Assembly: GCA_029959195.1 (NCBI GenBank)
Contig: CP114122.1
Coordinates: forward strand, 1,178,001-1,242,000
Source of the DNA: Dictyophora rubrovolvata
Lineage: Eukaryota > Basidiomycota > Agaricomycetes > Phallales > Phallaceae
Length of the DNA: 64,000 nucleotides
Direction of reading: 5' to 3'
Shown here: positions 1-64,000 of the stretch, in pieces
Numbering within the stretch: position 1 is the stretch's first letter
How the letters are laid out: every line of letters begins with the position of its first letter
Notes under the pieces: model-generated
The model's database searches: none
What the model was told of the DNA's origin: nothing
Seen by the model: only the letters and a program-made list of their open reading frames with translations
Program-made: the position numbers and the translations under genes

Positions 1-1885
1 TGCTAGACAAAAAGGACGCCGAAAAGGCTATTGAAAAGATTAACGGGACAACTCTCGGTAAAAAGGAGGGAGATTCAAACGCGAAAGGGAAGGAAAGAAC
101 CATCGCAGTTGACTGGGCGCTAAGCAAGGAGAAATGGAATACTGAAAAGCAAAACATGGAAGAAGATCAAGAAATGAGATCAGGTTCCACTGCTGAAGAC
201 GACGACAACACTGATGAAGATGAAATGAATAGCAGTGGAGAGGATGACGACCATGACGATGGGGACGGAGGGTCATCTGAAGCCGGTGACGTTCTTGACT
301 CAGAAGATGAGACCGAAAAGTCAAATAGCGAGGATGACGATGATGATACCCATGAGAGGCCTCGACTACCTGCTCCAGATACTGGCAACACGCTTTTCAT
401 TCGCAATCTACCCTTTACTGCGACAGAGGATGAGTTAAGGACGTTGTACGTTGATTTCATGTCCCTTGAGGCTGCTGTTGATCGTTGTTAGGTTCCGGGT
501 TTTTGGCCCTCTTCGATATGCAATAATAACATTAGATACTGCGACCGGACGATCTCGCGGTACTGGTTTCGTTTGTTTTTGGAATAAAGAAGATGCGGAT
601 AAAGTTATCGAAAAAGCTGATTTATTAAAGACGGAAACACGCGCTGATCAGGTATTCCTTGTTTATTATGTCCTGCTGCTTTTCACTTAATCACTCGTAG
701 ACAGCGTTGCCTACAAAAACCAATCCTTTTAAAATGCCTTCCATTCTGACTCCCGACCCTTCTTCATCATTGGCACAAAGCCTCGTTCTCCATGGCAGAA
801 CATTGGATGTAACACGCGCTGTGACAAGAGAGGAAGCTGGTCGACTGCGCGAGGAGGCAGAGAAAGCACGCCAAAAACAGGACAAACGGAATCTTTATCT
901 CATGCGTGAAGGAGGTCAGCTTTTTATTAAGTATCGGTGTATTATGCGTTTAACAGTATTTCAGTTATATTTCCAAACACTCCCGCTGCAGAAGCATTAC
1001 CACCAGCCGAGGTCGAAAAGCGTACTCACTCTTACAACAGTCGCCGACAGCTTCTTCGCTCGAATCCCTCTTTATATATCTCGAAAACGCGTTTGAGTGT
1101 GCGAAGGATTCCTCTATTCGCAACCGAGCGCACGTTGAAACGACTTGCTTTACACGCCGTCAGAATGTTTGAAGATGATGTTAAGGACGGGAAAAGAGAA
1201 GGTTTAAGTTCTGAAGAATTAGAAGAATTAGAAGAAATAAAAAAACCCAAACGGAAGAAGGGTGAGAGACTGACGGCCGTCCGACAAGCAAAGATCGTTC
1301 GAACACAGGAAAGAGTCGACCCTGTTACTGGAAAAGGGCGAAGCAAAGGTTATGGGTTTTTGGAGATGATGTCGCACCCCGACGCATTAAGAGTCCTCCG
1401 GTGGGCAAATAATAACCCAACTACAGAGTCTTTAATGCGCGAATGGTGGCAAGAGGAATTAAAGGACATGTTGAAAAGGGAAGAAGCTGTTGGAGGTGAT
1501 ATGGAGGATCATCAAGCCAAAATCAACCGCATCAAAGCAAGTTTGGAAGAGTTGAATGAGGCGGGCAAGAAAACTGGCCGCACTCTAATCTTGGAGTTTT
1601 CCATTGAAAACATTCAAGTCGTACGCCGACGGAACGAGCGACAAACCACGGCTGGTCAGGTAAGAGTTCCAAATCATTTGGTATGCAGCCTTAATCGAAA
1701 GATTCTCTCAGAATGTTGACAAGGACGCGGAGTCGGACCCTCGGCCAATGAAAAGAAGGCGTGTTTCCGATACTACCACTAAAGCTCCTCTTGAGCAGAA
1801 GCCTATGGATGGATCAACGAACCGTATTGGGTCCATGATTGGGAAGAAAAGAAAGCAGAAAAAACTGAGGGCTATTTCAAAATAG
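1..1885 (+). CDS. NOP4: Nop4/RBM28-type ribosome biogenesis RNA-binding protein, 5' end outside window
   Basis: C-terminal part of a multi-RRM nucleolar protein needed for 60S subunit and 27S pre-rRNA maturation. Exons read as 1-445, 492-651, 701-914, 965-1659 and 1712-1885; the four introns are 46-52 nt. A long acidic Asp/Glu/Ser stretch (about 160-350) is followed by an RRM that begins TLFIRNLPF, with its RNP1-like strand RGTGFVCF after the second intron. The segment SNPSLYISKTRLSVRRIP and the later GRSKGYGFLEM strand match the last RRMs of yeast Nop4 and human RBM28. The C terminus is very basic (KKRKQKK). Partial only because the window begins inside the gene. Family assignment is firm; individual splice sites are inferred. 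Confidence 0.9.
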
Positions 1886-2058
1886 GCAGAGGTTGCCATA
1901 TCTACTATTACCACCAATATAATGCCGTTCGTTTCCTCAGGATAGCAAATCTCGATGACGTAAGAGAGAGACACATGATCATTAGAAACCTGAATCATAA
2001 GAGTACATGCCAGCTCTTTTTACCAAGTACGCTGAAGATCGCAGACCGTGAATTAACA

Positions 2059-3246
2059 ATGTCTTTAACCTTCAAAGAGCGTCGCATTGTCATTATTGGC
2101 GGCGGCATCATTGGATGCACAGCTGCATATTACCTGACTAGGCATCCTGCGTTTTCCAAGACGGACATTCACATCACCTTGCTAGAAGCAAGTACGATTG
2201 CAGCCGGCGCATCGGGAAAGGCAGGAGGCTTAGTTGCTAAATGGGCATATCCGCAAGAGCTTTCGCTAATTTCGTTCTCTGAGCATGAACGACTAGCGAA
2301 TCTGCACGACGGTGCTACTAAGTGGGGCTGGCGAAAAGTTTCATGTGGTCAATGGGAAGGGCGGACAAGACAAAAAGTCTCCTCAAATCCCAAGGGGGGT
2401 CTTCATGCACGAGTTAAGGCCCGTAATACCGGTTTACCCGCGGACCTGGACTGGATAGACGAGGAGCTTACGGACAAGTATAAGCCTCTAGCGAAAGCCG
2501 GGGAGACTGCACAAGTGCATCCATACCAATTCACGATGTCAATGATTGAGCTGGCCCAGAAGAGCGACCCTCAAAAGGTAGAAGTTATAGAAGGCGCAAA
2601 GGCGATTTCGATTGAAAAGAAACAACTTTTGAACGACAAAGCAGAGCGAGTTACTGGGGTGGTATATGCACTCTCGGACTCACACACTGTACATATTCCT
2701 GCTGATGTCGTGATACTGGCCGCCGGTCCCTGGTCACCCAATCTATTCCGCGAATTACCTGTCACCGCAATTCGAGCACATTCCGTCGTGTTGCAGTCTG
2801 AAGCTTTGATTTCACCCCATGTGTTATTCACATCTATTTCTGATGAATTAGGAAACGAGAATACACCGGAGATCTATCCTCGTCCGAATAATCGCGTCTA
2901 TGCCTGCGGTCCAGGGGATGACGAACCACTCCCTGAGTTGGCTTCAGATGTGAAAATCTCACCCAGTGCTATCAAGGAATTACGAAATTTGGTGCATGAT
3001 ATATCCCCTGCGCTTAGAGACGCAAATGTAGAAGTCGAGCAGGCATGCTTTCTACCGATTGGAGGCCCTATTATCGGGGCTGTGGACAATACCCAAGGCT
3101 TGATTGTGGGCACTGGACATACTTGTTGGGGTGTCTGCAACGCTCCTGCAACAGGTAAAGCTATAGCAGAGCTTGTCATGAATGGGACTTTAGGCGACGG
3201 TTGGAAATTGGCAAAACTGGAACCTCGTCACTTCCTGCGGTCCTGA
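2059..3246 (+). CDS. TDA3: FAD-dependent oxidoreductase, TDA3-like (DAO fold)
   Basis: Single-exon gene, 395 aa from the ATG at 2059. The N terminus holds a dinucleotide-binding motif, IVIIGGGIIGCTAAYYL, then a second FAD signature, LLEASTIAAGASGKAGGL, and the WAYPQEL segment typical of yeast Tda3 (YHR009C). The GGPIIGAVDNTQGLIVGTGH region near the C terminus is the usual FAD-binding end of the D-amino-acid oxidase family. In yeast Tda3 is linked to endosome/Golgi retrieval; the substrate is unknown. An in-frame ATG at 1975 would add 28 residues. I prefer 2059 because it starts directly before the FAD strand, as in homologues. Intron-free, unlike most neighbours. Confidence 0.85.
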   Translation: MSLTFKERRIVIIGGGIIGCTAAYYLTRHPAFSKTDIHITLLEASTIAAGASGKAGGLVAKWAYPQELSLISFSEHERLANLHDGATKWGWRKVSCGQWEGRTRQKVSSNPKGGLHARVKARNTGLPADLDWIDEELTDKYKPLAKAGETAQVHPYQFTMSMIELAQKSDPQKVEVIEGAKAISIEKKQLLNDKAERVTGVVYALSDSHTVHIPADVVILAAGPWSPNLFRELPVTAIRAHSVVLQSEALISPHVLFTSISDELGNENTPEIYPRPNNRVYACGPGDDEPLPELASDVKISPSAIKELRNLVHDISPALRDANVEVEQACFLPIGGPIIGAVDNTQGLIVGTGHTCWGVCNAPATGKAIAELVMNGTLGDGWKLAKLEPRHFLRS

Positions 3247-3334
3247 TGACCGACATAGTGTAAAAGAATATCACAAGCAAAAGGTTGAAATGTAGGACAA
3301 AGATTCCGTGTTTAATCTATTCCGTGTAAAACAA

Positions 3335-4710
3335 TTATGTACCTGGATCCACGCCAAATTTTTTGAGCTTTTCAAAGTACTTTTGAACGCGGCTTGCAAC
3401 TTGTCGAGGTGTTCTTTTTCCGGACATTGCCTTTGATATCTTTGACCATCTACAAGTATTGAATACGTTATATGTGTATACCGAAAATGATTTATTCGTA
3501 CCTGTTCTTCTCGCCGTGGGGAATGTCTTCAAGCAGTTTCTCGAGCAAACGCTGTTCCGTTGGTGACCAAGGTTTATTGAAAGTCTCAGAATGCACGCTA
3601 CGTCGTCTAGTTTTGTTACTATCTTTGAGGGATTCGTCTTCTTCTTGGGGAGGAGTCGCAATTGGTATATCAGAGGATGTTACATCGGACAGACCATCAT
3701 TTATAGGGTCTGTAGGAGAATGAAGAGCATGCATCGAAGGTATTTTAATGCGTAGAGGATTCGAAGCGGTAGTAATTTGTGATTGGAGTTGGTGGTATGC
3801 TTGCTCGGCGCGCAAAGTAGGTCTACGTATGCGTTGCGAGCGAAGACGAATTTGTGGCATACTAAATTTATGTTAGCGAGTCTGAATGAAGTGGTATAAA
3901 AAGAGAAATGGTGCACTTGTCTGTCGGACTGCCGATGCTACTTTTGCTCTCTAAGTCTCCTTTCGATCCAAGGATGACGGCATCAGTCTCATGGCGAAGC
4001 CTGAGGCCAGAAGGTATACGACGTCTTGACGGAACTGCCGGCTTTTTTGGCAATTGCTTTATGCGTCCAACATTGACCAATTCGGCAAGACGTTGTTCGT
4101 TAGCAGCCTCTACATCTTCTTCGTCCTCCCCATCAGGATCCGGAGGAGGGACGTAGGGCTTAAAGTCTCCAAAAATATTATCCGCTGCTTGACGCACAAA
4201 ATTCTGTAGCTCAGAAGGTGTCGGTTTTTGCGTAGTGGCATCGGATAGAAGCAATGGACCAGGTATAGCGATTTTCGAAAAGTGAGCCGGGTCTAAAACA
4301 AAGAGAAAAATGAGACGTCCATACACGCAAAAAACGACAGTATTCCACGTACCAGATAAATTATACAAGCTCCAGTCAATATTTTCAGGCATCCTAGGTG
4401 TCTCATGTTCACTAATTTTGAATGCAGCGTCGTCGAGCTATAAAATAGGATCAGCACCTGTTCGGGAGAAAGAAATCATACCAACTTCATTGTCAGCATT
4501 TTCTATGAAAGAAACAGGATCTTTAAGAGCCTTTTCTCGTAAAACAGTTAACTTCTGAAGATCTGCTTGAGTGCGTGAGATGAGTTGACGTTGGGAGTCA
4601 AGAAAGGCATCCAAAGTGGCCAGTCTAATCTGACGAACGTATGAATCCTTTTGATATACAAATTTGGAAGAACGTAAAACGCACGTTTGAGCTCGTGAGT
4701 CTTCTTGCAT
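3335..4710 (-). CDS. SANT/Myb-domain protein related to ZZZ3
   Basis: Five exons on the minus strand: 4486-4710, 4353-4437, 3917-4292, 3502-3861 and 3335-3449, giving 386 aa. The C-terminal SANT/Myb domain (WSPTEQRLLEKLL, then RWSKISKAMSGKRTPRQVASRVQ) closely resembles human ZZZ3, an ATAC acetyltransferase-complex subunit. The N-terminal coiled region ending ALKDPVSFIENADNE also matches the ZZZ3 segment before its Myb domain. I see no ZZ zinc finger, so the fungal protein would be the Myb half only. A nuclear chromatin role is inferred. The donor of the first intron (gttggt) is weak but is the only one that keeps the frame. The start at 4710 is the first ATG that reads into the coil; more N-terminal sequence is possible. 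Confidence 0.72.
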
Positions 4711-4985
4711 GAAAACAAAAGAACTTGAGATTGTCCACTTTGAGCCAGACAAGCTGTGGAACAATGTACTCAAAATTTTTGAGACAACTGGTGGCACGCC
4801 GAAGTGAGTCTAGCTAAAAAAATATGACATCAAAAAACGTACTTTGTTTTCGCGCCTTCCACTCAGGATTCTTTCCGGTGTTGCGAGACCGAGGCGAAGT
4901 AATGTTTCGGCGGTTATTTGCCCCCGCGCCGGCACAATAAGAATAGTAAGACGGCAGTTTCTCCCACATACTTGCCAGCAACACA

Positions 4986-5868
4986 ATGTCGAAGTTTGAC
5001 CCTCAAAATGCACAGAACCTGGTCGAGGTGGGTGAATAGTTATGAAGTTATAATTTGCATCTAATGCTCGACCTATTTATCCACAGGTTGAGAAGCAGTT
5101 TGCCGTTGTAGCGGTTGAACAGGCACAAGTACGTTATTTTGTCCTGAGTATATAATTAATCAAAGGGTCAATATTACTTTTTAGACATATTGGAATTTAT
5201 TAGCCTCTGTTCAACCTCGTGAACTGCGTTTGACAAAGTATACGTCTTGCTTTATATCTGACGACAGGTTTGATGTCAGATTGAATTGCGCAGGATTGAC
5301 AATGAAATATTTGAAGATCTTTCTGCTACATTTGAAGACATGCTCAAAGAACCTTATACTACTCTTATCAAGATTGACGAAGGATTGATGAAGAATGACG
5401 AAGGAAAGGCCAAATGGCGAGATTTCATTGCAAGGTACGCTTTACTGAATGAATGCCGTCGATGGACCCGCACCGTACTTATTACATGAACGCTTCCAGA
5501 TATGAAAATAGGATTAAGGATTATAATTTTGGATCTCTCATACGAGTTGATGCAAACAACGAATATTCGCAAGATAATACTATTTTTGGTACGTGATTTC
5601 AGCCTTCTAAAATCTACAAGTGCATATAATGAATGATACGTAACATGGATAAACTCCTTTCTCTTAGTAACGCGAATGCAATTCTATGCAATTGAGGTAA
5701 TGCCCCTGGTTCTCTATATATGAGAGCTATTACTTTTTGTACTGTTTTTAGATTGCACGCAACCGGTTGGGCTTGAACGATGAGATACATATCAAAGCGA
5801 AGCAGGACGTTGAAGCAGAGAAGGCTGAGAAAGCTAAAGAAAAGAAACGCAAAAAGGAAGTAGCATAG
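4986..5868 (+). CDS. PBDC1/YPL225W family protein (eEF1A co-translational chaperone)
   Basis: Seven small exons: 4986-5027, 5087-5128, 5185-5237, 5294-5435, 5500-5588, 5668-5696 and 5752-5868. The protein opens MSKFDPQNAQNLVEVEKQFA, continues AVEQAQTYWNLL, and later has DYNFGSLIRVDANNEYSQ and QFYAIEIARNRLGLN, all diagnostic of yeast YPL225W and human PBDC1. The lysine-rich C-terminal tail (EKAKEKKRKKE) is also typical. The yeast protein has been described as a ribosome-associated chaperone for nascent eEF1A. It is divergent from the ZZZ3-like gene, with about 275 bp between start codons. Confidence 0.88.
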
Positions 5869-6014
5869 TATTATAAATTCATGTCCTTTTTTTTTTTTTG
5901 GAAAATCGGTTGTCTTTGATCGTTGGCTGGCTGAGTATCGAGTTGGCATCAGCTTATTTGGTTGCGAAATGAATGAATCAATGTCACACCTGTAACGCGT
6001 CAAGTGACAGCATA

Positions 6015-7989
6015 ATGTCCTCGTTATTCGGAGGCCCCAAGCCAAACACCTTTGGGAATATCCCCAGCACGGGGTTTGGCAGCACTAACAATAACCAAAA
6101 TGCGCCAAGTGGGTACGGGACTCAACCATTGAATACCGCTCCAAGTCTTTTTGGTGCTAACGCAGGCAGCAGTGCCACTGGGAATGTCGGTGCACCAAAT
6201 CCCTTTGGTACCAATGCAACCCCAGCTAGTAATCCTTCACCATTTTCTCAGTTCAACAATCCCAATCCTGGAATTCCTTCCGCAACCGCGCCAAATGGAA
6301 ATACTTTTAGTAAGGTCTTTTACAACTACCTCGTTATCACAACTGAACAAAGTGAACAGGTGGAATGAACACTACTGCACCAACTTCCGGATTATTTGGA
6401 AATAATAGCTCCGGACCGAGTCCGTTTGGGAATACGAATGCGAACGCGAATAATACCACAGGCACAGGATTGTTTGGAAACCCAAATCAAAACGCTAACA
6501 TGACTCAAACATCAACCACTAGCGGGATGTTTGGAAATCCAGCTCAATCGAATTCCACTGGGGGAGGGTTGTTTGGGAATCCTTCAGGCACAGCTGCTTC
6601 TAATCAGACGAGTGGAGGGTTGTTCGGTCAATCGAACAATGCGAGCGGCAGCACCACTAACCCTGGATTCTTTGGAAACGCCAACACGGCTAATAATCTC
6701 CCCAATAGTTTTTTTGGAGGCGGCCAGACTGCTCCTCTTTCTGGTCAAAACCAACAACAGCCAGCACGACAAACTCAACCAACTACATTGTTCGGATCCA
6801 GTATTCCAAATCAATCTGTAAACCAAAGCCAGTCCCTCTTTGGTCCTCAAAGCAGCACAAACAAACTTGGGTCAGGTCTTCTCTCTTCGACTTTGGGGTC
6901 GCAAGCTTCACCAGCGGGCCTTTTTGGACCTCGTTCTTCGTCTTCTTTGCAAACTCCTTCATTATCTGCAAACTCACAAGTGGACATACAACAACGTATC
7001 GAAGCAATCGCGGCAGCGTGGGATCCTTCCAGTCCTCAGTGTAGATTTCAGGTGCGTCTCCCATCTTATATCTCGTTTCACATGTTAGAGACATTGCCCA
7101 TAGCACTATTTTTATAACCTCGTGGATCCCAATCAAGTGAGCCTATATGGACGACCTAATAATGCTACAAACGATACCTTGTGGAATCAAGCTGTGAGAG
7201 AAAACCCTGACTCTAAATGGTATATTATTCTGTCTGAATCTGTCACGCTTCCCAACTACGTCCTCACTGCCTCCTAGTATGGTTCCTGTCTTAGCCCTTG
7301 GATTCGACGATCTCCAGAAACGTGTGGACGCCCAATCTGCACAGGCTAAACAACATACAGAAAAGCTGAAGGTTAGCCAAATGTTTGAGACAAATTGTTA
7401 TTTGATTTCATCATATTTTGCAGGAATTACAAACAAGGTTAACCGCCCTCGGTCAGACCCATGTACTATCTACAACACGAAATACCACCCGTGTGTTACA
7501 GACACATACGTTGATAACGCATAGACTTTTGCGATTCGTTGAACATATCCATCTGCTAATTCCAAACTTACGGTCCGCCGCAATCTCCCCTGAAGAGGAA
7601 AGTCTTCGTGCAAATCTAGAAAGACTACGAGACGAACTCTCAAGTGGAAATGGCAGGGGTCGACTCAATGAATTATGGGCTCTATTAGGCGCCGTGAAAG
7701 CAGCTGAGGAAAGAGGAGGGTCTGAGGCGATGGAATGGAAAGTGGTGGATTGGGATGGATTGGAAAAATTGGCGGCGGTGAGACAGACTGATGTGCTTTG
7801 ATTATCCGATCTAACGTTTCTTCCCAGATCCTTGCCGAACAACAGCAAGGCCTAGCGCACTTAACAAGCGTGATCAATAATGGTTTAAGAGATCTGCAAA
7901 TAATGGGGGATGGGGGGACTCAGGGCACATATCCAGAGTCTGCAAATTCTAATTATTTCATGTCGTCTATGCTGGGGCACTCAAGATGA
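6015..7989 (+). CDS. NUP57: FG nucleoporin NUP57/NUP54
   Basis: Six exons: 6015-6309, 6360-7051, 7104-7219, 7278-7371, 7424-7777 and 7828-7989. The N-terminal 320 residues are a Ser/Asn/Thr-rich domain with many GLFG, FGN and LFG repeats, the permeability-barrier type of FG repeat. After QQRIEAIAAAWDPSSPQCRF the sequence matches the conserved Nup54/Nup57 alpha-beta region (HYFYNLVDPNQ), followed by the helical coiled coil (DDLQKRVDAQSAQAKQHTEKL and the exon-5 helices) that binds Nup62/Nsp1 and Nup58/Nup49 in the central channel complex. Introns are 50-58 nt and phases fit. The start at 6015 gives MSSLFGGPKP, directly into FG repeats. Confidence 0.92.
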
Positions 7990-8074
7990 TATAAATACAA
8001 GCTATGGCTCGCTAGTGAATAGTATACATATGTCACGATGAAATGTGCTGAAGTGTTGAAATACCGAAAAATAT

Positions 8075-9192
8075 TTAAGCTAATAAGACAGGTTGGCATG
8101 TTTCATCGACTAGTAACAACTTCTTGCCTTTGAAAATGCGGACTGTACCTGTAAGCAAGGAGGGGTCATTACAGCGGAAGCTATCAAGCACACTACGAAT
8201 TTTCATAGCATATTTCACATCATGATATATCTTAATATACTCCAGCAGACGGGAGCCCATAGGGTCCAGTTGTTTTGTACTCGGAGGAGCATATATGTAG
8301 CCCAATGATAAAGGTCCAAGACGATGATGCATACGTTGTTGTAATAAGAAAGTCCAAAATTGGGATAAGGTAGAGCTGTTCCATATAATGTTTGAACAGG
8401 GTCTGATGGAATTTGCAGATGACTGCGCTCCGGACGCATCTTCTACGGGACCTGAGCCACATAAGGGAACGATCCAGCCTGTACGCACATAGGACGGACG
8501 AATACGGACGGAGGAAACAAGACAACGGAAGACGGGAAAGTTTGGAATCTGGTCAATGCCTTTGGGTGGGGGACGACTAGGATGACGGACGTCAAGGTAA
8601 TGAGGCTGCGTAACATTAGGACTTAGGACTTAGCGGAAGGAATGGCAAACAGAGGCTTACCAACGGGATGGTTTGGAAGATGGAAAAGGAAGTATTGTCT
8701 GGTGTCTGAGGCAGGCGAGCACGTTTGTAAAGGCCAGTTTCCGAGTTTGTATCCAGCTCGGCTGCAAAGCGTCGGCGAGGAATTGAGGACGCAGCTTTCG
8801 AAAATGATACGGACTCGAATGCTTTGGAAAAATCAGTAGACTCAAATTCATCTAATGAAGATGAACAAAAAGTCATTGATATTGAAGGCGAGGAGCCATC
8901 CGAATCCCAGTCGGGCAGAAAACTTGCGATAGATTTGCACTTTACTTTAGGCGGAGAAAGCGTCCATAGAAATAAATTCTCTTTAGTTTTAACATGGCCT
9001 GCACCTGGTTAATCCGTTAATATTTCACTACCAGTGTATATACTTACATGGTGCTGGGGTACGCGTCGTTATACGCCATGCAGTTGAGTCAAGAGCAGCT
9101 GTCTTGAAAAGGGCCTTGGCAGAATCAATTACCCCGACGGAGAGCTTTTCGGTTGATTTAGCGAAATGGTGTACTTTTATTTCAAGGGTCAT
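8075..9192 (-). CDS. Unrecognised protein, three exons
   Basis: Exons 9048-9192, 8661-9004 and 8075-8605 (introns of 43 and 55 nt) give an open chain of about 339 residues starting MTLEIKVHHFAKSTEKL. I do not recognise the family. The middle is serine-rich and likely disordered (SSSLDEFESTDFSKAFESVSFS). The C-terminal 180 residues look folded, with hydrophobic strands and a well-mixed composition (GWIVPLCGSGP, FWTFLLQQRMHHRL, YIKIYHDVKYAMKIRSVL). No signal peptide or membrane segment is visible. The 43 nt intron is among the shortest here, but its joint keeps the frame. It shares a 431 bp intergenic region with the next, divergent gene. Confidence 0.6.
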
Positions 9193-9623
9193 CTATCCAC
9201 GCAAACAGATGTAATGAAGATCTGGTCACTAGCGAGCTTGAAGATCTGACGCAGATGTGTGAAACAAAAGTATTACATAACGCGTTGGTCGCTGTGACAA
9301 TGTGACAGTGACGCGTCGTCACTTCAACTATCCACAAACACAAGACTGTTGTACTAAATCTGGAGATCGTGATCGTGCCTAATTAAAATTTTGATCGCTC
9401 TTAATGGTTATGAAGTTTTTTCGATGAATTGAATGAGGGAACCTCTGACTTGGAAGAATAGCTTGATTAGACTGTGACAGACTACCGTCCGGCGTGACTA
9501 TCGGAAGTTCAGGAGGTTCTCTTAGTGTGATACCAGCAGAGGCGCAAGCACCTCCCTTAGGCAAGGCTTTCTTTTTCCTGCTATATTTATCAATTAAAGC
9601 TTCACGACTTCTGACGACAATTA
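9193..9623. other. Divergent intergenic region, 431 bp
   Basis: Lies between two genes transcribed away from each other and so should hold both promoters. No TATA box, repeat or RNA gene stands out. An 87-codon minus-strand frame (9379-9642) overlaps the next start codon and shows no homology that I recognise. Confidence 0.5.
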
Positions 9624-12333
9624 ATGATTCCAAGCCAATCATCTGCGCGAACAGGTTCTATAAACTCTCTCAACACCCGAACGACAAATATGTCTAGTTC
9701 GGACAGTTTTTCCCAAACTTTTCCTCAGCAAAAAAGGGTTATACCACCACCTATGCCTATCGATTTGGTGAGCTTGGTCCGTTTTGAACGATTGTTCATT
9801 CATTCGATTCTTGTAGCCCACACCGACAGTCGTTCAATCATACGATGCTTTATCAAATAGCCCTATGTCTCGTTCCCCGCTCAGGAATAGTATAATTATG
9901 GACCCGAAAACGGGCCAAACCGCAAGCGAAGATGGCTCTGCGTTAGAAATGGACAACCATGATCCCTGGAATCCACCCACCCCTCATGAAATGTCACATT
10001 CGCCTTCACCTTCTATCACAAGATTCGCTTCTTCATTTGCTCAACGGGTTGGATCATTGGTTTCATCAGTCAGCCCGAACTCTCAAAACATGACGCTCCC
10101 CACCGAAGCCGAGATAGAGGCTGACGCTGAATTTCAGCGTGAACAAAGCAGAAAGGAGGCCGAGAGAATACTATCTCAAGAAATCCGAGAACGTAAAAAC
10201 GTTGAAGAAAGGGTCCTCGAAATGTTAGAGTCGACTGATGTACGACCTCGGTCCCAAACTTTGCCTTCAAGTCCAGCATCAAACAGTAAGGAGGGAGGTC
10301 TTGGTTGGTGGACCTCCGCGAAGAATAAACTTACATCTGGAAAAGACAAAGACCTCACTCCTGCTCAGCTAATCATCGCCGAAACGAAAGCCAAGGAGAA
10401 AGAAAAGCGTAAAAGCCGAGACGGGGATGTGTTTTCCGACAATACTATCAAACTTGCCCAGCCCAGATTACAGGCTCTCTCCCTACCCCCTGGGGCAAGA
10501 CCTCCGAGCGCCATGGTTGGCGGGGGAACAAGTTTTGTAGAAAGACCTTCTACTCCGACTAATCAACCACCGTTCAATCCCCAAACACCATCTCCCTCGA
10601 GAAGTCCGGGCCGTGGTTCATTAAACCTGAGTTCAATTGACTTGACGCGTCTTCCTGGTGCATCTCCGTCGTTATCAACCACTTCTAAGGACACGGTCCC
10701 TTCGTATGCACAATTTACAGCGCAGGGAACTTTGGATATACCAGGTAAAAACATTTACCGGTTGTCATAACGATAGCTGAACATATTATTTTCAGCCACT
10801 CTCCTTACGATAGCTCGTAGATTCGAGAAATTAGAAAGATGGTCGATCAGCCACGTGCGAGCTCTAGAAGATCGAATGAGTGATGTCGAGAAATGGCTTG
10901 TTGACAAGGAAAATGAACGTCAACGCCAACAGTCCCAAGGACTAATAGAAAAACCAGCTTCGGATCCCTCCCATGGAATTCAATCACAGACTCCGGCCTC
11001 GCCGCAAGTTGTAAGAGAAGTTACCATTGAACGAAAAATGGTGGAAGTAGATCAAGAGGTTAAACGTGAGGTTACTGAGATGAAGGAGGAACTGGGTGAA
11101 CTCCGAAGTCGTGTCACAGAGTTAGGACAAGAGATGGCCAGACTCATTACCAATGACACACCTTCTCATCCCGCTACTCCTTCAGAAGTTTCAGGTTTTG
11201 GAATTGGTCGACTGAGCTCGCCCGTTTTTGGAAGTGCCGGACCCAGCACTCCCATGATGGTAAAACCCAAAACACAAACAGTCACTTCTAGACATGAGCG
11301 AGATTCACCTTCCTCTAACTCGATGCTCCAATCGGAAACGGCTAGCATCATTTCAACAAGCACTGTTATGCGCACCAAGTTGCCGTATCCCACAGGAGAT
11401 TATACGTCTCCATCACCTCCTAATTCTCCTCGCGGATCAGTTGTTTCAGCTTCTACCGTTTCGAACTTGACTCGAACAAGGCCTGCATCTAACGGAAATG
11501 ACGTTAATTCCATTCAAACTTCACAGAACACTGGAGACGACACAACGATTCCCGCGCCGTTCAGGGCCTCAAATTCGTTTTCCCAACAAGTATCAGCAAG
11601 CCCCAGAGCCAGAAAGCGCTACACTGTTGCCCTGGGACAGCCTTTGTCTTCGTCTCCATCTTCTTCTTTCGAGCGACCTAAAGAGAATGAGCTTCCACAA
11701 TTGAATATGCTCGAAAGCTCTAAGCTGGACTTCGGAGAAGGTTTATTCTCGGAGCCGCAAGTAGTTCAACTGGAAACCGCTTTTATGAACGACTCTGCGG
11801 AAAAGCAGAATAAGGAGAATGAACCACTGCAGATAAACCTCGACGAGGATGAAGAAAATGGACCTACTTTGCGAAGACAAGAAACTATCGGAAAGACGGC
11901 TATCGTATTGTCAAGGTTATCCACTTCTCCACCGCCATCTCAGGTGTCACCCCTCAGTGTTCATGGCACCGGATTGCAGCGCAGTCCTGCACGCGCTTCC
12001 AACACCCGCTTGCGTGCTCAATCGAGTTATGGAACAGCTATCTCCAACATCGCAGGCCCAGCAGTATTTGCACGTTCATCCGTTAATCTTTCGGCGTTAT
12101 CCAATAACGAAAGCATGGAACGTAAACTGTCTTTGAAATCACGAACTCGAAGCATTGATCGGTTTAACTTGAAGGACACCCCATCCAACCCTTCCGGAAG
12201 CAGTTTCGTTGACCCATTGATAGTCCGCAAAAAGGTGACTACGGCAAATAGAATGTCTGTTCCTATTCAAGCTTCTGGTCAACGAGGAAGGGTAGCCGAT
12301 TTACGGGCACTATTTGATGCTGAAAAACGATGA
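9624..12333 (+). CDS. Large low-complexity protein with short coiled coils, unrecognised
   Basis: Exons 9624-9767, 9817-10744 and 10796-12333 give 869 aa. Ser, Pro and Thr dominate (for example SPSPSITRFASSF and FNPQTPSPSRSPGRGS), so most of it is probably disordered. Ordered islands are a charged helix around residues 95-135 (EREQSRKEAERILSQEIRER-like), a helix after the second intron (TIARRFEKLERWSISHVRALEDR), and a heptad-rich helix (MVEVDQEVKREVTEMKEEL). The C terminus ends with a short conserved-looking block, GRVADLRALFDAEKR. No catalytic motif or membrane segment is seen. It looks like a cytoskeletal or polarity scaffold, but that is a guess from composition only. Confidence 0.75.
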
Positions 12334-12578
12334 CCCAGTCTTCTTGCAGTAGTGTTGTGTAACTGCTGAAGTGCTGATTCCTTCTACACCCCTATTTCGA
12401 CGAACTACCACCAAAGTTCCTTTATTTTGATTATTCCTTTCTCTGGTTGCTTACGATCGATTAGCTATGTTTCTTGTTACTTGATTCTATTTCAAACAGT
12501 CAAATGATTATAAGCCATTTCAACTTAAATTAGCGCTTCTCAGTCACAATTACAACTCCGCCTCCTGAATTGCATAGT

Positions 12579-15500
12579 ATGAACATACCATTTCTCTCGT
12601 CAACAGCAATAAATAGAGATCACTATCATCTCGTTCGCAGCGTCGAAGCCGCGAATACCACCGGTCAAATAGACACTATTCTCATTCACAAGATTGGATA
12701 TATACGAAAGCGATTTGCCAACAAAAGGAGCCTTTCGCTAGTACGTGAAAGTTCACTACATACTATAAAGCTAATAAATGCTAAGATGTGTTTAAGTCTG
12801 AGTGCTCATATGCATTGATCATCCTTTTGTATTGTTGGTTCAATACAGGCACTGGGGATGTGAAGCGTGAATTGTTGGAATTCGCTCTTCCACAGGCGGT
12901 CAATTTGGCTGAAGCAGGGAGTACCATCCAGCAAAAAAGAATAGGTACTAGAAATGATTCAAACTTTACCCCGTTCTAATCGGTTTGTTAGGATATACTT
13001 TTTGTTTATCGGTCATGGACAAGACCCACGAGTTACAACTGATGCTTGTTAATACACTACGAAAGGTATATATATCTTTAATATCAATTGTCGTACGCCT
13101 ATATATCTGTCAACGAAGGACATTGAATCGTTTGAAATACCCAGGATATCACTGGCTTTAGATTTTCTCAGCTTGAAATGCTCTGTTGATGTCCTACCAG
13201 CCATTATACCGCGTTTGACCGATTTGTTGACCCATCACTCGTAACTTTCATATTCACAGATGATTAGAATTCCTCTGACTATGACTATAGCCCTCTAATA
13301 AAATCAAAGGCATTAATTGTTGTACGAAATGTGGCCCGCGAAGACCCTCATTTTTGGACGACCCTTTCCGATCAACTACTAATAAGGCTGAACGACTCAG
13401 ATAAGCAAGTAATCGTAATAACCATGCGAATCATGCAAGATTTGCTGTCGGTAAGTCACTGTAATTATCAAATCTTCCTCTAATCTTTCTCAAGGTTCAG
13501 GCGTAGGTTGGTATCATGAAATCAACTGAAGCTGTGGATTTACTCTTACAGAGATTTCCTTCTGCCGATATTGTAGTTCAGAACAAAGTCCAGCTGTCGT
13601 TTATTAGACTGCTGCGCTGTCTTATACCTCGTTTATTGCATGACGAGTAAGGTGCATTGATTTTTTTCATTAGGTTGAAGTAATTCTCGCTGCAGGACAG
13701 ATTCCATAACGAAGCTGTTAGATGTCGTCTTTCATATCATTGACATGATCTCTCCCTCTCAGCACGGTATGAACCAAGTTTTGAGAAGTTCATATCACCG
13801 TATTAATTTTGATTGAACTTAGCTGTGCTGTTGGATTCCTTCCGAATATTTTCTCGGATTCCTTCTGCAATACTTTACCCATATTTTTGTTCACAAGAAT
13901 ATCAACCTTTTCGATCTATTATTGAATCAATTGACGATAATGATCCAAATGCTATTTATTTCAGCTTGGCCTGCCTGGAAAACGTGGACGCCAACTTTTG
14001 GACTGGTAATACGGAGGAATTCCCTGCTATCTTCAATGAGGCTCAAGTCGATAAAATTATGAGTCTTCTTCAATGTCCCGACTATAGTCTAAGGCTTAAG
14101 GTACATCGATTTGGTTCAATTATGATTATATAACATCGACAAGTAATTTTTGCAGGTGCTTCGGACGCTAAAAATGGTTGACAAGAAAATTTTGCTGGAA
14201 TATCTCTTTCAGTTGATATCAAACCTGTCTTCACACTCTCAGCCTAAGCTAGATATGATGGCATTGGAAGTTGCAGGTGTATACGAGGAGGAGGGACAGG
14301 ATTATGGAGGTCGACTAAAGGAGATATGCGCTTCATTAAACAAGATGAATGTCAAGATATTCACAGAAGTCCTTGAAGTTGTATTGCTACATTTGCGTAC
14401 AGGTATGTAATACTGATTTTTGTTCCCCATGACCGCGTTTAATTTAGCGATAAAGCTTCCGACAGTTTTAAAGGACGCTTTGTAGAGGAGACTATCAGAA
14501 CTTCACCTTCTCAGGTAGGATCTACGATGGCCTTAATTATTGCTACAACAACGTATGAATATGGTCATTTATCGTCTATATCGTCCGATGATCAACTCGA
14601 GATGTTGATGGATCTTTTGGAAATCAAGCCTGGTGTGTCAGCTTTATTTTTTTTATCAATGACTCAATATTGATTCGAGTTACAGCCATGTTTCAAGAGC
14701 CAATCTTATTGGTTATGTTGCGCATTGCAGCATTCCAAGAAGTTGTCCCAATACACATAATTGAAAGAGTTCGTGAGCTTCATCCGCGGTCGAAGCCAAT
14801 AATAAAAAAGGTACGTCTATATTCTCAAGCATTATATATTCCACCCTCATGCTATGTGTAAGCGATGTACACAATTTCTGACGTTCTCAAATGATCTGCC
14901 CCGTCTGCGCAGCATTTTGAACACTCAAAAATGTGATAGCGTGCGTTATCAATAATGTCAGCCAAATTCTTTTCCCTTGACGTTTCAAAGTTACCAGAGT
15001 TGCTTCGCACATTAGACTTGATCGAGAAATACGGGGAAACGACCCACGTCTCTGCTCCTTACCGTGACAGTAATCAAGCGTTGAGCCCCCCAGCGGTGTC
15101 CAAAGGAGAACTGCGATATGAGGCATATGAAGCCCCCCAAGCCCCCCTTAAACAAATCCGCCCTCGTGATTTATCGCAAGGTCCTAGCTTTGAATCTTCT
15201 ACCAAGAGTAGTCCTAACACGCCTAGAACACTGACACTTTCGCCTGGTCAGCTGGCCCTCGCCGTCTATGAAATGGACTTGACAAAGATAGAAACAAAGG
15301 TAAGTCCTTCAAGTCTTTTCTTGCCATTGTTCAAATTGAAGGATTCAATTAGGATATTGAACAAACCCAAACGGAAGAAAAGGTACGAACTGAAATCTTC
15401 ATACAAATTGATTCAAATGGCTTAGAATCAGTAAAATTTAGATAGGCGATGACTTGATCACTCTGGACTCGGACTCGCCATTTTTAGTCGATGCTGTAAT

Positions 15501-15896
15501 TCCGACAGAAGGTCCATCATCATCTCCGCCGCACGTCGATGTCAGAGATTTTGACCATTATTGGCAAACTTTGAGAAATTGTCCTAATGTTCGTGGATGG
15601 AGTGAAAAGGAAAAAGATCAAATTGTAGCATCCTTTTATATCGATTTCAGTGCCCAATACGAGGTTGAAGCCTTCCCAATGAATGAAGGCAAGTTCATTA
15701 AGTCCTGGACGCCATGAATCATCCAATCTGACGACCTCTAGGCATAAATTTGGTGTTATTATCCCTTACGCCTACAATCTCCTTGGGGACTCTGGCTGCC
15801 ATAAGACTTCACTCTGGTGAAGGAGGAACAACATTATGGCAAATGCGATGTCCCGATCTAGATTTGCGCAAAAAGCTTAAGTTACTATTTGTTTAG
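12579..15896 (+). CDS. Large adaptin subunit, AP-4 epsilon-like
   Basis: Seventeen exons, 811 aa: 12579-12740, 12786-12795, 12849-12944, 12992-13065, 13119-13240, 13291-13450, 13552-13646, 13696-13766, 13823-14100, 14156-14402, 14456-14632, 14686-14810, 14863-14940, 14991-15299, 15353-15382, 15442-15688 and 15742-15896. HEAT/ARM-type helices run through the first two thirds: QQKRIGYTFCLSVMDKTHEL, LMLVNTLRKDIES and KALIVVRNVARED are the classic adaptin trunk. A linker with ELRYEAYEAP leads to a C-terminal appendage-like domain. The trunk looks closest to AP-4 epsilon; a divergent gamma or delta chain is possible. Exon 2 is only 10 nt. The last intron (15689-15741) starts with GC (gcaagt). The intron at 13451-13551 (101 nt) may hide another tiny exon. 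Confidence 0.72.
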
Positions 15897-16613
15897 TCGG
15901 TTGTTCCACTATATTATTTTTTGTAATATGTTTCGGTTGGGTATATATTTATATGGGGAATATGGGGGAATATTAATTACAGTACATAATTATACCTGCA
16001 TGGTCATTTACATAAACAAATATTTTTTGCTACTGTGAAAGTCGGAGGCAGGAGAAGGACGTGTATTCTAAGGTGTGACATGTGACATGTACCTGTGACT
16101 GGCATACGACGGACTTCTACACTACATATTCAAAATCCGTGAAAACAACATAAGCGAAGTCTCTATTCAAAAAACTCCCACACTTTGAAAACCTAGATGT
16201 ATCGAAGAAAAATGCGATATTTCTATATATGCTTTCACCGCCAAAGGAAACCCGCTGTAAAGAAGCCACCTTTTGGTTATATTTTCCCGCGCTCCTGGTC
16301 TTACATAATCCCCGCCCTGTTGCGGCGCAATGCCGCTGTTGTGGGTCCAACGTGAGAGGTCTTTTGGAGCGGATGAGCTGGTCATTACACAGCTGAGCGC
16401 CAATGAAAAGCCATTAATCGATGGAGCCCTACGGGTATCGTTATCATAGCCAATACTGGTTAGAAGATTTATTAGAGTTTTAAATGGGCGTTGCAGTACA
16501 GCAGTAAAGAAAGGACATGATGGAAAGTTTGTTTTTCCAGCAATGCATCGACCATGCAAACTCAAAAGAACGAAAAGCGAAGAGGCCACGTTCATCAGAA
16601 TCGAGGTTCGTCT
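15897..16613. other. Intergenic region with a solo LTR-like repeat
   Basis: Convergent 3' flanks of the adaptin and Clp1-like gene 1. It holds the 88 bp repeat at 16034-16121. A 142-codon minus-strand frame over 16167-16595 continues from the Clp1 3' flank and resembles nothing I know. Confidence 0.5.
16034..16121. mobile_element. Short solo LTR-like repeat (fossil)
   Basis: An 88 bp unit starting TGTGAAAGTCGGAGGC and ending GACTTCTACA. A second copy of about 93 bp (36739-36831), starting TGTGGAAGTCGGAGGC and ending GACTTCTACA, sits beside a retroelement integrase remnant and a purine-rich tract. This suggests a very short LTR. The ends are also a 10 bp imperfect inverted repeat, so a MITE is an alternative. 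CTAC occurs on both sides and could be a target duplication. The interior of the two copies has diverged strongly, so insertion is old. It contains two tandem TGTGACA heptamers. Confidence 0.5.
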
Positions 16614-17516
16614 TCAAGAGGCAGGCCCAGCTTGCTTCGGATCCGTGCTACCATTAAAAATCAAATCGAGTGCATTGATACCAACTTCCCATGCGAATTC
16701 GAGGGCAGTAAATAGTTGATCGTCAAATATGCCCAATGCGGAAGCATTAGCCCAAAGCCCCCAAATTTTCTGAGCGTTGGTCAACAGTTCTTCACGGGAG
16801 TACTTGTGCGCTTGTCTTTTCGACCATTCTATTACGGGCTCTGTGGGGCTGTCTTCGATTGGAAGGAGTTCTTCGAAAATAACACTAGTGTGTCGCATGT
16901 AGAGAAAGTTCAGAATGGGACGAAACGTTTCTGGTGAAGGAAGGGAAAGATAGACGACCGGAAGAGTGAATTGGGGTTCAGCATTCTCAGGCGGGACTGC
17001 TGGGGAGAATGGGAGGAGGGGTAGATGCGCGCAGCCGGTAGACATAATCAAGGCATGACAGGGGTAAAGAGTGACCATGTTTCTGTTCTGTTTCGAACGG
17101 ATGGCGAGAACGTGAGTAGGGGGCTCTAGGCTGGTATCGAATTGGACTAGCAATTCGTTAGGTAACGGACCGTCGGGAAGAATGGCCTGTGTTGCTCTTG
17201 TGGCCTCGTGAAGTCTTGAGTGAAAGAAAAAACAGGGGGGTAAAGATGAGCGGGGACAGCAGATAGCAAAGAATAACAGGTTAATCTCCCACCTTGGACC
17301 AATTTCTTCCTTCAACATGTTAAGAATGTAGCCGAGGGGAATACCTGCCAACACTGGGTCAACAGCTGCTATGGTTTCGGGGGTAATTGGGCGAAACGCT
17401 GGACGGGCAAGACATCTCGGGAGGGAGAACTGTGTGTTGGAGCGAGAAGAGGGCGACTGCGCACAGTACAGCTCAATAGACGTCGTCTCTGGAGTTTTTG
17501 ACTCGGGGACTGCCAT
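16614..17516 (-). CDS. Clp1-like protein 1 (clampless family)
   Basis: Exons 17293-17516 and 16614-17214, 274 aa. The family is recognised by LARPAFRPITPETIAAVDP followed by LAGIPLGYI, then PPTHVLAI, YPCHALIMSTGCAHLPLLPF, LPVVYLSLPSPETF, LYMRHTSVIFEELLPI and WGLWANASALGIFDDQLFTALEFAWEV. Clp1 of Coprinopsis cinerea is needed for clamp-cell formation downstream of the A mating-type homeodomain complex, and Ustilago Clp1 controls the dikaryotic cell cycle. The function of this shorter copy is unknown. The intron (17215-17292) is 78 nt, a multiple of three with no stop, so retention would also give an open protein with a 26-residue insert; the shared phase-2 intron position in copies 2 and 3 argues that it is spliced. 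Confidence 0.85.
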   Translation of the reverse strand: MAVPESKTPETTSIELYCAQSPSSRSNTQFSLPRCLARPAFRPITPETIAAVDPVLAGIPLGYILNMLKEEIGPRWEINLLFFAICCPRSSLPPCFFFHSRLHEATRATQAILPDGPLPNELLVQFDTSLEPPTHVLAIRSKQNRNMVTLYPCHALIMSTGCAHLPLLPFSPAVPPENAEPQFTLPVVYLSLPSPETFRPILNFLYMRHTSVIFEELLPIEDSPTEPVIEWSKRQAHKYSREELLTNAQKIWGLWANASALGIFDDQLFTALEFAWEVGINALDLIFNGSTDPKQAGPAS

Positions 17517-18253
17517 GAGGTCATTGTCGAGTGGCTTGCGAATGGTGGCTCGCGAGATAAGACGGCGACGTGAGCTGGGACAAAAAGCGCTCCGGGCTGC
17601 CCAAAGCGATGAGCAAAGGTACGAAGTGTTTTTTTAAAGAAGATCGATGAGAAGAAGGAGGTGATATGATATGCTGATGGGAAAACCTGGACAAGCAAGG
17701 GCGAGAGCCTTTTTATTCCTAGTGCAGGTGAAGAAAGGTTTCACCAAGAGACAAAGGAGCGGAACCCGCCGCTGAGTCAGCCTGTGGTCTATTGTGGATT
17801 TCGGCTATGTCACATGTCACATGTCACACATCTACGCCGTGGCTATACCAAGATCGAGTCGTAGAGAATAATACTAGTTCAGAGCAATTCTCTTGTTCTT
17901 ATCTCAAAAAAAAACCACTCGTGAATGCGATTCACAACTATTGTAATTCCATACCACTAAGTAGCCTTCCCGGAATATTCTAGACAATGACCATCCGAGT
18001 TCTTTCACCAGACAAATAACAAAAGAGCAATGAAAGAGCAGTACGTTAACACCGGCACATGCCAAATATTTCTTTCTTCGTCACCAAAGAACAAGCTTTC
18101 GTCCCGGACTCCGAGTTACCCTTACATAAACTATTCCTTCGGAAACCAACCGCGCAACGCTCCGTGATTCAACAATCTAATGCCGGTCGCCGGTCAACGG
18201 TCACCAGCCGCAAAGAGGGACTTAGCTACTTAGTGCCTAATGCCTCATGCCTA
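17517..18253. other. Divergent intergenic region between Clp1-like gene 1 and the RnpA-like gene
   Basis: Holds the promoters of both genes. The clear feature is a tandem of three TGTCACA heptamers at 17808-17828, about 300 bp upstream of the Clp1 start. Pyrimidine-rich sequence (18260-18300) lies just after the RnpA-like start. No other gene is seen. Confidence 0.5.
17808..17828. promoter_or_regulatory. Three tandem TGTCACA heptamers upstream of Clp1-like gene 1
   Basis: Exact threefold repeat of TGTCACA, that is TGTGACA read toward the Clp1 gene. It contains the TGACA core bound by TALE-type homeodomain proteins, the class that includes basidiomycete HD1 mating proteins. The regulatory role is inference; the upstream regions of the other three Clp1 copies show only single TGACA matches, as expected by chance. 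Confidence 0.35.
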
Positions 18254-19255
18254 ATGCTGTTCGCCTTGTCTCGCCTTTTCCCCCTTCCTTCCTTCCTTTC
18301 TAACCTCCCAGTACTGGTGCGGCCAACATCCAGCCACTCCGCCACCGAGTATAGCAAACCTTCTTCTTCATGCTTGGAGCTTTCTCGCCTCCCTAAAGCA
18401 AATCGTTTCAAAAGTTTACGGGTAAGGTTTGATCTTGAAGAGATTCTCTGTGTCGTGTTTTCATTATGTGGATTTATATAGTATAAGCGCACTCTACCTG
18501 GACGGTGCGGACATCTGGCGTATGATCATAGCCATTCCAGAAAACCTGCTTTGAATGATTCCCATCCTCTTGCTTCGCTTACTCCCCAGCAGTTACTCCG
18601 TAGTGCTCCACATTATCGTTGCGCATTGTTCACCCTCCATTGTTACCCTTTCGATGTCCTCAAAAAGTTCGATTACCCAGAGTACATGTTATCATACAAA
18701 CAGAAGGGTTACTCCAACGAGCTGCATCGTATCATGTCATCTGCCAATCCTCAAATGAAGATCGCTCCTCCTCCTTATGCATTTCCCAATGATATCTGTA
18801 GAGAGAAGGAGTCGCTTCCGATGCCTATCATGGTTTTGTTACCCAGACACATCCATAAAACTGGATTCGTACGGTCCAAAATCAAAACTCGCTTGAAAGA
18901 GGCCCTCAAGCTAGTCGTCGTTCGAGGAGCCATTCAGTCAAAATCGAGCAATGGCATCGATTTCATTTCTTCCGAAGCGACCTCCTCTTCTCCCGTCCCG
19001 TTGGACGAACAGCTTATTCTCAAAGGTTGGACATGAGCTATCTCGTCATTCACAGCGTGTTTATATTAAATATATATCTCATTAGATTGGGTATATACCT
19101 TCCGACCCAGCGCAGAAATGTATCTGGCACCATGGCCAACATTGCTCAACGAAATCCGACAAGCACTAGAAACGGCCAAACAAATTGGTTTTGCGATGCA
19201 CAAGAGAAATGCGCGAGGAACTTCAAAGAAGTCATTTCGCCCACTGATGAACTAA
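18254..19255 (+). CDS. Mitochondrial-targeted RnpA-like protein (possible RNase P protein component)
   Basis: Exons 18254-18421, 18482-19025 and 19086-19255, 293 aa. The N terminus MLFALSRLFPLPSFLSNLPV is a good mitochondrial presequence (Arg, Ser, Leu, no acids for about 30 residues). The central segment HIHKTGFVRSKIKTRLKEAL resembles the RNR helix of bacterial RNase P protein RnpA (consensus near vRNriKRrLREa). After the last intron, DWVYTFRPSAEMYLAPWPTL then LLNEIRQALE resembles the RnpA C-terminal strand and helix (..RP.a....l..el..ll). About 130 residues between presequence and core are unique. Fungal mitochondria carry a bacterial-type RNase P RNA, so such a protein would make sense, but the assignment rests on motif similarity only. 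The start at 18254 is chosen because it creates the presequence. Confidence 0.6.
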
Positions 19256-19316
19256 GATGCATTATCCTATATCTCAACATGATCACTCGCTACGTATCAT
19301 GTACATTTCGACTAAT

Positions 19317-20287
19317 CTACGACGTCACCGCTAACTGCGGACTCAATGGTCTGCCTTTCTGGTGAGCCTTTTCAATGTCAGCAGCCCATAAAGCTGCTCC
19401 GACCGTGGAAGTGAGAGTGAAGAAAATGGTACCCATGGGGATAAGGTTCAACAAAACTGTGGCAGTCCCGAACCTGAGCCCCGACGATAAGCGTCGACTT
19501 GGAAGAATTATGTACCTAGTTCAAAAAACATATGCTTACCCTACGTAGCCACCACGACCCTTCACAACCTCTTCATGCTGTTGTTTTTCATTATACCTTT
19601 TCAATTGAAAATATCTCGCGTGAAAGAACGGTCCCGCTTTTGCACCTTGGGTTACCAGAAACAACGTTGTCCCAACAACAGGAATAAAATTTAAGGGAAG
19701 TAATATGATGTAATTCATCATCTGATGCAAAAGCGGCCTAATATTGTGTTGATATATATTAAGTAATAGTCAGTGACGAAGCTGATCGAATAAGATACTC
19801 ATACATACATGGAAGGAGGGCTGGTGAGTGTTTTTCCTAGTGCATTCGTCTCTTTGGACCCTCGTCCGGCTTTTAACTCTCTACCTTTACTAACCAGATT
19901 GTCTTGACCCTCACTGACAAGCGTTGCATCGAAAATGTCTATCAACGTTTCTTTGAGGGTGAAGTTCCTCGCCAGCAACATTGTTATTGTGGCAGATTCG
20001 GAAAGGACCAAACTAATTGCGTTGATGAAACCAAGAGGTCCGTTGAGCAGTGTCAATACAGCAGCTTGTGGAATATAGGTGACGAAAAACATCGTGATAG
20101 TAATAATTAATCCTAAAATTATCGTTGGCGTTATTCGAGACGCGATCATTGCATATAGATTTGGATGAGACAGGAGGTAATGAATCCCTTTGAGGGGATA
20201 GGTGTATGTTCGAGCGATAAGTGTTTCTCGACCAACTTGTACTGCATGGATAAGCCTGTTTTGTGCAATGGTTTTCATGGTGTCCAT
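19317..20287 (-). CDS. EI24/Lds-Rrt8-type multispanning membrane protein
   Basis: Exons 19809-20287, 19540-19737 and 19317-19497, 285 aa. YTYPLKGIHYLLSHPNLY followed by several hydrophobic stretches (IILGLIITITMFFVTYIPQA, GPLGFINAISLVLSESATI, YIILLPLNFIPVVGTTLF, VLLNLIPMGTIFFTLTSTVG) is the layout of fungal Rrt8/Lds1/Lds2 and EI24 proteins, which sit in lipid droplets, ER or spore wall. About four membrane segments are visible. DATLVSEGQDNLV after the third segment is the usual loop motif. Reading stays open upstream of the ATG at 20287, so a longer N terminus with another exon is possible. It is convergent with the RnpA-like gene, 61 bp apart. Confidence 0.72.
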
Positions 20288-20596
20288 GATCACTGTCGAA
20301 GACAGAAGTTGAGAAACAAAGCCTAAGGTTATGACGACATGGGCATCATATTCAAACGGTGACCCGGCGTTTCCGTTACGGAACCAATTCAGTCCACGAC
20401 GTATATATATTATGCGGATAAATTAGATTTTTTAATGCCCTATAAACAAAACTTCCTCAGAAAACAAAATTGCCTGTATAATCTAAATATGAGCATGAGT
20501 AAGCAAAGAAACATATGATATGTTCACTGACATTGAAATTGACCAAACACCGAAGCATTCCCAAGCGAAAAGGATAAAAATGGCGACCAATCTGAA
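20288..20596. other. Intergenic region, 309 bp
   Basis: Tandem minus-strand genes flank it. The 130 bp beside the EI24-like gene remain open in its frame and may be coding. The rest is AT-rich with no recognised signal. Confidence 0.4.
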
Positions 20597-21958
20597 TCAG
20601 CAATCATCTAGATCTAATGCGGCTATGTAATCGACTAGTTTACGACCGATTGTTTCGTGACCTATAAAGCCATTGCCATATCAGTCGCCGGCAAAATGAA
20701 ATAGCAAACAGAAGGCATATTAACCTTGGACAGTTGGATGTAATCCATCGCATGTTAACGTCCTATTTACCCAACCCTCCGTCGCAATATGATACAGTTT
20801 CGGATTACCTGGGCGAGATTGCCATTCTTTGGCCAACGCCTCCACCATACATTGGACATCCGGTTCGAAAACAGTCTTTCGTTTGGATGGTGCCGACGGA
20901 TCTGTAAAGAAACCGAAGGGAGACTGAAAAAGAAACATGATATTAAATTTGGGTCTTGGAGTTAACTCAGATTTTCTTACGATGACATGGATGCGCTTCA
21001 AAGCTGTAGAATATGCATCTCTCAAACGATTAAGGAAATCTCGATAGGTTTCTAGGAAATTATCCTTGGAGACATAGTAATTCTGATCATTGGAACCTGT
21101 CAAGTGAGAATAAGGACAAGGTATATCAGACCCATATACTCTAAGTATACCTATGGATATAAAGACGTCATGAGGAGCATCCCGCGACCGGGACTCCCAG
21201 CCGCCTTGACCACGTATCCCCTTCCAAAAAACATCGACCATTCCCTCCTCATAGTCAATCGATGTCAAGCAGAGTCCTAACATGACCCAACTTTTGAGCG
21301 AAACTCATTCATAAACACAACAAAACATACCTGGGTATGCCACCATTTCTAGTCGAGCATCTACACCATGAGACCGAAGAGTGCGTACGACAACTGAGCC
21401 AAATGACTGAAAGGTACCATAGGGAAGAACAAGTCCTCTAAACGGAGGTGAATATCCTGAAACCTGCGATGCGCCAATAAATAGCATGGGCCAAGGAATC
21501 GACGACCCTTGTGCTTGTGGAGATTTGATGAAAATGGGTTGGCCGTCTGCCTTGAAACAATACACTGTGTTTATATATCCCCTCTGGGCAATAATAAAAG
21601 CTGTGATACACACTGGAGTAATCGAGAGAATTTGGAGAGTTGCTCCCCAGTCGCATAGCATAATTATGACTTCTCGTAAATCATCTCCTGTATACCCAGG
21701 CCCTCCCTGATCAGAGGGTGTAATCTTTAACATCCGCTTACCCGCGACAGGTAGTGTTTTCACGAGTGATTGCGACCCATAGTGCCATAAAATATTATGA
21801 TAGTTATTACGCGACGCAGTAAGTTCACCCAATTCGACATCCAGATAGCGGCTTGCTGTCTGGAAGATTAAAGAGGAACCGCACCAACTCGTACTGTAGC
21901 GTTCGTCACCATCCAAGTTCCAACGTCCATGAAACTGTACGCGGGTCTTCATATCCAT
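20597..21958 (-). CDS. SGNH-hydrolase (CE2-like esterase), copy 1
   Basis: Six exons: 21614-21958, 21331-21550, 21151-21276, 20981-21096, 20725-20923 and 20597-20661, 356 aa. An N-terminal beta-sandwich (VQFHGRWNLDGDERYSTSWCG onward) precedes the SGNH domain, the layout of family-2 carbohydrate esterases. The nucleophile block reads FIGASQVSGYSP where copy 2 has VGDSLVSGF, so the usual Asp of GDS is Ala but the Ser is kept. Block III is GSNDQ and the Asp/His block is CDGLHPT. No signal peptide is visible, so it is probably intracellular. Substrate unknown. Copy 2 at 29909-31390 is clearly paralogous, with several introns at equivalent points. Confidence 0.82.
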
Positions 21959-22144
21959 AAAAAACAGACAAAACAGATGAAATCGTGCCGAAGACAAAAG
22001 CTCAGTCAGGCCCGACCCGGGACCGGCTTGACCATCGATTCAGCAGAAATCATATTGTTAATTAAGCGCCCGTGTAACGTGTTTTTAGAATATGTAACGG
22101 TTATTATGTAAACGGAGTCTGTTTTAGCGTCACCTACTCAAGTT

Positions 22145-24885
22145 ATGCCTAAGAAACTTCTTGGAGGACTTTCTAAAACAAAAACGTTCAAGACAAAAAG
22201 TAGACAAGAAAAACGAAGAGAGGATGATAAAACTTTAGCTGAGCTGGAAAACGGCATTCAAACCTTTGTAGGTACGTTTTTTCAAAAGTGTAATTAATAA
22301 CGGGTGAATTGAGTTGCCCTTACAGGAACTTCATGACGGAACAACGGAATTCTCAGCATTACCTATATCAGAATCGACTAAGAAAGGTATATAAGTCATC
22401 ATTTCTATTATTTTGTTTTTTCCCGATTTTGAAATGGTACAGGTCTTAAAAAGGCGTTCTACAAGGACATGACGGATATCCAGGCTCGAAGTATTCCTAT
22501 CTCTTTGAAAGGTCGCGATGTCTTAGGTGCGGCGCGGACTGGGAGTGGAAAAACCTTGGCCTTTCTCATCCCAGTATTGGAGCTCTTATACCGGCGCAAA
22601 TGGGGCCCTCAAGATGGTTTAGGAGCACTGATAATCTCTCCGACTCGTGAGCTGGTATGTCTTCAGTTGCGGGTGATAATATTTGTCTTAGATGTGAATT
22701 AGGCAATGCAAATATTTGAGGTGCTGCGGCGAATAGGCTGTTATCATAGTTTTTCGGCAGGTTTAGTGATCGGTGGAAACGACTTGAGCGAGGAAAGCGC
22801 TAGATTAATGCGAATGAATATACTTGTGGCCACTCCAGGACGCTTATTACAACATATGGACCAAACAAGTGGATTTGAGTGCGGGAATCTGCAGACACTA
22901 GGTATGTCTGCCTGTTATTATTATTCGTATCGCTCTTCTCACTTGTTAAACAGTGCTTGACGAGGCTGATCGTATACTCGATATGGGTTTTACACGAACA
23001 TTGAATGCAATCGTTGGACATTTGCCCCGAAACCGACAAACGCTCTTATTCTCAGCCACACAAACTGAGTCGGTACAAGATCTTGCACGACTTAGTCTAA
23101 AAGACCCAGAAAAAATCAATGTCAAAGAAGCTGGTTCATCTGTCGCCACCCCCAAAAACCTTGAGCAACATTATATGGTATGCGAATTACATCAAAAGCT
23201 TGATGTCCTTTATTCTTTCATCAGAACACACTTGAAAATAAAAGCTATTGTTTTCATGTCAAGTGGGAAGCAAGTGAGTAATTTTTGCTTACTGTTTTGT
23301 TCTCGTCATTTATGAAAAAAATTGGTAGGTTCGCTTCGTATTTGAAACTTTCTGCAAGCTGCAACCTGGTATCCCACTGTTACACCTTCACGGAAAGCAA
23401 AAGCAATCGAAACGGCTGGCGGTCTATAAACGTTTTCTATCGTCTTCCCATTCAATACTCTTTGCCACAGATATTGCTGCTCGCGGCTTAGACTTTCCTT
23501 CAGTTGATTGGGTCATTCAATTAGATGCACCAGAAGACGCAGATACATATATTCACCGTGTTGGCCGAACCGCGCGATATGAGAGCGCAGGCAAAGGATT
23601 ACTACTCCTGTTACCCAGCGAGGAAGAAGGGACGATGAAAGTCCTCAAAGCTAAAGGGATTGAAATTCAGCGTATTAAAGCCAAACAAAGCAAGATCTCC
23701 AGTATTACCCACCAATTACAAAGTTTTGCATTCAAAGACCCCGAACTCAAGTATCTTGGACAAAAAGTAAGCACACTTACGTACGGTTTGTCGCCTGATT
23801 GCGCTAATTTTGAAAAGGCTTTTGTTTCTTACATGAAATCTGTATATCTACAAAAAGATAAATCGATCTTCAAATTGGATCAACTGCCTGCAGAAAAGTT
23901 CGCTGAATCGCTGGGTTTACCTGGAGCGCCTAAAATTAAGTTCCTGGACAAAGGAGTAACACAGAAGAAGAAAAATGCACCATTAGCGGTTCAACAACTA
24001 TCTAGTAGTGCTGAGAGTGGGGGCGAAGATCCTTCTTCTGAGGACGATGACACAAAACCCGACACGAGGCAACATAAACCGGTAGGGCAGTTATGTCACT
24101 TTCGGTTTGGAGGTTCTGACTATAGACCAGCAAAATGCTGTTCGAACGAAATACGATCGCATGTTCGAAAGAAAAAATCAAAATATATTCTCAGAACATT
24201 ACAATAAACTAATCGATTACTCCGATGATGATTCCAATGACCACGAGGAAGAGGACTTCATTACGCTAAAGCGCGCGGACCACGAACTTGAAGATACTGC
24301 CATGCCGCCACCTGCACTTGATGAGCCTGTATCGAAACGGAAACAGAAAGAAATGGGGTCTAAGAAGGCAATGTTAAAATATAAAGGCGCGGGGACGAAG
24401 TTGGTCTTTGATGACGAAGGAAATCCTCATCAAGTATATGAACTTCAAGACGACAAAGAGTTCCACGAGGGGGATGCCTTGGGCGAGGGAAGGAAATTTG
24501 CTGAAAGTGAACGAGAACGTTTAAAGGAAGCAGACATCCTTGATAAGGAAGTGGCGAGAGCTAAAAAGCGAGAGAGAAAGAGGAAACGGAAAGAACATGA
24601 GCGCGAGGTAAAAATATACTATTTTGCTTTTTGCTTTTTCTAAAAAATCTGTTCCCTTAGGCCAATGATAGAGGAGGTTCTGCTGGTCTTGCCGTTCCAG
24701 GGGACGACTACGATGATGGATATGTGTCCCCGGAGTTTGACCTCCCTCCAAGTGAAGCCGAGTCGTCCGAAGCAGAACCCTCTGCTCCAGCTGCGAAACG
24801 ACAGAAAAAGGATAAAAAACTTTCGGACGCTTTAGAGCTTGAGGAGGAAGAAGCGTTGGCGTTACGTATGCTACGAAAAAAGTAA
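22145..24885 (+). CDS. DBP4: DEAD-box RNA helicase Dbp4/DDX10
   Basis: Nine exons: 22145-22267, 22326-22386, 22443-22654, 22703-22901, 22954-23273, 23329-23766, 23818-24081, 24131-24607 and 24661-24885, 772 aa. Helicase motifs in order: AARTGSGKT (I), PTREL (Ia), TPGRLL (Ib), LDEADRIL (II), FSATQT (III), [21 protein letters not shown] (V) and HRVGRTAR (VI). The C-terminal block [21 protein letters not shown] is specific to Dbp4, which acts in 18S rRNA production through U14 snoRNA release. The tail is acidic and then basic ([11 protein letters not shown]). The intron at 24082-24130 was placed to restore frame and uses an accag acceptor. Divergent from SGNH copy 1, 186 bp apart. Confidence 0.93.
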
Positions 24886-24988
24886 TTTTCATCCGCGTCG
24901 AATGCAAGTCGAATGTAAACTTGAATATTCTGTTGCTGTGACCTATGTGACCAACCGCGTTCTGCATTTCCTTTTTGTGAAACTGTGA

Positions 24989-26504
24989 ATGGATAATACT
25001 GAAGGCGTTACAGAGTCATCACCAAGCAAGAAAACGAGATCCTCATTAATATCACACACGATTCCACCATTTTATGCTTGCTATTTACTAAGATCTTTAA
25101 AATCGCCAAAATCTGCATCAACATACATCGGAAGTACACCTCATCCACCGCGTCGAATTCGCCAACATAATGGTGAGATTAGCCAGGGGGCTTGGAAGAC
25201 AGTGCGCGGTAGACCGTGGGCAATGTCTATGATTGTTCATGGCTTTACAAGCAAACTTGCTGCATTGCAATTTGAATGGGCATGGCAGCATCCACATCTC
25301 TCAAGACATCTGCGAGGTCAAAATATTGAACAGGGACGGTCCCTAAAGCAAAATATTACGTGGGTGTTTCGTAGACTTTAATTTTGTCACGCATTATCCT
25401 TACACAATAGTTGAAGAGTGGTCTATTTGATGCTTATATCTCACCCATATTCTTCTTGGCCTTTACATGTTAAGTTATTCACACCCGAAGCCGTCAAGCA
25501 TTGGGAGACTGTGTGCAAGTCACAGTCACAACCCCTTCCTCCCGGTTTATCGTGTACAATCGAATTGGAAGGTGTCGATGGAAAGTCTGGTCAAGTCGGG
25601 ACTGGTAGGACGAAACCAATCGATGTCACCGATGGTACGCACCCATTATGAAAGGGTTCGTTCTCGGACTAATTCAAACAGCTGCCTTTACCTCCGAACA
25701 TGCGTCCAAACATTTTCGAATATTGTCCATTAACGAGTTCCAGCATTGCGTGATATGCAACTTAGCCATTCATATCCGTCATGCGGTGTGTTCGATTAAT
25801 TGCATTTGTCAATGTGAAAGATTACTTATATATTTGTACGAAAATAGAACCCTTTATCGATCGCCCTCTGCCCAAATTCTAATTGCGTCGCATACGCTCA
25901 TGTGATTTGTCTTTCTAATTCATTTTTGACGTCGAAAAATGATGATGAAATGACTACCCTTATCCCACGTGGAGGAACTTGTCCAGCGTGTAAAACGTAT
26001 ACCTTATGGGGAGATGTAATACGTGGATGTTATAGGCGATTCTCTGTCTCGACCGGGGAAGGCGGGAGTGGGTTAGATGATGCCGACATGAAGAATCTCG
26101 GAAGTGCAACGCCTAGTTCGGCCAAGCAGAAACGTCGAAAACCAGCAAGAACTCGTCAGAAAAAGAAAAAAGCTACCTCCGAGCATATACCTTCTGAGGA
26201 TGGGGAAGTCTTTGACATCGATAATATCAGCTGCAGCAGCGCACCTAGCTCTCCGCTGGACCAAATCGCCAAACAATTCTCTGAGATTCATCTTCCACGA
26301 GACAAGCTCTCAAGTAGTATAACCAGAGCCGTGACTACACCCGGAGGAACAGTGTTCGATGTTGATGAGTTCTCTTCATGTGAATCCGAAGAATATCCAG
26401 GAAATGCTTTTGACGTGGACGAGAACTTGGAAAACCACGGCATTCCGCGTTATACGGCACCCGCAAGCTTCACCGACCCGTCGATCGTTGAAATATCCGA
26501 TTGA
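24989..26504 (+). CDS. SLX1: Structure-specific endonuclease subunit SLX1
   Basis: Exons 24989-25359, 25417-25634, 25682-25785 and 25848-26504. The N terminus is a GIY-YIG nuclease: [29 protein letters not shown], and the catalytic Glu in [10 protein letters not shown]. The C-terminal RING-like zinc module has [23 protein letters not shown] and [22 protein letters not shown], matching Slx1 proteins. With SLX4 it cuts branched DNA such as Holliday junctions. A long serine- and acid-rich tail follows (about residue 280 onward), with repeated FDVDE/FDIDN-type motifs, probably disordered. It starts 104 bp after DBP4 on the same strand. Confidence 0.92.
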
Positions 26505-27081
26505 TAAAGTATCGACGAGGTTTAGTCGTTTTCGTATACAGGAATATACAAGGAAAATAGAAAGACTTTCGGCGATCTAGTGTGGCAGATTCATTGACTC
26601 ATAACTTCCTAAGCATCGTCGGCTACTATGGAGGTTTATGCCGGCTATTGGTTGTCTTGGGCTTGATCACAGTCTGAGGCTGTCGACGTTTCTAAAACCA
26701 AATAGTAGGTCGTCTTAAACAATTGAGTTGCAGCCCGAGTGTAGGGATTATAATAGGATGTGAATTATTACTAGATATTACATGATATAACCACAATTTT
26801 GATTACGATGTAAAGTTTCTGTTATGTCGCAAATAACGTACATCCAATCGAATGCTGTGTGCTTATCGCGTCCAAGGTCCGAAATATTACAAGGACACGT
26901 CTCCAAATGTTCTTCCTATGGGGACAATAGGCGAGCTGTCCAAGGCGCCCGGCCGGCCATGACGAATTAGTAATTTCCCCTTGGGTGAAGGTGTCCTCTT
27001 CATGCTATAACGTTGCATTTTAACATTATTCTCTTTCTTTTCATGCTCCTACTCAAGTAGAATCTATCTATAATCAACGGA
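26505..27081. other. Intergenic region, 577 bp
   Basis: 3' flank of SLX1 and promoter of the NT-C2 gene. A CT-rich run (27028-27050) just precedes the next start codon, common in fungal promoters. Nothing else recognised. Confidence 0.5.
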
Positions 27082-28702
27082 ATGTCTCTCCATCCTCAGT
27101 CCTCATCGCCATCGGCCCAATCAACTCCTAGTGTTCATTCTAGCACAACACGCTTCGCTCACTTGCGCGATTTTCTACCCTTCAATAAACACGCAACCTT
27201 TCACGTCAATCTAGCCATACACGAACTCCAAAGCGTTCCTTTTATATCTGGTGAATTTCGGATCAAGTGGAAGTTCAAAGATCTTCAAGCTGTCAGTCGC
27301 GACGGGCAACCCTTAAGCCTTGGGCGTACTCTCGCTCTCAAGCTGGAAAAGCGGAAAAATAACGATCATCAGGAAGAAAAAGGAAAACAAAAAGAATCTA
27401 TACCAGATGAATCAGCTCTCGACCTGGAAAACGACATGCCGTTTGTTTCTCAACCACATCTCTCATCTGCCGATCTTCCGAAAGTGTCAGTCTCGGATAC
27501 TTCGCAGGAGCCACGATCGAATTCACCACACAGTTCGTCTCGAAGTGATCCACAAGATTCTTCTCTGAAAGTAGAAGTGGCCTCCGTTGAGTTTAATAAT
27601 TCCATGAGAGGCTATACACCTTATCTTCCCCTCACGAATTTCAAAGTAATTTTTGGAGCGGAAATTAATGCTGCTGTTCAGATGTCAATTGAAAAAGAGT
27701 CATTGGCTCTCCTTCCTAGTTCGTTGAAGTTAACCGTTACTCAGGTGAGCCTTGCCCAATTTCCTTCTCGATAGGACCAAAGAAATCCTCATTACGACTG
27801 TATACAAGCTTGTCATCCCTGGAGATCCAGGCGCACCCCTCAACCCTCGCCTTGGTCATGTCGAATTGAACTTAGCGGAGTATGCAAACGTCGGACCCGT
27901 AACGCGTAGATACCTTTTGCGACGCAGCAAGGTCAACGCACTTTTAAAGGTAATATAAACTGCAATAAAATCAAATATCAGAAATAAGCTTGGTTCTGAC
28001 GGTCTTTTTTATCAGCTAACTCTTACAGTTACTCAAATGTCAGGAGAAAAGAATTATCGTGCCCCTCCTCTTCGAAAAGAAGAAATCAAGGCAAATTTAA
28101 CGGACTTTGTTAACAAGGGAAAGGTCCCGGCTCCGCCAATATTTTCGGGCTTAGACGAGGATCCGTGGTTAGACAGCATTCTTCCAGAGATCTTTCGTGT
28201 CGATGACGAGGATGTTGAAGCAGGAGACTTACCTGTGATTCCACAAATCTGCATACCTCCTGTAAAACCTAAAAAACGGTGGCGAGGTAATAAGACTCAG
28301 GAAGTTCGGCATTTGGATCCTCCCAGTCCACCACCAACAAAAGAGCCAACAAGGCAACCAAATCACACTGAGATGTTGATAGAAGCTATCTTCAACCCAT
28401 TCCCAACGAGCTTGGATACGTCATCTCCCTTTACTTACCATGCCACATATGAACATGTTCCTAAACTGGTCAAAAATAATTCCTCAAACTCGACGACTTC
28501 CGAAGGGCTCGGAACCGACGGAACAAGTCGTGGCTCGTTTGACTCAAGCCAACGCATTAGCGTAAGTGGAAGTGAATTGGGGCATGATGCTGGCAGTAGT
28601 ACTGGCGTCCCGAGTGTTGGGGCACAATCGAGCGGGAGGTCTTGGTGGAAACGGAGAATTGGACAGCATAGCAGACCGAATACACCCCACTCAATCTCGT
28701 GA
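27082..28702 (+). CDS. NT-C2 domain protein (EEIG1/EHBP1 type)
   Basis: Exons 27082-27744, 27809-27949 and 28016-28702, 496 aa. The N-terminal 300 residues form an NT-C2 domain: FNKHATFHVNLAIHELQSVP, GEFRIKWKFK, VEFNNSMRGY, LKLTVTQ, LGHVELNLAEYANVG and LLKLTLTVTQMSG are the expected strands. The strand HVELNLAEY is the family hallmark. Proteins with this domain bind membranes and link endosomes to actin in animals; the fungal role is not known. A Ser/Pro-rich tail follows (residues 340-496). The first intron has more than one possible acceptor; the one used rejoins the C2 strands best. Confidence 0.78.
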
Positions 28703-29059
28703 TACGACAGACAACGCCAAAACTCGCATCGCACTTCGAATTTCTTAATCTGTATCCCTTTTCTCACTTCGAAAACATATTGCTTCGTTCTGCAGTAATC
28801 ATTTTCATCTTTTGGTCTTTTCTCACGAACTTTCACGGTCAATAGGACAAATTGGAATAAGAGATAGACTGGAGTAAGTTGTGTATATAGTTAGTTAGGA
28901 TATCGCCCGCTTAATCGTGAAACTTGCCATATAATAATACATGATTATAAACTCGCCATATTAGGCAGTACGGATATTCTGGTATGATACTAAATCTACG
29001 TACTGACATAGCGGCATTGTAAGGGGGTCATGAACGTTTGATGGTTTAAGAGCACATAC
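28703..29059. other. Convergent 3' flanks, 357 bp
   Basis: Between the NT-C2 gene and the minus-strand bL28m gene. AT-rich, with no recognised gene or repeat. Confidence 0.5.
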
Positions 29060-29486
29060 TTATAAAGATGATGGAGCATCTTTCGAGGCCTCTAACTGTC
29101 GTTTTCTTTCTCGGATCATGACTCTTAGTCGCATGCCTTCATAACCTAACGAATCCGTTTTTGTTTTCAGGAGATAATTATCCAGACCACCCATCTAATT
29201 GATAAGAAGGTTAAGATCAAGCATCAATGGTTATTCTAATATTCAATACCTTATCGATTGTCCTTAGGACTCGGGCAGTAACCACGGTTCTTATCCCTTT
29301 GTCCATTATTTCGGAGTACAGGAGTTTGTTATGCGAATTCGGAAGCCATGTTCTGCGTGTTTTGTGTTTAGAAAATGGGACATTGTTTCCGTATAATTTT
29401 GTCTTTCCGTGGAAAAGACCCAATGCGGCCCGTTTGAAAGGCTGGGAATAAGGAAGATTTGAAAGGAAAGGTGTACTCGGAAACAT
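29060..29486 (-). CDS. MRPL24: Mitochondrial large ribosomal subunit protein bL28m
   Basis: Exons 29250-29486 and 29060-29194, 123 aa. After a short presequence (MFPSTPFLSNLPYSQPFKRA) comes the bL28 core: LFHGKTKLYGNNVPFSKHKT, RRTWLPNSHNKLLYSEIM and TARVLRTIDK. The second exon reads MGGLDNYLLKTKTDSLGYEG, then MRLRVMIRERK, the fungal bL28m extension. The 55 nt intron keeps the frame. The reading frame is open far upstream of the ATG at 29486, but that sequence is Cys/Phe-rich and unlike the family. The product is a structural protein of the mitochondrial ribosome. Confidence 0.88.
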
Positions 29487-29908
29487 GGTTTGTTTGGATC
29501 CTCGACGTCGTGACAAAGTTGTGACCGTTTTCTCTTGTAATTTCTTTATCTCTTTTGTGAATCGTAAACAACAGCAGCAACAAATCTTGAAATCAAAACT
29601 AAATTCCTGTAAAAAAAAAACTGACTTTAAGACCTTATCTGATAAGTCCGGTTCAAAAGAAAATCCTGCTACAGATGTGATCAATGACGTCCTATGCGAA
29701 GCCAGCACCTGAAAACTTGAGGAAAACAAGACAGGCTGTCCATCCATAATTAATCTGTTTTATGATCCATATCTAAACGAAGAAGCTAGATTTGCCTGTC
29801 TGCAGTTCGTCAACAACGACAGAAACAGATTGCTCACAAGCGCTCAGAAGGATAGAACATTCATTATTGGGTCTTTAGAGCCCGAACTCCACCCCAGCCG
29901 TACTCCCA
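29487..29908. other. Divergent promoter region between bL28m and SGNH copy 2
   Basis: 422 bp with no gene. Long open frames exist on both strands around 29490-29740, but they have skewed composition (a run of Cys codons on the minus strand) and no recognisable product. Confidence 0.45.
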
Positions 29909-31390
29909 ATGGCTCTGCAGCCATCAGAAGAAACGAAAGCACCAAGTACACCTGACATATCTCCCGAAGTTCAATTTCACGGTCGCTGGGACTTGTCTGG
30001 GGAAGATCGATATATCACGCACTGGTGCGGATCGTCCCTGTGCTTCCAGACTACAAGTCGTTCTATCACGGTAGAGTTAGGTGGCTTAACAGTGTCAAGA
30101 AATAATTTCCACAATGTTCTGTGGAGATTCGGCTCTCAGGCTGTCACCCGGACCGCTCTCGTCAAAGGCAAACGATCTCTAAAACTTACTGCTTTAGCTG
30201 ATCCCATCGAATCTGGCGGTGGTGAGAGACTTCGAGACGTAACAATAATGTTGTGTGATTGGGGTGCAAAACTACAAATAATAGACATAATAACCGTACG
30301 TGATTATGTTTTGAACCTTGTTAGACGATTTGTTGTACCCCCTCTTGCTACTTAATCAATCTTCAGACAGATGCCAGACCCATTGTTGCACCTGCTGTTG
30401 CTTCTCCGCCAAGACCTATGCTCTTCGTCGGCGATTCGCTTGTATCAGGCTTTACCCCTTTATACCGAGGCCTCGTTCTCCCTCACGGCAGCTATCAAGC
30501 ATTTGGTTCCATTGCTGTTCGCACTTTAAGGGCCCATGGAGTCGACGCCCGATTAGAAATGGTGGCGTATCCAGGCACGTACTTCATACCTAACCTTTTG
30601 CAGGAATTGATAATAACGCTTATCTAGGTATATGCTTAAAAACCGTCGACGCACCGGCTGTTGTTCCAACTCATGATGGTGAGGAAGACATTGATTGGAA
30701 GGGAATGGAGGATGTCTTTTGGGAAGGTATGGCGGGTAAAGGAGGATGGGAGGAACGATCCAAATATACCCCTCATGACATATTCATTTGCATTGGTGAG
30801 TCGCCGGTGTATTGCCATTTATACACCACTACTGGACACTAGGATTCTTCCTTTAACCTTTTCTTTTCTTTTTAAGGAACAAACGATCAAGGGTGGGGTG
30901 GAGATAAGAATGAATTCTTAGAACATTACGCTACATTCCTAACACGATTGAGAGATAGCCATTCGAATGAGCTCAAGAGAATTCACGTCCTTGTTCGTAT
31001 TTTCGTTTCTTCACCGACTTCTCAATTGTTGACTCAGCTCAGTCACCGTTCGGTTCATTCCATGATCCAACTGATCCCAATGCGAGGAAGGCTGTGTATG
31101 AACCAGATGTGCAACACATGGTGAAACAATTGGCTAAAACTTGGGCTGATGCCAATTCTAGTGGTGTAAAATTGTACCATATTCCAACTGATGGATGGAT
31201 ACACAAAGAGCTCACCTGTGATGGCACTCATCCAACGAGTGAAGGTAAGTTTTTTTTTAATCACTACACTCCATATCTTATATAATATCGTCTAGGGCAT
31301 GAAGCTATCGGGACTAAATTGATTGAATATATGGATGCTTTGGGTCTTGCGGGTGTTCCTGGTATACATTATACGGGGTCGATTCCATGA
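29909..31390 (+). CDS. SGNH-hydrolase (CE2-like esterase), copy 2
   Basis: Six exons: 29909-30295, 30367-30574, 30628-30795, 30877-30992, 31043-31244 and 31296-31390, 391 aa. Same layout as copy 1: an N-terminal beta-sandwich (VQFHGRWDLSGEDRYITHWCG) and an SGNH domain with VGDSLVSGF (Ser nucleophile), GTNDQGWGGD (oxyanion Asn) and CDGTHPTSEG (catalytic Asp and His). All four blocks are intact, so it should be an active esterase, probably on an acetylated sugar or lipid. No signal peptide is seen. The intron 30575-30627 appears to start with GC (gcacgt); no GT donor keeps the frame, and copy 1 has a normal GT at the same place. Confidence 0.85.
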
Positions 31391-31529
31391 CTTTATACAC
31401 GCTGTCGGTCTGTTTGGGAAACTTTCGATTGGTGTAATGAAATTTGCGATTAATAAAGTGCCTGTAAGAATATCGAATGTAATTTTGCCTTATGTCTTTG
31501 TAAAGTATTGCGCGAGTGTTTAGCTACGT

Positions 31530-32191
31530 CTAGTTATTAAGTTGCCATCCGTATTTGCAAGATACACACTAGAAAGATGCGTTAGCAATAAAAACATAAC
31601 TGGCCGTACGATACTCACTGTATATAAATTGGTAGATCCTTCATCTGCGCTTCGTAACTAAGAAGGTTTGGAGCCGACTCAGGTTAGTCCCAAAATCTTC
31701 AAACTGCATCGTATTACGAACCTGCAGTTGTTTAATATAAGCCTCGCCATGACCACATTGGGGGCATTGTTCCAAAACCTAGCAATAAGCTCAATAAAAA
31801 GCAAAAAGTGACGGTTTCATATAGGTAAGGTAACATACCTTCTCCATTGCGTCAAGTTGATCTATTTTTTTCGTCTGGGTTTTACGAGCTTGTCTCAAGG
31901 CGGATGGGAACGCGTCAGGATGTGATTCTGTTATAATTTCAATATTTTCAAACGCTAGACCGGAATTATCACCCAAGAATTGATGACTGTAGAAAGGGAA
32001 AACGCTTTACAAGAGGCTGGTTCGACATGCTTGCACTGGTCGCAAATGACTTTATCTTCGTCGTCAGCGGGTAAATCAAGCAATGTCCCGCATTCGGGAC
32101 AGAACAGAAGCGACCCTAAAAAAACGAATTAGAGAAGTATTTTATTTTATTTCAACAATAAGAACCCACCGATTTTATGCGCCAAAGGCAT
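31530..32191 (-). CDS. RPA12: RNA polymerase I subunit RPA12
   Basis: Six exons: 32170-32191, 32011-32115, 31839-31954, 31722-31778, 31619-31657 and 31530-31568, exactly 125 aa, the size of yeast Rpa12. The N-terminal zinc ribbon is LLFCPECGTLLDLP...VICDQCK. The linker FENIEIITESHPDAFPSALR is specific to Rpa12. The C-terminal TFIIS-like ribbon is CPQCGHGEAYIKQLQLRSAD, then EGSTNLYTCVSCKYGWQLNN, with the RSADEGST acidic hairpin used for RNA cleavage in Pol I. Introns take up nearly half of the gene. It is convergent with SGNH copy 2. Confidence 0.93.
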
Positions 32192-32328
32192 ACAACTACT
32201 AGTAAAGGTGCGCGATTGGGCGGGTTCAAAAGTTGGCTGGCGGGTCAGTCTCCCACGATGTCTCGGTGTGTATAAATTATGTATTATAGATAGTATCTCT
32301 CATAATAAGTTTGTACAATATATATACT

Positions 32329-34360
32329 CTAAAGCTCTTTACACAGTAGTTTCCCTCGTCGCACCTGGGCTCTGCAAAGTTCCACTTCAGTGGGCACCGC
32401 CAATAAGGAAGCACATAAGATTCCCAAAGAATCCGAGAACCCTATCGATCCAATTTTGAATTCTCTTTCTTGTCTGAATCTTTCGTCTCCAGAATCCTCG
32501 AAATCAATAGTAGGGTCATTCTCCTGGCCTATGTGAAAATAGGTATTGACGCTGAATTTGTGTCAAAGATGTTTGTTTTTTTTTTTAAGCAAGCTAATAA
32601 GCGATTGACGCACTAGGCCAGGCCTCCACAAATCCCTTCAATGCCAATCAAAGTTAATACCACAAAGAATGTCAATTCTTCGCTGCCAAAGTCGAAAAGC
32701 CCTATCGCAGATTCTGTGGCTAACGTCAAGAGGATGAACGCTTGTATCACCGCAGGTAGTGGTAACAGCTTTGAGGGAATAGGAGGAAGTCCTAGTGAAA
32801 TGCTGGAACGGGACAAGAAGACAGTTGTCTGATACACCAACTAGGACGGGTGAGCACCACAGAAGTTTAATTTCATCAGTTATTGATAGACTAACTTGCC
32901 ACAAGGGATAATAGTCACGAAGGGACTGGATGATATGGCTTAGGAAGGGATGTTTCTCAGGGGAGGGTATAGGATAAATTAGGGTTGGAGATACGCCCTA
33001 AGAATTTGAAATGTATTTAGACAAGAGAACAAAGATAAAGGAAGATACGAATTCACCTGGTTAATTGTATACTCAAGCTGGTAATGAATATAAGAAAAAT
33101 TTACTCAAAATGCAAAATTGTCGGACACGCACTAAATAAACAGAGCCTAAAAGATATCAGCGTCATCCCAAGACGAGTCTGCATTGCGAAAGTCTTACTC
33201 AAAGGTAACATGTACTTCAGAAGGAGTGGTTTCAGCAAAATCCACTTTTCTCCTGCAGACAGAGCGACTTTAGTTGGAGAAGTAACATGAGGGATTGAAG
33301 TTCCAGCATGGTCTTCTTCGGGTTCGTCATTAGTCCGGACAGGTGCGTAACCACTAGCCCCAGAAATAACATCGGCATGGTCTTCATGCTCAAGTATTAC
33401 TCCCGGCGAGGTAAATGCAGAAGGTCGAGGCAGTAAAAATAAATATGTGAACGGTATGGCAAAAGGAAGAATCTGGAAAAGCTGAGATTTTTTCGACTTG
33501 GAAAGAGTCTTGCATTGGCTTACTGCGGATAGACCAGTTCCCAGACGGACACCCAGTGAACGGACAAACCACCATAAAGCGGCTCCTACCAAACCAGCTG
33601 CGCCGGTACCAGTCGCAAAGTATCTAAAGGTATAACCTTAGAAAATGAGTGTTTGGCTTAGCAGGAGAAAAGGACTGACCCCACTGCGTGTCCGGCTACT
33701 GAAAGAGGATGATATCTTGTCGAGAGCTGAAGGAATGTAAGTTCCCCAAGACCTAAAAACGCTCTTAAGTCTTGTTTCCGTTTCATCCTAAATTTGGATA
33801 GATTACCTGAAGAAAACGAGGCAAATGCAATACCTAATAACCGCATTCCGAGTCCGTCGAAAATAGATATAGTCTACCATCGGGGTTTCACAATGGCAGA
33901 GGCTTGTATGTCAGGAGAGGAATACATACCAGCATTCCCGCGACGCTCAAAACGCAGCACCCTACCAACCTCATACGGTACCGTATTCTTCCCTGCAAGA
34001 CGTACGGCCAACCGATTTTGGCCACCAAGCCGGGGGCAATGTTACAAAACGCGACGATGCCTTTCGGTGTTTCCGGTGGCACTAAATCTAAGGCAGCAGA
34101 CAATATAATCACGTATAAGACTGCCAAATAGAAGAACCATGAATATTGTATTATCCGGCAAGGAAGAACAGTGAGATTTCAAACCATTATTGATGAGACC
34201 AAACAGAAGAAAGGACAGCCCGAGTTTAAACAGTAGTCTGTCGCCCTCTTAAAGATTATTAGTTGAATACTAGCAATTCGTTTGACAGAAATATACTTTG
34301 TTTCCCCTCCTTATTGGGTCCCAATATTGTTTCCGGGTCCGGGCTGGTGAAGGATGTCAT
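32329..34360 (-). CDS. BTN1: Battenin homologue (CLN3/BTN1), vacuolar membrane protein
   Basis: Eleven exons: 34297-34360, 34185-34247, 33930-34120, 33807-33873, 33680-33752, 33199-33623, 33133-33146, 33057-33077, 32896-32997, 32614-32840 and 32329-32551, 489 aa. Diagnostic segments are VLYVIILSAALDLVP, KGIVAFCNIAPGLVAKIGWP, LGELTFLQLSTRYH, LEYTINQGVSPTLIYPIP, YYPLWQLVYQTTVFLSRSS, GICGGLAYVN and EFKIGSIGFSDSLGI. About ten hydrophobic spans. Human CLN3 loss causes Batten disease; yeast Btn1 affects vacuolar pH and arginine uptake. A polar loop (about residues 180-260) is lineage-specific. Exons 7 and 8 are only 14 and 21 nt. Ends 137 bp upstream of the RPA12 start, same strand. Confidence 0.92.
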
Positions 34361-34534
34361 GTGAATCGGAGCTTCAATAATATGATCTGCGTGAATTGGA
34401 TTATCTGTCATAAAAAAAGTGATTCAATGTTGCATTTGGTGGAACCTGTCGAAGCTCTCGTTTCGAATGTTGGGATTGGAGTTACAAAAAGCACATTTCA
34501 TGTCTCGGGGCGGTTGTTGCAGTGATACGTCGTT

Positions 34535-34620
34535 GGCGGCCTGGCGTAATGGCAACGCGTCTGACTTCGATTGTCAGCAGCGTAATCAGAAGATTGCAGG
34601 TTCGAGTCCTGCGGTCGTCA
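34535..34620 (+). tRNA. tRNA-Arg with 14 nt intron, anticodon most likely TCG
   Basis: Cloverleaf folds well: acceptor GGCGGCC with GGTCGTC (two G-U pairs), D stem GCG/CGC, anticodon stem TCTGA/TCAGA, T arm GCAGG-TTCGAGT-CCTGC, discriminator A at 34620. The anticodon loop carries 14 extra bases (34571-34584). Removing them after position 37, the eukaryotic rule, leaves loop CTTCGAA, giving anticodon TCG (Arg, codon CGA); mature length is 72 nt. A shifted excision would give TCT, also Arg. Confidence 0.9.
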
Positions 34621-34951
34621 TCTTTTTTTTTTTCTTTGGCTGCTAGGATTTTTCTGATTCATAGCTATGTATCGGGTACGGAGAACCAATGCTCAAACAT
34701 AACCTTTATATCTGTTCATTCCGACATATAAAGTACAAAAAATTGCATTTAGGCAGAGTGAAGTGTGGTAATATAATCAATGAAAGGAGACAGTATGAGC
34801 TTCCGTCATACCCATGAAGAATGTCAAAAGCAGCGAAGAAAGGGTGCCAGTAGTACTCAGTACATACGCGTTGTCCATTGTGGTAAAAGAAAAAGGGAAG
34901 GCAGCATATGCGGGCGGGCGTGAAGCATACAATTCCAACACCAAGTCAGGA
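34621..34951. other. Intergenic region after the tRNA, 331 bp
   Basis: Apart from the Pol III terminator, no gene is seen. The part from 34780 is the 3' flank of the minus-strand Clp1-like gene 2. Confidence 0.45.
34622..34633 (+). terminator. RNA polymerase III T-run terminator
   Basis: An uninterrupted run of about ten T begins two bases after the tRNA discriminator base, the standard Pol III stop signal. Confidence 0.85.
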
Positions 34952-35967
34952 TTACAAGACTTCTTTAGGTTTCGTTTTCGACTCGAGCGCTGCAAGCAGC
35001 GCTTCCCATAAGAAGTCGAGGACCTCCCAGAGGGACTTCTCGGAAATACCTAAGGCCGCGACATTGCTCCATAGCCCATAGACAGAGGAAATCAAGGAAA
35101 GCAGAGTTGGTGCATTGCACGCTGAGACTAATTTCAAAGACGCTTCGTCAACTGAAAGATTATGCGTTGGGAGAGGGAGTAATGCCGATAAAATCTCAGA
35201 GCGTCGGTGAGCATAAAGGTAGCGCAAAAGGAGGGGGAAAGTACGCAGGTTCGGTAAACACATTGGAAGAATGGGAAGAACTAATGTCTTGCTGTCGACA
35301 GAAGAGGAATGCAAGGGGGACGACGTCACTGGTGGGACATGAGCACATTGGGAGACTAGAACGATGGAATGGGCGGGGTGAAAGGATATTTGCCCTTTTG
35401 AAGCACCATCAGGCGTCGTATATACTGCCAAGATATGTGTAGGAACTTCAATTGAGTCGTCCAGTACTGTGACTTCCATTGTTTTCGGCAGTGAACTACC
35501 ATTAGTCTGTTTGGGAGCGATCTTCAATGTGGCATTGTATAATCTAGCGTATCAATCAATACAAGTGAATTTGTTTACGATAGTGCGCGAAGAGTTTACC
35601 TCTCAGATTTCTCCTTTAGTCCCTGCTGTATATATTCCAGGGGTACGCCAGCCAATCCCGGATCGACTGCAGTGAGGCACTGCGACGCGATGGGACGGAA
35701 TACAGGTCGCCGTAACGTCTTTGGCAGTCTCAATTTCCTCCGTAAATCTACTCCTTTTGACAAATTTGTGGTTAAACTGCAATACTCTCTTAACAGAGAA
35801 CAAAGGCTTTCAGGCCGTGTTGCTGGGACTAAACACGTCTTTGGGTGAATAACATGGGTCCGTTTTCGCGGAACCGCACTCCCCTTCGTCCCGGTCCCGT
35901 TCTCGAAACTTATGCGAGCGTTTTCCTTGTTTTTATTGGTAATGCGAGAGGAGGAGATAAGGACCAT
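34952..35967 (-). CDS. Clp1-like protein 2 (clampless family)
   Basis: Exons 35600-35967 and 34952-35543, 319 aa. The family core is clear: LRRPVFRPIASQCLTAVDPG with LAGVPLEYIQQGL, then after the intron VPTHILAVYT, FHPAHSIVLVSQCAHVPPV, LPILPMCLPNLRTFPLLLRY, LYAHRRSEILSALLPLP and YGLWSNVAALGISEKSLWEV. The N-terminal 70 residues are basic and polar, without motif. The 56 nt intron is phase 2, right after the LEYI helix, at the same place as in copies 1 and 3. The ATG at 35967 is the first in an open frame. The tRNA-Arg lies 331 bp downstream. Confidence 0.85.
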
Positions 35968-36384
35968 GCTTTCGTGCCCGGGTTTTGATTTTGAGAAAAA
36001 CGAATGGTAGTGGAGTTATGTTGCTGGTAGGAATTGCCTTTCAACCTATACTAGGAATATCTTGTTCATGTCCAAATTCGTACCGGTTGTTGCATGCGAA
36101 TTGTGCCAACAGATTCGAACGATGGGACATCAACACGACAGTGTAGCAAACACATCCACAAAACGCTTGCAACACGATGATGTAACACACCGTTTGTCTG
36201 TAGGTCCATATTTAACCCGGGCGACGAGAAATGGAACCAAAGTAACTCGAAAGTCGACAAACTTGCACATATGTAAGTACAAATTAGTGTTACAATTAGA
36301 CTAAAACGGACACAAGAAACGTGACTCCCCGCGGCGGCCCCTTATAGAAGGTGACAGGTGGGGCTAGGGGAAGAGGAGACAAAA
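35968..36384. other. Intergenic region upstream of Clp1-like gene 2
   Basis: Promoter side of Clp1-like gene 2. Near its right side is the left arm of the inverted repeat that bounds the Crinkler-like fossil (36320-36345). No other gene recognised. Confidence 0.45.
36320..36345 (+). repeat. Left arm of an inverted repeat bounding the Crinkler-like fossil
   Basis: CGTGACTCCCC, five extra bases, then GGCCCCTTAT. The reverse complement of 39091-39111 is CGTGACTCCCCGGCCCCTTAT, so 21 bases match apart from the small insert. The two arms lie 2.8 kb apart and enclose the fossil zone. Confidence 0.6.
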
Positions 36385-39001
36385 TCATAAAGAATAAACA
36401 AAAGAGCGGCCAAGCTTTTCCAGTATCTCATACTCCTTGCCAACCCACTCCATCACCACCATGAACCCCCACAACTCTTCGAATCCGTGCAATGCCGGCG
36501 CCACTCCTAACGAAGCACAAACAAGGTGTGCCTCCTTGAAATACCAAGTAACAAACTTGACGCATATCTCACTGCCACCCGACTTCCCCAAGAAAATCAA
36601 ATTGTCTGGCAACGGCTGTGAGGCATATTCGATTTTTATGACGTATCCTATCGATCAGAGAAGTGTACTGTGTAGCAAGAGTAGCACGGAAACCTCGGGT
36701 CACACCCTTGTATAGAGAGTCCCTTCTTGCCTCTTGGTTGTGGAAGTCGGAGGCAGAAAGGGAGATGTATATCCCAGTTCCCGGTGTGTGACACATATCA
36801 CTCGTAGTATAGCGTACACTAGACTTCTACACACCCCCTAATAAGAGACAAAAACGCAGAACGCCTGGTGAAAGAAAAAGAAAATTAACGAGCGGAAATA
36901 AACTTGTGATGCTGAGCGGCGACCCTAGAGGTACGGCGCTGCGCGATAGGGACAGAAGTAGAAACATCAATATCAGAAGAGGAATCATGAGAAACGCTCG
37001 GGGTGACTTCATCAGCGCGGAGGGAGGAGGGACAATATCGGAAGGTTCATCCACTGGGCCATTATTTGAACATGCAGCCACAAAATCGGAAATATCATCA
37101 TCCTGGTCTACATGGTTGTCCTCAACATCGCCTGTAGCAGCAAGAGCAGAAAGCTGTGTACCCGACGGAGTCTCGGGACCAGCAACACCGGGTATAAATT
37201 TCTTCAAACGAACAGCATGGAACTTGTCGGCAGATAATTGGCCCAATACAGTGCGGAGTGTGTATGTATTGTCGCGACAACTATCAACAACGAAGGGACT
37301 GAACCAGGGAGGAGAAAGTTTGAATTTCGCATCTAAGTTATTCTTTAGACTCGAGTTATAGAACCAAGACTAGATCGCCAGGTGAAAACTCCACCGTTCT
37401 GGCGCGTCTGTCAAAATACTGCTTCGAGCGTGACTGGTATTCTGAGAAGATTCGCGATGCTTCGTCGCGATCCAGGTCTAGGAAAACGAAGCGGAGTGTA
37501 GCATCCGGGTTGACATCCAAAAGTGCTGACACACCCAGATCTCTCTCCGTACGGCCGAAAAGAATAGCGCGGGGTGAAGTACCCAAAATAGGAGTAGAAC
37601 GAGAGTTGATGTTGGCGATGGCACGTTCAAAAAGATCTGGCCAATGCGCGAAGACGCGACCAGCATAGGGTGTAGGGTTTAGGAAGGGGTTTAGGGTGCG
37701 AAGTAATAGCTGAATCTCTCGTTCGACGAGCCCGTTGTGGTAGTCAAAGCGAATGGGAGAATTAAGAATTTGAATGTTCGTCCAGTTGGTGAAAACGAGG
37801 CCAAAGAAGCCGAGAGTTGGACCTGGTGAAAAAAAAATTCGTTAGAGGACGAAATTCGGGTAATTGGTGAAAAGCTAACCAGCAAGATATAACCCAAGGC
37901 ATGGTAAGGGCGAATCAAGTACTAGCAGATCCTGACGCTCCTGCAAATGAGATGTATAGTAACTATTGGAATCCCAGACTCGACGATGTAGCGGACACAG
38001 AAAAGGTGAGTAGTATTAAGCGGTGGCTTAGGTAAGATACATGAAGTAACTCATATTCTAACAGTAACAGGCAGCCTGGATTACTGGTTCTGCGTCCCCC
38101 GCACCCATGTCTAACGTTAGTTCCCCAAGGCAATAGATGCACCCTTGACAACGCATATCGCAGTCGGTCTGGAACTCGAGGCCGTAGCATTCGCAAATCT
38201 GAATAAATTCTGCTTGACGGTCCGATTCGGATGGGTAGAACTGGTTCATTTTGTCCGCTCCGCCGACCGCAAGGTCGCGAACGAAGGAATGATCATCCGC
38301 AGACGGCTGGTAATTTTCGCAATTGTCTATAAATTTATTGAAGACAGGATGAAGGAGCGTGATGGGAACCGCCTGAATGATGGAGCCAACTATAATGGAA
38401 GCCGTCAGCTAGGTATTTTGGGATTTTGCTCGGTTGGGCGAGCTCGGAAGGAGGTTTGCTCTTAGTGGGGAAGGTCCGAAGGTAACCCTGCCGAAGTTGA
38501 ACGAGGCCATTAAATCCGTGGTATTGAATCGATCCTAGTCGCATGGATGACTCTACGGGGAGAGGCCAGTAGGGTCGCAAGGAGGAAGGGTGCAGGATAA
38601 AGGAGGAAGGGTTAAGCAGAAATGAGTAGAAGGCTCCTTGGACCCAAAACTGTATGCTCACCTTCTGGGAGCTGCACGATTATGCGAATATGGTCATGTG
38701 GGGGCACCATGTCAAAGATTTCGGACATTGTTCAAAGCGGTAGCAGCTTTTGGGCATCTGGTACCTCAGATGGAGCCATCGCTTCACTGAGGATCTCGTC
38801 GAAGTCGGCCGCGGCGACATTAATCCTGAAAAGAAATAGCATCGGTGCGTCAAAGGAGCCCAAGCTATGTGGGCTCTCCTGTTTAATTAAATCCTTCAAT
38901 TGAGCCACATCGTTGGAGGGATGAATATCACGGTGAAGACTCGATACATATTTTCGCCGAAAAGCCAGCAGTTGATGGTGAATTGGTGTCAGACATGGCA
39001 T
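36385..39001 (-). pseudogene. Crinkler-like gene with kinase-like C-terminal part (fossil)
   Basis: Reading the minus strand, the right part (about 38690-39001) resembles the ubiquitin-like header of Crinkler proteins (QLKDLIKQESPHSLGSFDAP, LFRINVAAADFDEIL, PPHDHIRIIVQLPEG). The middle (about 38050-38350) has a CRN-type segment (DDHSFVRDLAVGG, QAEFIQICECYGLEFQ). The left part (about 36385-36735) resembles the kinase-like domain often attached in mushrooms (SEICVKFVTWYFKEAHLVCA, APALHGFEELWG). A retroelement piece sits between middle and left parts. The gene is broken, with several breaks, and is probably of moderate age since the domains are still recognisable. Family identity is from memory of motifs. 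Confidence 0.6.
36739..37860 (-). mobile_element. LTR retroelement remnant: integrase part plus one short LTR (fossil)
   Basis: On the minus strand a region resembling the C-terminal half of a Ty3/gypsy-type integrase is seen (YHNGLVEREIQLLLR, INSRSTPILGTSPRAILFGR, QYFDRRARTVEFSPGDLVLV, then TVLGQLSADKFHAVRLKK). A purine-rich tract (minus strand TTAGGGGGTG) directly precedes a 93 bp terminal repeat at 36739-36831, as expected for a 3' LTR. Gag, protease, reverse transcriptase and a second LTR are not seen in the window. It is broken, with more than one break, and inserted inside the Crinkler-like fossil, so it is younger than that gene. The left limit is clear; the right limit near 37860 is approximate. 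Confidence 0.6.
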
Positions 39002-39045
39002 ACGTGCATACTTGTTCCCTCAAAGTTAGAGTTAGTTATCTGTTC

Positions 39046-39130
39046 TAGCCTCGAGACCCCAGGCTATATACAGCTAAGCACTCTCTATTTATAAGGGGCC
39101 GGGGAGTCACGCTGCCTGGTCTCGAGGCTA
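39046..39130. repeat. Perfect 13 bp inverted repeat around the right boundary
   Basis: TAGCCTCGAGACC (39046-39058) and GGTCTCGAGGCTA (39118-39130) pair perfectly around 59 bases that include the right arm of the larger inverted repeat. It could be a stem at the end of a mobile unit or a small hairpin element. Confidence 0.55.
39091..39111 (-). repeat. Right arm of the inverted repeat bounding the Crinkler-like fossil
   Basis: ATAAGGGGCCGGGGAGTCACG, the inverted partner of 36320-36345. Confidence 0.6.
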
Positions 39131-39196
39131 AAAAAACACGGCTTTCTAAAAAAAATACATAATTATAACAAGTTGATTTTGTGTACAAAAAACGCC

Positions 39197-42111
39197 TCAA
39201 TCTTCCTCCATTTCATCTGAAGAAACTGCTCCCTGCTTTTGGCCCCCAATATCAGGTGCAACCGCCCCAATCGAACTCATCTTACTTCGACGTCTCACTA
39301 TCTCACTTTGCCTCAACAACCTCTTACGATGGTTAGCAAGGGACTCGCGAGTATGCGTTTTACTCCCAATACCAGATACCCTTACACCAAGACTGCCTCG
39401 AGTTTTCGCTGTATTCAGGCTTCTTCTTCCATTGTTAGGGTTCAACTTTTCAGGCTGAGACGCTATGCGCTGCGCCCCAACCCTAGCGATAACCCGCGAG
39501 CGGGATATCCGGGGGCGTCGACCCGGTAAAGGGCGAGGTTTCGGTGCAGCCGTCTGACCTCCATTGATACCCGTCGGTTTAGCAGGAGGAAAGCTTGGAG
39601 GTCCGCTAGTGAATATAGTTCCCGGTGTTCTTTCGATCGTCGTATTGTTGTCTTCTTTGCTACTGACTTGTCGCGGTGTCGCTGTGGCCAACATCGGTAT
39701 ACGACTAGGAGTCGGAGCAGGGTCGGAAGTCGCTTTCATTGTCGAAGGAGGATTAGCAGTCACCTTAGCAGAAAGAGAAGGCGGCTTAACGGTCTGGTGC
39801 ATCCTGGCAAGGGAACTAGCCGTAGGAGCCAGTAATGTCGATGTCCTCTTACGTGAAGCACCGCTGAGGTTCGAAACTTCACTTGTTCGTGTGTTTCCAC
39901 TTCCAGCAGCTATACCTCCGGGTTTTTTGAATCCTATCGAATTGGCCGAACCGCCCTGACTTCGATGGGTCCCATTGGTATTATTGGCATTTGACCCTTC
40001 CTTACGGATCAAACTGCTTGTGCGTCCAAGGGCACTGAGTCGTGAAAACGATGGAATGGCTGCACGATGGGATCCACTATTAGTCGAAGAGACGGTACTA
40101 GTGCGCGATTGGTTGGTGCCGCTTGTCGATACAGTGCTGCTTCTAATGGAAAGTTTCTTCGCAGGAAGGGACCCATTACTTTTCGTAGGAGCAGTAAAAG
40201 ATGCAGGTTTCTTCGCTAGATCAACCTTCGTACTGGGAATCGGACCGGAACCTCCTTTCTTTTGGATAGGGACGGGTACGGCGGACTTCGGCTTAGGTTC
40301 TTCTTTTTGAGGTCCTGCCCTGTTCCACACATTCTTGACAAGATTTTTGGCAGAGGACAGGAAGCCAAATCTAGTTGCGATTCCTTTCTTAGCTGAAAAA
40401 ACAAATAAAATTTTCAAGTAAATCCCTCAGTTGAAAGAACAATACTTACCTTGATTGGGAATTAAAGCTGGCTTATTTGCCCCTACGCTAACTCTACCCA
40501 TACTACTCCGTCTTCTAGCTCGTGACACTTCTAATCTCTTCTTGATCGCATTGCGTTCTTTTTCCTTTTCTTCTTCGGTTTGTTGATTTTCAGTGCCTTC
40601 CATACTGTCTACTTTTGGCTCTGGCGCATTCTCGCGAATTTGAACAGTTCCGGGTTTGTCAACGAAGCTGATCTTTGGTCGCTTGGCCTGTCGTTCCTTG
40701 GAGTGTTCATCAACTGTTTGACTAACAACTCTCAATGCTTGGCCTCTTGAGCTACGTCGACCGTTGGAAGGACGAACTACTCTCTTGCTCGGACCAGCCA
40801 AAGCATCGGATTTGCGTTTCTTATTTGGTATGTCCTCTGCCATCGCTTTCTCATGTTTGCGAGCATACCAATCACCAATTCCTTCCATCTGTTGGAACTG
40901 TTGCTCATGTACTTTGTCGAATTTATGCGTGATATCCGTTTTTGGTTTATCCATCTGGGAGGAAAGCGGGGTCAATAGGGAGGTTTGCGTATTCTTCTTG
41001 TCCAATATGTTTATTCCAACTTCGTTTGTGGTTCCGGTAAGACCCAAACGCGCGTTCATTTCAGCGAGAACGGAGGCAGCTGCTGAATGGAATTGTGTAT
41101 TGGACGTTTGATAGGCGGGCGAGCCAAAGACAAATGAAGGAGGGGCTGGAGTCTGTAAATCTGGCTTAGAAGGCGTTGAAATCATCCCAGGAAAGGCACC
41201 AGGTAAAGACGGATCGTCCAATGCCATGCGGCGTCGTGATGGACTAGCTTGGGATTCAGGTGAGTAACAGGCTTCAAATGTAGGGGTAAACGGACGAAGA
41301 GCAGGGGGAGATGGAACAGAAATGGCGGTGGAAACGAGTCTAATAGTGCTTTCTCCCAAATCACGTATCGACACGTCACGGGTATCATTTTCGTTGCCTG
41401 TAGCAGGAGATGGCAGAGGAGACGGCCGAGTCTTTATTGGGGTGGTCAATTCGGGTACTTGTTCCATCGTAGCAAGTTCATCGATAGACATTGGTTGAAC
41501 GGAAGTTTGGGCAGGACCGGTCGACATCTTGTTACCAACCTTCTTCAAACTGTTCGCGAGAACCCTGAAAGACGATGTTATAGTTGAATCTTTGTGTAAG
41601 GTTAATGATAATGTTAGGAATGGTCGGTAAATAAAATGGATGAAAGAACCTCACTCTTGGAATTGGTGGAACCCGAATTATATTCGTTGAAGCTGGATCC
41701 ACCAAACCCCCTAAGGGTAGATTGCGTTGGCATTTCTTGTTCCACCTCTTCTCGAATGTTTTTCAACTCCAAACGCATGGTCTTTATTTCTCGGCTATCT
41801 TCTTCAATTACACTCCAAGTTTCACTGGGTCGAGACAAAGGTATTCTTTTGTTCTCTTTGTCGCCATCTCCAGGGGTTATGTCAGACATATCGGATGCAT
41901 GGGACTTGAGTCTTCCTATGAGCTCAGTATTTTTTCCTGACGCCTTGATTCCATTGCGTTTGCAAAGCTGAACGAGCTGCTGTCGCTATTTATAAACGCC
42001 AGATGAGAGCGTGTGAGAGCACGTAAAGAGTGTGTTTACCTTCAAGGAATGTAGAGCCGGTGAGTTATTCAAGATACGACAGTTAGGAGGTGTCGTCTGA
42101 ACAGACTCCAT
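39197..42111 (-). CDS. SAP-domain nuclear protein with basic C terminus
   Basis: Exons 42040-42111, 41650-41985, 40450-41542 and 39197-40392, 898 aa. The N terminus has a SAP DNA-binding motif split by the first intron (LHSLK, then RQQLVQLCKRNGIKASGKNT). Further on come SNTQFHSAAASVLAEMNARL, a motif FDKVHEQQFQQMEGIGDWYA, and long Lys/Arg/Ser-rich disordered stretches up to SLANHRKRLLRQSEIVRRRS near the end. The layout (SAP followed by a basic, probably microtubule- or DNA-binding tail) recalls animal NuSAP, but the match is one of architecture only. The intron at 41543-41649 uses a weak donor (gttctt), and neighbouring acceptors would shift the joint by one codon. Confidence 0.75.
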
Positions 42112-43280
42112 GTACTTTGATTAGCTTTGTTTTATGGCGTTTGACTTCAAGGAACGTAAATGAGATCTGAATGAATGTTGAAGTCGAAACGAGACGCGTT
42201 TACTCACGTGACCTGCTTACTACAAGTTTTGTTACGTCACGCGCATTCATCCTCGGACATGCACCGGCGGCGGAAGCGCGGCAGGTCGAAGGCGCATCCG
42301 CTCAAGAAATAATATACGAGATGGTTACGATCAGTTTTGCGAGAAAACTGCTGAGACATTTTTCCAGTAAATATAAATTTCATAAATGGCTCGAACTCTC
42401 GTTCTCACAAATTCTGTGTTAAAAACCATTGTTCTTGAGAAAATTACAACAATGGGAAGACAGTGTTCTTATCTTGAAAACCTAAATTTCAAGCATCTAA
42501 TTTCGAGTTGGGATTTAGAGTTGAGATATTGGTTCGGAGTCAGATTGCCGAATGACCTTACGGGTTTGGGCATGGTTTCGAGATGCCCGCCTCCCGACTC
42601 CCGACTCAGGAAATATGGCAACCAGAGCTACTGAGTACTGAGTGATAACAGATTCGACATTGTATTGTGTAGTTTTACATAAGCTCGCTGGCACCCCTTT
42701 CACACCCCGTCCAGACCCAGAATGAACTATTCATGCCCAAGGTTTATCGTATTGTGGTCTTTGTGGTTGACAAGTGTATTCGCCACTTGAAGGGTTGTAC
42801 AAGGTTAGAAGCAAGGATAATATACCCCCCTTTGTTGATTTGAACACACTCAGCCACGTGGTTTGCAATTTTCGCACTAGCATATTTTCAGCACAATGGG
42901 CTGATCTCCTTTTGAATCTAAGCGATATTTTCTGGTGGTTACTATCTACTAAAATCTCACACGCTGGAGGTTCTAAAAAGGCCTTGCGCACAAAGGGACT
43001 CCAAGCATCCCAGAAGTTACAAAGGCTACTACTACTACATACTAATACTCACAAGGGGGTCCCATTGTCCTCATTATTTTTTCTCTCCTTCAATCTCGTC
43101 TTTGAGCCTGGCGGTGACTTTTCCCCGGCAGATTCTCTAGAATACTCAGTGTTTCTTAAAGCTGCACTGGTTTGCTGCGAATTATCTCAAAATCGACGAT
43201 CGGTTTCCCATTTTCCCAACCCCTCTCCCTTTGAGATCTCCATTTTCCTTTTGTCTCTCGACTTTCACCCAAGCGTCGTT
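42112..43280. other. Divergent intergenic region, 1.17 kb, upstream of Clp1-like gene 3
   Basis: Between the SAP gene (minus) and Clp1-like gene 3 (plus). An open plus-strand frame runs from 42774 into the Clp1 gene but starts with GTG and has no Clp1 similarity before 43281, so I treat it as leader. Tandem CCCGACTC copies at about 42592-42607 are the only repeat noticed. Confidence 0.45.
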
Positions 43281-44313
43281 ATGGTCTCAGCCTCAGTCGC
43301 CTCATTCCCCGCCGTCAATGATGAGAACGTGAGCTTGACTTCTTCTGATAGAGTTGGAAGAATCCATAACACGCATACGCGCCGGCAGCGTTTTCGTCTC
43401 CAAAATTCTAGTCTAGGTCAATCGCGCTGGCACGCGACCCGCGAGGCGGCACGTCGCACCAGTCATGCAGCGCCGATTGTTGCCCCAACTCGTGTCTTTG
43501 ACCTTACATCCATGATGGAAGCAGTTGACCTAAATGAGCAACGTCCAAAGTCTACCTCGTTGCCCAAACAATTGCGCCGCCCTGCTTTCCGCAAGGTTAA
43601 CCCAGCTGCTATTGCCGCCATCGAACCCGACCTTTCCAAAATTTCCGTAGACTTCATTCAAAAGAAAATCCATGATATCGGCGAAGAGTAAGCGTTTTTC
43701 TCAACTCACTTTATCAGTTGAATTTAAACTAAATATCGACTATCATAGTATGTATTATATGCTTCAGCAGACTTCTGCCAAATGCCCTAAAGGCCGCCTT
43801 CCTCGCGAAGTTGAAGTCGTAGTCAACGACAACTCCGGAAGCCCTCCCACTCACGTTTTGGCCGTGTATACCCAGGGAACTGGTCTCCAAAAACAACATA
43901 TTTCCCTATACCCTATCCACGCACTCGTCCTTGTAGCCACCTGTGCTAACCTCCCACCACTATCGTACTCTAAACCCGCTATTCCGGAATTTCCTGGTAG
44001 TACGGTCACCTTACCTGTTATCCCGCTTTCAATTCCCAGTCCCGAGATGTTTGCGGCTGTAATTCACTATCTCTATACCCTTCGCACAGATACCTTATTG
44101 AGAGCACTGCTCCCGATTCCAGCACACACCACCATCCCGTCACCCGAGCAGTTGACTAGGGAGCTTTCCACTTATCCACCTGGAACATTACATCCCTACA
44201 TGCATCGCGTGCATGGTCTGTGGATGAATGTGACTGCACTTGGAATATTTGACGAAAACTTGTGGCGTACCATGGAGGCTGCTTGGGAAGTCCTCCATGG
44301 TGCGTTAGCTTGA
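43281..44313 (+). CDS. Clp1-like protein 3 (clampless family)
   Basis: Exons 43281-43687 and 43749-44313, 323 aa. Core motifs: LRRPAFRKVNPAAIAAIEPD with LSKISVDFIQKK, then PPTHVLAVYTQGTG, YPIHALVLVATCANLPPL, LPVIPLSIPSPEMFAAVIHY, LYTLRTDTLLRALLPIPAH and VHGLWMNVTALGIFDENLWR followed by AAWEVLHGALA. The N-terminal 80 residues are Ser/Arg-rich. The 61 nt intron has the same phase 2 and position as in copies 1 and 2. The ATG at 43281 is the first in-frame ATG of the open frame. The C terminus ends immediately after the conserved block, with no tail, in contrast to copy 4. Confidence 0.87.
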
Positions 44314-44569
44314 GAGACTAGCTCTTGCTGTGATTTGGTTTCCTTTCTTCTTCTTCATTCCTGCGAAGGATAGCATAATTCCAAGGTGTAGCCACTACTT
44401 CGAAATTTCCCTCTGTTTCCATATTAGTCTCTGTGAATGTATTCCTAGCTTTTATATATATCCTTTGGAATATATATACATAATAAACAGTTGTATGCAA
44501 GTCCTACTTGTTCTTAGACGGTCTGAAAAAGATTGATATCAGCTTGACTTGACATATAGAGTGAGAATT

Positions 44570-44950
44570 TTACTTGTAATGGAATTTTTTCCGTGTTGCA
44601 GCGAACTCTCCCAATTTGTGGCCAACCATGTCGTGTGTGATGGTGAGGGGAACATAATCTTTACCATTGTGAACAGCAAAACGTAGGCTTTACATGAGCA
44701 AAGCTAGGTGAGTTCCTTTACCATCCAGAAACAAAGAAAAACATACCCCACGAAGGTTGGCAAAATGGTACATGATCTAGCCTGTGTTCTTATTTCGACA
44801 TTGTTTTGTATGGCCTCACGAAGCTCGGGAAAGTTGACGAAATAAGGTCCTAAAATGCGTCGACCACATTATAATTTACACCAATCACATCTAAAGTAAA
44901 AGCTTACCTTTCCACGCGGAGCGGGCGAGAAGGCGGGATGTAAAGCGCAT
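44570..44950 (-). CDS. RSM19: Mitochondrial small ribosomal subunit protein uS19m
   Basis: Exons 44908-44950, 44747-44849 and 44570-44687, 87 aa. [20 protein letters not shown] is the uS19 start fused to a short targeting sequence. [31 protein letters not shown] and [17 protein letters not shown] are universally conserved uS19 segments. Length is as in yeast Rsm19 (91 aa). Introns are 58 and 59 nt. It ends 257 bp from the end of Clp1-like gene 3, facing it. Confidence 0.93.
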
Positions 44951-45203
44951 GAGCTCGGGAGGAAGGACCCATGAGGATCCATATGTAGCTAACCCAAGGT
45001 CGTCGGTCCAACTACTACTACTTCACTAGCTTCACGACTGGTGAGGTGGATAATTCTGCACTAATTCACTCCCGCACATTTCAATATTGAATATTGGGTG
45101 ACTTTTCTTTTATTTCCCGCAACCCCGCCTCGTCGGGATTGCGCCTGTGATCCATAGGCGCGCGGCGGTTTTAATCATAGCGTGATAAAGTTTTGGCAAA
45201 ATT

Positions 45204-45226
45204 GTTTTGATGGTTTCCATCAAAAC
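45204..45226. repeat. Perfect 10 bp inverted repeat with 3 nt spacer
   Basis: GTTTTGATGG, TTT, CCATCAAAAC. The right half-site core CATCAAAACTG recurs at about 45632, so it may be a factor-binding palindrome or part of a degraded element. Confidence 0.5.
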
Positions 45227-45820
45227 TGACTCGCTTGCGCCAACTAGATGTGACTCATGTTTGCCGCTTAGGTAAGGCAATAATGACAAGACAAAATCTA
45301 CCAAATACGACGATGCGGCGGCGGCGGGAGGCGCGTCTGGGTGCGCCCTCCGCCCCACCTACAGGGCGGTCTCGAACCAATCGAGCCCGAACAGATTAAT
45401 CAGACTGCGCACCCTCCCGCTCAGATTATGAAGAAGAACGAGTTGCAAGAGTTGCCATAGACTAACAGCGCCATCGCCATCAGTTGACGGGGAAGTTCTG
45501 CTAGTGCCAGCGCATTCGATGCAAGACCAACGACTTCCAATGTCACCAAACAAGAAAGTTTCACACAGAGTAGCTCCGCCCGAGGTTTTTAGGCAGGGCG
45601 GTGTCGTTGCTTCCATTTTTTAAATAAAAATTTCATCAAAACTGTCGCCTAATTCGGGAGGCGCATCAGGCGATGGCGGGCGAATTTACTTTATCGGGTT
45701 TATCTTAGGGTAACAGCCAATCAGAGGTATCCACACCCCGACTATGCGCCCTCCCGCACCCGGCGGCGCAAACAAGTGGCCCTTCGCGTCCACAAGGCGG
45801 CGCTTGCTCAGACGGCGGCG

Positions 45821-45828
45821 TATAAATA
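45821..45828 (+). promoter_or_regulatory. TATA box of the DUF6699-like gene
   Basis: TATAAATA in a GC-rich setting (GGCGGCG before, CCCGCC after), 50 bp upstream of the start codon at 45878. Confidence 0.6.
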
Positions 45829-45877
45829 TCCCGCCTTCTCTCACAGATGCCCCGCCAGCTCTCTTCCCCGCTTCACA

Positions 45878-45923
45878 ATGTTCTACCCTAGTCCCAGTCC
45901 CAGCCACGCCGCACTCCCCTCCT

Positions 45924-45954
<31 letters not shown>

Positions 45955-46703
45955 GTCAACCTCCTCCAAGTCTTGTTCTTCTTCCACACCTACACCTACA
46001 CCTACCCCATCTACCCCTGTCTATTATACCTCCTTCAGAGCATCGTCTGCGACATCCAAGTCTGCTTCTCACTTTGCTTCCGCCCCTCGTGCACCTTCCA
46101 AAGACTTTCTTCCTTTGCCCTCTGTAGCAGAATACCGTAGTATGAATCACTAGTTACCAAGTTATTCTTTCTTCGTCTAACCAATCCTTCTCATAACCAG
46201 GCGGTTTATCCACACCAACTGCTTCTCCTGCCCTTTCTTCGAGACGCACAACTAGTTCCATCAGTCCTGCTAATATCAAATTTAACCCCATCCTGACATC
46301 CCCGAGTTCCTCATCACGATTTAATTTTTCGAACCCCAATGCATCTACAAATACATATTCTCACGACCTTGCCTTTCCCTCCGGCCAAGTGTCCAGTTAC
46401 ATCCCAGTTTTGTGCGGTCCTCTCAACTTGCTCATTTATATACAAAACCCATCCAGTCAAATGTCATGCCGTGATTTTCTTTTGGCAATCTCGATGGCTC
46501 TGGCCCAGCCTATCAACCCTTATACTGATGACGAATGGCTCCAGGTGGGACCTCACAATCAACAATCTATCACTAGTGTGTATCACAAGCGGGTGGCAAA
46601 GTACCCGGACCCCTACCTTCGCAAGATAGACTTCCTCTTAGAGCAGACTCACTTTAGAGGACTTCGCTTTGCCTATAACGCTTGGGCATTGATCGCCGAA
46701 TAA
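45878..46703 (+). CDS. DUF6699-like basidiomycete protein
   Basis: Exons 45878-46139 and 46201-46703, 254 aa. The N-terminal half is low complexity: a run of about 13 Ser from a TCC-type triplet repeat, then TPTPTPTPST. The folded C-terminal 120 residues (SYIPVLCGPLNLLIYIQNPS, CRDFLLAISMALAQPINPY, YHKRVAKYP, RKIDFLLEQTHFRGLRF) have the layout of DUF6699, a basidiomycete domain of unknown function that typically ends with a D.L...T.FRGL motif. A TATA box lies 50 bp upstream. The match to DUF6699 is from pattern memory, moderate. Confidence 0.7.
45905..45956 (+). repeat. TCC trinucleotide repeat coding for a poly-Ser run
   Basis: Mostly CTC/TCC triplets inside the DUF6699-like reading frame, length-variable by replication slippage in such genes. 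Confidence 0.7.
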
Positions 46704-47831
46704 AACTAACAGCCAAAACAGTCGCATTTCCTGAAACACTGCTACGCCGGGTCGACACATCCGACATTAATCTGCTAAAAATATTCTTAAAGCTGGTCTG
46801 AACGCCCCCCGTCTCCAATTTTACTATCTCACTGTTTTCTGAACTGTACTTCGCTGTATTCATGGACAGACTTTCTGAACTGTAACATTACGTTTTACCC
46901 CGGTGTTGCTGTCGTCTTTCAATGTTGTCCGTAGTTCTGCTCTTTTTTCCAGCTCCTGGTTTCCTATCGTTTAACCCCCCTTGTATACCTATTTGAACCC
47001 CTCTCAGACCACTTTGTACCATCTCCAACCCTCTTTCTTCTATTTTTATTCTCCTGTCTGTCCCAAAAAATTGTTTCTCTGTCAACTATCGAAGCTGGAA
47101 GCTGTTCTGACCTCAAATCAAAATCAAGAAAGAAGACCTGCAAGACTCTCAAGAAGGATGTCAACGCTCTGAGAACGAGAGAAAGTTAAGAAAGAAGAAC
47201 TCGCCTCCGTAGAACAAACATATTTTTTGGACTAGGGTTCCGTTGTAAGCAACACTTATGACGGGCTCACAGGAATAACCTGCAATCAACTTGCCAGTAG
47301 AATGGCCCATTTGATGTTGTCGAACCCACCCGAACTACGGACAAAATGCGCCAGTCAAAAGACAAGAATTATTCAAGCTGTTGTAGAACGTGGGTGTTAT
47401 AGAGTCTCGCGGGATCTAATATGATATTCAACCCCTTGCGAATTGACGAGGGACAACTTGGAGATGGCTGATGATCGATGAACAATGGGAGTCTTGCTTC
47501 TTCGTGGAACTTCAAAATTATCTCTATCACGGAAAGCATATACCGGGCCTTTCAAGACCGCCCAGAATGGTTGTAATTGAATTAAGAATAAGATTATTTC
47601 CTTTTTCACGTCCTCAGGCTTGTACCAATCAGCTCATCAATTGTTTTTGCAGGCTTTACCACACTGTTTGTTCTTCAAAACCGACAGAAACGCCGTCATT
47701 ATTAGGCTAATTACACGCGCAACTGCCAAGCTAATATTCATGAATAGTCAAGGTGAATGGTAAAGGTAAATGGATATCTTATATTTATGCAGCCACGCCT
47801 TTTGACCGGCGTGGCACCCTGATTGAAATAT
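46704..47831. other. Intergenic region, 1.13 kb
   Basis: Convergent flanks of the DUF6699-like gene and MCU. Several short open frames (for example 46981-47172 plus and 47397-47609 minus) carry no motif that I recognise. Pyrimidine-rich around 46990-47070. No repeat or RNA gene seen. Confidence 0.45.
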
Positions 47832-49238
47832 TCACATTTCCAGGTTATTCCGACGCTGTCGGCTTGCCTCCTTGTCTAATTCTTCGAGCTTATCGTGCCC
47901 ATGATCTCCTCCAACGGCAAGAACTTTTCCAATATCCCGACGTGATTCGGTATCTGTATTAGGTTGAACAGTTCGCTCTTTGATTTGCTCTTTCTCCTCA
48001 TTTTTGGTTCCACCATGGGCTGTGTCTTCCCATCGACCATCCCATTGGATGTCATAATCTTCTGCAATTTTGTTCATCTCCCGGCGGATCGATGTTCGTT
48101 CTGCGATGAGGTCAGCCCAATGTTCAAGGTCGAATCCTTTGGCCTTGTACAACATTAAACGCCTTGCCGATACAGATTGGCTTAAAACAGACGTGTACCA
48201 AACTTCCCGCCCCTTGTATAAAAACCTGAAGCACAACGTCATCACATGTCTTTAGTTTTCTGAAGGTAAAATATGCTTGCTCACCATAAATAGCCACAAA
48301 TTACAGTCGAAAGACCAGAAAGGTATGTAACAGGTTCCATAACATCCCTACTCGCAAAGTAAAGTTAGCGAGTCGTGTCTCGGGGAAAGTTACTTTCCCC
48401 ATTGATTGATTACTCACCAACCATAATCATAAAATGTAAGTCTGGCGACACCAAACCAATAAACTACCATCATTCCGAACCCACTCACGGCGAGGCGGCG
48501 TGCACCTCGATGGGCTTCACGATCGCATTCTTGTTTCAACGGTTCCATCTGATTAAGGGCCATGTCTATGCTTTGCATCCGCCTCCTTAGGAATCGTGTT
48601 CTGTCTTGGAAAGAAGGGACTTCGATTGTTATGATTATACTTTCGCAATCCTCTGCTGTCCCTTTGTTGGCATTTATATCTTTGGGAGGCTCGTTTCCTT
48701 GACTTGGTGGCTTCGCGTTTTGTGTTTTGGTGGCGGAGCAAGCTCTGTCCTTGGCATCGATCTTCGCTAGCGAAGTCTTGGAACTTATGACCACGTTGAA
48801 ATGTTCCTCAGAGACCACACTCTTGATAAATTCGCCCAAGTCTGTTGCATCCGACCATTCTACTTCGATATCTGTGTTTGACGATTCGTCTGGAGGAACA
48901 CTCCTGAATGAAATATCCAAATTTTGCAGAGTTGAAGCGAGTGAAGCCGCGATTAGGTTACTGTAAACGATGGTTGACTCTTGAGTTTCATGTAGTAGTT
49001 CGCAAGGGTCAAAATGAGTTGCGTACGAGATATGTGATAAGGGTTGAGAAGGATGTAATAAGTATGCGACATGTGACACATTTTGAAATGACGGCGGTGT
49101 CGATCTTGGTAGGGGAATGATCAGTTTGAAAAGACGGGACGTCGTCGGTAATAGTTTCCCTACACCGCAGGCGCGTCAAGCTTGCCAGTTTTCCTCCCAA
49201 CTACGACATACCTTGCCACTCGCCGTTTGATTTGTCAT
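47832..49238 (-). CDS. MCU: Mitochondrial calcium uniporter MCU
   Basis: Exons 49217-49238, 48418-49159, 48285-48347 and 47832-48225, 406 aa. The N-terminal domain has HVAYLLHPSQPLSHISY. A coiled coil (RFLRRRMQSIDMALNQME) precedes the first membrane helix (LAVSGFGMMVVYWFGVARLT). The selectivity loop is WDVMEPVTYL, the fungal form of the DIME motif, with Asp and Glu kept. The second helix is GLSTVICGYLWFLY, followed by the matrix coil SVSARRLMLYKAKGFDLEHW. Calcium enters the matrix through this pore. The first intron appears to be GC-AG (donor gcaagg); it is the only joint that gives a start codon in frame, so the N terminus is the least certain part. Confidence 0.88.
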
Positions 49239-49572
49239 GTATCCTCTTCTTCCCTATTCAAAAGCAGTATTAGCGTTTAGAATCGGCCCAAGATGTGTGT
49301 TACACACGATTGAAATACCTCTGTCCGGCGTCCCGCTGATGATTAGTTACGGTAGCTATACCCCGCACAGTTTTGAAGTCGAACAAGGAAATGGGATTTG
49401 TATGTGGTATATAACGCCATTTCAGTGAATTTAAAGTGAATTTCGACGGAAACACAGTTGAACTAAGGAGAGAATTCATGAGCTAGCTATTTTACGTCGT
49501 GACGTCATTATCAAGCATGCCTTCTTGGGACCTGGAGTCTACCACCAATGTAATATATGAACAAGTTTATTT
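49239..49572. other. Intergenic region, 334 bp
   Basis: Promoter of MCU and 3' flank of GWT1, both minus strand. No motif recognised. Confidence 0.45.
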
Positions 49573-51515
49573 TCAAAACAACTTTTTATTTTTAAACATC
49601 CAAGCAATTAGTGACAGTCCGAAGGAGTATGCTGTTAACATTAGGAAAGCCGTGGTGTCCGAAGCATACATTGTTTGAATTGTGAGGTTGATCAAGCCTG
49701 TCGCTGCATTGGCCTGCCAATATACTCATCAAGAATCTGAAAAGAAGCGAAGCAAAATTTACGCACTATAAGGAAAAGGATCAATCCGTTTTTATTTATA
49801 GCGTTCAATAATTGCAATGGTTCTCGAGGTTTAGGCGTTGTCTCGAAGTACGGAGTCTGATTGGTGGAACTGGGAGCCAAGTGCCGATTTTTAGACTTTT
49901 TGACAGACGGAGTGGAGTAAAAAATGATATCAAGCGTAAGATTTGCTGTGACAAATGTAGTATTATATGCTGCTACCCAAAGAACATAGCGAGTGTTAGC
50001 CTTTTTTGAACCCTGTTAATTGTAGCTGCATAAGTACATAATGGACAGAAGGAACTTACCAACCGACGAGAAACGCCCTGGCCAAGATTAACGAGATTTG
50101 CGGCATACAAGAAGAACCACCAGAGTATTGCATAGGAGCAAAGTTCAATTGCGGTCTTTCCCGGTTGTCTTGGTCGCTCTCTGAGCGTGGGTGTATTAGA
50201 GACGGAGCCCTTATTTCCTCCTTTCAGACGCTTGAACTCGGATGGGGAAGGCGGCAGCACGATGGTGCCGGTCAGGAGACCGAGAATATGGATTGCAAGG
50301 TATCCTACAGGTAAAATAAGGGGCAGACCCAGAAACAACTAAGAACACTTGCCAGGTAAAGAAACGATACCCTCCTTGTTTTGAGAGATAATATTAGTCC
50401 GAGGTGCATTTAATGTCCAAAATTGAAGATATGTGCTGGATAGCAAAAGTTGATGAACTATTGAAAACACTTTAGACAGTGAATCTAGACATGTGTAACA
50501 GCTTACTCAGAGTTACAGCTAAACCAATAAAGAAGATATGTATTTTGGATATCAGAGGATGCAGTACAATTTCCATGAGGGGCAGGGTAGCCATTGATAG
50601 AAAAAAATTCCAGTGGACTCCATATTCTGATACGTGTTCCTTTCGTAAAGTACTCATTTAAATCTATTCAACAGCATTGCAATCTTTGATACTCACAGGA
50701 TAATCGGAACCCTTTACAAGTATGACTCGAATAAGGCCAAGAATAACTATTGGAAACACTCTTTTCAATGCGTTGCGTAGTTTTGGTGCGACGGGTGCAC
50801 TCAGGTAGGGTGGATCCTGTACGAATTTTTTGGCTGAGATAATGCCTTGAGAGTATACGAATGATCCAACTCCTATATCCATCTTTCAAAAAATCATAAA
50901 AATTGATACATGCATAGTCTATTCTAAAAGACTTACCAACGATATGCCAAAGGTTTCACATTTCACCAAGTTTCGTGGAAAGATAGAGAAATCCACTGCT
51001 AGAATAGCCAAGAATGTCATGATGAGCATATGACTGCGATACACAGTCAAAGCAGGTATTTGCTCCACAGTTCGCGAATTCGCCTTTACTTCAAACTCTT
51101 GTCTGCCGTCTCGGCATATAGGAGAACTTGGCCCAAGTTTCGGGCTACTAGGGCGAGACGATGGTAGAAACTCGGTGGGATATGGGGGTATCAATGCGAG
51201 CAGTTTTGAAATAATGAGTATGCATGCACTCAGAATGATTGGGTGTTCGGCGCCGATACGAGTCATCGATAGAAGTAAAGGGAGCACCAAGATAGTATAG
51301 TCCGTGAAAACATTCAAACGGCGAGAATGAACTCTGTTTTTGACGACAGAGTATAGAATTAATGAGCACTGGGATGATTGGTCAAGTTATTGATAAATAA
51401 AAATGCAGTGAATACCGACTGGGGCAACGGCAGATATGGCAAGAACGTGCAATATAGACGAGCCAGTTTGGTTCGAGACGAATGCCTCTTTGGCCGTTTT
51501 ATAATCGTTTGCCAT
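49573..51515 (-). CDS. GWT1: GPI-anchor inositol acyltransferase GWT1 (PIG-W)
   Basis: Eight exons: 51420-51515, 50937-51368, 50697-50882, 50507-50639, 50353-50457, 50060-50304, 49767-50000 and 49573-49713, 523 aa. It opens [20 protein letters not shown], typical of Gwt1, and contains [59 protein letters not shown] and [16 protein letters not shown]. Around a dozen hydrophobic spans; ER membrane. It adds a fatty acid to the inositol of GPI precursors, and Gwt1 is the target of fungal inhibitors such as manogepix. The fourth-to-last intron (50305-50352) starts with GC (gcaagt) and no GT alternative keeps the frame. Confidence 0.93.
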
Positions 51516-51792
51516 CTAGGAGTACACAGTATCGCGTAATTTTATTTCATGTTTTTCATGGTATATTACCTTGACGCGTCCTAGAGGTTTGAATAAGTTA
51601 CTAGGTCGACAAGAAACATGTGCGTGGTGACCGTGCGAGTCACAACGCTTCAGCAGGGAACGAATGTTTAATGGTAAAAAGCCAGGTCCTTTTTGTTATA
51701 AGATTAGGTCTAATATACATGCACGAAAACAAATTCAGGAATACAGCACGCCAATAATGTAATAAAAAACATTAGTCAACTTGAAAGAGATA

Positions 51793-54700
51793 TTATGTTT
51801 CGGATAATTCAAAATACGATCGGAACATTGGCTCTCTACACAATCCACTATGTTGGACGACCCCATAAACATGCAAGAAAAGAGCGGGAAAGCGGCGTGT
51901 GAAATATGAAAGAAACCCCTCCGGAAGGGGCCCTAAATGACGTTTAACATGATCAGGTAGGTCTTGGTAATGATGTTTCTTTGAAGGAGTATCAGCAACA
52001 GAATTAGTCATTTATACAACGCTACGACATCTCACCTTATTTCGTAATGCTCGCAAAAGGTCTTGAACCGAACGTCCATCGTATTTTCTGAATTTGCCTA
52101 GATTTTCGACGAACACCTTATCTAGCCGCGCCGCCCAATCGTTCCCGACCACATCATATGCGTTCGTCTCCAAAGTTATTAAATCAGGATCCCGAGGGTC
52201 CCGGCACATGATCTCAAAACGGTCAGAAGCGTCCTGTAAGAAATTCAACCGTCGTCCTGGAGTCCAGAAGAAGGGATGAGTCAAGATGGAAGTGGTATCT
52301 GGTCTGAACGAAATTAGTTTCAATAGAAATGAAAAACCAAAGAAAGTGTGTTCTCACCTATTTTTGGGCTCCTGAGCAAGCATAGAAGAAACTAAATGCA
52401 TAGCCTCCACTCCTTCCTCTCCAAATGTCTGCAAACCTTCCAGATCCATACGGTCTTTCATGATGTTCGCTTCACGTTCGAAACGATCACCAAAGGGGTG
52501 TCCGCCTTGTGTAAGTGTGTAATAGAACAAACATCCAAGAGCGAAAATATCAACTGATTTTGTTAGACGAGCAGGTTTGACACCTGCAGAGGATGACGAA
52601 CGAGCGCTGGCCGTACTACCTCGAGAGGATAAATCATCAGGGTCCAACGTCTGCTCGTCAAGCTTCACATCTCCACGTAAAATCTCGGGTGCTCTCCATC
52701 CAACAGTACCAGCAGCCATAGCCCCGTGAACAGTAGGGAGGAAACTAGTCTGGTCAACGTCCAACTTTTTGCACAATCCGAAATCCGATATGAGCATCCG
52801 GTGTTGGCCATTTTTCGGACGAGACACCAGAATATTTTGCGGTTTGATATCTCGATGAACAATTTTCAGCGTATGTAAATGTCGTAAGCCTGACGTAATT
52901 TGCCATAATCCTCGTTTGGGATCGAACGCCTTGACGATAGGTGTATGTGAAGATGGTTTTTCAATAATATCGGCCAGAGATGCAGGGCATAATTCCAGAG
53001 CAATATACATGAACCCTTCTCTGGACTCTTTATAGAAATATCGAATAACATTTGGATGATCGTCGGATTCTTGTAAAAGCTCGACTTCACGTGTAGCAAC
53101 GGTCACAAAGTCTTGCAGTAGACGTTTAACGGCGACTGCTCGACCTTGCAGTGCACCCTCGAAAACGACTGTTCCATGAGAACCGAAGCCTATGAAAGAG
53201 AGTCAAGATATAGCAAAAGAAATCGATAGAAATCGAACTAAAAATACCTAACACAGTTTCGGATACAACCAATGAAGACGAAGATGAGGATTCTACTTTT
53301 GGTATTGGTGTTGATGGGGGTATAGCAGCTGGGGATAAAGGTGGCATTTGCAAAGGTAACGGTGTTAATGGTGTGACAAGAGGCAAGGGAGAAAGCTTAG
53401 GTGTTGCAGGTTGTTGAGGAAGATCAGCAGGAAGCTGGACTTGAACAAAGTCTTCTAGCTCTGCTGCTTCTCCGAGATCAGGATTGTCAGTAACCTGTTC
53501 GTTTTTTTTCTTCTTACCCCGCCTTCTTCGCCTAGGGCCCTTTCTTCGAGTTTGACCGACCTCTGCCTCTTTGTCAGTGTCTTCGTTATCTTCAACATCT
53601 AAACCTGGCTCTGTAGGGCTGAGCGCAGGTAATGCATTATTGGATTGAATGGGTATGTTAATAATGGGGGTTGCTGGACTAGCAGGTATATCCTCTTTGG
53701 GAAGAACTGGGGGCACCACAGGAGGCGGGTTAAGTGGTAGAGTGTGGGTTTCGTCGACCAGATCTGACTTGGGCAAGCCATTGGCCTGGCTGATTTCTCT
53801 CGAATTATTCATGAATAATTTTGCAATCGTTATACCAAGAAGCAATGTGAAGCCCAGGACACCCCATGTACGAATGTCCATTTCCCATCCGGGAGTAGGA
53901 GGCTCGGGTAACGTGGGAATAGACTGGTTAGTACTTGTCTCCAAACGGGGTATGTCTACTTTAATCTCTGGACGCTCAATAGGTGATTGTTCTTTGAGTT
54001 GTGTTTCCGAGGGAGTGGGAGGATCAATCAACAACGGGGGATACCACTGCGACGCAGAGTCCAACTTTCTGGCACCAACTAAACATTCTACCCCGTTGCA
54101 TGGAGGATTGTTAACTGAGTCGCCTTCTGGAATAGAAAGAGGCGGTGTTTGATCGAACACCACTAAAGGGAAGTTATCATGTCCCAACGCGTACAATGAA
54201 TCTCCGACTAAGCCAACATAAGTGACTGGAGGCATCATATGTGCCGCGCGGGGTGAAGCGTCCGAATGTGCGGGGAATAATTGCTCTAGACGAGGCTGAG
54301 GTTGAAGTAAAACCACCGGATTCGATCGGGAAGGAGAGGTAGCAACGTCAAAAACAGCCACACTTATAAGAGTCGAATAAATTACAATAAGAACACTTGA
54401 GTTTGGTGTGGTACTTACATAGGCGATTTGAAATCACGGCCCCAAATGGGCATGCCATCGTAATGTATTGGTTCTAGCATATCTGGGCCCTCGGTCTGGA
54501 AGGCGAGAACTTGACCGTTCGGTAGTGATTGAACATAAAGATTGTCGGGTGTACGTTTCCATTTGGATTGTTTTTCTCGATCAATGTTGTTAGGTCCGTA
54601 CGAGGAGTAGTACAGATTTTGCAAAACACCATGTTGGCGAGAATGAATGCGGATATGGTAGTCTTTACAAAAACACATCCATTTGAATAGGTAAACGGTA

Positions 54701-55456
54701 AACCAAATTAAAAAAATTAAAATTATATATAAACTCACCTGTACGACCAATATGGACAACCGGTGATCGCAAAGCACGCTTGGGAGGTGAAGCGTCTGAT
54801 TCGTCTTCTTCATCCTCGGGTTGATCGTCCCAAAAACATTCTTTATCCGTATTAATAGTTCCTTTCACTCTTCCAGTTTCCAGCTCCAAAATAATCATAC
54901 TAGTTTCTTTGCTCCCAACAAACAGTCGGTCCTCATCCCCGGGAAAACTGAACGGGGACAATTCAACTATCTGCTGTGTACTGAGCGGTAGGCGTTGAAG
55001 AGTGTCTGATGGAGAAGCCATTGGTGGTAAAACATAAATATCACCGGACTGAGGTTCAATAATGAAGAACTCTCGCTCGGGGTCGTGAGCCGAGTGCTGT
55101 GTCCGGATAAGTGAGTTGAAGGTCACGGGTACATCGGCATCGGGGTCGTTAGACATGGACCATAACAGCTGGCCTGTGGTTCTATTCACACCATGTAATT
55201 TTCCGTCAACGGAGGCCAGCAGCACAGTATCTAACAACCGCATCCCATGAAGAGCTGGATCGATATTTGGACCATCGAGGGCGAGCTGTTCTTCTTTCGG
55301 ACTGGTAAATCGATATCCAGGTTCCCAAAGGTTACTTCTTTTTTGTCGAATTTCTGTTGATACTGCTGATACTTTGTCAGGAATGCTGCGTTCTGCAGCA
55401 TGGATACAAGCGACTAGCAGCGCAGCAAAGACAAGATACTGTATGCTCATGACCAT
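51793..55456 (-). CDS. IRE1: Unfolded-protein sensor kinase/endoribonuclease IRE1
   Basis: Six exons: 54739-55456, 54419-54662, 53248-54362, 52358-53189, 52036-52303 and 51793-51978, 1120 aa. A signal peptide (IQYLVFAALLVACIHA) leads a lumenal domain of about 460 residues, then a membrane helix (WGVLGFTLLLGITIAKLF). The cytosolic linker contains a strongly basic patch (GPRRRRRGKKKK). Kinase motifs: FGSHGTVV, AVKRLL, HRDIKPQNIL, ISDFGLCKKL and APEILRG. The KEN RNase domain has KYDGRSVQDLLRALRNKKHH, keeping the Tyr, Arg, Asn and His needed for RNA cleavage. It senses ER stress and splices the HAC1-type mRNA. A Ser-rich insert follows the APE motif. Confidence 0.96.
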
Positions 55457-55918
55457 TATGACATGCGAGTGAACATTTCAAGGGTTTATAAAATAGTTTC
55501 TCCAGATGAGATTGTAGAGAGGAAGGGGGGAAGAGGAAAAGAATGATGTACGGTCAAGTGGAAGGGAAGCTGAGGCCACAGACGACCTCCGGGCGCTAAT
55601 TCTGAGCCTGTGCGCAAAGTTAACCTTCTCTCGTGGACGCTGGCTGTTTCGGAGGCAGCTCCCTTTCGGTAGTAACCTAACGGTGTCTTTTGAGATAAAA
55701 TTACTATGATCACCCATCTCATTAAATGAAATGAGCAAGATACTCTGATTGGATAAGTTTCAATGAGTTCATTTGGGTCAACGTGCACCAATAATAAAGA
55801 GTTGCAAGTGACCGTGAATTCTACTAGGGTCATATAGAATGTCATGGAATCTGCAGATCTTCTTATAATAATGGGAGATGCTGTTGCCAGATAAAACACC
55901 GCGCTCAAGAGACACCTA
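55457..55918. other. Intergenic region upstream of IRE1, 462 bp
   Basis: IRE1 leader/promoter and 3' flank of ADE8. A 140-codon minus-strand frame (55486-55908) has no recognisable domain and ends before the IRE1 start; treated as leader. Confidence 0.45.
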
Positions 55919-56671
55919 TCATGTTGAAATGTTAATGTAGACCGGTACAGAGTCTTCTAATACTTTTTTCGTAGCTGCAACAATAATTGCCCACTCCGTT
56001 TCATGTAGTCTTCTCTCGAAATCCTCTTTGGGCTCTCCATCACGGAAATCAATAGTCCGAACAAGAATGGGCTCTCCACGATCGACCTCTTTGACGACTT
56101 TGTGAACCATGACACCAGTCTCTCTGATTTCTCCCTTTTGAAAAGCCTCAAACGCCCTACCAACAGCGCTGGCGCCGCCGAATGCGCCTGGCAGAGCGGG
56201 ATGAAGATTAATGACAGGAATAGAACGCGCCTCCGAGGTAGTGCTGGTATCATTATTATCCCGCGATTCTCCACGTTTGCCCTCCATGACATCCAAAAAG
56301 CGTTCGCTCAAGACATGCATCCATCCGGCCAAAACCACCAAATCAGGCGACCTTGCCCGAACCCTCCAAGCCACCTCCTCATCGTAATCCTCCCTGGTCT
56401 TGTCAGGATGTGATTTCAAATACGGCTGAAGGGCGAGATAGTCCGTTGGTATCGGTGGAGAAGCCCGCGCTGCGCGGGTCAAGCCATAGGCAGCCTTGCG
56501 ATTCGAGAAAACGAGACAGAGGGCTGTCTCTGGTATTTCACCCGAGGCACATGCATCGATTAAAGCTTGAAGGTTTGTCCCTAATTAAGCATGTGAATAG
56601 TCGAAAGTAGTAAAACAGAATTTTATTTCACCTGATCCTGAGATCAGGACGACAATATTTCGACGGGCCAT
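55919..56671 (-). CDS. ADE8: Phosphoribosylglycinamide formyltransferase (GART)
   Basis: Exons 56632-56671 and 55919-56580, 233 aa. MARRNIVVLISGSGTNLQAL, the phosphate-binding start; LVVLAGWMHVLSERFL; INLHPALPGAFGG, which holds the catalytic Asn and His; and GVMVHKVVKEVDRGEPILV, which holds the catalytic Asp region, identify a GAR transformylase using 10-formyl-tetrahydrofolate in de novo purine synthesis. The monofunctional form fits fungi (yeast Ade8). The intron of 51 nt splits the SGSG/TNLQ loop. PNP1 follows upstream on the same strand with 293 bp between. Confidence 0.94.
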
Positions 56672-56964
56672 TAAGCGAAAATATAGGGAGGCGGCTTGCT
56701 GGGTGTGGACACGTGTGGTTTTCGCAGAATTAATAAACAATTGTCTTCCCGTACAACTCAAGTACAACTCAAATAGTCAATTTTGAGCGTCGGACACTAC
56801 TAGTATGCATTTAATTGTGTTTAGTTACTACCTTGAATTGGAGCGAAGAGGAAGGCAACTGTTTTGTACTTTGTCAAATATTTTTTGGACTTCGAGTCAC
56901 GATGACCATAATATTATTATATTCGTGGGGAGAGTACAGAGTTAGTCAAGAAGTGATAAGTACA

Positions 56965-58195
56965 TTATTTCTGGTCAGATATCAATTCCGCAATTTTCTC
57001 TACTAGAGTTTTCATGACGTCCGCCTTTTCCCTTCCCATCTGTAAAACCTCCTCATGAGAAACCACATACTCGGTCTTTTTCTTCAGTTCTTTCCCGGCG
57101 ATCTCACAGCATTTGATAAGGTTTCGAAACTCCAAAGGAAAACAACATACATACCTCCGCCTCAAATTCATCCCTGACGCTATCATACGTTTCAGGGATG
57201 ACAACCTTATTGGTCACAAGACTCAAAACAATGAGGTCGAGACCCATCTCTCTGGCAGCAAGAACTTCGGGAATGGTGCTCATGCCAACAACATCAGCAC
57301 CGGCAAGACGGAGTAATCGTCCTTCAGCAGGTGTTTCGTATGAGGGTCCCGAAACCCATGCATATACCCCTTCGGCAAGTGCCTCCCTCGGTAATTTGAG
57401 CTCATGGGCAGCTTTAAAAGCAAGTTTTCGAAAATTTCTTGAGTATGCATTGGAAAGAGGCAAAAACCGTGGCAGCTGCGGATCTGTTTGTGGTCCTATT
57501 AAGGGGTTGAAGCCGCACAAATTTGGTAGAGCTAGATGGTCTTGGATTACGACGACTGTGGTTTTTTTAGAGCTCATGAAAATTCATAGTTGAATGGGGT
57601 TTAGTTTTGAAGGCTCACTTGTTCCAATATTTAGACTTTGATTCAAAGCTCCTGAGGCATTTGTAACTTTGATGATGCGATATCAATAAAGAGGTGACCA
57701 TAAAATATGAGGGAACCTTACTAAGAACCCGTTGGACGCCTAGCTTGGCCATTACCCGAATGGGGTATACGACACTCGCCATTGTATGACCTTCATAAGG
57801 ATGAAACTTGCCTTTATACATACCTTAAACTTTACAGGGTATTAAAATGAAAAAGACACACTCGTCCTAGCATCGCAACAACGGGAATCCGCTTGGAGGA
57901 GGAGGAGCCGAGGTAGCCGAAAGCTAAGGAACTCTTATGTCCGGGTACTGACGAGCAAAGTAAGTATAGGCTTCGACTCGGATATGGACTTGCTAAACGA
58001 TGTGCTCTTACCAGTGCTTTGTCCAAAACCAGGAAGGGAGGCATATGGAACCAAGACTGATTCTTGTAGATTGGTGACTAAAGTATGTAAACCTGATCCG
58101 CAGACAACGCCGAGTACTGGGCGCATTAGATTCTCGGGAACATAGTCTCGGAGGACATCGACTGTTGAAGCGAAAGAAGGCTGTTGGGAGGACAT
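56965..58195 (-). CDS. PNP1: Purine nucleoside phosphorylase
   Basis: Six exons: 58012-58195, 57862-57947, 57722-57806, 57619-57666, 57155-57555 and 56965-57102, 313 aa. GVVCGSGLHTL, GRFHPYEGHTM, ITNASGALNQSLNIG, VVIQDHLALPNLCGFNPLIG, EGVYAWVSGPSYETPAE and ADVVGMSTIPEVLAAREMGL are the trimeric PNP signatures; the active-site Glu in YETPAE and the Asn in LVTNKV are present. It splits inosine and guanosine for purine salvage. The acceptor of the last intron was chosen to give a normal 52 nt length. Confidence 0.94.
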
Positions 58196-58852
58196 GACAC
58201 GTCGACACAGGGTATTGACTCTTTTGAGATCGATGCCGTACTCAGTGTGTCACATTTTTGTGACTTTATAGCACTAGTAGTAGTTCTGATGTTCTAGCTC
58301 GGTTGAAGTGAGGCCGTCATTCTTGACATTGAGTTATCAATTCGGTGCTGCGCGTAGTTGACAGCGCATACAAAAGTGGGCTTACAGAATAATGATCAAC
58401 ACCGGCGACACTCCCCGAGTTGTTCCCGAGATGTCATGATGTATGCACTTGAGGACGAGTCTGCAATTTTAATTATTAGTTTCGCGTTATAGGCTGAATC
58501 TGTTGATGTTCCTTGTCTCTGGCGAGACACATCCTCGTCTGTGTGTTGATGTCTCTACGTGTTCTCGGAACTCATTTGCAGCCTCATTTCAAAGTTGGCG
58601 GATGGATTCGGAGGCGGCGATCGGTGACACGGCAGATGGCTTCAAGATGGCTTCGTGCATACTGTAGTAGACGCGGCTTCGTCTTCTCCACCCACGATCA
58701 TTTCATTTCGTTCTATTCTCCACAAAGACGTCGTCGATATTGACATTACCATCTCGTCCATCGACGTACTAATTATTCCTTTCCTTTTTCCCTTTCATTC
58801 AAGTCCCCACTGTCCCCTTTATGACCACTACCACCACCACCACCCTTTCAGA
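58196..58852. other. Divergent promoter region, 657 bp
   Basis: Between PNP1 and the next gene. The right part (58745-58850) is pyrimidine-rich and contains an upstream ATG at 58821 (described separately). Confidence 0.45.
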
Positions 58853-58868
58853 ATGGACAAGATACTGA
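58821..58868 (+). promoter_or_regulatory. Overlapping upstream open reading frame
   Basis: ATG at 58821 opens a 15-codon frame (MTTTTTTTLSEWTRY) whose stop lies 13 bases inside the main coding sequence starting at 58853. If in the leader, it would lower translation of the main frame. Confidence 0.4.
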
Positions 58869-60985
58869 GCAAGTCAAAGAGCATGATATTCGGACGAAAG
58901 AAATCCAAGGATGACAATACATTGAGAGACTCGGAGAGTTTTTACGACCTCGACGATTATTCATTTTCTTCCGCATCTCCCAGAATACAGACTCCAACTG
59001 TGGGGTTGAAAACAAAGTGCGCCACTGATATTATTCTCTCAGTGACATAAAACTTTAATTCTCTGGACAGGAATCCATTACCTACCAAGCCATTTGCTCA
59101 ACTCGCCCATTCAAATTCGCCCCATGCTCCTGGACCTCCTCCAGGAGAAAGACACAATTTTTACAACTCCAGCTTCAATCCGTACACTTCCCGACGAGAC
59201 ACCCAGCCTCTTCTACAGCTCAGACAAAAATCTCTTCCGCTAGGTCGCAGCTCATCGACATCTGAAACAAAACCACCGATACTCAGCTTAAATGCACATG
59301 CAGGGGAACGTTACAGACTAGAGGTCAACTTTGACAGGGGACGAACAGCTTCCACCGCTCCATCTCATGGTCCCCCACTTCGCAATCTCGGTCACGATGC
59401 TTCAAACCAATTTCTGACAAACACGTCTAAAAGCGAGAGTTCGGACAATTCAAGAGGCGGTATGAAAGATACGAAACCGACCGCTAGAGCGAGTTCGTGT
59501 CAGCTTCCGGACAAGTCTTTTCGCGGTTGTGCCATTTCAGCACCAATTACAAGTGGCTTACTTTCTCTTGAAGCTAAATTCGACCCTTCTACCAACCGGA
59601 GTAACGTTCAGGCCTTTCGTTCGTCCGCAGATAATGTTTTAACAAAGCATATACCCACTTCTTCAGCCACTTTTTCCAATCGGCCTGGTGTTTTCGACGG
59701 TAAAACCCAAGAGCAAAACGTTCCCTGCGAAACTGGACCGCCAGGAGGCGGGTTTTCGCCCTTGAGAGGAAGGAGGTCGTTGAACTCTTTCAATAATACT
59801 ACAAGTCAAACGTCTAATTCTGAAGTCAGCAAAACTTCTCCGAATAACGAGAAACGTAACTTGTCATCATTGTTCCCTAGGTCCTCCGCCACTCAAGGTT
59901 CAACAACATCTGGCTTTTCGTCATCATCGGACACACATTACGGGTCTTTGTCTAATTGGGTTCGGTATGAATCTCAGAATAATGTACGAGGCGAATGTGT
60001 CATGTCGAAAATGACTTCATCTCCATCTCTCGATAACGACAACGATAATGGTACCGGTCGTAGACCGTTTCACTCTAGAGCAGCTTCTGACAATCTCACC
60101 CAGCTCAACCCTGTTCAGCCGTTATCACTTCGCTCTCAGCCCAAGATGCATAAAAAGAAGCTCGGTGGATTTCCGGACACTTTTCCAGAAGGGAACGAGA
60201 AACAAAATCCATCTCCGGATGTTTACGGCTCCTCTTCAGTTCTTCAAGCTAGCGCGTCGTTACCAACACCACCTACATCGACCACAACGCTCTCCTTTAT
60301 CGCAGGTCAGCTCGACATTCCTGAGTTCGATGTCGACAAAGGAGAAAAATCGCGGCTTGGTTTCAGCACCTTTGAAGACAATGACAAATGCGAATACACC
60401 AAAAACCCGCAACTAACTCGTTCAGATCTAGAATCGGCTCTTAAAATCCAGGACATAAAGCTTAGCGAGCTATGTGAACGAGTAAGCAATCTGACCGAGC
60501 AGCTAAACGAGGAAATTACGAGCAAAAAACTATTTGAAAGGAGGATATCGCATCTGGAAAATGAGATTAGAGGGTTGAGATGGATTATTAGCGAGAAAGA
60601 CCGAGGCAGGCATACAGGGAAGGGATCTGAGGTAATAACTGTTGATTCCGATTCGAGGGGTTCTTCTTGTCAAATCGCCAGCGGCGATTCGAGCTCGAGG
60701 TATGAAGCGAGCAGGACTAGTAACACTACTGAGAAGGATACTACCGAAAAAGGTAAAGACAAGGACCAGGATGAAGGTCGTAAGATAGAATCGAGCGCTG
60801 GATCGAGGATGACATTGCAGCACGATCCTAATGGGTTCAATGTCACTTTGAAGAGCACCCAGAACCGTCGGAAGAGATTTGGGTTAGCGTTGGATCTTAG
60901 TCCGGACTCGACGACCGTTGGGTCGGCGTCGCTTCGTTCGTCTTTGCAACCCCGGTTAGTACGCCATCATGCAGGAAAAGTTTGA
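58853..60985 (+). CDS. Unrecognised Ser-rich protein with C-terminal coiled coil
   Basis: Exons 58853-59016 and 59071-60985, 692 aa. It starts MDKILSKSKSMIFGRKKSKD, a basic amphipathic segment that could bind membranes. Most of the protein is Ser/Asn/Pro-rich and disordered. Residues about 530-580 form a clear heptad coiled coil (LESALKIQDIKLSELCERV, then LTEQLNEEITSKKLFERRI and LENEIRGLRWII). The tail is basic and polar. No enzyme motif. I do not recognise the family. Spacing and intron size are typical. Confidence 0.75.
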
Positions 60986-61471
60986 GAAAGTCATGTATTA
61001 ATAAAGAAACAAAGAACATTGATAATAAAAACAATTATTTTTTTTGGTCTGAAGAGTTTTAATCAATAACTCGTCCGTGTTGGCGACGTCGACGACGATC
61101 GATATCGAAAAAAGGAAAATGCTCCCGCCATTTTGAGCGCCTGTTAAAGCCGTGTACGTGTGTGTGTACGCGTATGTACGCGACTAGCCGTGTAGTCGTG
61201 AGATTTTTGAGACGTGTTTCTCGCCCATCCGGATGACACCGAATTCTGCAATTTGGCTATCTTGCCATTTCGAGTACAAGGAAGGGATTGGCTAGTTATT
61301 TAAGGAAAACCCTGCGCGTCGTTGACTCGATTTCAGGACAAAGGGCCCATACCTAGCCTGCAAGACGACGGTACTGGTAGCTTGGTTAACAACCAAGTTT
61401 CGAGAGACTGCTTTTGAGTTGGTTTATTTGGGAGTAACTCTCGAGGTCTGGAAAGTCTCAAGCTCGATAAT
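60986..61471. other. Intergenic region upstream of Clp1-like gene 4, 486 bp
   Basis: Contains a CpG-rich stretch with repeated TACG/GTACGCG units (61150-61185). No other signal seen. Confidence 0.45.
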
Positions 61472-63554
61472 ATGGATACCCCAACAACATCTGCACCACA
61501 AACACCGAAGATGTGCTCGCCGGATCTCTCGTTCAACGCGGATACGAATCTGCAATCGAGTTCATCCCCTACCTCCGAGTCGACCACTGCAGCAACCACA
61601 GACAGCGTTTCTACTTCTCCAGCTTCAAAGGTCTCTTTGACTTCCACATCCGACTCTTTTCTGTCAGATCCCTTTTTGAACTCGAGCCCGAACTCAAAAA
61701 CTTCTGTATCAGATGACGGATTAGATTCCATACTATCCGAGTCATCCAAGCCTGATTTCAAAACAACTAGTAGCAGCGAGCCCGAAACAGAGAACGTTCA
61801 AGTTCTCACAAGGGACGTTTCACAAAATATCAACCAGAAGGCAACAGCCTCGGCACCATCTACCCCACCATCATCATCGTCTCCTTCATCCTCGCCATGG
61901 TCAACGTCCTCGCGTTCCTCCCTGTCAAATATAAGTCCCTCAAGCGCACCATCCCATGCTCATTCACCCCAGCGATCTGGTTTTATGGCACTCACATCTC
62001 CACCCTCCCCTTCGCCATCAACCTCAAGTGCAAATGCAAATGCAAACCCGACACGTCTCCTTCTTCCCCGCGTGCTCGCCAAACCACCGTTCAAACCTGT
62101 TCTACCCGAGGTCATTTCAGTATTGGACACCGATCTGGAGAGTGTCCCGCTTCCTTACATTGTGAACACGTTGAGACGACTCGGACCGCGCATGATGACC
62201 GCACTTGCTCGTACTAGTGCATCAATTCCGGCTCTTCTTAACGTGCCCGCTACCAGTGCCAATGCTAGTTCCACAAACGAGAAAACGGCGAAATCAACAC
62301 TGACGCTCCCACACGAGCTTGTTGTTACGGTTTCGCTTGAATCTGAAAGGGATAAAGGAAGTTTATGGGCTCATGACTCCGACGCTGGTGAAAAAGATAT
62401 TGACGTGGACTTTGACACTCTTCCGACGCATTTGTTAGCGGTTTATGCAAGGTCTTCTAAGACTAGTAATGCCGCCGCCGATAGCAGTCACCAATCCAGT
62501 GGTAATACTAACAATCAACGGCGGAAGGTGACACTTTTCCCGACACATGGAATTATTCTTGCAGCGCATTGTGCGTATCTACCCGCTTTGCCCCCCGGAA
62601 GGAAAGTGACGAGCACAATAACAGCAGATGGAAGACGTAAGAAAAAAAGAGATATGAAAAGGCATTTTGGCGTTGATGTTCCCGAGTCGATTCCTGAATC
62701 TCAATCGGAGTTCAACATTGATCACGACGGACTTGGATCGTCGACTCGGAGTCACCAGCATGGTGATGATAAGCAAGAGATGATGCCAAGTTCGAGTGGT
62801 TTAAATAAGAATGCTACGCATACAGAAGTTACTCTTCCTGTTGTGCCGCTCTGTATTCCGTCTCCTGGAACGTTTCCTATTCTTCAGGCTTACCTGTACA
62901 CCAAACGTACGGATAGATTGCTAGCTGTGCTCATACCAGCTATCCCGTCCTTTTCTAGTGCAACGAACGAGGGCTCTTCGGGTCTTAATAGTCATGTAGT
63001 GTCCGAAACCTCAACATCAACATTTGCATCTTCGCCTGCAGATTTGTCCAGACAGCTGGCGATGACTTTTACACCCAACATCCTCGTGGCTGCTACGTTG
63101 CGCACACATGAATTATGGGCTAATGTCGTTGCTTTAGGAATATTCGATGACAAGTACGTCCGATTTTTGTGAGATCTATGTTGGGGCTGAAGGACTTCTT
63201 TTTTTTTTTTGTGATAGTTTGTGGAATGTGATTAGTTATTCCTGGAAAGTTCTCGTGGGCGCGTTGGAAGTTGTACAAATGAAGATGAGGGGTCCAGCGA
63301 AATCGGTGGTGCCGCAGGTTCAGGTTCAGGTAGGACCGGGATCTTTAGCCAGAAACGTTCGGCTGGGACAAAGTTCTTCGAGTCATGTGTCGCAAAATTT
63401 GCCGATGTCACCTCATACTCGTAATACTCGTTCAGGGGATGATCAGTCGGGACGTCTCTCGCCGCTGTCAACGCCCTCATTGCCATCGTCTTCTGAGGAG
63501 TGCCCTCAAAGGACGCTTAGAGAAAAAGACCTGAAACGTGACGAGCAGGGTTAA
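61472..63554 (+). CDS. Clp1-like protein 4, long form (probable Clp1 orthologue)
   Basis: Exons 61472-63153 and 63218-63554, 672 aa. A Ser/Thr/Pro-rich N terminus of about 190 residues is followed by LPRVLAKPPFKPVLPEVISV, LDTDLESVPLPYIVNTLRRL, THLLAVYARSSKTS, LFPTHGIILAAHCAYLPALP, LPVVPLCIPSPGTFPILQAY, LYTKRTDRLLAVLIPAIP and HELWANVVALGIFDDNLWNV. Length and extensions are closest to the known long Clp1 proteins (Ustilago Clp1 is about 640 aa). Unlike copies 1-3, the first intron position is uninterrupted, and the single intron (64 nt, phase 2) lies in the last block after GIFDD. A 90-residue polar tail follows. Confidence 0.88.
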
Positions 63555-64000
63555 ATTAATTCATGCGCCTGCTTTTTTTTCTTTTCATTTTTGGATGAGA
63601 ACCTTGGAAGCGTTCGACTGAAAATCGAAAGGTGAAGGCAAAATCGGTGATTTCAGTACAGCCGGTAGTGTTCCTGGGGTAAGACATGGGAGGTATAAGG
63701 CTATAACGAAGGACGATAAAGTTGCGTCCTTGCTCGATTGGCATGATGCACGTATCGGACTCGAGTGGTTGATCATGGCTGCTGTTCCTTGATCATATGG
63801 TGCCGTTTAGAAATCTTTGCTTAGAACGTCTAATATTATTATTATTCGTATCGTTATCATTGCGGGACACATCAAAGAAAGGAAAAGCACATTGCATGCT
63901 GCTCAGATTTGGGCACGGGGCCGGATGATCCATGCCGAATCCATGTTATGTGTTACGCCGGCGTTCCGTAAACACAAGGGCGCCTTTCATAGTTTTACGT
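63555..64000. other. Right end of window, no gene recognised
   Basis: 3' flank of Clp1-like gene 4. Short minus-strand frames at 63556-63776 show no motif. The next gene probably lies outside. Confidence 0.4.

Follow-up and report, generated by a model that had tools for sequence, protein, structure and literature searches.

In the excerpts of the literature drawn on here, clampless1 (Clp1) is described as regulating the development of clamps and of the dikaryon, and as lacking conservation beyond the basidiomycetes (PMC3360767). The Clp1 protein of Ustilago maydis has been reported to bind physically to bW and Rbf1 and to inhibit their function; it also lifts the cell-cycle block and is itself stabilised by Cib1 (PMC6918084). 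The single clp1 homologue of Pleurotus eryngii, X183_03369, is upregulated after transformation with compatible mating-type genes (PMC10100773), and the clp1 homologue of Lentinula edodes is upregulated on pheromone treatment (PMC7288658). The b-binding sequence of Ustilago is reportedly present in clp1, and the accession of the U. maydis Clp1 protein is XP_758585 (PMC2916880).

The present study deals with a 64,000-nucleotide stretch of DNA from Dictyophora rubrovolvata (contig CP114122.1), the whole of which is called the window below, and with four genes in it, designated A to D. It is clearly shown that these genes constitute one paralogous family with all of its members intact, and they are old copies. 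Structure prediction suggests that the most informative feature of the family, which the preliminary description of the locus did not contain, is a BTB/POZ-like fold.

Four paralogous genes and their kinship

The exon-intron models of the four genes were obtained by reading the DNA by eye, followed by splicing and translation (Table 1). The preliminary description had reported four Clp1-like paralogues at this locus, and the spliced models reach exactly the limits that it had assigned to them. Its statement that the genes do not form a tandem array also holds, as the four are divided between the minus (A, B) and plus (C, D) strands and are separated by other genes. The list of core motifs given there is accurate only in part: the cores are conserved in all four proteins, but the list is loose, as B departs from it in several places (LPILPMCLPNLRTF, ALGIS), and the motif LYtkRtd, which had been claimed for all four, does not occur in that form in A and B.

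Table 1. Positions of the genes and of the predicted domain discussed in the text, numbered from the first base of the window
Feature	Position	Strand	Remarks
Gene A, Clp1-like	16614..17516	minus	274 aa; exons 17516-17293 and 17214-16614; 78-nt phase-2 intron
Gene B, Clp1-like	34952..35967	minus	319 aa; exons 35967-35600 and 35543-34952; 56-nt intron
Gene C, Clp1-like	43281..44313	plus	323 aa; exons 43281-43687 and 43749-44313; 61-nt intron
Gene D, Clp1-like	61472..63554	plus	672 aa; exons 61472-63153 and 63218-63554; 64-nt intron
Predicted BTB/POZ-like core of gene C	43807..44109	plus	residues 20-120 of the AlphaFold2 model
SGNH/GDSL-type hydrolase paralogue 1	20597..21958	minus	limits by eye
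SGNH/GDSL-type hydrolase paralogue 2	29909..31390	plus	inverted relative to paralogue 1; limits by eye

Genes A, B and C have one phase-2 intron each, at an identical position in the alignment and ahead of the conserved second half with its predicted BTB-like domain, which supports their common descent and argues against recent copying. Gene D is devoid of this intron and has one of its own after GIFDD, nearer to the C-terminal end; it also contains a long low-complexity N-terminal part and inserts. In BLASTP, the E values among A, B and C range from 8e-40 to 1e-50, and those of D against the other three from 4e-8 to 2e-24, the matches of D being piecewise because of its long inserts. The pairwise identity among the four is 33-41% over 225 gap-free core columns, 42 of which are invariant. 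In the maximum-likelihood tree the branches are long, at 0.64-0.88 substitutions per site, and the single internal one unites B and C with 83% bootstrap support.

A profile built from the four genes and searched against 2,015 stop-to-stop stretches recovers the seven ORF pieces of A to D at E 1.1e-40 or better, and no further match below E 2.4. The family count of four leaves out a weak tblastn match of C near gene A, at 16071-15859 on the minus strand (29.6 bits, E 0.006-0.007), which contains four stops. This match exceeds those of 84 reversed segments (best 23.5) and of 30 shuffles (best 28.9), but when its DNA is aligned with the coding sequences of A, B, C and D, none of the alignments is better than 60 shuffles.

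Neighbouring genes and a second duplicated pair

A self-comparison of the ORFs of at least 60 aa (E up to 1e-4, not counting antisense matches between the pairs already found) has found a pair of SGNH/GDSL-type hydrolases as the sole other repeated family. Their identity is 54-59% in most pieces and drops to 44% in two. One of the pair contains a piece that matches PF13472 with an E value of 0.059 and 14.3 bits, short of the 32.9 required by the cut-off, and FVGDSLVSGF was read by eye from the DNA of the other. The presence of this pair along with A to D implies more than one duplication in the region.

The cluster could also be accounted for in another way. The true Clp1 orthologue may be just a single member of the family (C or D, perhaps), and the rest lineage-specific relatives whose roles are minor or unrelated; their proximity would then be a by-product of an old segmental duplication that copied the SGNH hydrolase as well. 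This explanation, which is compatible with a BTB-like fold, has in our estimate close to an even chance. The presence of a second duplicated pair in the region, in inverted orientation, is in keeping with it, as are the length of the branches and the lone B+C grouping in the tree, and the available excerpts of the literature speak of a single clp1 homologue, for example X183_03369 (PMC10100773). It is less easily reconciled with the state of the four genes: all of them are intact and retain conserved cores, which suggests selection on each, dS by NG86 being not computable for any of the six pairs when dN/dS was attempted. Further, a simple block copy of A together with its hydrolase predicts the pairing of A with C, whereas the tree favours B with C.

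The Pfam scans of the window covered 66 sequences, the pieces of A to D included, rather than all of the 119 listed ORFs. The families recognised include an FAD oxidoreductase, nucleoporin pieces, a DEAD-box/SPB4-like helicase, SLX1 pieces, ribosomal L28, CLN3, DUF6699, a mitochondrial calcium uniporter, GWT1, a protein kinase, a formyl transferase and a nucleoside phosphorylase, along with an NT-C2 piece just above the cut-off; a SAP piece and others fall below it. Neither a homeodomain nor a pheromone receptor is among the Pfam matches of these 66 window sequences, and the neighbours that Pfam names give no support for a location in a mating-type region.

A predicted BTB/POZ-like fold

Exon 2 of gene C was modelled with AlphaFold2 using the other three paralogues as the alignment (A1), and the model has a pLDDT of 86.3 and a pTM of 0.79. 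The predicted core is composed of strands at residues 20-25, 35-40 and 51-56, a helix at 58-64, a strand at 84-94 and helices at 98-110 and 113-120. When the model is compared by Foldseek with 350,542 PDB chains, the first three ranks are all occupied by BTB domains, namely that of Keap1 (E 0.035, probability 0.97, TM 0.50 on target length), followed by two entries of SLX4 (E 0.057 and 0.13), the superpositions over these three matches being loose (rmsd 5.4-8.1).

The model of gene A was read through the in-frame intron, with the intron-encoded stretch included and the exon fragments of the others aligned (A2); a further fragment alignment (A3), in which the start of D was misaligned, was set aside. 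This model is weak (pLDDT 58.9); over their common part its strands and helices follow one another as in that of C, although neither model is independent of the other, both being built from A to D. The PDB ranks 1-6 of the model of A are SPOP, KEAP1 and SLX4 (E 0.29-0.42, probabilities 0.11-0.51), of which the two SPOP rows may match outside the BTB domain. BTB proteins account for 10 of the 50 PDB rows listed, and a kinase and globins are found from rank 7 on. Among the predicted viral proteins of BFVD, seven of the ten top rows are named BTB or BTB/POZ, the best with an E value of 0.017. An E value of 0.001 is reached by no match in the three Foldseek searches (PDB twice, BFVD).

The nature of these structural neighbours brings in the possibility that A to D are Cullin-3 substrate adaptors, in which the BTB-like domain would bind Cul3 while other parts of the protein would bring in transcription factors or cell-cycle proteins to be degraded. 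Keap1 and SPOP are adaptors of this kind. SLX4, which to our knowledge is not a Cul3 adaptor, is also among the top three, and no substrate-binding domain is recognised by Pfam in the pieces of the four proteins that were scanned. Moreover, the inhibition of bW and Rbf1 through physical interaction, as printed for Clp1 in the available excerpt, needs no degradation (PMC6918084). An adaptor role of this type is rated as quite improbable.

Profile comparisons also lend support to the predicted fold. The alignment A1 scored by hhalign against a five-row BTB alignment (four PDB-derived rows and one hand-typed consensus) yields 36.5 with a probability of 78, the best of 200 column shuffles being 19.1 and reversed profiles giving about 12. 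As one of the rows is a typed consensus, the comparison was repeated on the four PDB-derived rows; the score is then 28.5 with a probability of 33, compared with 21.3 for the best of 300 BTB-side shuffles and 19.6 for the best of 300 query-side shuffles. Dropping each paralogue in turn from the four-row comparison gives 23.1-32.4, for which the full-set shuffles are the sole reference. The aligned stretch extends from the second BTB strand and first helix (PIHALVLVATCA) through the third helix (F..ll.yLYt). Among 200 window ORFs of at least 80 aa searched with the five-row profile, C (26.6), D (25.7, over 20 columns only) and A (21.6) are the top three, followed by a DUF6699 ORF (18.4), while B is not above the background, its exon 2 being 9th of the 200 with 16.7.

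Searches with Pfam and with a sequence profile against the PDB have both returned no BTB domain, and the relation is hence a remote one. The six pieces of A to D scanned with Pfam have no match above the cut-off and no BTB entry at E up to 10, in a program (HMMER) whose filters let through few matches with E beyond about 0.1; the three weak matches (E 0.034-0.11) belong to unrelated families. The profile search of PDB sequences, extended to E 10, has 7 matches, none of them BTB, the best being a molecule with the name C3HR3_4r (E 0.0003, 27 positions). Each of the four proteins can be described as a short conserved N-terminal segment (LP..L..P.F), the predicted BTB/POZ-like domain and C-terminal helices. 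On the models and profiles, the genes seem to represent a divergent lineage of BTB/POZ proteins. We read A to D as divergent BTB-fold adaptors, probably of the Clp1 family.

Probable Clp1 identity and possible mode of action

The name Clp1 (clampless) for A to D is a plausible assumption, and the Clp1 family is the most likely one. The alternative is that the name is an error, in which case A to D would make up a fungal family that is BTB-like but has no kinship with Clp1. We regard such an error as improbable. A search of the accessible literature for a link between clp1 and BTB domains has found none, the two papers in which both words occur being on other subjects, and tblastn has found no relatives of A to D among 20 viral and 32 prokaryote contig pattern matches (one scan each).

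The homeodomain operator of clp1, which we take to be GATGN9ACA and which may differ in this species, occurs 10 times in the window against 8.9 expected and is not enriched. It is absent within 1.5 kb upstream of each of the four genes; one copy is inside exon 1 of B and another about 330 bases downstream of C.

The explanation that we favour, with moderate confidence, is that A to D are old local duplicates within one fungal gene family, most likely Clp1, with a BTB-like domain for pairing and docking. The BTB-like domain may enable the proteins to pair with themselves or with one another, and also to dock on sexual-pathway transcription factors and alter their activity, for which Ustilago Clp1 with bW and Rbf1 serves as the model; the four paralogues could provide different pairings for different stages. 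A BTB-like domain fits a protein that acts via transcription-factor binding. Dimerisation, partner binding and a division of stages among the four are what we infer for the family. The proposal of the preliminary description, that the paralogues are subfunctionalised regulators of dikaryon or fruiting steps, is a guess. That Clp1 is a highly diverged BTB/POZ protein and that four linked versions of it in this fungus could pair variously for the dikaryon and fruit-body stages seems rather unlikely.

If the name Clp1 is right, the fold would offer a biochemical model, that of a dimerising docking platform, for a regulator described in the available excerpts by its genetics and partners, and it would show where mutation may break the dimers or the partner contacts. 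The existence of four linked paralogues would, in that case, also mean that knocking out a single 'clp1' gene in a species of this kind may give a misleading picture. Under a wrong name, A to D would still represent a fungal BTB-like family for which there is no matching Pfam model.

Comparison with known systems

The nearest structural neighbours of the family are the BTB/POZ domains of Keap1, SLX4 and pandoravirus BTB proteins, and its segments HALVLVATCA and F..ll.yLYt align to the corresponding BTB stretches. It differs from the known BTB proteins in having no Pfam BTB match, in the long inserts of D and in the extra C-terminal helices, and no zinc finger, kelch or MATH domain is recognised by Pfam in the pieces scanned. 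The SGNH/GDSL-like hydrolases (PF13472) are neighbours of A to D and stand outside the Clp1-like family. The Clp1 proteins of Coprinopsis cinerea, Ustilago maydis and Cryptococcus neoformans are presumably similar to A to D in core motifs and size range. In print, as far as the available excerpts go, Clp1 is represented by one gene per species, whereas here four diverged copies are found in 47 kb.

Neighbouring features of the Clp1-like genes

Downstream of gene A, one of four Clp1-like paralogues (A to D), a stretch with weak translated similarity to gene C is interrupted by four stops, and alignment of its DNA to the four coding sequences, against 60 shuffles, gave no signal of a Clp1-like copy. 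It is possibly a decayed copy. Besides the Clp1-like family, the region holds a duplicated pair of SGNH/GDSL-type hydrolase genes; the two lie between genes A and B in opposite orientation and share 54-59% identity over most pieces. Gene B has a tRNA-Ser gene ~330 bases from its 3' end. The CTC trinucleotide repeat (~18 copies), the sole tandem array reported at default score, precedes a DUF6699 ORF.

Features accompanying the Clp1-like genes (window coordinates)
Feature	Position	Strand
C-like stretch	15859-16071	-
SGNH/GDSL-type hydrolase, first	20597-21958	-
SGNH/GDSL-type hydrolase, second	29909-31390	+
tRNA-Ser (anticodon cga)	34534-34622	+
CTC repeat	45914-45967	
DUF6699 ORF	46197-46703
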